Origin: Arenicola marina
Taxonomy: Eukaryota > Annelida > Polychaeta > Arenicolidae
NCBI GenBank assembly: GCA_964019135.1
Contig: OZ025258.1
Location: forward strand, 8,327,961 to 8,391,960
DNA length: 64,000 bases
Reading direction: 5' to 3'
This document shows, one piece after another, positions 1-64,000 of the stretch; position 1 is the first letter of the stretch; every line of letters starts with the position of its first letter. The notes beneath the pieces are model-generated. The model saw only the letters and a program-made list of their open reading frames with translations, had not been told where the DNA came from and did no database searches. The position numbers and the translations under genes were made by a program.

Positions 1-389
1 TGGCTAGTGCGGTATCCCGCACCCACATGGGTTTCCCCCATGAAAAGGGAGGTATCATTGTTTAAATGAAAGAATATTGCCGAATATAAGTCGGTGGACT
101 TGTAGGGGTATTTTTGGTTTCCCTTTTTTTTTTATTCTCATCATCTTGTAGATGGAATTGCTGATATAGTTACCGTTTGTTTCTTTATTTTCCTTTTTTA
201 TTCATTTCGATTTCACTTAAAACGATAAAAAGAAAAAAGTAATTCATACACAAATAATCCATGTCTACAACATAATTAGCGAATAGTGTACATCAATGAT
301 ATTGTTAAGGCTAGTTTAAATAATTAAAATGTTTTTAAATGTCCCATACTTGATGAATGGGTCGTTAATCGTCTTGAACTTTGCTCAGG
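1..389. other. AT-rich intergenic DNA
   Basis: No gene is visible. The stretch is AT-rich with T and A runs. The only structure is a pair of short perfect hairpins at the very start (7-42), listed separately. Both strands have frequent stops. Confidence 0.6.
7..42. other. Two adjacent perfect hairpins
   Basis: The first hairpin pairs gtgcgg (7-12) with ccgcac (17-22) around a 4-base loop. The second pairs catggg (26-31) with cccatg (37-42) around a 5-base loop. They could be part of a folded RNA or of a repeat that begins before the window. Nothing else identifies them. Confidence 0.35.
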
Positions 390-1018
390 TGTCGTTTCGA
401 TTCGATTTAATACACGACGCTAATTCATGAGGTCGTGTTGTAATTCGATTTACTACACGACGTTATTCGTGGGGTCGTGTTGTAATTCGATTTAATACAC
501 GACGCTAATTCATGAGGTCGTGTTGTAATTCGATTTACTACACAACGTTATTCGTGGGGTCGTGTTGTAATTCGATTTAATACACGACGTTATTCGTGGG
601 GTCGTGTTGTAATTCGATTTAATACACGACGTTATTCGTGGGGTCGTGTTGTAATTCGATTTAATACACGACGTTAATTCATGAGGTCGTGTTGTAATTC
701 GATTTACTACACGACGTTATTCGTGGGGTCGTGTTGTAATTCGATTTAATACACGACGTTAATTCATGAGGTCGTGTTGTAATTCGATTTACTACACGAC
801 GTTATTCGTGGGGTCGTGTTGTAATTCGATTTAATACACGACGTTAATTCATGAGGTCGTGTTGTAATTCGATTTACTACACAACGTTAATTCATGAGGT
901 CGTGTTGTAATTCGATTTACGTCGCGTCCCAATGAATTGCGTCGTGTTGTAAATGGAATTAGTACACAACGCAATTATTTGCGGTATGTAGTAATTAAAA
1001 TTAGCACACGACGCAATT
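390..1018. repeat. 42/43-bp minisatellite made of hairpin units
   Basis: About 13 tandem units run to about 930, then decay to 1,018. Each unit contains an internal inverted repeat, acacgac ... gtcgtgt, so each can fold into a hairpin. Two unit types exist: one of 43 bp with the core taattcatgag and one of 42 bp with the core ttattcgtggg. They alternate over much of the array, giving an ~85-bp dimer. In the decayed end the same arms recur as gcgtcgtgttgta (940-952) and tacacaacgc (963-972), which resembles the end of a foldback element. No protein is encoded. Confidence 0.85.
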
Positions 1019-1443
1019 CGGCGTTTTTGACGGGCTGATGCTGCCATATCACACTGCTTCCTCCCCCTAGTAAAAAACACCGACAAGCCGCCGAAAGTCA
1101 ACGAAGCGTTTCTGTAGCCCCCACCCGCTCCCCATCCCCCTCCCGGTCCACCGCGACTTGTTGGCTCTCTAACCGGTCTGGCTTTATTTCAGTAGGTCTA
1201 TGTCTAGTAGGCAACACGTTCACATTCGGAGCTACGGATTTCGCTACGAGGAGTGGAAGCAATTTCTTGACAATTAGAAGAAGTAATAACACGAAGACAG
1301 AATCCCAGTGTGGGATCATGTCAAACGCTGGGCAGGATATCATATGTTTATACAGTTAGATATATATACACAGTGGGTGATTCAGGTGTAAGCGCCAACG
1401 CGTCTGTAGGAATACTGTAGCGAGGACCACCTTGGATTTTCGG
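1019..1443. other. Intergenic DNA with a TATA-like stretch
   Basis: No convincing coding frame is seen on either strand. An alternating TA stretch near 1,360-1,372 lies about 95 bases before the ATG at 1,465, a distance that would suit a TATA box for the possible gene there. This is weak, because such stretches are common in AT-rich DNA. Confidence 0.3.
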
Positions 1444-1464
1444 ATGCCTACGGTACCTACGACG

Positions 1465-1813
1465 ATGAAGGGGATTGCTTGGTTGGCGCTGACGATTGTG
1501 ATTGGTCAGTTCTGCACCAATCACGCTGTCGACAGCCCTTGGATAGCGGGGCACAAACTGGGCCAAGAGATGAGCAATTTTTCGCAACAGGCACTTGGGA
1601 TCAAGCGTTTTCAGGTAAGTTTAACTGCGAAATACATATGTTGTCATGCTTAAAAAGGTCAAACACAGCAGCGATGCCCCGATCTTATTGACGTAACTTT
1701 AGTATGCAAGAAAGCCATACTTCTCAGATGCAGAAGTTGTCCCAAAATGTGGGTTAAGAACTTGTTCTATTATTTAGGGTACTAATAAAGCCAGTTTACA
1801 AAATCCAATATGA
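1465..1813 (+). CDS. Possible two-exon gene for a small secreted peptide
   Basis: Exon 1 runs from ATG 1,465 to 1,614 (50 codons) and ends exactly at a consensus donor, CAG|GTAAGT. The first 21 residues look like a signal peptide: MK start, hydrophobic core IAWLALTIVIG, then a polar C-region ending CTNHA. After it come VDSPWIAGHKLGQ and an IKRFQ end that includes a dibasic KR. A pyrimidine-rich acceptor, ttctattatttag, ends at 1,777. Joining there in phase 0 adds 11 residues (GTNKASLQNPI) before TGA at 1,811-1,813, giving about 61 residues. The intron would be 163 bp. An in-frame ATG at 1,444 is an alternative start. AATAAA occurs at 1,914. I do not recognise the family. The signal peptide plus exact donor are the real evidence; exon 2 is a guess. 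It could be the first exon of a longer gene, or chance. Confidence 0.28.
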
Positions 1814-1843
1814 CAATAATACTGACTTCGAAGCAATGCTACA

Positions 1844-1864
1844 CCCCCCCCCCCCCCCACCCCC
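1844..1864. repeat. Poly-C tract
   Basis: Fifteen consecutive C residues (1,844-1,858), then A and another C run. Homopolymers of this kind recur in the window at 6,540-6,552 (C), 6,858-6,871 (G) and 54,435-54,449 (G). Confidence 0.9.
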
Positions 1865-1917
1865 TCAAATCCTCCCCCCTTGAACCCGAAGATGCTAAAG
1901 ACAATTCTTACTTAATA

Positions 1918-2052
1918 AAACAGCGCTCCCTGGCGAAAGCATTGGAACTAGCGTAAGCTGGCACCACCGCTCGTACTCATATGCTGAGTGAGCGAAGGTG
2001 GTGACGCGGAACCAGGCTAGAACTAGCGTTACAATGCGTCTCGGCGCTGTTT
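1918..2052. mobile_element. Short foldback element (MITE-like), about 135 bp
   Basis: The ends are inverted copies: aaacagcgc (1,918-1,926) and gcgctgttt (2,044-2,052). Nearer the centre, caccaccgctc pairs with gagcgaaggtggtg around the middle at about 1,980, so most of the element can fold back. It encodes no protein. No target-site duplication is clear, so the exact ends and superfamily are uncertain. Confidence 0.55.
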
Positions 2053-2494
2053 CCCCCGTGTCAGTGAAACGTCTGCATGAATCTCAATGAATTTAATGTG
2101 TGTCAGCATATCAAAATCTGGCAACAATCAACCTGAAGAAGAATTCAGAGTACCAAGATAACCCAACAATTTTCTATGGAATTTTCTAAGCTCGTATGTT
2201 TTTTGTTTGTTTTACGTACGTTGTCAAATATTGCCAAGTCCATAAGGAGACAGCGCTGCGAACACTACACTCCACGAATGCCATGCAGAATGGCCGAACG
2301 ACATAACGGCCGAGCCGCTCTCACCACCCCCTACCATGGGTGGAGGGGAGGGTGGGGTCGTCGAGCCGCCCGCCAGCGGATTAGTCTGCGCCTCGACGAT
2401 TGGCTTGGTGTCGGCTTCGGCATCGGCTGGGGGAGGAGGGTCTGGCTCGGGGTAGATGAAGCTGGCGATTGGTGTCAATTGTGTTTGTGTGGCT
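2053..2494. other. No gene recognised
   Basis: This stretch lies between two inverted-repeat elements. A proline-rich open frame runs on the minus strand over 2,224-2,478, and an overlapping glycine/arginine/tryptophan-rich frame runs on the plus strand. Both reflect local GC-rich composition, and neither shows a recognisable domain. Confidence 0.4.
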
Positions 2495-3287
2495 GGCTGC
2501 TGGGTGTGTATGGGTGGAGGGGTGGGGATGGGACCAATATTTACTGATTTTTTAGGAGAAATCTTTACGGTCGGGCCATTAAATTAATCACTAAATTTTA
2601 GGGAATTGTCAATGGCCCCGTAAGGAGCATGGATAACATTTACACGGCCCGTAATGAGCATTGATAATGCGGAATTTGCATGTGGCCCGAAATATTCTTC
2701 ACACGGAAACTCAGCTTCATTTATTCCGATTTCACGCGATTTCATTCTTGTGGCTTTTTCAATGGCCATTTAATTTTTGATTGGTATTATAGGAATCGAC
2801 AACACATGTACAGTGGCCTTTGATAACAACTTATAACAGTAACACGAAGCGGCCCGAAAAAAATTTCAGTCTTTTTGTGAGTCCTAATTCACGAGGCCCC
2901 AATTCTGATTTTAGCAATCAGCAACAGCAGCCTTTGATAACAACTTTTGAAGCCTCGGATTCTGGTCGGTACGGTAACATATATATATATAATATTATTA
3001 AATCTTTATAACTGACACACCAAATTTCAGCGTTAGCATTGCTTATTATTATTGAATAATGAAAATCACGTGAAATCAGAATGAATGAAGCTGAGTTTTC
3101 GTGTGAAAAATGTTTCGGGCCGCGTGCAAATTCTGCGTTATCAATGTTCATTACGGGCCGCGTAAACGTTATCCATGCTCGTTACGGGGCCGTTGACAAT
3201 TCCCCAAAATTTAGTGATTACTTAAGCCCGGTCGTGAAGATTTCTCCTAAAAAATCAGTAAATATTGGTCCCACACACCCAGCAGCC
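2495..3287. mobile_element. Long-inverted-repeat (foldback-type) non-autonomous element
   Basis: The arms at about 2,495-2,745 and 3,061-3,287 are reverse complements of each other with scattered mismatches and one ~24-base length difference near the outer end. Shared blocks include gctgctgggtgtgt at the outer ends and ttactgattttttaggag further in. Each arm holds smaller repeats built around cggcccgtaa and cat(t/g)gataa. The interior (2,746-3,060) has a direct repeat, cctttgataacaactt, at 2,817 and 2,931. No transposase is present, so it would depend on an enzyme supplied elsewhere. Target-site duplications were not found. Confidence 0.7.
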
Positions 3288-4089
3288 CAACACATCTCTT
3301 ATATTAGGTCAGTCAACCCGTTTACTGTGTTATAAGTTACACGCCAATTGGCCATGGAAAAACCATCGGTTTCAACCCCAGGCTGGAAGAAATTACGTCA
3401 CCAAATTGGCATATTTTGTCATGTTTTATCATGACATCCTCGTTGGGACGACCAGCTACAGCAGAGACCCAGCGACTCAGCAGGTGATGCGGTCGACCGC
3501 ACCACTACACACAAAACACCCCCACGAAGGATTAAATACCTCATCGTTTTGCTAAACATGCATCAGTCTGCCCAATAAATTGTAACAGAATCAGACTCTC
3601 CTACGAAATATGCAACTGATAACCATATAACTGTGGCATACGACCATATTTGAGACACTGCTTGACACCATATATTTCTCCACGCACGACTTATTGGTGT
3701 GTACCCTTTACTGTGGGTGCGTTTATTCTCACGTTGAATGTTTGTGGTTAACGTTGTCGAAGATATCTAGGCATGAGGATAAAAAGCATGTTCGCTAATA
3801 TTAACAAGCCCACCAGTTCTCTCAGTGGGCGTGCCTAATAAAATCACGGGCAGTCGACCAAGTATATAAGGTATGCCACGCGTCATCTAAACATGAAAAC
3901 TAAAACTAGTCATGAAGCTTCGTGACGTATGTCACCTTTCTGCAGGGGAATTTTCTACCTAAAAATACCCCCCATACCCCACCCCCTCCCCCTTCTCGCG
4001 GCTGTTCACTCATGCGTTTAGCTAAATTTTGTATAACGTATGGAACGTATATATGCAAATATATAGAAAACTTAGCGCAGTCGTGGTCT
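3288..4089. other. No gene recognised
   Basis: Ordinary sequence with stops in all frames. It contains a TATA-like tatataagg near 3,863 and an AATAAA near 3,575, but nothing ties them to a gene. Short C-rich runs lie near 3,966-3,992. Confidence 0.45.
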
Positions 4090-5725
4090 CGGTCCATCTC
4101 GGGGTCCATCTTCCATGTAAGCCGTCACGAAAATCGAGGGCACTCCTGCCAGTGACTCCTGCCAGTGAACAGGTATACAAAGTCTACAAACATGTACTCA
4201 CAATCTGTACAGCGGCATACAGCACTGAATATGTGTATGGACAGCACCTTAGTGTACAGATTGTGCAGTCACAGATGAACAGTACAAGAATGACAGCAGG
4301 CCAATGGTGGTTTGGTGTGAGGGGTGGATGGTTGGAGAGGGGTATGAGGGACAGTTGGAAAGCCAACCCTGGCAAGGAAGCGACATGACGTGACAGGTTG
4401 GAAGGCAACCCTGGCAAGGAAGCGACATGACATGACAGGTTGGAAGCCAACCTTTCCCTCCATCTGAAGCGACACGACATGACAGTTTGAAAGCCAACCC
4501 TGGCAAGGACACGACAGCTCGAAAGCCAACCCTGGCAAGGAAGCAACATGACGTGACAGGTCAGAAGCCAACCCTGGCAAGGAAGCGACATGACGTGACA
4601 GGTTGGAAGCCAACCTTGGTAAGGAAGCGACATGACGTGACAGGTTGGAAGCCAACCTTGGTAAGGAAGCGACATGACATGACAGTTCAGAACCCAAACT
4701 TTTCCTGCATCTGAAGCGACACGACATGACAGTTTGAAAGCCAACCCTGGCAAGGACACGACAGGACACGACAGTTCGAACCCCAACCCTGGCAAGGACA
4801 TGACAGGACACGACAGTTCGAAAGCCAACCCTGGCAAGGAAGCGAATGACGTGACAGGTTGGAAGCCCACCTTGGTAAGGAAGCGACATGACATGACAGT
4901 TCAGAACCCAACCTTTCCCTGCATCTAAAGCGACACGACATGACAGTTCGAAAACCAACCATGGCAAGGACACGACAGGACACGACAGTTCGAAACCCAA
5001 CCCTGGCAAGGACACGACAGGACACGACAGTTCGAAACCCAACCCTGGTAAGGAAGTGACATGACGTGACAGGTCAGAAGCCAACCCTGGCAAGGAAGCG
5101 ACATGACGTGAGAGGTTGGAAGCCAACCTTGGCAAGGAAGCGACATGACGTGACAGTTCATAACCCAACCTTTCCCTGCATCTGAAGCGACACGACATGA
5201 CAGTTCAAAACCCAACCCTGGCAAGAACACGACATGACGTGACAGGTGGGAAGCTAACCCTGGCAAGGAAATGACAGGACATGACAGGTGGGAAGCTAAC
5301 CCTGGCAAGGAAATGACAGGACACGACAGTTCGAAACCCAACCCTGGCAAGGAAACGACATGACAGGTGGGAAGCTAACCCTGGCAAGAAGATGACAGGA
5401 CACGACACTTCGAAACCCAACCCTGCCAAGGAAATGACAGGACACGACAGTTCGAAACCCAACTGTGGTAAGGAAACGACAGGACACGACAGTTCGAAAC
5501 CTAACCCAGGCAACAAAATGACAGGACACGACAGTTCGAAACCCAACCCCGGCAAAAAAACGACATGACGTGACAGGTGGGAAGCCAACCCAGGCAAGGA
5601 AATGACAGGACCCAACTGTTCTATAGCCGACCCTGGCAACAAAATGACAGGACACGACAGTTCGAAACCCAACCCCGGCAAAGAAACGACATGACGTGAC
5701 AGGTCAAAAGCCAAACCAGGCAAGG
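4090..5725 (-). mobile_element. Left copy of a dispersed element carrying a 42-bp minisatellite
   Basis: A unique segment (about 4,090-4,345) adjoins a 42-bp tandem array (4,347-5,725). Reverse-complemented, the unique segment matches 60,616-60,885 beside the right-hand array. Shared blocks include gtgacggcttacatggaag, tctgtgactgcaca and gctgtccataca. Because unique flank and array recur together, this looks like one dispersed repeat unit rather than two independent minisatellites. No homology was seen on the far side (after 5,725), no transposase is present, and the class is unknown. Confidence 0.6.
4347..5725 (-). repeat. 42-bp minisatellite, left array (about 33 units)
   Basis: Units read gttcgaaacccaaccctgg followed by caagga and then gacatgacgtgacag or acacgacaggacacgacag. 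Some units have tttccctgcatctgaagcg in place of the tggcaagga part. As 42 is a multiple of 3, every frame free of stops in one unit stays open for long distances. The peptide-like frames (GLGFELSCPVVSLP repeats and others, up to 309 codons) are therefore products of the repeat and not evidence of a gene. Confidence 0.9.
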
Positions 5726-7561
5726 TAGCAATATAGTCCTATTCGATTGCTTGTGATGCATTTTATACTGCTCCTGTCCAACAACACCCGCATCCAAGGG
5801 AACCATATTCTATCTCTTTTTGACAGACAAACACTGTGACAGGTCCGCTTCACAAGTTGCTGGAGGTTTCCAAATAAAGCACTCACCTCTAGTTCTTACT
5901 TCATGCACTTTCATAGCATTAGCCTCTACGACTGTCTTAAGGAAATAAGTCGGCTGCAAGTACTACTCCCTTTACTACTTTAGTTCAGCTAGCAAGCCGC
6001 TGTGGCTACGGCCAACAGAACAGCGTCTTGCTTCCAAGCGCACCCCGCTCATTAGAGGGAAGCAGAGGGAAGCGACGACAACACCCGGGATGTTTTGCAT
6101 CGCTTAAGTGAATCTACACATTGTACAGCGCTCTCTTACCAACATAACTTGCAGGAAAAGGTATTAGCGTCTAATTTTGCGCGGTAGAATTGTTGTCAGA
6201 CGTTCTGGAGCGCGAGAAACAACAACTTTGCACCAGTAACAACCGAAAACGAATCAAGCTCCGCCATGTTTGCAGTTGCACTTCCTGCCGAGAAGCGGTG
6301 CGCAATAACGTACAAATTGTGTGCTCGCCGTAACTGAAAGACTCCTCGCTGGCTTCGTGCCGCGGGGTCCCCCTGCGTGATGAATAGTATGGAGGGGGTT
6401 GATGGGGAACCCGCCCAAATGTAGCCAAAATTTCCAGACGTTCTCTTCTAATGTTGGTTTTCATATAAAATGTGGGTTTTGTGGATTTACTTTTTTTTAG
6501 GAATATTTTATTTCTGAAGCTGTATTTCGATGAAAAATACCCCCCCCCCCCCTCCGGCGGGAATAAAGGTAGCTGACGGTCGGAGCGGGATCAATTGCTA
6601 CTTTTCCGGCATTTTCCAAAGGTGGGTGCTCGTCTTAACTGTTCAGCATTCCCCATCCGTTTCCGAGGGAGGGGAATACACCTGATGCCGCCCAAACCCA
6701 CAAAATTAGTGAGAGCAGGGGCTGACACAGGGGCGGGAGTCCTCACCCGCCCGCTTTTCTGAAACATCCCTAAGCAACAATGAATTTGGTGCCCCCCGCC
6801 TGTTTGTACTGCATCCCCTACTTTGTTGGTATCAAGCTCGGGAGGTGGGGACGGGGTGGGGGGGGGGGGGGCAAGACTGACAAACGTAACTTCGGCGTAC
6901 GGCGGGAGCTGAAATTACGTACTCCTCGCGTTAAACCAAGAATTGCACAAACAACTTGCCGTTGGCCGTTACCGTTGGCCCGTGCATGCTCCACTGTCAC
7001 CGTGACGGGCCAGGGCCGGGGCCGGGGCCGCCGCTGGGCGCTGGGAGGTTATTTAATTCATTGCTCGGTTTGGGATGGGGGGGTCCGCAGTAAAGTTCCC
7101 CCCACCCCGTCCGCTCGGTCGAGGTTTTACCATCGAAATTCGCTCGGTCGGGGCGTTTTAATCTTTTGCGGCAACCCGTCTATGAACGCACATTTTCAGA
7201 GCCCCCCCCCCCTTCCACCCCGGTCAAAAGTTTTAAAACATCGGCTCTATAGCTATAGGGATATCTTTTTCATCACAAATATCCACTCTCTCCGGCATCA
7301 AGGCACCCCACGGAACCCTCCCACCAACCCCTTCCCCCCCTGGCCGCCGGGTTACTGACGGTTTAAAATATTCTGAGATCCACACCCCTCCCGCTGTCAT
7401 TTGCTCAGTTAGATGGTCTTGAATGCAAATTAAACATCAATGGAACGCTGAAAGAACTTCCACTTAAGTTATGCTTTCAAAGGTTTTAATGCAACGATGT
7501 CACTGATCTGGTAAAGTCGGACCATTTGAAACAAACGACCGTTAAACTATAGCCCAGAACC
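5726..7561. other. No gene recognised; poly-C and poly-G tracts
   Basis: No convincing exon was found. There is a C13 run at 6,540-6,552, a G14 run at 6,858-6,871 and a GC-rich segment near 7,010-7,045 with repeated ggggcc. A minus-strand open frame (6,171-6,464, 97 codons) and a plus-strand one (6,780-7,358, 192 codons) have biased, low-information composition and no recognisable domain, so I do not call them genes. Confidence 0.4.
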
Positions 7562-7591
7562 CTAGGCTGTGTGGGCTGAAACACAGCCTAG
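7562..7591. other. Perfect 11-bp stem hairpin
   Basis: ctaggctgtgt (7,562-7,572) pairs fully with acacagcctag (7,581-7,591) around an 8-base loop. It lies beyond the stop codon of the possible minus-strand exon at 7,841-8,040, so it could sit in that transcript's 3' region. Confidence 0.5.
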
Positions 7592-7620
7592 TCTCATTCC
7601 ATAGTAAAATTCTGGTCTGG

Positions 7621-7643
7621 AACAACCCCATTTCAGGGTTGTT
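7621..7643. other. Perfect 8-bp stem hairpin
   Basis: aacaaccc (7,621-7,628) pairs with gggttgtt (7,636-7,643) around a 7-base loop. It is the second hairpin within 60 bases on the same side of the possible exon. Confidence 0.4.
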
Positions 7644-7840
7644 TGACTGATATGATATGATACAATTCTTCTTCTATATTTGACTGTTGATCTAAATTGG
7701 GCTATAGAAGTGTGGGAATATATATTGGTATAGAATAGACTCAAGAAAGTGTTGGTATATATATATATTGAAAGCATTGCTATGTACACTAGAAGACTTC
7801 TACGAAACAACATGCAAGTTAAATAAATATTTAGATGAAT

Positions 7841-8040
7841 CTAGAAAAAATCACTGACACACAAATCGGCACTGCTTTCCACCTCGATCCACTGGGGGGC
7901 CAAAAGGGACAAAAGCTGAGGGGTCACTGAGGCCTTGGCAATGACAACCAGGTATCTGAACCCCAATTTTTCCGGAAAAGATACATGGGCCTCATGAACC
8001 TTCACAGCAAACCAGGGCCAGGATTCCAGAGCATACTCAG
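7841..8040 (-). CDS. Possible terminal coding exon of an unrecognised gene
   Basis: The minus strand is open for about 66 codons ending at TAG (7,843-7,841). The peptide has balanced, protein-like composition, unlike nearby spurious frames, with segments ESWPWFAVKVHEAHVSFPEK, LGFRYLVVIAKASV and WIEVESSADLCVSDFF at the end. A plausible acceptor, cacatgactcag, lies just before 8,040. If the exon is real, earlier exons must lie to the right, where I found none before the satellite begins at 8,584. The gene would then have a 44-kb array in an intron, or this is an orphaned fragment. I could not assign a family. A chance open frame remains possible. Confidence 0.3.
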
Positions 8041-8583
8041 CTGAGTCATGTGAAATACATGTCAAATAAAGCAAAGCTTAACTTGGCATCCTTCCAGAAT
8101 AGCTGGCAACTGATATTACTGAAGACATTCTCCACAACATCCTAAAAAAGGGACTACAGCTATAACTAATACGAATATCTGTAACGTTGTCAGTGTAACA
8201 ACATTGTAGAAAGCAAAAATATCAGGAGAATTTAAATATTTAAGGCAACCCAGCCTGCTCCAATGACTTGCTGTGTATGGTGTGGCATATAGATATATAT
8301 AGGCAGTTCTATAGTGCCAGACAACTAATTAGAACATATTGTGAATTTAAGAATAACTGCATGGTGCTTTATGACAATAGCAGCCAGAATTCTTTTCTAC
8401 CAGCGCTGCTTGCCTAGCATTTCTGATATATGATATATTTCACCTTCCCACTTTGCTTTACATATAAGCCTTGTAAATGAACAGTATCAGTACTCATTAT
8501 CATTTAAAATTGAAACAACTGAATTTTTAGTTGCCATATCAAGTAACTACCTGACCGAAATTTCACCCACAAATTACCTTGCA
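8041..8583. other. Unique DNA next to the satellite array
   Basis: AT-rich sequence with no recognisable exon, RNA gene or repeat on either strand. It is the last non-satellite DNA before the left edge of the array. Confidence 0.45.
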
Positions 8584-8725
8584 TGATGTTACCTCCCTTG
8601 TGGATAAGGGCCCATTACCATCTTTAGGGTTCAGGCGTAGGGTGTAGATTGCGCTCGGTGTCGGGTTGGGGTCAGGGTTAGGTACCCTCTTCTTCACCCG
8701 CCGCCTCACCTGCATTTCGGGTAAC
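8584..8725 (+). repeat. Left-edge divergent satellite monomer
   Basis: The first unit carries acctcccttgtggataaggg and ggttcaggcgtagggtgtag where core monomers usually have acctgcatttcgggtaacgg and ggtttaggtacagggggtag. The same second variant is found at the right edge (52,563-52,582). Confidence 0.75.
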
Positions 8726-11046
8726 GGCCGCCCGCTCTGTCAGTGCCACATCTGTACTATCCTTAGGGTTTAGGTACAGGGGGTAGATTGCGCTCGGGGT
8801 CGGGTTGGGGTCAGGGTTAGATACCCTCTTCAACCGCCGCCTCACCTGCATTTCGGGTAACGGCCGCCCGCTCTGTCAATGATACATCAGTACTATCCTT
8901 AGGGTTTAGGTACAGGGGTATATTGCGGTCGGGGTCGGGTTGGGGTCAGGGTTAGGTACCCTTTTTTTCACCCGCCGCTACACCTGCATTTCGGGTAACG
9001 GCCGCCCGCTCTGTTAATGCCACATCTGTACTATCCTTAGAGTTTATGTACAGGAGGGAGATTGCGCTCGGGGTCGGGTTGGGGTCAGGGTCAGATACCC
9101 TCTTCAACCGCCGCCTCACCTGCATTTCGGGTAAAGGCCGCCCGCTCTGTCAAAGCTACATCCGTACTATCCTTAGGGTTTAGGTACAGGGGGTATACTG
9201 CGCTCGAGGTCGGGTTGGGGTCAGGGTTAGGTACCCTCTTTTTCACCTGCCGCTACACCTGCATTTCGGGTAACGGCCGCCCGCTCTGTCAATGCCAGAT
9301 CTGTACTCTCCTTAGGGTTTAGGTACAGGGGGTAGATTGCGCTCGGGGTCGGGTTGGGGTCAGGGTTAGGTACCCTCTTTCTCACCCGCAGACTAACCTG
9401 CATTTCGGTTCAGGGCCGCCCGCTCTGTCAAGGCCACATCAGTACTATCTTTAGGGTTTAGGTACAGGGGGTAGATTGCGCTCGGGGTCGGGTTGGGGTC
9501 AGGGTTAGATACCCTCTTCAACCGCCGCCTCATCTGCATTTCGGGTAACGGCCGCCCGCTCTGTCAAAGCTACATCAGTACTATCCTTAGGGTTTAGGTA
9601 CAGGGGGTATATTGCGCTCGGGGTGGGGTTGGGGTCAGGGTTAGGTACCCTCTTTTTCACCCGCCGCTACACCTGCATTTCGGGTAACGGCCGCCCGCTC
9701 TGTCAATGCCACATCAGTACTATCGTTAGGGTTTAGGTACAAGGGGTAGATTGCGCTCGGGGTCGGGTTGGGGTCAGGGTTAGATACCCTCTTCAACCGC
9801 CGCCTCACCTGCATTTCGGGTAACGGCCGCCCGCTCTGTCAATGCTACATCAGTACTATCCTTAGGGTTCAGGTACAGGGGTTATATTGCGCTTGGGGTC
9901 AGGGTTAGGTACCCTCTTTTTCACCCGCCGCTACACCTGCATTTCGGTTAACGGCCGCCCGCTCTGTCAATACTACATCAGTACTATCCTTAGGGTTTAG
10001 CTACAGGGGGTATATTGCGCTCGGGGTCGGGTTGCGGTCAGGGTTAGGTACCCTCTTTTTCACCCGCCGCTACACCTGCATTTCGGGTAACGGCCGCCCG
10101 CTCTGTCAATGCCATATCCGTACTATCCTTAGGGTTTAGGTACAGGGGGTAGATTGCGCTCGGGGTCGGGTTGGGGTCAGGGTTAGGTACCCTCTTCTTC
10201 ACCCGCAACCTTACCTGCATTTCGGTTCACGGCCGCCCGCTCTGTCAATGCCACATCAGTACTATCTTTAGGGTGAAGGTACAGGGGGTAGATTGCGCTC
10301 GGGGTCGGGTTGGGGTCAGGGTTAGGTACCCTCTTTTTCACCCGCAGCCTAACCTGCATTTCGGTTCACGGCCGCCCGCTCTGTCAATGCCACATCGGTA
10401 CTATCCTGAGGGTTTATGTACAAGGGGTAGATTGCGCTCGGGGTCGGATTGGGGTCAGGGTTAGGTCCCCTCATCTTCAACCGCCGCCTCACCTGCATTT
10501 CGGGTAACGGCCGCCCGCTCTGTCAAAGCTACATTAGTACTATCCTTAGGGTTTAGATACAGGAGGTAGATTGCGCTCGGGCTCGGGTTGGGGTCAGGGT
10601 TAATTACCCTCCTTTTCACCCACAGCCTAACCTGCATTTCGCTTCACGGCCGCCAGCTCTGTCAATGCCACATCAGTACTATCCTTAGGGTTTAGGTACA
10701 GGTGGTAGATTGCGCTCGGGGTCGGGTTGGGGTCAGGGTTAGGTACCCTCTTTTTCACCCGCCGCTACACCTGCATTTCGGGTAATGGCCGCCCGCTCTG
10801 TGAATGCTACATCTGTAATATCCTTGGGGTTTAGGCACAGGGGGTAGATTGCGCTCGGGGTTGGGTTGGGGTCAGGGTTAGGTACCCTCTTGAACCGCCG
10901 CCTCACCTGCATTTCGGTTCACGGCCGCCCGCTCCGTCAAGGCCACATCAGTACTATCCTTAGGGTTTAAGTACAGGATGTAGATTGCGCTCGGGGTCGG
11001 GTTGGGGTCAGGGTTAGGGACCCTCTTTCTCACCCGCAGCCTAACC

Positions 11047-14000
11047 TGCATTTCGGTTCACGGCCGCGCGCTCTGTCAATGCCACATCAGTACTATCCTT
11101 AGGGTATAGGCACAGGGGGTAGATTGCGCTCGGGGTCGGGTTGGGGTCAGGGTTAGGTTCCCTCTTTTTCACCCGCCGCTACACGTGCATTTCGGGTAAC
11201 GGCCGCCCACTCTGTCAATGCCACATCTGTACTATCTTTAGGGTTTAGGTACAGGGGGTACATTGCGCTCGGGGCCGGGTTGGGGTCAGGGTTAGGTACC
11301 CTCTTTTTCACCCGCCGCTACACCTGCATTTCGGGTAGCGGCCGCCCGCTCGGTCAATGCCACATCTGTTCTATTCTTAGGGTTTAGGTACAGGGGGTAG
11401 ATTGCGCTCGGGGTCGGGTTGGGTTCAGGGTTAGGTACCCTCTTTTTCACCCGCCGCCTCACCTGCATTTCGGGTAACGGCCGCCCGCTCTGTCAAAGCT
11501 ACATTAGTACTATCCTTAGGGTTTAGGTACAGGAGGTAGATTGCGCTCGGGCTCGGGTTGGGGTCAGGGTTAATTACCCTCCTTTTCACCCACAGCCTAA
11601 CCTGCATTTCGGTTCACGGCCGCCCGCTCTGTCAATGCCACATCAGTACTATCCTTAGGGTTTAGGTACAGGGGATATATTGCGCTTGGGGTCCGGTTGG
11701 GGTCAGGGTTAGGTACCCTCGTCTTCACTCGCAGCCTAACCTGCTTTTCCTGTCACGGCCGCCCGCTCTGTCAATGCCACATCGGTACTATCCTGAGGGT
11801 TTATGTACAAGGGGTAGATTGCGCTCGGGGTCGGATTGGGGTCAGGGTTAGGTCCCCTCATCTTCACCCGCCGCCTCACCTTCATTTCGGGTGAGTGCTG
11901 CCCGCTCTGTCAAGGCGACATCAGTAGTATCCTTAGGGTTTAAGTACTGGGGGTAGATTGCGCTCGGGGTCGGGTTGGGGTCAGGGTTTGATACCCTCTT
12001 CAACCGCCGCCTCACCTGCATTTCGGGTAACGGCCGCCCGCTCTGTCAAAGCTACATTAGTACTATCCTTAGGGTGTAGGTACAGGAGGTAGATTGCGCT
12101 CGGGCTCGGGTTGGGGTCAGGGTTAATTACCCTCCTTTTCACCCACAGCCTAACCTGCATTTCGCTTCACGGCCGCCAGCTCTGTCAATGCCACATCAGT
12201 TCTATCCTTAGGGTTTAGGTACAGGTGGTAGATTGCGCTCGGGGTCGGGTTGGGGTCAGGGTTAGGTACCCTCTTTTTCACCCGCCGCTACACCTGCATT
12301 TCGGGTAATGGCCGCCCGCTCTGTGAATGCTACATCTGTAATATCCTTGGGGTTTAGGCACAGGGGGTAGATTGCGCTCGGGGTCGGGTTGGGGTCAGGG
12401 TTAGGTACCCTCTTGAACCGCCGCCTCACCTGCATTTCGGTTCACGGCCGCCCGCTCCGTCAAGGCCACATCAGTACTATCCTTAGGGTTTAGGTACAGG
12501 GGGTAGATTGCGCTCGGGGCCGGGTTGGGGTCAGGGTTAGGTACCCTCTTTTTCACCCGCCGCTACACCTGCATTTCGGGTAGCGGCCGCCCGCTCGGTC
12601 AATGCCACATCTGTTCTATTCTTAGGGTTTAGGTACAGGGGGTAGATTGCGCTCGGGGTCGGGTTGGGTTCAGGGTTAGGTACCCTCTTTTTCACCCGCC
12701 GCCTCACCTGCATTTCGGGTAACGGCCGCCCGCTCTGTCGAAGCTACATTAGTACTATCCTTAGGGTATAGGTACAGGAGGTAGATTGCGCTCGGGCTCG
12801 GGTTGGGGTCAGGGTTAATTACCCTCCTTTTCACCCACAGCCTAACCTGCATTTCGCTTCACGGCCGCCAGCTCTGTCAATGCCACATCAGTACTATCCT
12901 TAGGGTTTAGGTACAGGTGGTAGATTGCGCTCGGGGTCGGGTTGGGGTCAGGGTTAGGTACCCTCTTTTTCACCCGCCGCTACACCTGCATTTCGGGTAA
13001 TGGCCGCCCGCTCTGTGAATGCTACATCTGTAATATCCTTGGGGTTTAGGCACAGGGGGTAGATTGCGCTCGGGGTCGGGTTGGGGTCTGGGTTAGGTAC
13101 CCTCTTGAACCGCCGCCTCACCTGCATTTCGGTTCACGGCCGCCCGCTCCGTCAAGGCCACATCAGTACTATCCTTAGGGTTTAGGTACAGGATGTAGAT
13201 TGCGCTCGGGGTCGGGTTGGGGTCAGGGTTAGGGACCCTCTTTCTCACCCGCAGCCTAACCTGCATTTCGGTTCACGGCCGCCAGCTCTGTCAATGCCAC
13301 ATCAGTACTATCCTTAGGGTATAGGCACAGGGGGTAGATTGCGCTCGGGGTCGGGTTGGGGTCAGAGTTAGGTTCCCTCTTTTTCACCCGCCGCTACACG
13401 TGCATGTCGGGTAACGGCCGCCCACTCTGTCAATGCCACATCTGTACTATCTTTAGGGTTTAGGTACAGGGGGTAGATTGCGCTCGGGGCCGGGTTGGGG
13501 TCAGGGTTAGGTACCCTCTTTTTCACCCGCCGCTACACCTGCATTTCGGGTAGCGGCCGCCCGCTCGGTCAATGCCACATCTGTTCTATTCTTAGGGTTT
13601 AGGTACAGGGGGTAGATTGCGCTCGGGGTCGGGTTGGGTTCAGGGTTAGGTACCCTCTTTTTCACCCGCCGCTACACCTGCATTTCGGGCAACGGCCGCC
13701 CGCTCTGTCAATGCTACATCAGTACTATCCTTATGGTTTAGGTACAGTGGGTAGATTGCGCTCGGGGTCGGGTTGGGGTCAGGGTTAGGTACCATCTTCT
13801 TCACCCGCTGCCTAACCTGCATTTCGGTTCACGGCCGCCCGCTCTGTCAATGCCACATCAGTACTATCCTTAGGGTTTAGGTACAGGATGTAGATTGCGC
13901 TCGGGGTCGGGTTGGGGTCAGGGTTAGGGACCCTCTTTCTCACCCGCAGCCTAACCTGCATTTCGGTTCACGGCCGCGCGCTCTGTCAATGCCACATCAG

Positions 14001-14899
14001 TACTATCCTTAGGGTATAGGCACAGGGGGTAGATTGCGCTCGGGGTCGGGTTGGGGTCAGGGTTAGGTTCCCTCTTTTTCACCCGCCGCTACACGTGCAT
14101 TTCGGGTAACGGCCGCCCACTCTGTCAATGCCACATCTGTACTATCTTTAGGGTTTAGGTACAGGGGGTAGATTGCGCTCGGGGCCGGGTAGGGGTCAGG
14201 GTTAGGTACCCTCTTTTTCACCCGCCGCTACACCTGCATTTCGGGTAGCGGCCGCCCGCTCGGTCAATGCCACATCTGTTCTATTCTTAGGGTTTAGGTA
14301 CAGGGGGTAGATTGCGCTCGGGGTCGGGTTGGGTTCAGGGTTAGGTACCCTCTTTTTCACCCGCCGCTACACCTGCATTTCGGGTAACGGCCGCCCGCTC
14401 TGTCAATGCTACATCAGTACTATCCTTATGGTTTAGGTACAGTGGGTAGATTGCGCTCGGGGTCGGGTTGGGGTCAGGGTTAGGTACCATCTTCTTCACC
14501 CGCTGCCTAACCTGCATTTCGGTTCACGGCCGCCCGCTCTGTCAATGCCACATCAGTACTATCCTTAGGGTTTAGGTACAGGGGATATATTGCGCTTGGG
14601 GTCCGGTTGGGGTCAGGGTTAGGTACCCTCGTCTTCACTCGCAGCCTAACCTGCTTTTCCTGTCACGGCCGCCCCCTCTGGCAATGCCATGTCAGCCCTA
14701 TCTTTAGGGTTTAGGTACAGGGGGTAGATTGCGCTCGGGGTCGGGTTGGGGTCAGGGTTAGGTGCCCTCTTTCTCACCCGCCGCCTAACCTGCATTTCGG
14801 TTCACGGCCGCCCGCTCTGTCAATGCCACATCAGTACTATCTTTAGGGTTTAGGTACAGGGGGTAGATTGCGCTCGGGGTCGGGTTGGGGTCAGGGTTA
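11047..14899 (+). repeat. Higher-order block X, copy 1 (3.85 kb)
   Basis: This block recurs at 20,380-24,232 with a constant offset of 9,333 bp. Diagnostic variants include the unusual monomer with gcagcctaacctgcttttcc (near 11,731 and 21,064). The end of homology was placed where the copies diverge after gggtcagggtta. Inside, a 5-monomer unit of 695 bp repeats: the agggtataggcacag variant is at 13,316 and 14,011. Confidence 0.85.
13200..14650 (+). repeat. Local 5-mer higher-order repeat, 695-bp period
   Basis: Five-monomer sets recur with the same order of variants. agggtataggcacag is at 13,316 and 14,011, and the catctgttctattcttaggg variant recurs at the same spacing. 695 is exactly 5 x 139. 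The boundaries are approximate. Confidence 0.7.
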
Positions 14900-15029
14900 G
14901 ATACCCTCTTCAACCGCCGCATCACCTGCATTTCGGGTGACGGCCGCCAGCTCTGCCAATGCCACATCAGTATTATCCTTAGGGTTTAGGTACAGGGGGT
15001 AGATTGCGCTCGGCGTCGGGTTGGGTTCA

Positions 15030-18000
15030 GGGTTAGGTACCCTCTTTTTCACCCGCCGCTACACCTGCATTTCGGGTAACGGCCGCCCGCTCTGTCAATG
15101 CTACATCTGTAATATCCTTAGGGTTTATGTACAGGGGATAGCTTGCGCTCGGGGTCGGGTTGGGGTCAGGGTTAGGTACCCTCTTTTTCACCCGCAGCCT
15201 AACCTGCATTTCGGGTAACGGCCGCCCGCTCTGTCAATGCCACATCTGTAATATCCTTAGGGTTTAGGTACAGGGGGTAGATTGCGCTCGGGGTCGGGTT
15301 GGGGTCAGCTTTAGGTACCCTCTTCTTCACCGGCCGCCTAACCTGAATTTCGGTTCACGGCCGCCCGCTCTGTCAATGCCACATCTGTACTATCCTTAGG
15401 GTTTAGGTACAGGGGATAGATTGCGCTCGGGGTCGGGTTGGGGTCAGGGTTAGGTACCCTCTTCTTCACCGGCCGCCTAACCTGCATTTCGGTTCACGGC
15501 CGCCCGCTCTGTCAATGCCACATCTGTACTATCTTTAGGGTTTAGATACAGGGGGTAGATTGCGCTCGGGGTCGGTTTGGGGTCAGGGTTAGATACCCTA
15601 TTTTTCTCCCGCCGCTACACCTGCACTTCGGGTAACGGCCGCCCGCTCTGTCAATGCCACATCTGTACTATCCTTAGGGATTAGGTACAGGGGGTAGATT
15701 GCGCTCAGGGTCGGGTTGGGGTCAGGGTTAGGTATCCCTTTTTCACCCGCCGCCACTCCTGCATTTCGGGTAACGGCCGCCCGCTCTGTCAATGACACAT
15801 CTGTACTATCCTTAGGGTTTATGTACAGGGGATAGCTTGCGCTCGGGGTCGGGTTGGGGTCAGGGTTAGGTACCTTCTTTTTCACCCGCAGCCTAACCTG
15901 AATTTCGCGTAACGGCCGCCCGCTCTGTCAATGCCACATCTGTACTATCCTTAGGGTTTAGGTACAGGGGGTAGATTGCGCTCGGGGTCGGGTTGGGGTC
16001 AGGGTTAGGTACCCTCTTTTTCTCCCGCCGCTACACCTGCATTTCGGGTAACGGCCGCCCGCTTTGTCAATGCCACATCTGTACTATCCTTAGGGTTTAG
16101 GCACAGGGGGTAGATTGCGCTCGGGGTCGGGTTGGGGTCAGGGTTAGGTACCCTATTTTTCACCCGCCGCCTCACCTCCCTTGTGGATAAGGGCCGCCCG
16201 CTATGTTAATGCCACATCTGTACTATCCTCAGGGTTTAGGTACAGGGGGTAGCTTGCGCTCGGGGTCTCGTTGTGGTCAGGGTTAGGTACCCTCTTTTTC
16301 TCCCGCCGCCACTCCTGCATTTCGGGTAACGGCCGCCCGCTCTGTCAATGACACATCTGTACTATCCTTAGGGTTTAGGTACACGGGGTAGATTGCGCTC
16401 GGGGTCGGGTAGGGGTCAGGGTTAGGTACCCTATTTTTCTCCCGCCGCCTCACCTCCCTTGCGGATTAGGGCCGCCCGCTATGTTAATGCCACATCTGTA
16501 CTATCCTTAGGGTTTAGGAACAGGGGGTAGATTGCGCTCGGGGTCGGGTTGGCGTCCGGGTTAGGTACCATCTTTTTCACCCGCCGCTACACTTGCATTT
16601 CGGGTAACGGCCGCCCGCTCTGTCAATGCCACATCTGTACTATCCTTAGGGTTTAGCTACAGGGGGTAGATTGCGCTCAGGGTCGGATTGGGGTCAGGGT
16701 TAGGTATCCCTTTTTCACCCGCCGCCACACCTGCATTTCGGGTAATGGCCGCCCGATCCGTCAATGCCACATCTGTACTATCCTTAGGGTTTAGGTACAG
16801 GGGGTAGCTTGCGCTCGGGGTCTCGTTGTGGTCAGGGTTAGGTACCCTCTTTTTCTCACGCCGCCACTCCTGCATTTCGGGTAACGGCCGCCCGCTCTGT
16901 CAATGACACATCTGTACTATCCTTAGGGTTTATGTACAGGGGATAGCTTGCGCTCGGGGTCGGGTTGGGGTCAGGGTTAGGTACCTTCTTTTTCACCCGC
17001 AGCCTAACCTGAATTTCGTGTAACGGCCGCCCGGTCTGTCAATGCCACATCTGTACTATCCTTAGGGTTTAGGTACAGGGTGTAGATTGCGCTCGGCGTC
17101 GGTTTGGGGTCAGGGTTAGATACCCTCTTCAACCGCCGCATCACCTGCATTTCGGGTAACGGCCGCCCGCTCTGCCAATGCTACATCAGTACTATCCTTA
17201 GGGCTTAGGCACAGGGGATAGATTGCGCTCGGCGTTGTTTTGGGGTCAGTGTTAGCTACCCTCTTTCTCACCCGCAGCCTAACCTGCATTTCGGTTCACG
17301 GCCGCCCGCTCTGTCAATGCCACATCAGTACTATCCTTTGGGGTTTAGGTACAGGGGGTAGATTGCGCTCAGGGGCGGGTTGGGGTCAGGGTTAGGTACC
17401 CTATTTTTCACCCGCCGCTACACCTGCATTTCGGGTAATGGCCGCCCGCTCTGTGAATGCCACATCTGTAATATCCTTCGGGTTTAGGTACAGGGGGTAG
17501 ATTGCGCTCGGGGTCGGATTGGGGTCAGGGTTAGGTACCCTCTTTCTCACCCGCCGCTACACCTGCATTTCGGGTAACGGCTGCCCGGTCTGTCAACGCC
17601 ACATCTGTACTATCCTTAGGGTTTAGGTACAGGGGGTAGAACCTGCATTTCGGGTAACGGCCGCCCGCTCTGTCAATGCCACATCTGTACTATCCTTAGG
17701 GTTTAGGTACAGGGGTAGATTGCGCTCAGGGTCGGGTTGGGGTCAGGGTTAGGTACCCTCTTTTTCACCCGCCGCCACACCTGCATTTCGGGCAACGGCC
17801 GCCCGCTCTGTCAATGACATATCTGTACTATCCTTAGGGTTTAGGTACAGGGGGTAGAACCTGCATTTCGGGTAACGGCCGCCCGCTCTGTCAATGCCAC
17901 ATCTGTACTATCCTTAGGGTTTAGGTACAGGGGGTAGAACCTGCATTTCGGGTAACGGCCGCCCGCTCTGTCAATGCCACATCTGTACTATCCTTAGGGT

Positions 18001-20210
18001 TTAGGTACAGGGGGTAGATTGCGCTCAGGGTCGGGTTGGGGTCAGGGTTAGGTACCCTCTTTTTCACCCGCCGCTACACCTGCATTTCGGGTAATGGCCG
18101 GCCGCTCTGTCAATGCCACATCTGTACTATCCTTAGGGTTTAGGTACAGGGGGTAGCTTGCGCTCGGGGTCTCGTTGTGGTCAGGGTTAGGTACCCTCTT
18201 TTTCTCCCGCCGCCACTCCTGCATTTCGGGTAACGGCCGCCCGCTCTGTCAATGACACATCTGTACTATCCTTAGGGTTTATGTACAGGGGATAGCTTGC
18301 GCTCGGGGTCGGGTTGGGGTCAGGGTTAGGTACCCTCGTTTTCACCCGCAGCCTAACCTGCATTTCGGGTAAGGGCCGCCCGCTCTGTCAAGGTCACATC
18401 TGTACTATCCTTAGGGTTTAGGTACAGGGGGTAGATTGCGCTCGAGGTTGGGTTGGCGTCAGGGTTAGGTACCCTCTTTTTCACCCGCCGCTACACATGC
18501 ATTTCGGGTAACGGCCGCCCGCTCTGTCAAAGCTACATTAGTACTATCCTTAGGGTTTAGGCACAGGAGGTAGATTGCGCTCGGGTTCGGGTTGGGGTCA
18601 GGGTTAGGTACCCTCCTTTTCACCCACAGCCTAACCTGCATTTCGGTTCACGGCCGCCCGCTCTGTCAATGCCACATCAGTACTATCCTCAGGGTTGAGG
18701 TACAGGTGGTAGATTGCGCTCGGGTTCGGATTGGGGTCAGGGTTAGGTACCCTCTTTTTCACCCGCCGCTACACCTGCATTTCGGGTAATGGCCGCCCGC
18801 TCTGTGAATGCCACATCTGTAATATCCTTGGGGTTTAGGTACAGGGGGTAGATTGCGCTCGGGGTCGGGTTGGGGTCACGGTTAGGTACCCTCTTGAACC
18901 GCCGCCTCACCTGCATTTCGGTTCACGGCCGCCCGCTCTGTCAATGCCACATCAGTACTCTCCTTTGGGGTTTAGGTACAGGGGGTAGATTGCGCTCGGG
19001 GTCGGGTTGGGGTCAGGGTTAGGTACCCGCTTTCTCACTCGCCGCTACACCTGCATTTCGGGTAACGGCTGCCCGGTCTGTCAACGCCACATCTGTACTA
19101 TCCTTAGGGTTTAGGTACAGGGGGTAGATTGCGCTCGGGGTCGGGTTGGGGTCAGGGTTAGGTACCCTCTTTTTCTCCCGCCGCTACACCTGCATTTCGG
19201 GTAACGGCCGCCCGCTCTGTCAATGCCACATCTGTACTATCCTTAGGGTTTAGGTACAGGGGGTAGATTGCGCTCGGGGTCGGGTTGGGGTCAAGGTTAG
19301 GTACCCTATTTTTCACCCGCCGCCTCACCTCCCTTGTGGATAAGGGCCGCCCGCTATGTTAATGCCACATCTGTACTATCCTCAGGCTTTAGGTACAGGG
19401 GGTAGAACCTGCATTTCGGGTAACGGCCGCCCGCTCTGTCAATGCCACATCTGTACTATCCTTAGGGTTTAGGTACAGGGGTAGATTGCGCTCAGGGTCG
19501 GGTTGGGGTCAGGGTTAGGTACCCTCTTTTTCACCCGCCGCCACACCTGCATTTCGGGCAACGGCCGCCCGCTCTGTCAATGCCACATCTGTACTATCCT
19601 TAGGGTTTAGGTACAGGGAGTAGCTTGCGCTCGGGGTCTCGTTGTGGTCAGGGTTAGGTACCCTCTTTTTCTCCCGCCGCCACTCCTGCATTTCGGGTAA
19701 CGGCCGCCCGCTCTGTCAATGACACATCTGTACTATCCTTAGGGTTTATGTACAGGGGATAGCTTGCGCTCGGGGTCGGGTTGGGGTCAGGGTTAGGTAC
19801 CCTCGTTTTCACCCGCAGCCTAACCTGCATTTCGCGTAAGGGCCGCCCGCTCTGTCAAGGTCACATCTGTACTATCCTTAGGGCTTAGGTACAGGGGGTA
19901 GATTGCGCTCGAGGTTGGGTTGGCGTCAGGGTTAGGTACCCTCTTTTTCACCCGCCGCTACACATGCATTTCGGGTAACGGCCGCCCGCTCTGTCAAAGC
20001 TACATTAGTACTATCCTTAGGGTTTAGGTACAGGAGGTAGATTGCTCTCGGGTTCGGGTTGGGGTCAGGGTTAGGTACTCTCCTTTTCACCCACAGCCTA
20101 ACCTGCATTTCGCTTCACGGCCGCCCGCTCTGTCAATGCCACATCAGTACTCTCCTTTGGGGTTTAGGTACAGGGGGTAGATTGCGCTCGGGGTCGGGTT
20201 AGGGTCAGGG
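15030..20210 (+). repeat. Higher-order block Y, partial older copy (5.2 kb)
   Basis: Matches 26,309-31,489 at a constant offset of 11,279 bp, then stops where the next block begins. It differs from the later copies by scattered changes (for example near 15,308 and 16,858) and by one clustered patch at 17,052-17,081. It is therefore more diverged than the other two Y copies are from each other. Confidence 0.85.
17858..18017 (+). repeat. Consecutive 80-bp deletion monomers
   Basis: Two adjacent units lack 59 bp, joining gggggtaga directly to acctgcattt. The missing part is exactly the G-quadruplex block plus the KpnI and ctttttcacccgcc segments. Other copies of the deletion form occur near 17,640, 19,407, 28,919, 29,137, 30,685, 31,877, 33,207, 33,422, 34,616, 36,240 and in the later block copies. 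Confidence 0.9.
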
Positions 20211-20379
20211 TTAGGTACCCTCTTTTTCACCCGCCGCTACACCTGCATTTCGGGTAATGGCCGCCCGCTCTGTGAATGCTACATCTGTAATATCCTTGGG
20301 GTTTAGGCACAGGGGGTAGATTGCGCTCGGGGTCGGGTTGGGGTCAGGGTTAGGTACCCTCTTGAACCGCCGCCTCACC

Positions 20380-23300
20380 TGCATTTCGGTTCACGGCCGC
20401 GCGCTCTGTCAATGCCACATCAGTACTATCCTTAGGGTATAGGCACAGGGGGTAGATTGCGCTCGGGGTCGGGTTGGGGTCAGGGTTAGGTTCCCTCTTT
20501 TTCACCCGCCGCTACACGTGCATTTCGGGTAACGGCCGCCCACTCTGTCAATGCCACATCTGTACTATCTTTAGGGTTTAGGTACAGGGGGTAGATTGCG
20601 CTCGGGGCCGGGTTGGGGTCAGGGTTAGGTACCCTCTTTTTCACCCGCCGCTACACCTGCATTTCGGGTAGCGGCCGCCCGCTCGGTCAATGCCACATCT
20701 GTTCTATTCTTAGGGTTTAGGTACAGGGGGTAGATTGCGCTCGGGGTCGGGTTGGGTTCAGGGTTAGGTACCCTCTTTTTCACCCGCCGCCTCACCTGCA
20801 TTTCGGGTAACGGCCGCCCGCTCTGTCAAAGCTACATTAGTACTATCCTTAGGGTTTAGGTACAGGAGGTAGATTGCGCTCGGGCTCGGGTTGGGGTCAG
20901 GGTTAATTACCCTCCTTTTCACCCACAGCCTAACCTGCATTTCGGTTCACGGCCGCCCGCTCTGTCAATGCCACATCAGTACTATCCTTAGGGTTTAGGT
21001 ACAGGGGATATATTGCGCTTGGGGTCCGGTTGGGGTCAGGGTTAGGTACCCTCGTCTTCACTCGCAGCCTAACCTGCTTTTCCTGTCACGGCCGCCCGCT
21101 CTGTCAATGCCACATCGGTACTATCCTGAGGGTTTATGTACAACGGGTAGATTGCGCTCGGGGTCGGATTGGGGTCAGGGTTAGGTCCCCTCATCTTCAC
21201 CCGCCGCCTCACCTTCATTTCGGGTGAGTGCTGCCCGCTCTGTCAAGGCGACATCAGTAGTATCCTTAGGGTTTAAGTACTGGGGGTAGATTGCGCTCGG
21301 GGTCGGGTTGGGGTCAGGGTTTGATACCCTCTTCAACCGCCGCCTCACCTGCATTTCGGGTAACGGCCGCCCGCTCTGTCAAAGCTACATTAGTACTATC
21401 CTTAGGGTTTAGGTACAGGAGGTAGATTGCGCTCGGGCTCGGGTTGGGGTCAGGGTTAATTACCCTCCTTTTCACCCACAGCCTAACCTGCATTTCGCTT
21501 CACGGCCGCCAGCTCTGTCAATGCCACATCAGTTCTATCCTTAGGGTTTAGGTACAGGTGGTAGATTGCGCTCGGGGTCGGGTTGGGGTCAGGGTTAGGT
21601 ACCCTCTTTTTCACCCGCCGCTACACCTGCATTTCGGGTAATGGCCGCCCGCTCTGTGAATGCTACATCTGTAATATCCTTGGGGTTTAGGCACAGGGGG
21701 TAGATTGCGCTCGGGGTCGGGTTGGGGTCATGGTTAGGTACCCTCTTGAACCGCCGCCTCACCTGCATTTCGGTTCACGGCCGCCCGCTCCGTCAAGGCC
21801 ACATCAGTACTATCCTTAGGGTTTAGGTACAGGGGGTAGATTGCGCTCGGGGCCGGGTTGGGGTCAGGGTTAGGTACCCTCTTTTTCACCCGCCGCTACA
21901 CCTGCATTTCGGGTAGCGGCCGCCCGCTCGGTCAATGCCACATCTGTTCTATTCTTAGGGTTTAGGTACAGGGGGTAGATTGCGCTCGGGGTCGGGTTGG
22001 GTTCAGGGTTAGGTACCCTCTTTTTCACCCGCCGCCTCACCTGCATTTCGGGTAACGGCCGCCCGCTCTGTCGAAGCTACATTAGTACTATCCTTAGGGT
22101 ATACGTACAGGAGGTAGATTGCGCTCGGGCTCGGGTTGGGGTCAGGGTTAATTACCCTCCTTTTCACCCACAGCCTAACCTGCATTTCGCTTCACGGCCG
22201 CCAGCTCTGTCAATGCCACATCAGTACTATCCTTAGGGTTTAGGTACAGGTGGTAGATTGCGCTCGGGGTCGGGTTGGGGTCAGGGTTAGGTACCCTCTT
22301 TTTCACCCGCCGCTACACCTGCATTTCGGGTAATGGCCGCCCGCTCTGTGAATGCTACATCTGTAATATCCTTGGGGTTTAGGCACAGGGGGTAGATTGC
22401 GCTCGGGGTCGGGTTGGGGTCTGGGTTAGGTACCCTCTTGAACCGCCGCCTCACCTGCATTTCGGTTCACGGCCGCCCGCTCCGTCAAGGCCACATCAGT
22501 ACTATCCTTAGGGTTTAGGTACAGGATGTAGATTGCGCTCGGGGTCGGGTTGGGGTCAGGGTTAGGGACCCTCTTTCTCACCCGCAGCCTAACCTGCATT
22601 TCGGTTCACGGCCGCCAGCTCTGTCAATGCCACATCAGTACTATCCTTAGGGTATAGGCACAGGGGGTAGATTGCGCTCGGGGTCGGGTTGGGGTCAGAG
22701 TTAGGTTCCCTCTTTTTCACCCGCCGCTACACGTGCATTTCGGGTAACGGCCGCCCACTCTGTCAATGCCACATCTGTACTATCTTTAGGGTTTAGGTAC
22801 AGGGGGTAGATTGCGCTCGGGGCCGGGTTGGGGTCAGGGTTAGGTACCCTCTTTTTCACCCGCCGCTACACCTGCATTTCGGGTAGCGGCCGCCCGCTCG
22901 GTCAATGCCACATCTGTTCTATTCTTAGGGTTTAGGTACAGGGGGTAGATTGCGCTCAGGGTCGGGTTGGGTTCAGGGTTAGGTACCCTCTTTTTCACCC
23001 GCCGCTACACCTGCATTTCGGGCAACGGCCGCCCGCTCTGTCAATGCTACATCAGTACTATCCTTATGGTTTAGGTACAGTGGGTAGATTGCGCTCGGGG
23101 TCGGGTTGGGGTCAGGGTTAGGTACCATCTTCTTCACCCGCTGCCTAACCTTCATTTCGGTTCACGGCCGCCCGCTCTGTCAATGCCACATCAGTACTAT
23201 CCTTAGGGTTTAGGTACAGGATGTAGATTGCGCTCGGGGTCGGGTTGGGGTCAGGGTTAGGGACCCTCTTTCTCACCCGCAGCCTAACCTGCATTTCGGT

Positions 23301-24232
23301 TCACGGCCGCGCGCTCTGTCAATGCCACATCAGTACTATCCTTAGGGTATAGGCACAGGGGGTAGATTGCGCTCGGGGTCGGGTTGGGGTCAGGGTTAGG
23401 TTCCCTCTTTTTCACCCGCCGCTACACGTGCATTTCGGGTAACGGCCGCCCACTCTGTCAATGCCACATCTGTACTATCTTTAGGGTTTAGGTACAGGGG
23501 GTAGATTGCGCTCGGGGCCGGGTAGGGGTCAGGGTTAGGTACCCTCTTTTTCACCCGCCGCTACACCTGCATTTCGGGTAGCGGCCGCCCGCTCGGTCAA
23601 TGCCACATCTGTTCTATTCTTAGGGTTTAGGTACAGGGGGTAGATTGCGCTCGGGGTCGGGTTGGGTTCAGGGTTAGGTACCCTCTTTTTCACCCGCCGC
23701 TACACCTGCATTTCGGGTAACGGCCGCCCGCTCTGTCAATGCTACATCAGTACTATCCTTATGGTTTAGGTACAGTGGGTAGATTGCGCTCGGGGTCGGG
23801 TTGGGGTCAGGGTTAGGTACCATCTTCTTCACCCGCTGCCTAACCTGCATTTCGGTTCACGGCCGCCCGCTCTGTCAATGCCACATCAGTACTATCCTTA
23901 GGGTTTAGGTACAGGGGATATATTGCGCTTGGGGTCCGGTTGGGGTCAGGGTTAGGTACCCTCGTCTTCACTCGCAGCCTAACCTGCTTTTCCTGTCACG
24001 GCCGCCCCCTCTGGCAATGCCATGTCAGCCCTATCCTTAGGGTTTAGGTACAGGGGGTAGATTGCGCTCGGGGTCGGGTTGGGGTCAGGGTTAGGTGCCC
24101 TCTTTCTCACCCGCCGCCTAACCTGCATTTCGGTTCACGGCCGCCCGCTCTGTCAATGCCACATCAGTACTATCTTTAGGGTTTAGGTACAGGGGGTAGA
24201 TTGCGCTCGGGGTCGGGTTGGGGTCAGGGTTA
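20380..24232 (+). repeat. Higher-order block X, copy 2
   Basis: Copy of 11,047-14,899 at an offset of 9,333 bp with only scattered substitutions seen. It directly follows the truncated block Y, so a rearrangement junction lies at about 20,210-20,380. Confidence 0.85.
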
Positions 24233-26314
24233 ATTACCCTCCTTTTCACCCACAGCCTAACCTGCATTTCGCTTCACGGCCGCCAGCTCTGTCAATGCCA
24301 CATCAGTACTATCCTTAGGGTTTAGGTACAGGTGGTAGATTGCGCTCGGGGTCGGGTTGGGGTCAGGGTTAGGTACCCTCTTTTTCACCCGCCGCTACAC
24401 CTGCATTTCGGGTAATGGCCGCCCGCTCTGTGAATGCTACATCTGTAATATCCTTGGGCTTTAGGCACAGGGGGTAGATTGCGCTCGGGGTCGGGTTGGG
24501 GTCTGGGTTAGGTACCCTCTTGAACCGCCGCCTCACCTGCATTTCGGTTCACGGCCGCCCGCTCCGTCAAGGCCACATCAGTACTATCCTTAGGGTTTAG
24601 GTACAGGATGTAGATTGCGCTCGGGGTCGGGTTGGGGTCAGGGTTAGGGACCCTCTTTCTCACCCGCAGCCTAACCTGCATTTCGGTTCACGGCCGCCAG
24701 CTCTGTCAATGCCACATCAGTACTATCCTTAGGGTATAGGCACAGGGGGTAGATTGCGCTCGGGGTCGGGTTGGGGTCAGAGTTAGGTTCCCTCTTTTTC
24801 ACCCGCCGCTACACGTGCATTTCGGGTAACGGCCGCCCACTCTGTCAATGCCACATCTGTACTATCTTTAGGGTTTAGGTACAGGGGGTAGATTGCGCTC
24901 GGGGCCGGGTTGGGGTCAGGGTTAGGTACCCTCTTTTTCACCCGCCGCTACACCTGCATTTCGGGTAGCGGCCGCCCGCTCGGTCAATGCCACATCTGTT
25001 CTATTCTTAGGGTTTAGGTACAGGGGGTAGATTGCGCTCAGGGTCGGGTTGGGTTCAGGGTTAGGTACCCTCTTTTTCACCCGCCGCTACACCTGCATTT
25101 CGGGCAACGGCCGCCCGCTCTGTCAATGCTACATCAGTACTATCCTTATGGTTTAGGTACAGTGGGTAGATTGCGCTCGGGGTCGGGTTGGGGTCAGGGT
25201 TAGGTACCATCTTCTTCACCCGCTGCCTAACCTGCATTTCGGTTCACGGCCGCCCGCTCTGTCAATGCCACATCAGTACTATCCTTAGGGTTTAGGTACA
25301 GGATGTAGATTGCGCTCGGGGTCGGGTTGGGGTCAGGGTTAGGGACCCTCTTTCTCACCCGCAGCCTAACCTGCATTTCGGTTCACGGCCGCGCGCTCTG
25401 TCAATGCCACATCAGTACTATCCTTAGGGTATAGGCACAGGGGGTAGATTGCGCTCGGGGTCGGGTTGGGGTCAGGGTTAGGTTCCCTCTTTTTCACCCG
25501 CCGCTACACGTGCATTTCGGGTAACGGCCGCCCACTCTGTCAATGCCACATCTGTACTATCTTTAAGGTTTAGGTACAGGGGGTAGATTGCGCTCGGGGC
25601 CGGGTAGGGGTCAGGGTTAGGTACCCTCTTTTTCACCCGCCGCTACACCTGCATTTCGGGTAGCGGCCGCCCGCTCGGTCAATGCCACATCTGTTCTATT
25701 CTTAGGGTTTAGGTACAGGGGGTAGATTGCGCTCGGGGTCGGGTTGGGTTCAGGGTTAGGTACCCTCTTTTTCACCCGCCGCTACACCTGCATTTCGGGT
25801 AACGGCCGCCCGCTCTGTCAATGCTACATCAGTACTATCCTTATGGTTTAGGTACAGTGGGTAGATTGCGCTCGGGGTCGGGTTGGGGTCAGGGTTAGGT
25901 ACCATCTTCTTCACCCGCTGCCTAACCTGCATTTCGGTTCACGGCCGCCCGCTCTGTCAATGCCACATCAGTACTATCCTTAGGGTTTAGGTACAGGGGA
26001 TATATTGCGCTTGGGGTCCGGTTGGGGTCAGGGTTAGGTACCCTCGTCTTCACTCGCAGCCTAACCTGCTTTTCCTGTCACGGCCGCCCCCTCTGGCAAT
26101 GCCATGTCAGCCCTATCCTTAGGGTTTAGGTACAGGGGGTAGATTGCGCTCGGGGTCGGGTTGGGGTCAGGGTTAGGTGCCCTCTTTCTCACCCGCCGCC
26201 TAACCTGCATTTCGGTTCACGGCCGCCCGCTCTGTCAATGCCACATCAGTACTATCTTTAGGGTTTAGGTACAGGGGGTAGATTGCGCTCGGGGTCGGGT
26301 TGGGGTCAGGGTTA
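24233..26314 (+). repeat. 15-mer tandem duplication (2,082 bp)
   Basis: Repeats 22,151-24,232 at an offset of 2,082 bp, about 15 monomers. The unit with ggggatatattgcgcttggg is at 23,914 in the first copy and 25,996 in the second. Block Y follows directly. Confidence 0.85.
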
Positions 26315-29300
26315 GGTACCCTCTTTTTCACCCGCCGCTACACCTGCATTTCGGGTAACGGCCGCCCGCTCTGTCAATGCTACATCTGTAATATCCTTAG
26401 GGTTTATGTACAGGGGATAGCTTGCGCTCGGGGTCGGGTTGGGGTCAGGGTTAGGTACCCTCTTTTTCACCCGCAGCCTAACCTGCATTTCGGGTAACGG
26501 CCGCCCGCTCTGTCAATGCCACATCTGTAATATCCTTAGGGTTTAGGTACAGGGGGTAGATTGCGCTCGGGGTCGGGTTGGGGTCAGGGTTAGGTACCCT
26601 CTTCTTCACCGGCCGCCTAACCTGAATTTCGGTTCACGGCCGCCCGCTCTGTCAATGCCACATCTGTACTATCCTTAGGGTTTAGGTACAGGGGATAGAT
26701 TGCGCTCGGGGTCGGGTTGGGGTCAGGGTTAGGTACCCTCTTCTTCACCGGCCGCCTAACCTGCATTTCGGTTCACGGCCGCCCGCTCTGTCAATGCCAC
26801 ATCTGTACTATCTTTAGGGTTTAGATACAGGGGGTAGATTGCGCTCGGGGTCGGTTTGGGGTCAGGGTTAGATACCCTATTTTTCTCCCGCCGCTACACC
26901 TGCACTTCGGGTAACGGCCGCCCGCTCTGTCAATGCCACATCTGTACTATCCTTAGGGATTAGGTACAGGGGGTAGATTGCGCTCAGGGTCGGGTTGGGG
27001 TCAGGGTTAGGTATCCCTTTTTCACCCGCCGCCACTCCTGCATTTCGGGTAACGGCCGCCCGCTCTGTCAATGACACATCTGTACTATCCTTAGGGTTTA
27101 TGTACAGGGGATAGCTTGCGCTCGGGGTCGGGTTGGGGTCAGGGTTAGGTACCTTCTTTTTCACCCGCAGCCTAACCTGAATTTCGCGTAACGGCCGCCC
27201 GCTCTGTCAATGCCACATCTGTACTATCCTTAGGGTTTAGGTACAGGGGGTAGATTGCGCTCGGGGTCGGGTTGGGGTCAGGGTTAGGTACCCTCTTTTT
27301 CTCCCGCCGCTACACCTGCATTTCGGGTAACGGCCGCCCGCTTTGTCAATGCCACATCTGTACTATCCTTAGGGTTTAGGCACAGGGGGTAGATTGCGCT
27401 CGGGGTCGGGTTGGGGTCAGGGTTAGGTACCCTATTTTTCACCCGCCGCCTCACCTCCCTTGTGGATAAGGGCCGCCCGCTATGTTAATGCCACATCTGT
27501 ACTATCCTCAGGGTTTAGGTACAGGGGGTAGCTTGCGCTCGGGGTCTCGTTGTGGTCAGGGTTAGGTACCCTCTTTTTCTCCCGCCGCCACTCCTGCATT
27601 TCGGGTAACGGCCGCCCGCTCTGTCAATGACACATCTGTACTATCCTTAGGGTTTAGGTACACGGGGTAGATTGCGCTCGGGGTCGGGTAGGGGTCAGGG
27701 TTAGGTACCCTATTTTTCTCCCGCCGCCTCACCTCCCTTGCGGATTAGGGCCGCCCGCTATGTTAATGCCACATCTGTACTATCCTTAGGGTTTAGGAAC
27801 AGGGGGTAGATTGCGCTCGGGGTCGGGTTGGCGTCCGGGTTAGGTACCATCTTTTTCACCCGCCGCTACACTTGCATTTCGGGTAACGGCCGCCCGCTCT
27901 GTCAATGCCACATCTGTACTATCCTTAGGGTTTAGCTACAGGGGGTAGATTGCGCTCAGGGTCGGATTGGGGTCAGGGTTAGGTATCCCTTTTTCACCCG
28001 CCGCCACACCTGCATTTCGGGTAATGGCCGCCCGATCCGTCAATGCCACATCTGTACTATCCTTAGGGTTTAGGTACAGGGGGTAGCTTGCGCTCGGGGT
28101 CTCGTTGTGGTCAGGGTTAGGTACCCTCTTTTTCTCCCGCCGCCACTCCTGCATTTCGGGTAACGGCCGCCCGCTCTGTCAATGACACATCTGTACTATC
28201 CTTAGGGTTTATGTACAGGGGATAGCTTGCGCTCGGGGTCGGGTTGGGGTCAGGGTTAGGTACCTTCTTTTTCACCCGCAGCCTAACCTGAATTTCGTGT
28301 AACGGCCGCCCGCTCTGTCAATGCCACATCAGTACTATCCTCAGGGTTGAGGTACAGGTGGTAGATTGCGCTCGGCGTCGGTTTGGGGTCAGGGTTAGAT
28401 ACCCTCTTCAACCGCCGCATCACCTGCATTTCGGGTAACGGCCGCCCGCTCTGCCAATGCTACATCAGTACTATCCTTAGGGCTTAGGCACAGGGGATAG
28501 ATTGCGCTCGGCGTTGTTTTGGGGTCAGTGTTAGCTACCCTCTTTCTCACCCGCAGCCTAACCTGCATTTCGGTTCACGGCCGCCCGCTCTGTCAATGCC
28601 ACATCAGTACTATCCTTTGGGGTTTAGGTACAGGGGGTAGATTGCGCTCAGGGGCGGGTTGGGGTCAGGGTTAGGTACCCTATTTTTCACCCGCCGCTAC
28701 ACCTGCATTTCGGGTAATGGCCGCCCGCTCTGTGAATGCCACATCTGTAATATCCTTCGGGTTTAGGTACAGGGGGTAGATTGCGCTCGGGGTCGGATTG
28801 GGGTCAGGGTTAGGTACCCTCTTTCTCACCCGCCGCTACACCTGCATTTCGGGTAACGGCTGCCCGGTCTGTCAACGCCACATCTGTACTATCCTTAGGG
28901 TTTAGGTACAGGGGGTAGAACCTGCATTTCGGGTAACGGCCGCCCGCTCTGTCAATGCCACATCTGTACTATCCTTAGGGTTTAGGTACAGGGGTAGATT
29001 GCGCTCAGGGGCGGGTTGGGGTCAGGGTTAGGTACCCTCTTTTTCACCCGCCGCCACACCTGCATTTCGAGCAACGGCCGCCCGCTCTGTCAATGACACA
29101 TCTGTACTATCCTTAGGGTTTAGGTACAGGGGGTAGAACCTGCATTTCGGGTAACGGCCGCCCGCTCTGTCAATGCCACATCTGTACTATCCTTAGGGTT
29201 TAGGTACAGGGGGTAGAACCTGCATTTCGGGTAACGGCCGCCCGCTCTGTCAATGCCACATCTGTACTATCCTTAGGGTTTAGGTACAGGGGGTAGATTG

Positions 29301-32300
29301 CGCTCAGGGTCGGGTTGGGGTCAGGGTTAGGTACCCTCTTTTTCACCCGCCGCTACACCTGCATTTCGGGTAATGGCCGGCCGCTCTGTCAATGCCACAT
29401 CTGTACTATCCTTAGGGTTTAGGTACAGGGGGTAGCTTGCGCTCGGGGTCTCGTTGTGGTCAGGGTTAGGTACCCTCTTTTTCTCCCGCCGCCACTCCTG
29501 CATTTCGGGTAACGGCCGCCCGCTCTGTCAATGACACATCTGTACTATCCTTAGGGTTTATGTACAGGGGATAGCTTGCGCTCGGGGTCGGGTTGGGGTC
29601 AGGGTTAGGTACCCTCGTTTTCACCCGCAGCCTAACCTGCATTTCGGGTAAGGGCCGCCCGCTCTGTCAAGGTCACATCTGTACTATCCTTAGGGTTTAG
29701 GTACAGGGGGTAGATTGCGCTCGAGGTTGGGTTGGCGTCAGGGTTAGGTACCCTCTTTTTCACCCGCCGCTACACATGCATTTCGGGTAACGGCCGCCCG
29801 CTCTGTCAAAGCTACATTAGTACTATCCTTAGGGTTTAGGTACAGGAGGTAGATTGCGCTCGGGTTCGGGTTGGGGTCAGGGTTAGGTACCCTCCTTTTC
29901 ACCCACAGCCTAACCTGCATTTCGGTTCACGGCCGCCCGCTCTGTCAATGCCACATCAGTACTATCCTCAGGGTTGAGGTACAGGTGGTAGATTGCGCTC
30001 GGGTTCGGATTGGGGTCAGGGTTAGGTACCCTCTTTTTCACCCGCCGCTACACCTGCATTTCGGGTAATGGCCGCCCGCTCTGTGAATGCCACATCTGTA
30101 ATATCCTTGGGGTTTACGTACAGGGGGTAGATTGCGCTCGGGGTCGGGTTGGGGTCACGGTTAGGTACCCTCTTGAACCGCCGCCTCACCTGCATTTCGG
30201 TTCACGGCCGCCCGCTCTGTCAATGCCACATCAGTACTCTCCTTTGGGGTTTAGGTACAGGGGGTAGATTGCGCTCGGGGTCGGGTTGGGGTCAGGGTTA
30301 GGTACCCGCTTTCTCACTCGCCGCTACACCTGCATTTCGGGTAACGGCTGCCCGGTCTGTCAACGCCACATCTGTACTATCCTTAGGGTTTAGGTACAGG
30401 GGGTAGATTGCGCTCGGGGTCGGGTTGGGGTCAGGGTTAGGTACCCTCTTTTTCTCCCGCCGCTACACCTGCATTTCGGGTAACGGCCGCCCGCTCTGTC
30501 AATGCCACATCTGTACTATCCTTAGGGTTTAGGTACAGGGGGTAGATTGCGCTCGGGGTCGGGTTGGGGTCAAGGTTAGGTACCCTATTTTTCACCCGCC
30601 GCCTCACTTCCCTTGTGGATAAGGGCCGCCCGCTATGTTAATGCCACATCTGTACTATCCTCAGGCTTTAGGTACAGGGAGTAGAACCTGCATTTCGGGT
30701 AACGGCCGCCCGCTCTGTCAATGCCACATCTGTACTATCCTTAGGGTTTAGGTACAGGGGTAGATTGCGCTCAGGGTCGGGTTGGGGTCAGGGTTAGGTA
30801 CCCTCTTTTTCACCCGCCGCCACACCTGCATTTCGGGCAACGGCCGCCCGCTCTGTCAATGCCACATCTGTACTATCCTTAGGGTTTAGGTACAGGGGGT
30901 AGCTTGCGCTCGGGGTCTCGTTGTGGTCAGGGTTAGGTACCCTCTTTTTCTCCCGCCGCCACTCCTGCATTTCGGGTAACGGCCGCCCGCTCTGTCAATG
31001 ACACATCTGTACTATCCTTAGGGTTTATGTACAGGGGATAGCTTGCGCTCGGGGTCGGGTTGGGGTCAGGGTTAGGTACCCTCGTTTTCACCCGCAGCCT
31101 AACCTGCATTTCGCGTAAGGGCCGCCCGCTCTGTCAAGGTCACATCTGTACTATCCTTAGGGCTTAGGTACAGGGGGTAGATTGCGCTCGAGGTTGGGTT
31201 GGCGTCAGGGTTAGGTACCCTCTTTTTCACCCGCCGCTACACATGCATTTCGGGTAACGGCCGCCCGCTCTGTCAAAGCTACATTAGTACTATCCTTAGG
31301 GTTTAGGTACAGCAGGTAGATTGCTCTCGGGTTCGGGTTGGGGTCAGGGTTAGGTACTCTCCTTTTCACCCACAGCCTAACCTGCATTTCGCTTCACGGC
31401 CGCCCGCTCTGTCAATGCCACATCAGTACTCTCCTTTGGGGTTTAGGTACAGGGGGTAGATTGCGCTCGGGGTCGGGTTGGGGTCAGGGTTAGGTACCCG
31501 CTTTCTCACTCGCCGCTACACCTGCATTTCGGGTAACGGCTGCCCGGTCTATCAACGCCACATCTGTACTATCCTTAGGGTTTAGGTACAGGGGGTAGAT
31601 TGCGCTCGGGGTCGGGTTGGGGTCAGGGTTAGGTACCCTCTTTTTCTCCCGCCGCTACACCTGCATTTCGGGTAACGGCCGCCCGCTCTGTCAATGCCAC
31701 ATCTGTACTATCCTTAGGGTTTAGGTACAGGGGGTAGATTGCGCTCGGGGTCGGGTTGGGGTCAAGGTTAGGTACCCTATTTTTCACCCGCCGCCTCACC
31801 TCCCTTGTGGATAAGGGCCGCCCGCTATGTTAATGCCACATCTGTACTATCCTCAGGCTTTAGGTACAGGGGGTAGAACCTGCATTTCGGGTAACGGCCG
31901 CCCGCTCTGTCAATGCCACATCTGTACTATCCTTAGGGTTTAGGTACAGGGGTAGATTGCGCTCAGGGTCGGGAAGGGGTCAGGGTTAGGTACCCTCTAT
32001 TTCACCCGCCGCCACACCTGCATTTCGGGCAACGGCCGCCCGCTCTGTCAATGCCACATCTGTACTATCCTTAGGGTTTAGGTACAGGGGGTAGCTTGCG
32101 CTCGGGGTCTCGTTGTGGTCAGGGTTAGGTACCCTCTTTTTCTCCCGCCGCCACTCCTGCATTTCGGGTAACGGCCGCCCGCTCTGTCAATGACACATCT
32201 GTACTATCCTTAGGGTTTATGTACAGGGGATAGCTTGCGCTCGGGGTCGGGTTGGGGTCAGGGTTAGGTACCCTCGTTTTCACCCGCAGCCTAACCTGCA

Positions 32301-35300
32301 TTTCGGGTCAGGGCCGCCCGCTCTGTCAAGGTCACATCTGTACTATCCTTAGGGTTTAGGTACAGGGGGTAGATTGCGCTCGAGGTTGGGTTGGCGTCAG
32401 GGTTAGGTACCCTCTTTTTCACCCGCCGCTACACATGCATTTCGGGTAACGGCCGCCCGCTCTGTCAAAGCTACATTAGTACTATCCTTAGGGTTTAGGT
32501 ACAGGAGGTAGATTGCGCTCGGGTTCGGGTTGGGGTCAGGGTTAGGTACCCTCCTTTTCACCCACAGCCTAACCTGCATTTCGCTTCACGGCCGCCCGCT
32601 CTGTCAATGCCACATCAGTACTATCCTCAGGGTTTAGGTACAGGTGGTAGATTGCGCTCGGGTTCGGATTGGGGTCAGGGTTAGGTACCCTCTTTTTCAC
32701 CCGCCGCTACACCTGCATTTCGGGTAATGGCCGCCCGCTCTGTGAATGCCACATCTGTAATATCCTTGGGGTTTAGGTACAGGGGGTAGATTGCGCTCGG
32801 GGTCGGGTTGGGGTCAGGGTTAGGTACCCTCTTAAACCGCCGCCTTACCTGCATTTCGGTTCACGGCCGCCCGCTCTGTCAATGCCACATCAGTACTCTC
32901 CTTTGGGGTTTAGGTACAGGGGGTAGATTGCGCTCGGGGTCGGGTTGGGGTCAGGGTTAGGTACCCTCTTTTTCTCCCGCCGCTACACCTGCATTTCGGG
33001 TAACGGCCGCCCGCTCTGTCAATGCCACATCTGTACTATCCTTAGGGTTTAGGTACAGGGGGTAGATTGCGCTCGGGGTCGGGTTGGGGTCAGGGTTAGG
33101 TACCCTCTTTTTCACCCGCCGCCTCACCTCCTTTGTGGATAAGGGCCGCCCGCTATGTTAATGCCACATCTGTACTATCCTCAGGGTTTAGGTACAGGGG
33201 GTAGAACCTGCATTTCGGGTAACGGCCGCCCGCTCTGTCAATGCCACATCTGTACTATCCTTAGGGTTTAGGTACAGGGGTAGATTGCGCTCAGGGTCGG
33301 GTTGGGGTCGGGGTTAGGTACCCTCTTTTTCACCCGCCGCCACACCTGCATTTCGGGCAACGGCCGCCCGCTCTGTCAATGCCACATCTGTACTATCCTT
33401 AGGGTTTAGGTACAGGGGGTAGAACCTGCATTTCGGGTAACGGCCGCCCGCTCTGTCAATGCCACATCTGTACTATCCTTAGGGTTTAGGTACAGGGGGT
33501 AGATTGCGCTCAGGGTCGGGTTGGGGTCAGGGTTAGGTACCCTCTTTTTCACCCGCCGCCTCACCTGCATTTCGGGTAATGGCCGGCCGCTCTGTCAATG
33601 CCACATCTGTACTATCCTTTGGGTTTAGGTACAGGGGGTAGCTTGCGCTCGGGGTCTCGTTGTGGTCAGGGTTAGGTACCCTCTTTTTCTCCCGCCGCCA
33701 CTCCTGCATTTCGGGTAACGGCCGCCCGCTCTGTCAATGACACATCTGTACTATCCTTAGGGTTTATGTACAGGGGATAGCTTGCGCTCGGGGTCGGGTT
33801 GGGGTCAGGGTTAGGTACCCTCGTTTTCACCCGCAGCCTAACCTGCATTTCGGGTAACGGCCGAACGCTCTTTCAATGCCACATCTGTACTATCCTTAGG
33901 GTTTAAGCACAGGGCGTAGATTGCGCTCGGGGTCGGGTTGGGGTCAGGGTTAGGTACCCTCTACTTCACCGGCCGCATAACCTGCATTTCGGTTCACGGC
34001 CGCCCGCTCTGTCAATGCCACATCAGTACTATCCTTAGGGCTTAGGCACAGGGGATAGATTGCGCTCGGGGTTGTTTTGGGGTCAGTGTTAGGTACCCTC
34101 TTTCTCACCCGCAGCCTAACCTGCATTTCGGTTCACGGCCGCCCGCTCTGTCAATGCCACATCAGTACTCTCCTTTGGGGTTTAGGTACAGGGGGTAGAT
34201 TGCGCTCGGGGTCGGGTTGGGGTCAGGGTTAGGGACCCTCTTTCTCACTCGCCGCTACACCTGCATTTCGGGTAACGGCTGCCCGGTCTGTCAACGCCAC
34301 ATCTGTACTATCCTTAGGGTTTAGGTACAGGGGGTAGATTGCGCTCGGGGTCGGGTTGGGGTCAGGGTGAGGTACCCTCTTTTTCTCCCGCCGCTACACC
34401 TGCATTTCGGGTAACGGCCGCCCGCTCTGTCAATGCCACATCTGTACTATCCTTAGGATTTAGGTACAGGGGGTAGATTGCGCTCGGGGTCGGGTTGGGG
34501 TCAGGGTTAGGTACCCTCTTTTTCACCCGCCGCCTCACCTCCCTTGTGGATAAGGGCCGCCCGCTATGTTAATGCCACATCTGTACTATCCTCAGGGTTT
34601 AGGTACAGGGCGTAGAACCTGCATTTCGGGTAACGGCCGCCCGCTCTGTCAATGCCACATCTGTACTATCCTTAGGGTTTAGGTACAGGGGTAGATTGCG
34701 CTCAGGGTCGGGTTGGGGTCAGGGTTAGGTACCCTCTTTTTCACCCGCCGCCACACCTGCATTTCGGGCAACGGCCGCCCGCTCTGTCAATGCCACATCT
34801 GTACTATCCTTAGGGTTTAGGTACAGGGGGTAGAACCTGCATTTCGGGTAACGGCCGCCCGCTCTGTCAATGCCACATCTGTACTACCCTTAGGGTTTAG
34901 GTACAGGGGGTAGAACCTGCATTTCGGGTAACGGCCGCCCGCTCTGTCAATGCCACATCTGTACTATCCTTAGGATTTAGGTACAGGGGGTAGCTTGCGC
35001 TCGGGGTCTCGTTGTGGTCAGGGTTAGGTACCCTCTTTTTCTCCCGCCGCCACTCCTGCATTTCGGGTAACGGCCGCCCGCTCTGTCAATGACACATCTG
35101 TACTATCCTTAGGGTTTATGTACAGGGGATAGCTTGCGCTCGGGGTCGGGTTGGGGTCAGGGTTAGGTACCCTCGTTTTCACCCGCAGCCTAACCTGCAT
35201 TTCGGGTAACGGCCGCCCGCTCTTTCAATGCCACATCTGTACTATCCTTAGGGTTTAGGCACAGGGGGTAGATTGCGCTCGGGGTCGGGTTGGGGTCAGG

Positions 35301-36503
35301 GTTAGGTACCCTCTTCTTCACCGGCCGCCTAACCTGCATTTCGGTTCACGGCCGCCCGCTCTGTCAATGCCACATCAGTACTATCTTTAGGGTTTAGGTA
35401 CAGGGGGTAGATTGCGCTCGGGGTCGGGTTGGGGTCAGGGTTAGATACCCTCTTCAACCGCCGCATCACCTGCATTTCGGGTAACGGCCGCCCGCTCTGC
35501 CAATGCCACATCAGTACTATCCTTAGGGTTTAGGCACAGGGGGTAGATTGCGCTCGGGGTTGTGTTGGGGTCAGGATTAGGTACCCTCTTTCTCACCCGC
35601 AGCCTAACCTGCATTTCGGTTCACGGCCGCCCGCTCTGTCAATGCCACATCAGTACTCTCCTTTGGGGTTTAGGTACAGGGGGTAGATTGCGCTCGGGGT
35701 CGGGTTGGGGTCAGGGTTAGGTACCCTCTTGAACCGCCGCCTCACCTGCATTTCGGTTCACGGCCGCCCGCTCTGTCAATGCCACATCAGTACTCTCCTT
35801 TGGGGTTTAGGTACAGGGGGTAGATTGCGCTCGGGGTCGGGTTGGGGTCAGGGTTAGGTACCCTCTTTCTCACTCGCCGCTACACCTGCATTTCGGGTAA
35901 CGGCTGCCCGGTCTGTCAACGCCACATCTGTACTATCCTTAGGGTTTAGGTACAGGGGGTAGATTGCGCTCGGGGTCGGGTTGGGGTCAGGGTGAGGTAC
36001 CCTCTTTTTCTCCCGCCGCTACACCTGCATTTCGGGTAACGGCCGCCCGCTCTGTCAATGCCACATCTGTACTATCCTTAGGGTTTAGGTACAGGGGGTA
36101 GATTGCGCTCGGGGTCGGGTTGGGGTCAGGGTTAGGTACCCTCTTTTTCACCCGCCGCCTCACCTCCCTTGTGGATAAGGGCCGCCCGCTATGTTAATGC
36201 CACATCTGTACTATCCTCAGGGTTTAGGTACAGGGCGTAGAACCTGCATTTCGGGTAACGGCCGCCCGCTCTGTCAATGCCACATCTGTACTATCCTTAG
36301 GGTTTAGGTACAGGGGTAGATTGCGCTCAGGGTCGGGTTGGGGTCAGGGTTAGGTACCCTCTTTTTCACCCGCCGCCACACCTGCATTTCGGGCAACGGC
36401 CGCCCGCTCTGTCAATGCCACATCTGTACTATCCTTAGGGTTTAGGTACAGGGGGTAGAACCTGCATTTCGGGTAACGGCCGCCCGCTCTGTCAATGCCA
36501 CAT
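25969..36503 (+). repeat. Higher-order block Y, full copy 1 (10,535 bp)
   Basis: About 80 monomers, including many 80-bp deletion forms and the acctcccttgtggataaggg variants. It is followed immediately by a nearly identical copy at an offset of 10,535 bp. The junction lies inside a stretch shared by most monomers (gctctgtcaatgccacatc), so the boundaries are uncertain by some tens of bases. Confidence 0.9.
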
Positions 36504-39500
36504 CAGTACTATCCTTAGGGTTTAGGTACAGGGGATATATTGCGCTTGGGGTCCGGTTGGGGTCAGGGTTAGGTACCCTCGTCTTCACTCGCAGCCTAAC
36601 CTGCTTTTCCTGTCACGGCCGCCCCCTCTGGCAATGCCATGTCAGCCCTATCCTTAGGGTTTAGGTACAGGGGGTAGATTGCGCTCGGGGTCGGGTTGGG
36701 GTCAGGGTTAGGTGCCCTCTTTCTCACCCGCCGCCTAACCTGCATTTCGGTTCACGGCCGCCCGCTCTGTCAATGCCACATCAGTACTATCTTTAGGGTT
36801 TAGGTACAGGGGGTAGATTGCGCTCGGGGTCGGGTTGGGGTCAGGGTTAGGTACCCTCTTTTTCACCCGCCGCTACACCTGCATTTCGGGTAACGGCCGC
36901 CCGCTCTGTCAATGCTACATCTGTAATATCCTTAGGGTTTATGTACAGGGGATAGCTTGCGCTCGGGGTCGGGTTGGGGTCAGGGTTAGGTACCCTCTTT
37001 TTCACCCGCAGCCTAACCTGCATTTCGGGTAACGGCCGCCCGCTCTGTCAATGCCACATCTGTAATATCCTTAGGGTTTAGGTACAGGGGGTAGATTGCG
37101 CTCGGGGTCGGGTTGGGGTCAGGGTTAGGTACCCTCTTCTTCACCGGCCGCCTAACCTGAATTTCGGTTCACGGCCGCCCGCTCTGTCAATGCCACATCT
37201 GTACTATCCTTAGGGTTTAGGTACAGGGGATAGATTGCGCTCGGGGTCGGGTTGGGGTCAGGGTTAGGTACCCTCTTCTTCACCGGCCGCCTAACCTGCA
37301 TTTCGGTTCACGGCCGCCCGCTCTGTCAATGCCACATCTGTACTATCTTTAGGGTTTAGATACAGGGGGTAGATTGCGCTCGGGGTCGGTTTGGGGTCAG
37401 GGTTAGATACCCTATTTTTCTCCCGCCGCTACACCTGCACTTCGGGTAACGGCCGCCCGCTCTGTCAATGCCACATCTGTACTATCCTTAGGGATTAGGT
37501 ACAGGGGGTAGATTGCGCTCAGGGTCGGGTTGGGGTCAGGGTTAGGTATCCCTTTTTCACCCGCCGCCACTCCTGCATTTCGGGTAACGGCCGCCCGCTC
37601 TGTCAATGACACATCTGTACTATCCTTAGGGTTTATGTACAGGGGATAGCTTGCGCTCGGGGTCGGGTTGGGGTCAGGGTTAGGTACCTTCTTTTTCACC
37701 CGCAGCCTAACCTGAATTTCGCGTAACGGCCGCCCGCTCTGTCAATGCCACATCTGTACTATCCTTAGGGTTTAGGTACAGGGGGTAGATTGCGCTCGGG
37801 GTCGGGTTGGGGTCAGGGTTAGGTACCCTCTTTTTCTCCCGCCGCTACACCTGCATTTCGGGTAACGGCCGCCCGCTTTGTCAATGCCACATCTGTACTA
37901 TCCTTAGGGTTTAGGCACAGGGGGTAGATTGCGCTCGGGGTCGGGTTGGGGTCAGGGTTAGGTACCCTATTTTTCACCCGCCGCCTCACCTCCCTTGTGG
38001 ATAAGGGCCGCCCGCTATGTTAATGCCACATCTGTACTATCCTCAGGGTTTAGGTACAGGGGGTAGCTTGCGCTCGGGGTCTCGTTGTGGTCAGGGTTAG
38101 GTACCCTCTTTTTCTCCCGCCGCCACTCCTGCATTTCGGGTAACGGCCGCCCGCTCTGTCAATGACACATCTGTACTATCCTTAGGGTTTAGGTACACGG
38201 GGTAGATTGCGCTCGGGGTCGGGTAGGGGTCAGGGTTAGGTACCCTATTTTTCTCCCGCCGCCTCACCTCCCTTGCGGATTAGGGCCGCCCGCTATGTTA
38301 ATGCCACATCTGTACTATCCTTAGGGTTTAGGAACAGGGGGTAGATTGCGCTCGGGGTCGGGTTGGCGTCCGGGTTAGGTACCATCTTTTTCACCCGCCG
38401 CTACACTTGCATTTCGGGTAACGGCCGCCCGCTCTGTCAATGCCACATCTGTACTATCCTTAGGGTTTAGCTACAGGGGGTAGATTGCGCTCAGGGTCGG
38501 ATTGGGGTCAGGGTTAGGTATCCCTTTTTCACCCGCCGCCACACCTGCATTTCGGGTAATGGCCGCCCGATCCGTCAATGCCACATCTGTACTATCCTTA
38601 GGGTTTAGGTACAGGGGGTAGCTTGCGCTCGGGGTCTCGTTGTGGTCAGGGTTAGGTACCCTCTTTTTCTCCCGCCGCCACTCCTGCATTTCGGGTAACG
38701 GCCGCCCGCTCTGTCAATGACACATCTGTACTATCCTTAGGGTTTATGTACAGGGGATAGCTTGCGCTCGGGGTCGGGTTGGGGTCAGGGTTAGGTACCT
38801 TCTTTTTCACCCGCAGCCTAACCTGAATTTCGTGTAACGGCCGCCCGCTCTGTCAATGCCACATCAGTACTATCCTCAGGGTTGAGGTACAGGTGGTAGA
38901 TTGCGCTCGGCGTCGGTTTGGGGTCAGGGTTAGATACCCTCTTCAACCGCCGCATCACCTGCATTTCGGGTAACGGCCGCCCGCTCTGCCAATGCTACAT
39001 CAGTACTATCCTTAGGGCTTAGGCACAGGGGATAGATTGCGCTCGGCGTTGTTTTGGGGTCAGTGTTAGCTACCCTCTTTCTCACCCGCAGCCTAACCTG
39101 CATTTCGGTTCACGGCCGCCCGCTCTGTCAATGCCACATCAGTACTATCCTTTGGGGTTTAGGTACAGGGGGTAGATTGCGCTCAGGGGCGGGTTGGGGT
39201 CAGGGTTAGGTACCCTATTTTTCACCCGCCGCTACACCTGCATTTCGGGTAATGGCCGCCCGCTCTGTGAATGCCACATCTGTAATATCCTTCGGGTTTA
39301 GGTACAGGGGGTAGATTGCGCTCGGGGTCGGATTGGGGTCAGGGTTAGGTACCCTCTTTCTCACCCGCCGCTACACCTGCATTTCGGGTAACGGCTGCCC
39401 GGTCTGTCAACGCCACATCTGTACTATCCTTAGGGTTTAGGTACAGGGGGTAGAACCTGCATTTCGGGTAACGGCCGCCCGCTCTGTCAATGCCACATCT

Positions 39501-42500
39501 GTACTATCCTTAGGGTTTAGGTACAGGGGTAGATTGCGCTCAGGGGCGGGTTGGGGTCAGGGTTAGGTACCCTCTTTTTCACCCGCCGCCACACCTGCAT
39601 TTCGAGCAACGGCCGCCCGCTCTGTCAATGACACATCTGTACTATCCTTAGGGTTTAGGTACAGGGGGTAGAACCTGCATTTCGGGTAACGGCCGCCCGC
39701 TCTGTCAATGCCACATCTGTACTATCCTTAGGGTTTAGGTACAGGGGGTAGAACCTGCATTTCGGGTAACGGCCGCCCGCTCTGTCAATGCCACATCTGT
39801 ACTATCCTTAGGGTTTAGGTACAGGGGGTAGATTGCGCTCAGGGTCGGGTTGGGGTCAGGGTTAGGTACCCTCTTTTTCACCCGCCGCTACACCTGCATT
39901 TCGGGTAATGGCCGGCCGCTCTGTCAATGCCACATCTGTACTATCCTTAGGGTTTAGGTACAGGGGGTAGCTTGCGCTCGGGGTCTCGTTGTGGTCAGGG
40001 TTAGGTACCCTCTTTTTCTCCCGCCGCCACTCCTGCATTTCGGGTAACGGCCGCCCGCTCTGTCAATGACACATCTGTACTATCCTTAGGGTTTATGTAC
40101 AGGGGATAGCTTGCGCTCGGGGTCGGGTTGGGGTCAGGGTTAGGTACCCTCGTTTTCACCCGCAGCCTAACCTGCATTTCGGGTAAGGGCCGCCCGCTCT
40201 GTCAAGGTCACATCTGTACTATCCTTAGGGTTTAGGTACAGGGGGTAGATTGCGCTCGAGGTTGGGTTGGCGTCAGGGTTAGGTACCCTCTTTTTCACCC
40301 GCCGCTACACATGCATTTCGGGTAACGGCCGCCCGCTCTGTCAAAGCTACATTAGTACTATCCTTAGGGTTTAGGTACAGGAGGTAGATTGCGCTCGGGT
40401 TCGGGTTGGGGTCAGGGTTAGGTACCCTCCTTTTCACCCACAGCCTAACCTGCATTTCGGTTCACGGCCGCCCGCTCTGTCAATGCCACATCAGTACTAT
40501 CCTCAGGGTTGAGGTACAGGTGGTAGATTGCGCTCGGGTTCGGATTGGGGTCAGGGTTAGGTACCCTCTTTTTCACCCGCCGCTACACCTGCATTTCGGG
40601 TAATGGCCGCCCGCTCTGTGAATGCCACATCTGTAATATCCTTGGGGTTTACGTACAGGGGGTAGATTGCGCTCGGGGTCGGGTTGGGGTCACGGTTAGG
40701 TACCCTCTTGAACCGCCGCCTCACCTGCATTTCGGTTCACGGCCGCCCGCTCTGTCAATGCCACATCAGTACTCTCCTTTGGGGTTTAGGTACAGGGGGT
40801 AGATTGCGCTCGGGGTCGGGTTGGGGTCAGGGTTAGGTACCCGCTTTCTCACTCGCCGCTACACCTGCATTTCGGGTAACGGCTGCCCGGTCTGTCAACG
40901 CCACATCTGTACTATCCTTAGGGTTTAGGTACAGGGGGTAGATTGCGCTCGGGGTCGGGTTGGGGTCAGGGTTAGGTACCCTCTTTTTCTCCCGCCGCTA
41001 CACCTGCATTTCGGGTAACGGCCGCCCGCTCTGTCAATGCCACATCTGTACTATCCTTAGGGTTTAGGTACAGGGGGTAGATTGCGCTCGGGGTCGGGTT
41101 GGGGTCAAGGTTAGGTACCCTATTTTTCACCCGCCGCCTCACCTCCCTTGTGGATAAGGGCCGCCCGCTATGTTAATGCCACATCTGTACTATCCTCAGG
41201 CTTTAGGTACAGGGAGTAGAACCTGCATTTCGGGTAACGGCCGCCCGCTCTGTCAATGCCACATCTGTACTATCCTTAGGGTTTAGGTACAGGGGTAGAT
41301 TGCGCTCAGGGTCGGGTTGGGGTCAGGGTTAGGTACCCTCTTTTTCACCCGCCGCCACACCTGCATTTCGGGCAACGGCCGCCCGCTCTGTCAATGCCAC
41401 ATCTGTACTATCCTTAGGGTTTAGGTACAGGGGGTAGCTTGCGCTCGGGGTCTCGTTGTGGTCAGGGTTAGGTACCCTCTTTTTCTCCCGCCGCCACTCC
41501 TGCATTTCGGGTAACGGCCGCCCGCTCTGTCAATGACACATCTGTACTATCCTTAGGGTTTATGTACAGGGGATAGCTTGCGCTCGGGGTCGGGTTGGGG
41601 TCAGGGTTAGGTACCCTCGTTTTCACCCGCAGCCTAACCTGCATTTCGCGTAAGGGCCGCCCGCTCTGTCAAGGTCACATCTGTACTATCCTTAGGGCTT
41701 AGGTACAGGGGGTAGATTGCGCTCGAGGTTGGGTTGGCGTCAGGGTTAGGTACCCTCTTTTTCACCCGCCGCTACACATGCATTTCGGGTAACGGCCGCC
41801 CGCTCTGTCAAAGCTACATTAGTACTATCCTTAGGGTTTAGGTACAGCAGGTAGATTGCTCTCGGGTTCGGGTTGGGGTCAGGGTTAGGTACTCTCCTTT
41901 TCACCCACAGCCTAACCTGCATTTCGCTTCACGGCCGCCCGCTCTGTCAATGCCACATCAGTACTCTCCTTTGGGGTTTAGGTACAGGGGGTAGATTGCG
42001 CTCGGGGTCGGGTTGGGGTCAGGGTTAGGTACCCGCTTTCTCACTCGCCGCTACACCTGCATTTCGGGTAACGGCTGCCCGGTCTATCAACGCCACATCT
42101 GTACTATCCTTAGGGTTTAGGTACAGGGGGTAGATTGCGCTCGGGGTCGGGTTGGGGTCAGGGTTAGGTACCCTCTTTTTCTCCCGCCGCTACACCTGCA
42201 TTTCGGGTAACGGCCGCCCGCTCTGTCAATGCCACATCTGTACTATCCTTAGGGTTTAGGTACAGGGGGTAGATTGCGCTCGGGGTCGGGTTGGGGTCAA
42301 GGTTAGGTACCCTATTTTTCACCCGCCGCCTCACCTCCCTTGTGGATAAGGGCCGCCCGCTATGTTAATGCCACATCTGTACTATCCTCAGGCTTTAGGT
42401 ACAGGGGGTAGAACCTGCATTTCGGGTAACGGCCGCCCGCTCTGTCAATGCCACATCTGTACTATCCTTAGGGTTTAGGTACAGGGGTAGATTGCGCTCA

Positions 42501-45500
42501 GGGTCGGGAAGGGGTCAGGGTTAGGTACCCTCTATTTCACCCGCCGCCACACCTGCATTTCGGGCAACGGCCGCCCGCTCTGTCAATGCCACATCTGTAC
42601 TATCCTTAGGGTTTAGGTACAGGGGGTAGCTTGCGCTCGGGGTCTCGTTGTGGTCAGGGTTAGGTACCCTCTTTTTCTCCCGCCGCCACTCCTGCATTTC
42701 GGGTAACGGCCGCCCGCTCTGTCAATGACACATCTGTACTATCCTTAGGGTTTATGTACAGGGGATAGCTTGCGCTCGGGGTCGGGTTGGGGTCAGGGTT
42801 AGGTACCCTCGTTTTCACCCGCAGCCTAACCTGCATTTCGGGTAAGGGCCGCCCGCTCTGTCAAGGTCACATCTGTACTATCCTTAGGGTTTAGGTACAG
42901 GGGGTAGATTGCGCTCGAGGTTGGGTTGGCGTCAGGGTTAGGTACCCTCTTTTTCACCCGCCGCTACACATGCATTTCGGGTAACGGCCGCCCGCTCTGT
43001 CAAAGCTACATTAGTACTATCCTTAGGGTTTAGGTACAGGAGGTAGATTGCGCTCGGGTTCGGGTTGGGGTCAGGGTTAGGTACCCTCCTTTTCACCCAC
43101 AGCCTAACCTGCATTTCGCTTCACGGCCGCCCGCTCTGTCAATGCCACATCAGTACTATCCTCAGGGTTTAGGTACAGGTGGTAGATTGCGCTCGGGTTC
43201 GGATTGGGGTCAGGGTTAGGTACCCTCTTTTTCACCCGCCGCTACACCTGCATTTCGGGTAATGGCCGCCCGCTCTGTGAATGCCACATCTGTAATATCC
43301 TTGGGGTTTAGGTACAGGGGGTAGATTGCGCTCGGGGTCGGGTTGGGGTCAGGGTTAGGTACCCTCTTAAACCGCCGCCTTACCTGCATTTCGGTTCACG
43401 GCCGCCCGCTCTGTCAATGCCACATCAGTACTCTCCTTTGGGGTTTAGGTACAGGGGGTAGATTGCGCTCGGGGTCGGGTTGGGGTCAGGGTTAGGTACC
43501 CTCTTTTTCTCCCGCCGCTACACCTGCATTTCGGGTAACGGCCGCCCGCTCTGTCAATGCCACATCTGTACTATCCTTAGGGTTTAGGTACAGGGGGTAG
43601 ATTGCGCTCGGGGTCGGGTTGGGGTCAGGGTTAGGTACCCTCTTTTTCACCCGCCGCCTCACCTCCTTTGTGGATAAGGGCCGCCCGCTATGTTAATGCC
43701 ACATCTGTACTATCCTCAGGGTTTAGGTACAGGGGGTAGAACCTGCATTTCGGGTAACGGCCGCCCGCTCTGTCAATGCCACATCTGTACTATCCTTAGG
43801 GTTTAGGTACAGGGGTAGATTGCGCTCAGGGTCGGGTTGGGGTCGGGGTTAGGTACCCTCTTTTTCACCCGCCGCCACACCTGCATTTCGGGCAACGGCC
43901 GCCCGCTCTGTCAATGCCACATCTGTACTATCCTTAGGGTTTAGGTACAGGGGGTAGAACCTGCATTTCGGGTAACGGCCGCCCGCTCTGTCAATGCCAC
44001 ATCTGTACTATCCTTAGGGTTTAGGTACAGGGGGTAGATTGCGCTCAGGGTCGGGTTGGGGTCAGGGTTAGGTACCCTCTTTTTCACCCGCCGCCTCACC
44101 TGCATTTCGGGTAATGGCCGGCCGCTCTGTCAATGCCACATCTGTACTATCCTTTGGGTTTAGGTACAGGGGGTAGCTTGCGCTCGGGGTCTCGTTGTGG
44201 TCAGGGTTAGGTACCCTCTTTTTCTCCCGCCGCCACTCCTGCATTTCGGGTAACGGCCGCCCGCTCTGTCAATGACACATCTGTACTATCCTTAGGGTTT
44301 ATGTACAGGGGATAGCTTGCGCTCGGGGTCGGGTTGGGGTCAGGGTTAGGTACCCTCGTTTTCACCCGCAGCCTAACCTGCATTTCGGGTAACGGCCGAA
44401 CGCTCTTTCAATGCCACATCTGTACTATCCTTAGGGTTTAAGCACAGGGCGTAGATTGCGCTCGGGGTCGGGTTGGGGTCAGGGTTAGGTACCCTCTACT
44501 TCACCGGCCGCATAACCTGCATTTCGGTTCACGGCCGCCCGCTCTGTCAATGCCACATCAGTACTATCCTTAGGGCTTAGGCACAGGGGATAGATTGCGC
44601 TCGGGGTTGTTTTGGGGTCAGTGTTAGGTACCCTCTTTCTCACCCGCAGCCTAACCTGCATTTCGGTTCACGGCCGCCCGCTCTGTCAATGCCACATCAG
44701 TACTCTCCTTTGGGGTTTAGGTACAGGGGGTAGATTGCGCTCGGGGTCGGGTTGGGGTCAGGGTTAGGGACCCTCTTTCTCACTCGCCGCTACACCTGCA
44801 TTTCGGGTAACGGCTGCCCGGTCTGTCAACGCCACATCTGTACTATCCTTAGGGTTTAGGTACAGGGGGTAGATTGCGCTCGGGGTCGGGTTGGGGTCAG
44901 GGTGAGGTACCCTCTTTTTCTCCCGCCGCTACACCTGCATTTCGGGTAACGGCCGCCCGCTCTGTCAATGCCACATCTGTACTATCCTTAGGATTTAGGT
45001 ACAGGGGGTAGATTGCGCTCGGGGTCGGGTTGGGGTCAGGGTTAGGTACCCTCTTTTTCACCCGCCGCCTCACCTCCCTTGTGGATAAGGGCCGCCCGCT
45101 ATGTTAATGCCACATCTGTACTATCCTCAGGGTTTAGGTACAGGGCGTAGAACCTGCATTTCGGGTAACGGCCGCCCGCTCTGTCAATGCCACATCTGTA
45201 CTATCCTTAGGGTTTAGGTACAGGGGTAGATTGCGCTCAGGGTCGGGTTGGGGTCAGGGTTAGGTACCCTCTTTTTCACCCGCCGCCACACCTGCATTTC
45301 GGGCAACGGCCGCCCGCTCTGTCAATGCCACATCTGTACTATCCTTAGGGTTTAGGTACAGGGGGTAGAACCTGCATTTCGGGTAACGGCCGCCCGCTCT
45401 GTCAATGCCACATCTGTACTACCCTTAGGGTTTAGGTACAGGGGGTAGAACCTGCATTTCGGGTAACGGCCGCCCGCTCTGTCAATGCCACATCTGTACT

Positions 45501-47038
45501 ATCCTTAGGATTTAGGTACAGGGGGTAGCTTGCGCTCGGGGTCTCGTTGTGGTCAGGGTTAGGTACCCTCTTTTTCTCCCGCCGCCACTCCTGCATTTCG
45601 GGTAACGGCCGCCCGCTCTGTCAATGACACATCTGTACTATCCTTAGGGTTTATGTACAGGGGATAGCTTGCGCTCGGGGTCGGGTTGGGGTCAGGGTTA
45701 GGTACCCTCGTTTTCACCCGCAGCCTAACCTGCATTTCGGGTAACGGCCGCCCGCTCTTTCAATGCCACATCTGTACTATCCTTAGGGTTTAGGCACAGG
45801 GGGTAGATTGCGCTCGGGGTCGGGTTGGGGTCAGGGTTAGGTACCCTCTTCTTCACCGGCCGCCTAACCTGCATTTCGGTTCACGGCCGCCCGCTCTGTC
45901 AATGCCACATCAGTACTATCTTTAGGGTTTAGGTACAGGGGGTAGATTGCGCTCGGGGTCGGGTTGGGGTCAGGGTTAGATACCCTCTTCAACCGCCGCA
46001 TCACCTGCATTTCGGGTAACGGCCGCCCGCTCTGCCAATGCCACATCAGTACTATCCTTAGGGTTTAGGCACAGGGGGTAGATTGCGCTCGGGGTTGTGT
46101 TGGGGTCAGGGTTAGGTACCCTCTTTCTCACCCGCAGCCTAACCTGCATTTCGGTTCACGGCCGCCCGCTCTGTCAATGCCACATCAGTACTCTCCTTTG
46201 GGGTTTAGGTACAGGGGGTAGATTGCGCTCGGGGTCGGGTTGGGGTCAGGGTTAGGTACCCTCTTGAACCGCCGCCTCACCTGCATTTCGGTTCACGGCC
46301 GCCCGCTCTGTCAATGCCACATCAGTACTCTCCTTTGGGGTTTAGGTACAGGGGGTAGATTGCGCTCGGGGTCGGGTTGGGGTCAGGGTTAGGTACCCTC
46401 TTTCTCACTCGCCGCTACACCTGCATTTCGGGTAACGGCTGCCCGGTCTGTCAACGCCACATCTGTACTATCCTTAGGGTTTAGGTACAGGGGGTAGATT
46501 GCGCTCGGGGTCGGGTTGGGGTCAGGGTGAGGTACCCTCTTTTTCTCCCGCCGCTACACCTGCATTTCGGGTAACGGCCGCCCGCTCTGTCAATGCCACA
46601 TCTGTACTATCCTTAGGGTTTAGGTACAGGGGGTAGATTGCGCTCGGGGTCGGGTTGGGGTCAGGGTTAGGTACCCTCTTTTTCACCCGCCGCCTCACCT
46701 CCCTTGTGGATAAGGGCCGCCCGCTATGTTAATGCCACATCTGTACTATCCTCAGGGTTTAGGTACAGGGCGTAGAACCTGCATTTCGGGTAACGGCCGC
46801 CCGCTCTGTCAATGCCACATCTGTACTATCCTTAGGGTTTAGGTACAGGGGTAGATTGCGCTCAGGGTCGGGTTGGGGTCAGGGTTAGGTACCCTCTTTT
46901 TCACCCGCCGCCACACCTGCATTTCGGGCAACGGCCGCCCGCTCTGTCAATGCCACATCTGTACTATCCTTAGGGTTTAGGTACAGGGGGTAGAACCTGC
47001 ATTTCGGGTAACGGCCGCCCGCTCTGTCAATGCCACAT
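36504..47038 (+). repeat. Higher-order block Y, full copy 2 (10,535 bp)
   Basis: Tandem copy of 25,969-36,503. Reading the two side by side I noticed only isolated single-base differences, such as 32,309 against 42,844 and 35,576 against 46,111. Within its right part a further duplication at a 1,626-bp offset repeats 44,700-45,700 at 46,326-47,330; the same pattern is present in full copy 1. Confidence 0.9.
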
Positions 47039-50000
47039 CTGTACTACCCTTAGGGTTTAGGTACAGGGGGTAGAACCTGCATTTCGGGTAACGGCCGCCC
47101 GCTCTGTCAATGCCACATCTGTACTATCCTTAGGATTTAGGTACAGGGGGTAGCTTGCGCTCGGGGTCTCGTTGTCGTCAGGGTTAGGTACCCTCTTTTT
47201 CTCCCGCCGCCACTCCTGCATTTCGGGTAACGGCCGCCCGCTCTGTCAATGACACATCTGTACTATCCTTAGGGTTTATGTACAGGGGATAGCTTGCGCT
47301 CGGGGTCGGGTTGGGGTCAGGGTTAGGTACCCTCGTTTTCACCCGCAGCCTAACCTGCATTTCGGGTAACGGCCGCCCGCTCTGTCAATGCCACATCAGT
47401 ACTATCCTTAGGGTTTAGGTACAGGGGGTAGATTGCGCTCGGGGTCGGGTTGGGGTCAGGGTTAGATACCCTCTTCAACCGCCGCATCACCTGCATTTCG
47501 GGTAACGGCCGCCCGCTCTGCCAATGCCACATCAGTACTATCCTTAGGGTTTAGGCACAGGGGGTAGATTGCGCTCGGGGTTGTGTTGGGGTCAGGGTTA
47601 GGTACCCTCTTTCTCACCCGCAGCCTAACCTGCATTTCGGTTCACGGCCGCCCGCTCTGTCAATGCGACATCAGTACTATCCTTTGGGGTTTAGGTACAG
47701 GGGGTAGATTGCGCTCGGCGTCGGGTTGGCGTCAGGGTTAGGTACCCTATTTTTCACCCGCCGCCTCACCTCCCTTGTGGATAAGGGCCGCCCGCTCTGT
47801 CAAGGCCACATCTGTACTATCCTTAGGGTTTAGGTACAGGGGGTAGAGTGCGCTCGAGGTTGGGTTGGCGTCAGGGTTAGGTTCCCTCTTTTTCACCCGC
47901 CGCTACACATGCATTTCGGGTAACGGCCGCCCGCTCTGTCAAAGCTACATTAGTACTATCCTTAGGGTTTAGGTACAGGAGGTAGATTGCGCTCGGGTTC
48001 GGGTTGGGGTCAGGGTTAGGTACCCTCTTTCTCACCCGCAGCCTAACCTGCATTTCGGTTCACGGCCGCCCGCTCTGTCAATGCCACATCAGTACTATCC
48101 TTTGGGGTTTAGGTACAGGGGGTAGATTGCGCTCGGGGTCGGGTTGGGGTCAGGGTTAGGTACCCTATTTTTCACCCGCCGCTACACCTGCATTTCGGGT
48201 AATGGCCGCCCGCTCTGTGAATGCCACATCTGTAATATCCTTGGGGTTTAGGTACAGGGGGTAGATTGTGCTCGGGGTCGGATTGGGGTCAGGGTTAGGT
48301 ACCCTCTTTCTCACCCGCCGCTACACCTGCATTTCGGGTAACGGCTACCCGGTCTGTCAACGCCACATCTGTACTATCCTTAGGGTTTAGGTACAGGGGG
48401 TAGATTGCGCTCGGGGTCGGGTTGGGGTCAGGGTTAGGTACCCTCTTTTTCTCCCGCCGCTACACGGGCATTTCGGGTAACGGCCGCCCGCTCTGTCAAT
48501 GCCACATCTGTACTATCCTTAGGGTTTAGGTACACGGGGTAGCTTGCGCTCGGGGTCTCGTTGTGGTCAGGGTTAGGTACCCTCTTTTTCTCCCGCCGCC
48601 ACTCCTGCATTTCGGATAACGGCCGCCCGCTCTGTCAATGACACATCTGTACTATCCTTAGGGTTTATGTACAGGGGATAGCTTGCGCTCGGGGTCGGGT
48701 TGGGGTCAGGGTTAGGTACCTTCTTTTTCACCCGCAGTCTAACATGAATTTCGGGTAACGGCCGCCCGCTCTGTCAATGCCACATCTGTACTATCCTTAG
48801 GGTTTAGGTACAGGGGGTAGATTGCGCTCGGCGTCGGTTTGGGGTCAGGGTTAGATACCCTCTTCAACCGCCGCATCACCTGCATTTCGGGTAACGGCCG
48901 CCCGCTCTGCCAATGCCACATCAGTACTATCCTTAGGGCTTAGGCACAGGGGATAGATTGCGCTCGGGGTTGTTTTGGGGTCAGTGTTAGGTACCCTCTT
49001 TCTCACCCGCAGCCTAACCTGCATTTCGGTTCACGGCCGCCCGCTCTGTCAATGCCACATCAGTACTATCCTTTGGGGTTTAGGTACAGGGGGTAGATTG
49101 CGCTCGGCGTCGGTTTGGGGTCAGGGTTAGATACCCTCTTCAACCGCCGCATCACCTGCATTTCGGGTAACGGCCGCCCGCTCTGTCAAAGCTACATTAG
49201 TACTATCCTTAGGGTTTAGGTACAGGAGGTAGATTGCGCTCGGGTTCGGGTTGGGGTCAGGGTTAGGTACCCTCCTTTTCACCCACAGCCTAACCTGCAT
49301 TTCGCTTCACGGCCGCCCGCTCTGTCAATGCCACATCAGTACTATCCTTAGGGTTTAGGTACAGGTGGTAGATTGCGCTCGGGTTCGGGTTGGGGTCAGG
49401 GTTAGGTACCCTTTTTTTCAACCGCCGCTACACCTGCATTTCGGGTAATGGCCGCCCGCTCTGTGAATGCCACATCTGTAATATCCTTGGGGTTTAGGTA
49501 CAGGGGGTAGATTGCGCTCGGGGTCGGGTTGGGGTCAGGGTTAGGTACCCTCTTGAACCGCCGCCTCACCTGCATTTCGGTTCACGGCCGCCCGCTCTGT
49601 CAATGCCACATCAGTACTATCCTTTGGGGTTTAGGTACAGGGGGTAGATTGCGCTCAGGGTCGGGTTGGGGTCAGGGTTAGGTACCCTCTTTTTCACCCG
49701 CCGCTACACCTGCATTTCGGGTAATGGCCGCCCGCTCTGTCAATGCCACATCTGTACTATCCTTAGGGTTTAGGTACAGGGGGTAGCTTGCGCTCGGGGT
49801 CTCGTTGTGGTCAGGGTTAGGTACCCTCTTTTTCTCCCGCCGCCACTCCTGCATTTCGGGTAACGGCCGCCCGCTCTGTCAATGACACATCTGTACTATC
49901 CTTAGGGTTTATGTACAGGGGATAGCTTGCGCTCGGGGTCGGGTTGGGGTCAGGGTTAGGTACCCTCGTTTTCACCCGCAGCCTAACCTGCATTTCGGGT

Positions 50001-52560
50001 AACGGCCGCCCGCTCTTTCAATGCCACATCTGTACTATCCTTAGGGTTTAGGCACAGGGGGTAGATTGCGCTCGGGGTCGGGTTGGGGTCAGGGTTAGGT
50101 ACCCTCTTCTTCACCGGCCGCCTAACCTGCATTTCGGTTCACGGCCGCCCGCTCTGTCAATGCCACATCAGTACTATCTTGAGGGTTTAGGTACAGGGGG
50201 TAGATTGCGCTCGGGGTCGGGTTGGGGTCAGGGTTAGATACCCTCTTCAACCGCCGCATCACCTGCATTTCGGGTAACGGCCGCCCGCTCTGCCAATGCC
50301 ACGTCAGTACTATCCTTAGGGTTTAGGCACAGGGGGTAGATTGCGCTCGGGGTTGTGTTGGGGTCAGGGTTAGGTACCCTCTTTCTCACCCGCAGCCTAA
50401 CCTGCATTTCGGTTCACGGCCGCCCGCTCTGTCAATGCGACATCAGTACTATCCTTTGGGGTTTAGGTACAGGGGGTAGATTGCGCTCGGCGTCGGGTTG
50501 GCGTCAGGGTTAGGTACCCTATTTTTCACCCGCCGCCTCACCTCCCTTGTGGATAAGGGCCGCCCGCTCTGTCAAGGCCACATCTGTGCTATCCTTAGGG
50601 TTTAGGTACAGGGGGTAGATTGCGCTCGAGGTTGGGTTGGCGTCAGGGTTAGGTTCCCTCTTTTTCACCCGCCGCTACACATTGATTTCGGGTAACGGCC
50701 GCCCGCTCTGTCAAAGCTACATTAGTACTATCCTTAGGGTTTAGGTACAGGAGGTAGATTGCGCTCGGGTTCGGGTTGGGGTCAGGGTGAGGTACCCTCC
50801 TTTTCACCCACAGCCTAACCTGCATTTCGCTTCACGGCCGCCCGCTCTGTCAATGCCACATCAGTACTATCCTTAGGGTTTAGGTACAGGTGGTAGATTG
50901 CGCTCGGGTTCGGGTTGGGGTCAGGGTTAGGTACCCTCTTTTTCACCCGCCGCTACACCTGCATTTCGGGTAATGGCCGCCCGCTCTGTGAATGCCACAT
51001 CTGTAATATCCTTGGGGTTTAGGTACAGGGGGTAGATTGCGCTCGGGGTCGGGTTGGGGTCAGGGTTAGGTACCCTCTTGAACCGCCGCCTCACCTGCAT
51101 TTCGGTTCACGGCCGCCCGCTCTGTCAATGCCACATCAGTACTATCCTTTGGGGTTTAGGTACAGGGGGTAGATTGCGCTCGGGGTCGGGTTGGGGTCAG
51201 GGTTAGGTACCCTATTTTTCTCCCGCCGCTACACCTGCATTTCGGGTAACGGCCGGCCGTTCTGTCAATGCCACATCTGTACTATCCTTAGGGTTTAGGT
51301 ACAGGGGGTAGATTGCGCTCGGGGTCGGGTTGGCGTCAGGGTTAGGTACCCTCTTTTTCACCCGCCGCTACACCTGCATTTCGGGTAACGGCCGCCCGCT
51401 CTGTCAATGCCACATCTGTACTATCGTTAGGGTTTAGGTACAGGGGGTAGAACCTGCATTTCGGGTAACGGCCGCCCGCTCTGTCAAAGCTACATTAGTA
51501 CTATCCTTAGGGTTTAGGTACAGGATGTAGATTGCGCTCGGAGTCGGGTTGCGGTCAGGGTTAGGTATCCTCTTTCTCACCCGCAGCCTAACCTGCATTT
51601 CGGTTCACGGCCGCGCGCTCTGTCAATGCCACATCAGTACTATCCTTAGGGTGTAGGCACAGGGGGTAGATTGCGCTCGGGGTCGGGTTGGGGTCAGGGT
51701 TAGGTACCCTCTTTTTCACCCGCCGCTACACGTGCATTTCGGGTAACGGCCGCCCACTCTGTCAATGCCACATCTGTACTATCCTTAGGGTTTAGGTACA
51801 GGGGGTAGATTGCGCTCGGGGTCGGGTTGGGTTCAGGGTTAGGTACCCTCTTTTTCACCCGCCGCTACACCTGCATTTCGGGTAACGGCCGCCCGCTCTG
51901 TCAATGCTACATCAGTACTATCCCTAGGGTTTAGGTACAGGGGGTAGATTGCGCTCGGGGTCGGGTTGGGGTCAGGGTTAGGTACCCTCTTCTTCACCCG
52001 CTGCCTAACCTGCATTTCGGTTCACGGCCGCCCGCTCTGTCAATGCCACATCTGTACTATCCTTAGGGTTTAGGTACAGGGGGTAGAACCTGCATTTCGG
52101 GTAACGGCCGCCCGCTCTGTCAATGCCACATCTGTACTATCCTTAGGGTTTAGGTACAGGGGGTAGATTGCGCTCGGGGTCGGGTTGGGGTCAGGGTTAG
52201 GTACCCTCTTTTTCACCCGCCGCTACACCTGCATTTCGGGTAACGGCCGCCCGCTCTGTCAATGCTACATCAGTACTATCCTTAGGGTTTAGGTACAGGG
52301 GGTAGATTGCGCTCGGGGTCGGGTTGGGGTCAGGGTTAGGTACCCTCTTTTTCACCCGCAGCCTAACCTGCATTTCGGTTCGCGGCCGCTCGCTCTGTCA
52401 TTGCCACATCAGTACTATCCTCAGGGTTAAGGTACAGGGGGTAAATATTGCGCTCGGGGTCGGGTTGGGGTCAGGGTTAGATACCCTCTTCAACCGCCGC
52501 CTCACCTCCATTTCGGGTATCGGCCGCCCGCTTTCTTAAGCCACATCATTACTATCTTCA
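47039..52560 (+). repeat. Mosaic right part of the satellite array
   Basis: Monomer types known from blocks X and Y appear in new orders. For example, about 640 bp from 47,390 resembles the segment from 50,162, and variants around 49,229 recur near 50,752. No single long duplication explains it. Confidence 0.7.
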
Positions 52561-52885
52561 TGGTTCAGGCGTAGGGTGTAGATTGCGCTCGGGGTCGGGT
52601 TGGGGTCAGGGTTAGGTACCTTTTATTTTTCACCCGCCGCGTCACTTCCCTAGTGCATAAGGGCCGCCCGCTCTCTTAAGCCACATCATTACCATGTTTA
52701 CGGTTCAGGCGTGCGGTGTAGACTACATTCAGGGTTAGGTTGGGATCAGGGTTAGGTACCCTCTTTCTCACCCGCCGCTACACCTCCATTTCGGGTAAGG
52801 GCCGCCCGCTCTGGCAAGGCCATATCATGATTATCTTCAGGGTTCATGCGTACGGTGTAGATGACGCTGAGCGCTGGGTTGGTGG
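52561..52885 (+). repeat. Right-edge divergent satellite monomers
   Basis: The last units decay progressively. They carry ggttcaggcgtagggtgtag (as at the left edge), cttccctagtgcataaggg, and ctctcttaagccacatcatt in place of ctctgtcaatgccacatctg. The final recognisable piece ends at about 52,885, just before the inverted-repeat element. Confidence 0.8.
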
Positions 52886-52911
52886 GTCGATTAAATACCC
52901 AGCAAACACCT

Positions 52912-53565
52912 AACGTTATGCTAACGTTACCGGAAGGGTATCGTTTCGTTATCGTTATAACGTAACCTTCCAAAAACGTTATGGGAACGTTGAATAATGT
53001 TAGGGTTATGATGTAACCTTCCATAAACGTTCTGGGAACGTTGAATAGTGTCAGGTTATAATGTAGCCTTCCAAAAACGTTCTGCGAACGATGAAAAAAG
53101 TTCGTGTTGTAATGCATCCTTCGAAAAACGTTCTGGGAACGGTGAATTATTTTAGTGTTATAACGGATCCTTCTAGAAACGTTTTTAGGATGTTGAATAA
53201 TTTTAGGTTATAATGTAACCTTCGAAAAACGTTCTGGGAACGGTGAATTATTTTAGGGCTGTAATGGATCCTTCTAGAAACGTTTTTAGACCGTTGAATA
53301 ATTTTAGGTTATCATGTAACCTTCCAAAAACGTCATGGGAACGTTGAATAATGTTAGGCTATAATGCAACTTTCCAAAAACGTTCTGGGAGCGTTGAATA
53401 ATTGAAGGTTATGTTGTAACCTTCTAAAAACGTTTTGGGAACGGCGAATTATGTTAGGCTTATAATGGATCCGTCCAAAAACGTTCTGGGAACGTTGAAT
53501 AATTGTAGGTTATGATGTAACCTTCTAAAAACGCTATGGGAGCGTTGAGTAATTTTAGGGTATAT
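52912..53565. repeat. Left ~51-bp AACGTT tandem array in the element
   Basis: Roughly 12 degenerate units contain aacgttctgggaacgttg, then taat, a variable ttaggttataatg part, and aaccttccaaaa. The two AACGTT words in each unit make a short palindrome around the centre. Confidence 0.8.
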
Positions 53566-54754
53566 AATAGAAATTGGTGGATACCCTCGGTCATGTTCCT
53601 CCCACTCCAACCGTTCCCCCCTCTCCGCCCCTTTCCAAATTCAAAGCCCACCCCCCCTGAGTAACGTTATAATAGCGACCGGACAACTTTGCAATTTGTC
53701 TCGAGTGCGAAGAAGTCTCCAAGAAGGAGGCGTTAGGGGGACGGCAGCGTAGCGCCCTCTAGCGAACGGCTGTGGTTCTCGCCGGAAACTGGATTGTTTG
53801 GGTGATGGTTTGAAAATGGGATGGCGTCCGGATCAGGCTAGCCATTAGATATCTGCGAATTTCCGGAACATCCGCGACCGACAGGCCTGAACACCAATTC
53901 CAACACAGAGAAGGGACAGCCGACGTTACGTAGAGGTATGTATTTTGTGTACAAGATCCCGATTATGTTATATTTTCAAGTGTGTACGTCGGTCTAATCC
54001 AACAAGCTTTGTCACATGTGTTTAACGTGTAAAACCGAATTTAATGTCTGCCTATATCGTGTGCTGGCATTTAGTCCACTGTGGTGTTTTTTACGGGTTT
54101 AAATGTACCCTAGCTATGATCATGATATTGTATGTGAAGTCTGACGGTATCAACAGATTTTAGACCGATTATTTACGTGGTTAACGCGGATGGAGATCGG
54201 GCAGTCCTAATACTCTTATCGTTGTGATTTATCACTGGTTCTGGGCGGGCGGTCCCTGTGTGTACAGCGGGCTGGACCGGCCTGGCGAACGGGGTCACCA
54301 ACGGGTGAAATAACCTTAATGTTGTGGTGTATTACTGTGCGCGGTGTTTGAAAGTTTATAGGCTTACCTATACAGAATTTGCATGTTGCATCGTGTTACT
54401 AGTTGAGAACGTAAAGCCAGCTGTGGCTAAGTACGGGGGGGGGGGGGGGTGTTTAACGCCAGGCCCCAGAGTATAAATATATTTAAATCATTTGTGTTGA
54501 TGTTGTGACGCGCAGACGCTGCCTTAGTTCAATAATATAATGTACGCTTAAACGTGGGGTAACATATTTTGCAGAAAGCAGTTACGCACACCAGCTTGAC
54601 TGTCCTCGACTGAGCAGCAGCGATGACGGAAGCGACCTCCCACCAACTGTGCAGACCGGAGCCGCGGACCCCAACTTGGCAGATGCATTGCTAGTATTGC
54701 CAGGTCTAGGTCTAATAAAGCATCGAAAACGAAATGATGTGTTTTTGTCTTTTA
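53566..54754. other. Unique centre of the element with possible splice signals
   Basis: A donor-like GAG|GTATGT lies at 53,935/53,936 and an acceptor-like atattttgcag ends at 54,574, so a 639-bp intron on the plus strand is possible. After the acceptor the frame stays open to a stop at 54,847-54,849, with segments such as SSSDDGSDLPPTVQTGAADP and NLADALLVLPGLGLIKHRKR. An AATAAA (54,714-54,719) lies inside that frame, so the region could equally be a 3' untranslated part. No domain or start codon is recognised. A G15 run lies at 54,435-54,449. Confidence 0.25.
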
Positions 54755-55075
54755 TACGAACGTTAACAAATCGTCCCGGGAACGTTATCATTCGGGAAAC
54801 GATAGCAGAACGTTCGGGGAACGTTGTGAGACCGTTCGAGAAACATTAGCAGTCCATTCGAGGAACGTTAGCAGACCGTTTGGGGAACGTTAGCAGGCCG
54901 TTCGGGGAACGTTAGCAGATCGCCCGGGGAACGTTAGTAGACCGTTCGGGGAACGTTTGCAGACCGTTCGGGGAACGTTAGCAGACCGTTCGGGGAACGT
55001 TACCCATAACGTTATCTGCTAACCTTCGCAGAACGTCAGGAAAACTTTCCCAGATAACGTTCTTGGACCGTTATT
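54755..55075. repeat. Right 22-bp AACGTT tandem array in the element
   Basis: About 12-13 units built on gaccgttcggggaacgttag plus two bases, more degenerate at both ends. It shares the AACGTT word with the left array but has a different unit length. Confidence 0.8.
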
Positions 55076-55076
55076 T

Positions 55077-55479
55077 ATTATTACGAGTTGGTGGGCATGT
55101 TAACTAGTACAATAGCGTTACATCTGAAGGCCTCTAAAATGCTGTATTCTGACCCGAACCGCCCTGCTGCCAATGCAATCGACAATCGTTGCCATGGCGA
55201 CGCTGCATAGAACAATGAAACATGACGTCACGCACAAAATAATTGTAGTTATAGCTTTAAATAGCCCGCTTCCATGACTAGTTGCCTAGTTGCACATGCT
55301 ATGTTTCTTGGCAACATATATATGGTATAAAAAGGCGACTGGCCAACTATATGTGGAAAGGCTTGCGATTTGCGGACAGTCAGTCCCAAAATGCTTTACT
55401 TTTGTCATTGCATGCGGAAATTAAACCAAAAAAGCAGAGACAAGTCAACGCCTTAAATTTAAATTCAACTCGTAATAAT
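55077..55479. other. Segment bounded by a 14-bp inverted repeat
   Basis: attattacgagttg (55,077-55,090) is the exact reverse complement of caactcgtaataat (55,466-55,479). The segment between may be a nested insertion of about 400 bp. It contains a TATA-like ggtataaaaaggc near 55,324. An open frame over 55,282-55,509 follows it but shows no recognisable domain. Confidence 0.3.
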
Positions 55480-55482
55480 AGT

Positions 55483-55664
55483 AATAGCGCGAGTTTTGCT
55501 TGGCGTTAGGCATTTTATTGGCCCTTCATCAAGCTGTAGCAGCCCTTCATTTTCATTATCCGCCCTCGGCCTTGCGGCCTCGGGCCGATAATGAAAATTG
55601 GCGGGCTGCTACAGCTTGATGTCGGGCCAATAAATTGCCTAACGCCCCGCAAACTCGCGCTATT
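55483..55664. mobile_element. Foldback element with ~80-bp arms (MITE-like)
   Basis: The arms pair almost end to end: aatagcgcgagtttt / aaactcgcgctatt at the outer ends, ggcgttaggca / tgcctaacgcc, and atcaagctgtagcagccc / gggctgctacagcttgat nearer the centre, around a short GC-rich middle (about 55,561-55,590). Total length is about 182 bp. It is nested in the larger TIR element. Confidence 0.8.
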
Positions 55665-56164
55665 GTCATAATAACGTTTTCCTAACTCTCGGCTAACGTT
55701 CGCCTAACGTTGCGCGAACGTTATATTGTTAGCTGGGTACTGCGTTTTTTAGGTTATTCTGATAAACCACTTGGTTGTTTATAATCGCAGTCGACCGGCC
55801 AGCCTAAGGATGGAAGTTGTGACCTCATGTCCGACGTTGCACATTGCAATAACGGTATATGTCATTCCTATTACCACTATGTCCTTCGCTCCTCTTTGTG
55901 CATTATTGCTGCACTCGGAAAATCTCTCATTTGGATACCTTTCACAAACCTGGACCTCGGTCCGTACAGTTCAGTACTGGACATAGCATCTAACCACACC
56001 TGTCGCTCTCTCTTAAACTTTGTTCAACACAGTTAAGCCTATACACATCCGTAAAAGCAACTGAAATGTAGATATCCTGCGACATGTTTTCTTCGCTTCA
56101 ATTTACGGTTCGCCGACACCAATACGGCGTCCTGTTTTCCGTAGTGTGTGTGTGTGGGGGCGGG

Positions 56165-56235
56165 GGGGGTATTTACATTCCTCGGGAATGGACTTTTCCT
56201 GAACTGGGAATATTTCTTCGTCAACGGGGAAACGG
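56165..56235 (-). repeat. Dispersed repeat related to 62,300-62,560
   Basis: The words tattcctcgggaatg-like (tacattcctcgggaatgga), ttttcctgaactgggaat and ttcttcgt occur here. Their reverse complements occur in the same relative order near 62,465-62,545, as cattcccgaggaacgg and cattcccagttcacgaag. The similarity is partial. Confidence 0.4.
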
Positions 56236-56406
56236 AGGCGCATGCATTCGCAGTTTGAGCCACTTCCGCAGACAGAAGACATGCATATCTGCTATTACTG
56301 GCAATAAATACAATTAATATTAGACGTATATATATGTGGACTAATGCTACATCCAGATCATATGTGTCTTCAACATGCTAGCGACTTGGTTTTGGTATAT
56401 TTATGC

Positions 56407-56446
56407 CGGTTTTGGTCGGTTTCGGCCGGTTTTGGTCGGTTTCGGT
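56407..56446. repeat. Short decamer tandem repeat
   Basis: Four decamers alternate cggttttggt and cggtttcggc/t. Confidence 0.7.
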
Positions 56447-56711
56447 ATAACTATGTACCGGCCTAGAGCTGCTCGCAGCATACTGTTTCGGACAGGCAGG
56501 CTGGTTCCCAGCGAAGATAGCCGGTAAGCATTTACAACCAATGAGAACCCTCGAGAATGCTCACTGCGCTACGCCTGGTGATAAACAGAAACGAACATAT
56601 GGCGCACAGACTAGGCAAACTCGTCTTTCCAGTCGATTGCGTGATAATTTGGTGACTGAAGAGTTGCAGCAGTGAAGGTAATGTCTACTGAGGAAACCGC
56701 AGTCGTGGCAC

Positions 56712-59700
56712 GACTTGCCAGGGTTGGGTTTCGAACTGTCGTGTGCCGTGTCCTTGCCAGGCCCAGGGCCAGGGTTGCGGTTGGCTTTCGAACTGTCATG
56801 TCGTGTCGCTTCAGATGCAGGAAAAGGTTGGGTTCTGAACTGTCGTGTCCTGTCATTTCCTTGCCAGAGTTGGCTTCCGGCCTGTCACGTCATGTCGTGT
56901 TCTTGCCAGGGTTGGGTTTCGAACTGACGTTTCCTGTCGTGTCCTTGCCAGGGTTAGGTTTCGAACTGTCGTGTGCCGTGTCCTTGCGGCTTGCCAGGCC
57001 CAGGGCCAGGGTTGCGGTTGGCTTTTGAACTGTCATGTCGTCTCGCTTCAGATGCAGGAAAAGGTTGGGTTCTGAACTGTCGTGTCCTGTCATTTCCTTG
57101 CCAGAGTTGGCTTCCGGCCTGTCACGTCATGTCGTGTTCTTGCCAGGGTTGGGTTTCGAACTGACGTGTCCTGTCGTGTCCTTGCCAGGGTTAGGTTTCG
57201 AACTGTCGTGTCCTGTCATGTCCTTGCCAGGGTTGGCTTTCGAACTGTCATGTCGTGTCGCTTCAGATGCAGGAAAAGGTTGGGTTCTGAACTGTCGTGT
57301 CCTGTCATTTCCTTGCCAGAGTTGGCTTCCGACCTGTCACGTCATGTCGTGTTCTTGCCAGGGTTGGGTTTCGAACTGTCGTGTCCTGTCGTGTCATTGC
57401 CAGGGTTAGGTTTCGAACTGTCGTGTCCTAGCCAGGGTTAACTTTCGAACTGTCATGTCGTGTCGCTGCAGATGCAGAAAATGGTTGGGTTCTGAACTGT
57501 CGTGTCCTGTCATTTCCTTGCCAGAGTTGGCTTCCGACCTGTCACGTCATGTCGTGTCATGGCCAGGGTTGGGTTTCGAACTGTTGCGTCCTGTCGTGTC
57601 CTTGCCATGGTTGGGTTTCGAACTGTTGTGTCCTGTCGTGTCCTTGCCAGGGTTGGCTTTCGAACTGTCATGTCATGTCGCTTCAGATGCAGGAAAAGGT
57701 TGGGTTCTGAACTGTCGTGTCCTGTCATTTCCTTGCCAGAGTTGGCTTCCGACCTGTCACGTCATGTCGTGTTCTTGCCAGGGTTGGGTTTCGAACTGTC
57801 GTGTCCTGTCGTGTCCTTGCCAGGGTTAGGTTTTGAACTGTCGTGTCCTTGCCAAGGGTTGGCTTTCGAACTGTCATGTCGTGTCGCTTCAGATGCAGGA
57901 AAAGGTTGGGTTCTGAACTGTCGTGTCCTGTCATTTCCTTGCCAGAGTTGGCTTCCGGCCTGTCACGTCATGTCGTGTTCTTGCCAGGGTTGGGTTTCGA
58001 ACTGACGTTTCCTGTCGTGTCCTTGCCAGGGTTAGGTTTCGAACTGTCGTGTGCCGTGTCCTTGCGGCTTGCCAGGCCCAGGGCCAGGGTTGCGGTTGGC
58101 TTTTGAACTGTCATGTCGTCTCGCTTCAGATGCAGGAAAAGGTTGGGTTCTGAACTGTCGTGTCCTGTCATTTCCTTGCCAGAGTTGGCTTCCGGCCTGT
58201 CACGTCATGTCGTGTTCTTGCCAGGGTTGGGTTTCGAACTGACGTGTCCTGTCGTGTCCTTGCCAGGGTTAGGTTTCGAACTGTCGTGTCCTGTCATGTC
58301 CTTGCCAGGGTTGGCTTTCGAACTGTCATGTCGTGTCGCTTCAGATGCAGGAAAAGGTTGGGTTCTGAACTGTCGTGTCCTGTCATTTCCTTGCCAGAGT
58401 TGGCTTCCGACCTGTCACGTCATGTCGTGTTCTTGCCAGGGTTGGGTTTCGAACTGTCGTGTCCTGTCGTGTCATTGCCAGGGTTAGGTTTCGAACTGTC
58501 GTGTCCTAGCCAGGGTTAACTTTCGAACTGTCATGTCGTGTCGCTGCAGATGCAGAAAATGGTTGGGTTCTGAACTGTCGTGTCCTGTCATTTCCTTGCC
58601 AGAGTTGGCTTCCGACCTGTCACGTCATGTCGTGTCATGGCCAGGGTTGGGTTTCGAACTGTTGCGTCCTGTCGTGTCCTTGCCATGGTTGGGTTTCGAA
58701 CTGTTGTGTCCTGTCGTGTCCTGGCCAGGGTTGGCTTTCGAACTGTCATGTCATGTCGCTTCAGATGCAGGAAAAGGTTGGGTTCTGAACTGTCGTGTCC
58801 TGTCATTTCCTTGCCAGAGTTGGCTTCCGACCTGTCACGTCATGTCGTGTTCTTGCCAGGGTTGGGTTTTGAACTGTCGTGTCCTGTCGTGTCCTTGCCA
58901 GGGTTAGGTTTTGAACTGTCGTGTCCTTGCCAAGGGTTGGCTTTCGAACTGTCATGTCGTGTTGCTTCAGATGCAGGAAAAGGTTGGGTTCTGAACTGTC
59001 GTGTCCTGTCATTTCCTTGCCAGAGTTGGCTTCCGACCTGTCACGTCATGTCGTGTTCTTGCCAGGATTGGGTTTCGAACTGTCATGTCATGTCGCTTCA
59101 GACTGAGGGTAAGGTTGGGTCTCAAACTGTCATGTCGCTTCACATTCGGAGAAAGGTGGTGTTTCGAACTGTCGTGTCGCTTCACATTCAGAGAAAGGTT
59201 GGGTTTCGAACTGTCACGTCATGTCGCTTTCTTGCCAGGGTTGGCTTTCGAACTGTCACATCATGTCATTTCCTTGCCAAGGTTGGATTTCGTACTGTCA
59301 TGTCATGTCGCTTCAGATGCAGGAAAAGGTTGGGTTCTGAACTGTCATGTCCTGTCATTTCCTTGCCAGAGTTGGCTTCCGACCTGTCACGTCATGTTGT
59401 GTTCTTGCCAGGATTGGGTTTCGAACTGTCATGCCATGTCGCTTCAGACTGAGGGAAAGGTTGGGTCTCAAACTGTCATGTCGCTTCACATTCAGAGAAA
59501 GGTGGTGTTTCGAACTGTCGTGTCGCTTCACATTCAGAGAAAGGTTGGGTTTCGAACTGTCACGTCATGTCGCTTCCTTGCCAGGGTTGGCTTTCGAACG
59601 GTCACGTCATGTCATTTCCTTGCCAAGGTTGGATTTCGAACTGTCATGTCATGTCGCTTCAGACTGAGGGAAAGGTTGGGTCTCAAACTGTCATGTCGCT

Positions 59701-60615
59701 TCACATTCAGAGAAAGGTGGTGTTTTGAACTGTCGTGTCGCTTCAACTTCAAAGAACGGTTGGGTTTCAAACTGTCACGTCATGTCGCTTCCTTGCCAAG
59801 GTTGGCTTCTGACCTGTCACGTCATGTCGCTTCCTTGCCAGGGTTGGATTTTGAACTGTCATGTCATGTCGCTTCAGACTGAGGGAAAGTTTGGGTCTCA
59901 AACTGGCATGTCGCTTCACATTCAGAGAAAGGTGGTGTTTCGAACTGTCGTGTCGCTTCACATTCAGAGAAAGTTTGGGTTTCGAACTGTCAGGTCATGT
60001 CGCTAGCTTGCCAGGGTTGGCTTTCGAACTGTCACGTCATGTCATTTTTCTTGCCAAGGTTGGATTTCGTACTGTCATGTCATGTCGCTTCAGACGCAGG
60101 AAAAGGTTGGGTTCTGAACTGTCGTGTCCTGTTATTTCCTTGCCAGAGTTGGCCCCCGACCTGTCACGTCATGTCGTGTTCTTGCCAGGATTGGGTTTCA
60201 AACTGTCATGTCATGTCGCTTCAGACTGAGGGAAAGGTTGGGTCTCAAACTGTCATGTCGCTTCACATTCAGAGAAAGGTGGTGTTTCGAACTGTCACGT
60301 CATGTCGCTTTCTTGCCAGGGTTGGCTTTCGAACTGTCACGTCATGTCATTTCCTTGCCAAGGTTGGATTTCGAACTGTCATGTCAGGTCGCTTCAGACT
60401 GAGGGAAAGGTTGGGTCTCAAACTGTCATGTCGCTTCACATTCAGAGAAAGGTGGTGTTTCGAACTGTCGTGTCGCTTCAACTTCAAAGAAAGGTTGGGT
60501 TTCGAACTGTCACGTCATGTCGTTTCCTTGGCAGGGTTGGGTTTTCGAACTGTCATGTGGCTTCAGATGAGGAGAAATGTTGGCCTCGCCAGGATTGTTC
60601 AAAACTGCCATGTTG
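56712..60615 (+). repeat. 42-bp minisatellite, right array (about 90 units)
   Basis: Same unit as at 4,347-5,725 but on the opposite strand: ccttgccagggttgggtttc, gaactgtcgtgtcctgtcgt. The first part has a 1,078-bp higher-order repeat. From about 59,060 onward new unit types with cttcagactgaggg and cttcacattcagagaaagg form longer mixed sets. Long open frames (up to 293 codons) exist in all three forward frames together, as expected for a stop-free 42-bp unit, so none is taken as a gene. Confidence 0.9.
56782..58937 (+). repeat. 1,078-bp tandem duplication inside the right 42-bp array
   Basis: 56,782-57,859 is repeated at 57,860-58,937 with very few differences. Both copies share the rare unit cccagggccagggttgcgg and the tgtcctagccagggttaact unit. 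A third partial copy begins at 58,938. Confidence 0.85.
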
Positions 60616-60885
60616 TATCCCTCGGGCTTGTGTGCCATGCGCTGTTCGTCTGTGACTGCACACTTTGTGCAGTGTCCTGCTGTCCATACATCTATCTGCG
60701 CCGTACGCCACCGTATGGCCTGTGCGCAGTCAGCCCTTCCGGCATTGAGTGTACACTGCCTGCCCACTGAAGTGCACACTCTTTTTCGTGACTGTTTGGG
60801 ATCACGAAAACGGCGGCTGCCCGTTTCCCCCATTCCCCATCATTGCGCCGTCCCCGTGACGGCTTACATGGAAGAACGACCCATC
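60616..60885 (+). mobile_element. Unique end of the right copy of the minisatellite-bearing element
   Basis: Matches the reverse complement of about 4,090-4,345 in blocks (tctgtgactgcaca, gctgtccataca, gtgacggcttacatggaag, cccatctcggtg), with insertions such as the hairpin at 60,783-60,810. Together with 56,712-60,615 it forms the second copy of the element, in the opposite orientation to the left copy and about 51 kb away. Confidence 0.6.
60783..60810. other. Perfect 9-bp stem hairpin
   Basis: ttttcgtga (60,783-60,791) pairs with tcacgaaaa (60,802-60,810) around a 10-base loop. It lies in the segment absent from the left copy of the element. Confidence 0.5.
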
Positions 60886-60892
60886 TCGGTGA

Positions 60893-61533
60893 GATCGTAA
60901 CTTGCTGTTCCTCATTGCGGGGTATAAATAGAACTCGGTGATACCATAGTTTGCTGTTCCGCATGGAACATGGAGTATTTATATAACTTGGCCAGATCAT
61001 AAGTTGGTGTTCCTCACTGCGGAGTGTTTATATAACTCGGCAAGATCATAACTTGCTGTTCCTCACTGCGGAGTATTTATATAACTCGGCAAGATCATAA
61101 CTTGCTGTTCCTCTTGGCGGAGTATTTATATAACTCGGTCAGATCATAACTTGCTGTCCCTCTTGGCGGAGTATTTATATAACTCGCCCAGACCATAACT
61201 TGCTGTTCCTCTTGGCGGAGTATTTATATAACTCGGCCAGATCATAACTTGTTGTTCCTCTTGGCGGAGTATTTATATAACTCGGCCAGATCAAAACTTG
61301 CTGTTCCTCTTGGCGGAGTATTTATATAACTCGGCCAGACCATAACTTGCTGTTCCTCTTGGCGGAGTATTTATGTAACTCGCCCAGACCATAACTTGCT
61401 GTTCCTCCTGGCCGAGTATTTATATAACTCGGCCAGATCATAACTTGCTGTTCCTCCTGGCTGAGTATTTATATAACTCGGCCAGATCAAAACTTGCTGT
61501 TCCTCTTGGCGGAGTATTTATATAACTCGGCCA
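60893..61533. repeat. 49-bp minisatellite (about 13 units)
   Basis: Units carry cataacttgctgttcctc, then (t/a)ttggcggagtatttatataa and ctcggccagat. The first two units are more divergent. Each unit has a TATA-like tatttatataa. No left-side counterpart accompanies the element copy at 4,090-5,725. Confidence 0.9.
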
Positions 61534-62299
61534 TAAATCCGGTAAACTCCCAGGGTCTGCGCCTGCCATTCACCTACCATGTCATGTAAGCACTGAACTT
61601 AACGCTTCTAAGGAAATACAAATATTCGATGCCATCAAAATGTACTCAAACAGCCACAAAGCTGACGAAAGGGACATTTTGGGATTGTATATGTGGGTAT
61701 GTGTACACAGTGCTGGGGCGGCCTTCACAGCGGCCACAGTGGCCCTCAAAGGCGGATACCTCAGCCGCAAACTTATATTAATTAAGCTGCCCAAAATAGT
61801 GGTGCGTCAGTCCACTCAGTCAGTGTTCTCCTTGCAATCTTGTGTATCGACTGAGGGGTTGTATTTGAACAGCGGCCTACTATACGCTGGCTGCTATACA
61901 TGCGGGGGCGGATCCAGGATGTTAGAAAAGAGAGGCACCCTTTGGTAAATCTTACCACCTGGGGGGGGTGGGGAGGGGGGGTGTGCCCGGGGGACACTAT
62001 TATACAGATTTGGCGCGGTGGGGTGGGGCGGATATATCTGATGATAAGGACACCACACCACTATCGTTTCAGCAGTAGTGGATTGAGGAACTTCCATATG
62101 TTACCAATTATCCCACCATCTTCTTACCCGTTGCCTGCACTCTCATTTTCTTCACTCCACGTCGAAGAGGTTTGTTCACTGCCTAGACCGCCGCGATGTT
62201 GATTTGTTACAACCTAGACATGCATTTCATTATAGGGGGCGGAGGGGGGGAGGGCAAGAGGGGGGTCGTGTTCCCAAATCTAACAATACATTTCTATAT
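61534..62299. other. No gene recognised
   Basis: Ordinary unique DNA with G-rich runs near 61,960-61,982 and 62,235-62,270. Open frames at 61,640-61,948 (plus) and 61,782-61,997 (minus) overlap each other and show no domain. Confidence 0.4.
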
Positions 62300-62560
62300 T
62301 CCCAGGTTACGATAAATTAAACGGAAAACTCTCCGCATACAATGGAAGGAGATAATACACGATGTAAATTGGCGTTTTCCCAATTGACTTTTCCCTACTT
62401 AATATTAAGATTCTCAGTTCACGATTAATGAAAATCCTTGATCACGGCGGTCGGCTAATATCCCATTCCCAGTTCACGAAGAATCATTTTCCTCATTCTC
62501 AGTTCCCGATAAAATGAAAACCCCATTCCCGAGGAACGGAAATACCCTTGTCCAGCCCCC
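62300..62560. repeat. Degenerate repeat of ttcccagttcacga-like units
   Basis: About five loosely spaced units of the form (t)tc(c/t)cag(g)tt(c/a)(a/c)cga(t/a) followed by an A-rich stretch. The spacing varies, so it may be a decayed tandem repeat. It is partly matched in reverse at 56,165-56,235. Confidence 0.4.
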
Positions 62561-62685
62561 ATTATATCTCTGTTACAACCCACTTTGCGGCATATCGTAT
62601 TGCGTGAAGAAGGGCTGTTTTACTTGCTGGAAAAACATATGGGTATGAGTTGATCCGTGGAATGAAAGGTCTGAATAAATACGTT

Positions 62686-62724
62686 TTATATATATGTAAA
62701 TATATAAATATATAAATATATACA
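62686..62724. repeat. AT microsatellite
   Basis: Alternating tatata and tataaata units, low complexity. Confidence 0.85.
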
Positions 62725-62784
62725 CTTCCTGGTACACTTCATTTCCTGTGTCCTGTGGGCCGAGCCCTGTGCGCTTTCATTGGA

Positions 62785-63035
62785 AACTCTATATAAACTC
62801 TATAGAAAACTCTATGGAAACTCTATATAAACTCTATAGAAACTCTATGGAAACTCTATGGAAACTCTGTAGAAAGTCTATGGACACTATGAAAACTCCA
62901 TGGAAACTCAATGGAAACTAATATGGATGTTCTATGGAAACTCTATGGAAATTCTATGGAACTATGGAAACTATGGAAATTCTATGGAGCTATGGAAACT
63001 ATGGAAATGGTATGGAAACTCTATAGAAACTCTAT
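62785..63035. repeat. ~11-bp minisatellite (aactctatgga)
   Basis: About 20 degenerate copies of aactctatgga, with shorter interrupted forms (actatggaa) in the middle. Confidence 0.85.
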
Positions 63036-63098
63036 GGAGACGTTCATAATTTAAAAAAAAGAAACATCGATGGAAACCTTTAGAATTTCTATACAATA

Positions 63099-63565
63099 TC
63101 TATCACCACGTGGGTGACCCGGCGGTAAGGATTCGGCGCCGCTCCATGTGTCTGTCACCACGTGGGTGACCCGGCGGTAAGGATTCGGCGCCGTTCCATG
63201 TGTCTGTCACCACGTGGGTGACCCGGCGGTAAGGATTCGGCGCCGCTCCATGTGTCTGTCACCACGTGGGTGACCCGGCGGTAAGGATTCGGCGCCGTTC
63301 CATGTGTCTGTCACCACGTGGGTGACCCGGCGGTAAGGATTCGGTGCCGCTCCATGTGTCTGTCACCACGTGGGTGACCCGGCGGTACGGATTCGGCGCC
63401 GTTCCATGTGTCTGTCACCACGTGGGTGACCCGGAGGTAAGGATTCGGCGCCGTTCCATGTGTCTGTCACCACGTGGGTGACCCGGCGGTAAGGATTCGG
63501 CGCCGTTCCATGTGTCTGTCACCACGTGGGTGACCCGGTGGTAAGGATTCGGCGCCGTTCCATGT
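63099..63565. repeat. 52-bp minisatellite, nine units, each with CACGTG
   Basis: Nine nearly identical 52-bp units start at about 63,100, 63,151 and every 52 bp to 63,515. Each holds the near-palindrome caccacgtgggtg, then acccggcggtaaggattcgg and cgccg(c/t)tccatgtgtct. Unit-to-unit differences are single bases, so expansion is recent. Confidence 0.95.
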
Positions 63566-64000
63566 GACAAATCGCCAAATACATGATATGCATATGTGAT
63601 TCTCTGTATTAAAGTGTCATTGTACTGGGTGGTGTGTGTTGGTGGCCGGCCTCTTAGTACAGCAAAATTAACCCAAGTTCTCAAGTCACCACATGACGAC
63701 AATCCACATACCGGTAGCTCTAACACGATATCCCTACCAAGTTTTCCTCCTTGAAATTCTACCTCAGTCTACCCGGTCTTCCGCTCAACGAGGATCCCCT
63801 CAACCATGACTATATAACAAGTCTACCATGGACTTCACTTGTACAGCTTTGACGAATGCGTAATAAGTTACGTCAGGCGAGTTCATTCCTAATGGCCGTA
63901 TGTACAATAACCGTTTAGCGCTGCGTGAATCTACTCAGTACTACCAGGCAAGAACTTTTCAAACTTGTTTAAGAAAATGTTCAAACATCAAATGTATGTT
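63566..64000. other. No gene recognised
   Basis: Unique AT-leaning DNA to the end of the window. No splice-bounded open frame, RNA gene or repeat was seen. Confidence 0.45.

Follow-up and report, generated by a model that had tools for sequence, protein, structure and literature searches.

A 44-kb satellite array rich in G-quadruplex motifs forms the interior of a giant, probably cut-and-paste DNA transposon in Arenicola marina

Our analysis placed a long satellite array of Arenicola marina inside a 56,779-bp DNA transposon, which occupies positions 4103–60881 of the window, the 64,000-nt stretch of forward-strand sequence that was analysed (OZ025258.1, 8,327,961–8,391,960; assembly GCA_964019135.1). 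The best explanation overall, in which we have high confidence, is a giant non-autonomous cut-and-paste element with terminal inverted repeats (TIRs), whose interior is the array. The first-pass annotation had treated the array as a satellite alone and missed its place within a transposon. It has long been asked how satellite arrays come to move from one chromosome to a non-homologous one, and the evidence has been mostly indirect.

Results

Structure of the element

The boundaries of the element were set by homology and by its TIR pair, with ends reading GGTC...GACC. A 27-bp left TIR, GGTCCATCTTCCATGTAAGCCGTCACG (4103–4129, plus strand), whose core 21-mer is repeated in the genome, pairs with a 27-bp right TIR at 60855–60881, GGTCGTTCTTCCATGTAAGCCGTCACG on the minus strand, and the two are bracketed by identical 8-bp target-site duplications (TSDs), CATCTCGG, at 4095–4102 and 60882–60889. 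Homology to six other loci begins sharply at 4095–4103 on the 5' side, and on the 3' side homology to copy L028 stops at 60881. About 250–320 bp inside the ends lie two TRF-called arrays of 42-bp repeats in opposite orientation (left, 4350–5729, minus strand; right, 56714–60558, plus strand), mostly 69–79 % alike, which gives the element the long inverted ends of tandem repeats that define a foldback structure. The unique left interior (5730–8615, plus strand) encodes no recognisable protein, its ORFs of ≥95 codons lacking a Pfam family, and belongs to a 4.5-kb left flank that is 99.0–99.6 % identical in six other copies. The unique right interior (55738–56713, plus strand) was recognised by homology to two copies, L017 (98.5 % identity over 55738–56908) and L028 (95.6 % over 55738–56515). 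Both of these lack a nested 2.84-kb insertion at 52898–55737, which has short inverted ends (CCCAGC.../...GCTGGG), a TA duplication (52896–52897 and 55738–55739) and minisatellites of its own. Scanned against Rfam at gathering thresholds, the window gave no match, nor was there any tRNA.

Copies across the genome

The 21-mer TIR core had 74 genomic matches at ≤1 mismatch, compared to none for the reversed control. These formed 27 convergent neighbouring pairs, with 27-bp inverted repeats at both ends, spanning 1.2–87.3 kb (median 24.0 kb, sum 863 kb); the other neighbours within 150 kb were one divergent and two same-strand, and 20 of the 74 matches had no partner under the same pairing rule. 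The genome therefore holds at least 27 paired-end copies. The TSD has a fixed length of 8 bp across these dispersed sites and is perfect in 26 of the 27 pairs, with a single mismatch in the other (C1:71.5). All 27 TSDs differ in sequence, and none of 702 mispaired ends matched at ≤1 mismatch. The 1.2-kb copy has both ends, 42-bp repeats and a perfect TSD, without satellite. A looser TIR search (16-mer, one mismatch) gave 96 matches and one in the reversed control, and inspection of these by eye revealed no obvious small autonomous pair.

A satellite probe gave 2784 matches; among the 100 listed, all on contig C1, 20 fell outside listed TIR pairs, at three places (11.80, 19.08 and 62.19 Mb), and therefore not all of the satellite lies inside intact elements. 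Decay or truncation of former copies may account for these places. At C13:9.96 Mb, a match to the 3' end alone is a 121-bp fragment with no partner end within the 4.9 kb fetched. Satellite outside TIR pairs, among the matches listed, would also be expected of a stand-alone satellite that arose and dispersed through unequal crossing-over or as extrachromosomal circles, its G-quadruplex (G4) motif being there by chance and no transposon being involved. Growth within the array is likewise clear, both from an amplified 80-bp short unit and from a 10.6-kb segment in tandem at 99.93 % identity (25924–36534 and 36459–47069, together 25924–47069, plus strand), which is either the product of recent growth of the array on a large scale or a duplicate made in assembly. 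However, reintegration of circles gives no matching 27-bp inverted ends and 8-bp TSDs at distances of up to tens of kilobases, as seen in 26 of 27 copies, and would not bring near-identical unique flanks. The TSD data for the 27 paired copies already contradict this explanation, which we regard as very improbable.

Unit order and array size

Unit order was compared over the first ~60 units (about 8 kb) of each copy, rather than over all 44 kb. Between the copies at C3:54.4 and C12:18.4, 58 of 60 units aligned at 99.84 % (random units, 88 %), between C3:54.4 and C5:34.1, 57 of 60 aligned at 99.4 %, and between the window copy and C5:34.1, 55 of 60 aligned at 99.0 %, whereas shuffling the unit order gave a negative score in all ten non-window pairs. 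Units of the copy at C3:49.3 aligned at 97–98 % only. Because some copies on different chromosomes have unit order in common, the stretch carried along came to about 8 kb of array or more. For those copies, transport of an ordered array is shown across the ~60 units (8 kb) that were compared. Total lengths nevertheless vary: the window copy and the six with 99–99.6 % similar left flanks measure 19.2, 33.5, 41.3, 52.4, 55.5, 56.8 and 60.4 kb. We infer that array lengths were altered after being carried, with resizing following insertion.

This wide variation in length among copies with left flanks about 99 % alike could also arise if the array was still a short internal repeat when the element inserted and expansion then took place independently at each site, and the copy at C1:44.8 shares unit order poorly with all five of its partners (37–46 of 60 units aligned, scores −3.2 to 0.6). 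Several copies on different chromosomes, however, agree in the order and identity of their first 60 units, and that much array therefore predates their dispersal. For those copies, the first 60 units already contradict independent expansion, but the remaining tens of kilobases do not, and as an account of the arrays we consider it unlikely. A more far-reaching version of carriage is possible, although on balance we would lean against it. In this version, whole arrays measuring tens of kilobases, within elements as long as 87 kb, would move in single cut-and-paste events, the satellite would be the true mobile unit, transposition would be the main route of its spread, and the one-strand G4 array would aid growth of the element by promoting gain of copies through repair or replication around the time of transposition.

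The satellite and its G4 motif

TRF called a tandem array with a 139-bp period from 8616, and anchored segmentation of 8584–52885 (plus strand) gave 332 units: 300 of full length, 31 of 80 bp and one edge unit. G4 motifs were defined as four runs of three or more Gs with loops of 1–7, or ≤3 in a stricter version, and non-overlapping matches were counted. The plus strand of the array carried 205 matches and the minus strand none, compared to a mean of 25.3 and a maximum of 38 in 100 dinucleotide shuffles; under the stricter version the figures were 194 and none, with a shuffled mean of 5.4 and maximum of 10. The first-pass annotation had proposed a strong G4 motif on the same strand in most units, with hundreds of potential quadruplexes across more than 300 units, and its consensus G-rich block was recovered as GGGGTCGGGTTGGGGTCAGGG of the 139-bp monomer. 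The number of predicted motifs and their strand bias are real; 'most units' is correct but modest, as the motif occurs in 205 of 300 full units, in 97 of 149 distinct full units and in 62 % of all 332, leaving 38 % of window units without it. All 31 short units, of 331 complete ones, lack the G4 block, which was taken out by one deletion with a single junction before amplification.

It is tempting to read these motifs as functional and kept by selection, through replication pausing, R-loops or one-strand seeding of heterochromatin. Besides the 62 % of window units, 54–79 % of full units retain the motif in eleven other array stretches, the opposite strand is motif-free in every full unit tested, and the 21-mer of the consensus block has a G4Hunter score of 2.29, above the 1.64 of a 22-mer of telomere repeat. 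Among distinct window units, 62 % also have an undamaged G block, above the 51 % expected under independent columns. This excess can stem from shared descent of units, and 62 % falls within the 20–77 % range predicted from rates elsewhere in the unit.

Comparing substitution inside and outside the G-runs, the check set in advance by the first-pass annotation, argued against a specially conserved quadruplex. Among the 149 distinct full units of the window, mean substitution was 0.062 in the 14 G-run columns, 0.064 in the rest and 0.030 in the loops (permutation P 0.54 over all columns, 0.65 among G columns). In a larger set, which pooled the window with the eleven other stretches and excluded short units (545 distinct full units), the values were 0.047 for G-runs, 0.024 for loops, 0.067 for the rest and 0.071 for other G columns (P 0.27 over all columns, 0.12 among G columns). 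A functional G4 should show stronger conservation in its G-runs than in loops or flanks, a pattern found in neither the 149- nor the 545-unit set: the runs showed no significant extra conservation over the rest, and the loops were more conserved than the runs. In the two 4-runs, the four outer Gs vary like the ten other run Gs (0.0468 versus 0.0473) and are thus no freer to change, and a unit without the G block was itself amplified to 31 copies. The sequence does not demonstrate that selection keeps the quadruplex, and we judge such a function improbable. Most probably the G4 motif simply travels along with the monomer sequence, yet it could render the array more liable to changes in copy number. 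As a separate observation, the P of 0.12 among G columns of the larger set and the proportion of intact blocks lean toward conservation.

The G block could alternatively be a degenerate telomeric (TTAGGG)n tract, the satellite having started from an interstitial telomere stretch. An ungapped match of the block to (GGGTTA)4 covers 20 of 24 positions, a value reached by 0 of 2000 shuffled monomers and by 24 of 5000 random-loop sequences that kept the G-runs. However, this amounts to only about four degenerate repeat units, which a G-rich sequence might mimic, and a telomeric origin seems to us rather doubtful.

Transposase and superfamily

Outside the satellite, the window copy has 31 ORFs of ≥95 codons. 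None of them matched a Pfam family at cut-off and no transposase was recognised, in a scan that would overlook a transposase gene divided by introns into short exons. Ten ORFs in the 42-bp arrays had weak sub-cut-off matches, none to a transposase. The element was therefore filed as non-autonomous, and no autonomous partner was found. KDZ, hAT and Merlin matches occur in the genome, all outside TIR pairs. The ends fit Merlin, which has 5'-GG termini and 8–9 bp TSDs, in that they read GGTC and are flanked by 8-bp duplications. Two Merlin-like genes are present, with no convincing TIR match within the 6.0–6.5 kb fetched around each; short inverted matches near the one on C20 proved by eye to be an AT-rich minisatellite of about 14 bp. 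Of 34 KDZ matches, the 27 checked were not inside TIR pairs and the other seven were on contigs without a listed pair. Four KDZ loci (L073–L076) are related copies, 94–99.8 % alike over long stretches, with 76-bp tandem arrays, and had no sequence in common with the window outside the array over the stretches compared, which stop short of the KDZ ends. All 22 hAT matches likewise lay outside the 27 TIR pairs.

Discussion

The ends, the target duplications, the dispersal, the differences in array size, some shared unit order and the absence of any recognised protein from the window copy are direct observations. To account for them, we propose that a transposase encoded elsewhere, probably supplied in trans, would recognise the 27-bp inverted ends, a step in which the inverted 42-bp subterminal repeats may assist. 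The element would be cut out together with whatever satellite lies between its ends and reinserted at staggered 8-bp cuts. When some copies dispersed to different chromosomes, the satellite had already reached multi-kilobase length, and the array gains and loses units, and blocks of up to about 10 kb, presumably via unequal exchange or repair after insertion.

CACTA elements make 3-bp TSDs. Helitrons are not known to have TIRs or to make a TSD, whereas the element described here has both. Helitrons and Helentrons are likewise mobile elements with central satellite-like arrays (PMC5139131, PMC12628747). Tetris, a non-autonomous foldback TIR transposon of Drosophila virilis with three structurally complete copies reported, is described as lacking conserved ORFs and having internal tandem repeats, 8–10 bp TSDs and a role as a source of satellite arrays; its repeats are a few units of about 220 bp within long TIRs, whereas here a 44-kb central array consists of another unit, in 27 paired copies of up to 87 kb with 8-bp TSDs throughout (PMC4079207). 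A CACTA (Jozin) element of Chenopodium quinoa also has a satellite array (171-bp unit) in a DNA transposon, but the one case described is a 16.5-kb element with a 5.55-kb array and a coding region (PMC8978399). Teratorn, a giant piggyBac-type element of fish, resembles ours in size (41–182 kb) and short TIRs (18 bp), although its bulk is herpesvirus genes and it has its own transposase (PMC6431247), and here the bulk is satellite with no transposase recognised. Merlin/IS1595 elements are described as having TIRs of 24–462 bp ending 5'-GG and 8- or 9-bp TSDs (PMC8101967), but no Merlin transposase was recognised in the window copy. Zisupton makes 8-bp TSDs (PMC12730594), and KDZ genes linked to 76-bp tandem arrays are present in this genome; no KDZ match lay inside the TIR pairs, and the four loci had no sequence in common with the window outside the array over the stretches compared. 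Searches of the open-licence literature, which leaves most subscription papers outside, brought up neither this element nor any TIR transposon consisting mainly of tens of kilobases of satellite, and no paper on a polychaete satellite DNA monomer.

In summary, matched ends, an exact 8-bp TSD in 26 of 27 copies and unit order kept between some sites provide direct evidence on the movement of satellite arrays. An array inside a 57-kb element with relatives on many chromosomes means that long arrays can spread by mobile-element carriage. If cut-and-paste transposition can carry such arrays, satellite dispersal, array growth and genome expansion would become datable and testable copy by copy. Our findings further suggest that a mobile element can distribute a dense G4 landscape even when the G4 itself is not under selection.

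Results

Boundaries and structure of the element

The 139-bp satellite family forms arrays on many contigs among the matches listed, and the sequence around several of these arrays was retrieved and compared with the window. Six loci, spread over four contigs, share the left flank of the window at 99.0-99.6 % identity over 4.5 kb, and in each of them the homology begins at 4095-4103; on the right side the sequence shared with L028, one of the retrieved stretches, ends at 60881. The inverted ends of the element, GGTCCATCTTCCATGTAAGCCGTCACG and GGTCGTTCTTCCATGTAAGCCGTCACG, lie at these boundaries and both are flanked by the target duplication CATCTCGG. Within the two inverted ends, a 42-bp repeat forms an array on either side, and the two arrays are inverted relative to each other. 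Divisible by three in length, this repeat leaves open frames as long as 311 codons (4184-5738 and 57496-60767) of a 14-residue repeat, for which all Pfam matches fell below the cut-off. A nested element of 2.84 kb (52898-55737), with CCCAGC/GCTGGG inverted ends and a TA duplication, is absent from the retrieved stretches L017 and L028, the latter showing the uninterrupted site; this insertion itself contains 50-bp and 22-bp minisatellites.

Around the element lie several minisatellites (400-919, 60885-61533, 62781-63038 and 63099-63566), and the element abuts the edge of the one with a 49-bp unit. An inverted repeat of about 245 bp (2505-2749 and 3055-3294, 86 % identity) is perhaps another small transposon, and just beyond the transposon a frame at 1435-1620 resembles, by eye, a signal-peptide exon with a GT splice donor at its end.

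A dispersed family of copies

The genome searched comprised 867 Mb in 762 contigs, with the window at C11:8327961-8391960. The 21-bp core of the terminal inverted repeat (TIR) had 74 genomic matches at one mismatch or fewer, compared to none for the reversed control. These yielded 27 convergent neighbouring pairs, each taken as one copy, which span 1.2-87.3 kb (median 24.0 kb, total 863 kb); 20 of the 74 matches had no partner by this rule. Flanks were read for all 27 pairs, the window included, and the 8-bp duplication was perfect in 26 and carried a single mismatch in the other, with 27 different sequences, whereas none of 702 mispaired flank controls came within one mismatch. Such a pattern is the hallmark of cut-and-paste insertion at scattered sites. 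The smallest copy (1.2 kb) retains the two ends and some of the 42-bp repeats but lacks satellite, which suggests that the satellite is dispensable for movement, unless it was lost later.

A 19-base satellite probe matched exactly 2784 times in the genome and 190 times in the window, which scales from the 332 units of the window to roughly 4900 units genome-wide. Among the 100 matches listed, all on contig C1, 80 fell within TIR pairs and the remaining 20 at three places outside them, so that most, though not all, of the satellite in this small sample is inside paired-end elements.

Contig C762 is mitochondrial and TGA encodes Trp in its code. Its frames, by their matches, lie on one strand in the order cox1, followed by cox2, cox3, cob, atp6 and nad5 on stretch L011 and by nad4, nad1, nad3 and a nad2-like frame on stretch L010, which we take to be the usual annelid order; a Pfam search with the frame at the nad6 place gave no match.

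Conservation of unit order between sites

From each of six copies, labelled by contig and position in Mb, the first 60 units were aligned in order. C3:54.4 and C12:18.4 aligned over 58 units at a mean identity of 99.84 %, compared to 88 % for random units of the pair, and their runs of identical units extend as far as unit 80. C3:54.4 and C5:34.1 aligned over 57 units (99.4 %), the window and C5:34.1 over 55 (99.0 %), and C3:49.3 over 49-52 units (97-98 %) with each of four copies, C1:44.8 being the exception. The much rearranged C1:44.8 aligned over 37-46 units; its scores, close to zero or negative, exceeded those of shuffled order wherever the latter was computed. The unit order common to copies indicates that, before some of them dispersed, the array already included an ordered stretch of at least about 8 kb.

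Among seven copies that are about 99 % alike in their left flanks, the present length of the whole copy ranges over 19-60 kb, and the window array holds a 10.6-kb block repeated at 99.93 % identity. Together these point to rapid change in array length, although the repeated block may be an assembly duplicate.

The G-quadruplex motif and its probable inheritance with the monomer

The array (8584-52885) contains 332 units: besides 300 full ones there are 31 that measure 80 bp and a single edge unit. The first-pass annotation had described a strong quadruplex motif on the same strand of most units, and this was upheld: the + strand held 205 matches to the pattern and the - strand none, whereas 100 dinucleotide shuffles of the array averaged 25, and the pattern was found in 205 of the 300 full units (97 of 149 distinct ones). 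By score the predicted quadruplex is indeed strong (G4Hunter 2.29, versus 1.64 for the telomere repeat). The G block is missing from all 31 short units, which share one identical end junction; probably the block was lost once and the shortened unit was then amplified.

Under selection on the quadruplex, loops are expected to vary more than G-runs. The comparison of G-runs with the rest of the monomer that the annotation had proposed did not reveal such constraint: mean substitution in the window was 0.062 in G-run columns, 0.064 in the rest and lower, 0.030, in the loops. When eleven other array stretches were added to the window, which together gave a set of 545 distinct full units (short units excluded), the values were 0.047, 0.067 and 0.024, respectively, and the outer Gs of four-G runs were no freer than other run Gs (0.0468 versus 0.0473). 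Leaning towards selection, the G block was intact in 62 % of distinct window units, compared to 51 % expected from independent columns, and a permutation among G columns of the 545-unit set gave P = 0.12; the excess of intact blocks can be explained by the shared descent of the units. From these sequence comparisons, the motif has most likely been inherited along with the monomer. The G block matched degenerate TTAGGG repeats at 20 of 24 positions, a level reached by 24 of 5000 random-loop controls, and part of the monomer may derive from telomeric repeats, which is a lead on origin only.

Transposase and superfamily

Outside its satellite, the window copy has 31 ORFs of at least 95 codons, and no Pfam family matched any of them at its cut-off; ten of the ORFs, all in the 42-bp arrays, had weak matches below it, none of these to a transposase. 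The GG ends and 8-bp duplications of the element fit Merlin, which is described with both (PMC8101967), and the 6.0-6.5 kb around each of two Merlin-like genes in the genome held no convincing ends like those of the element. Zisupton is also reported with 8-bp duplications (PMC12730594). KDZ genes occur in the genome, and neither comparison of the four retrieved KDZ loci with the window outside its array nor a check of the TIR pairs for KDZ matches gave a sequence link to the element. Genes of hAT type likewise occur, none of them within the 27 TIR pairs.

Four retrieved stretches, L073-L076 (C11:27.57, C11:5.28, C3:54.41 and C3:13.48 Mb), have KDZ-type transposase matches in long related copies, as much as 99.8 % identical across 8 kb, that contain 76-bp tandem arrays. 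They represent a second transposon family tied to tandem arrays in this genome.

Discussion

Our search of open-licence literature did not find the present element in print, although giant TIR elements as such are already known: Teratorn is described at 41-182 kb (PMC6431247). Links between transposons and tandem arrays are described for Tetris of Drosophila virilis, a foldback transposon from whose internal repeats a satellite arose (PMC4079207), for a 16.5-kb quinoa CACTA element with a 5.55-kb satellite array (PMC8978399), and for Helitrons and MITEs with internal arrays (PMC12628747). Compared to these systems, the present family is set apart by consisting mostly of satellite, by its number of clean-ended copies and by a unit order common to different sites.
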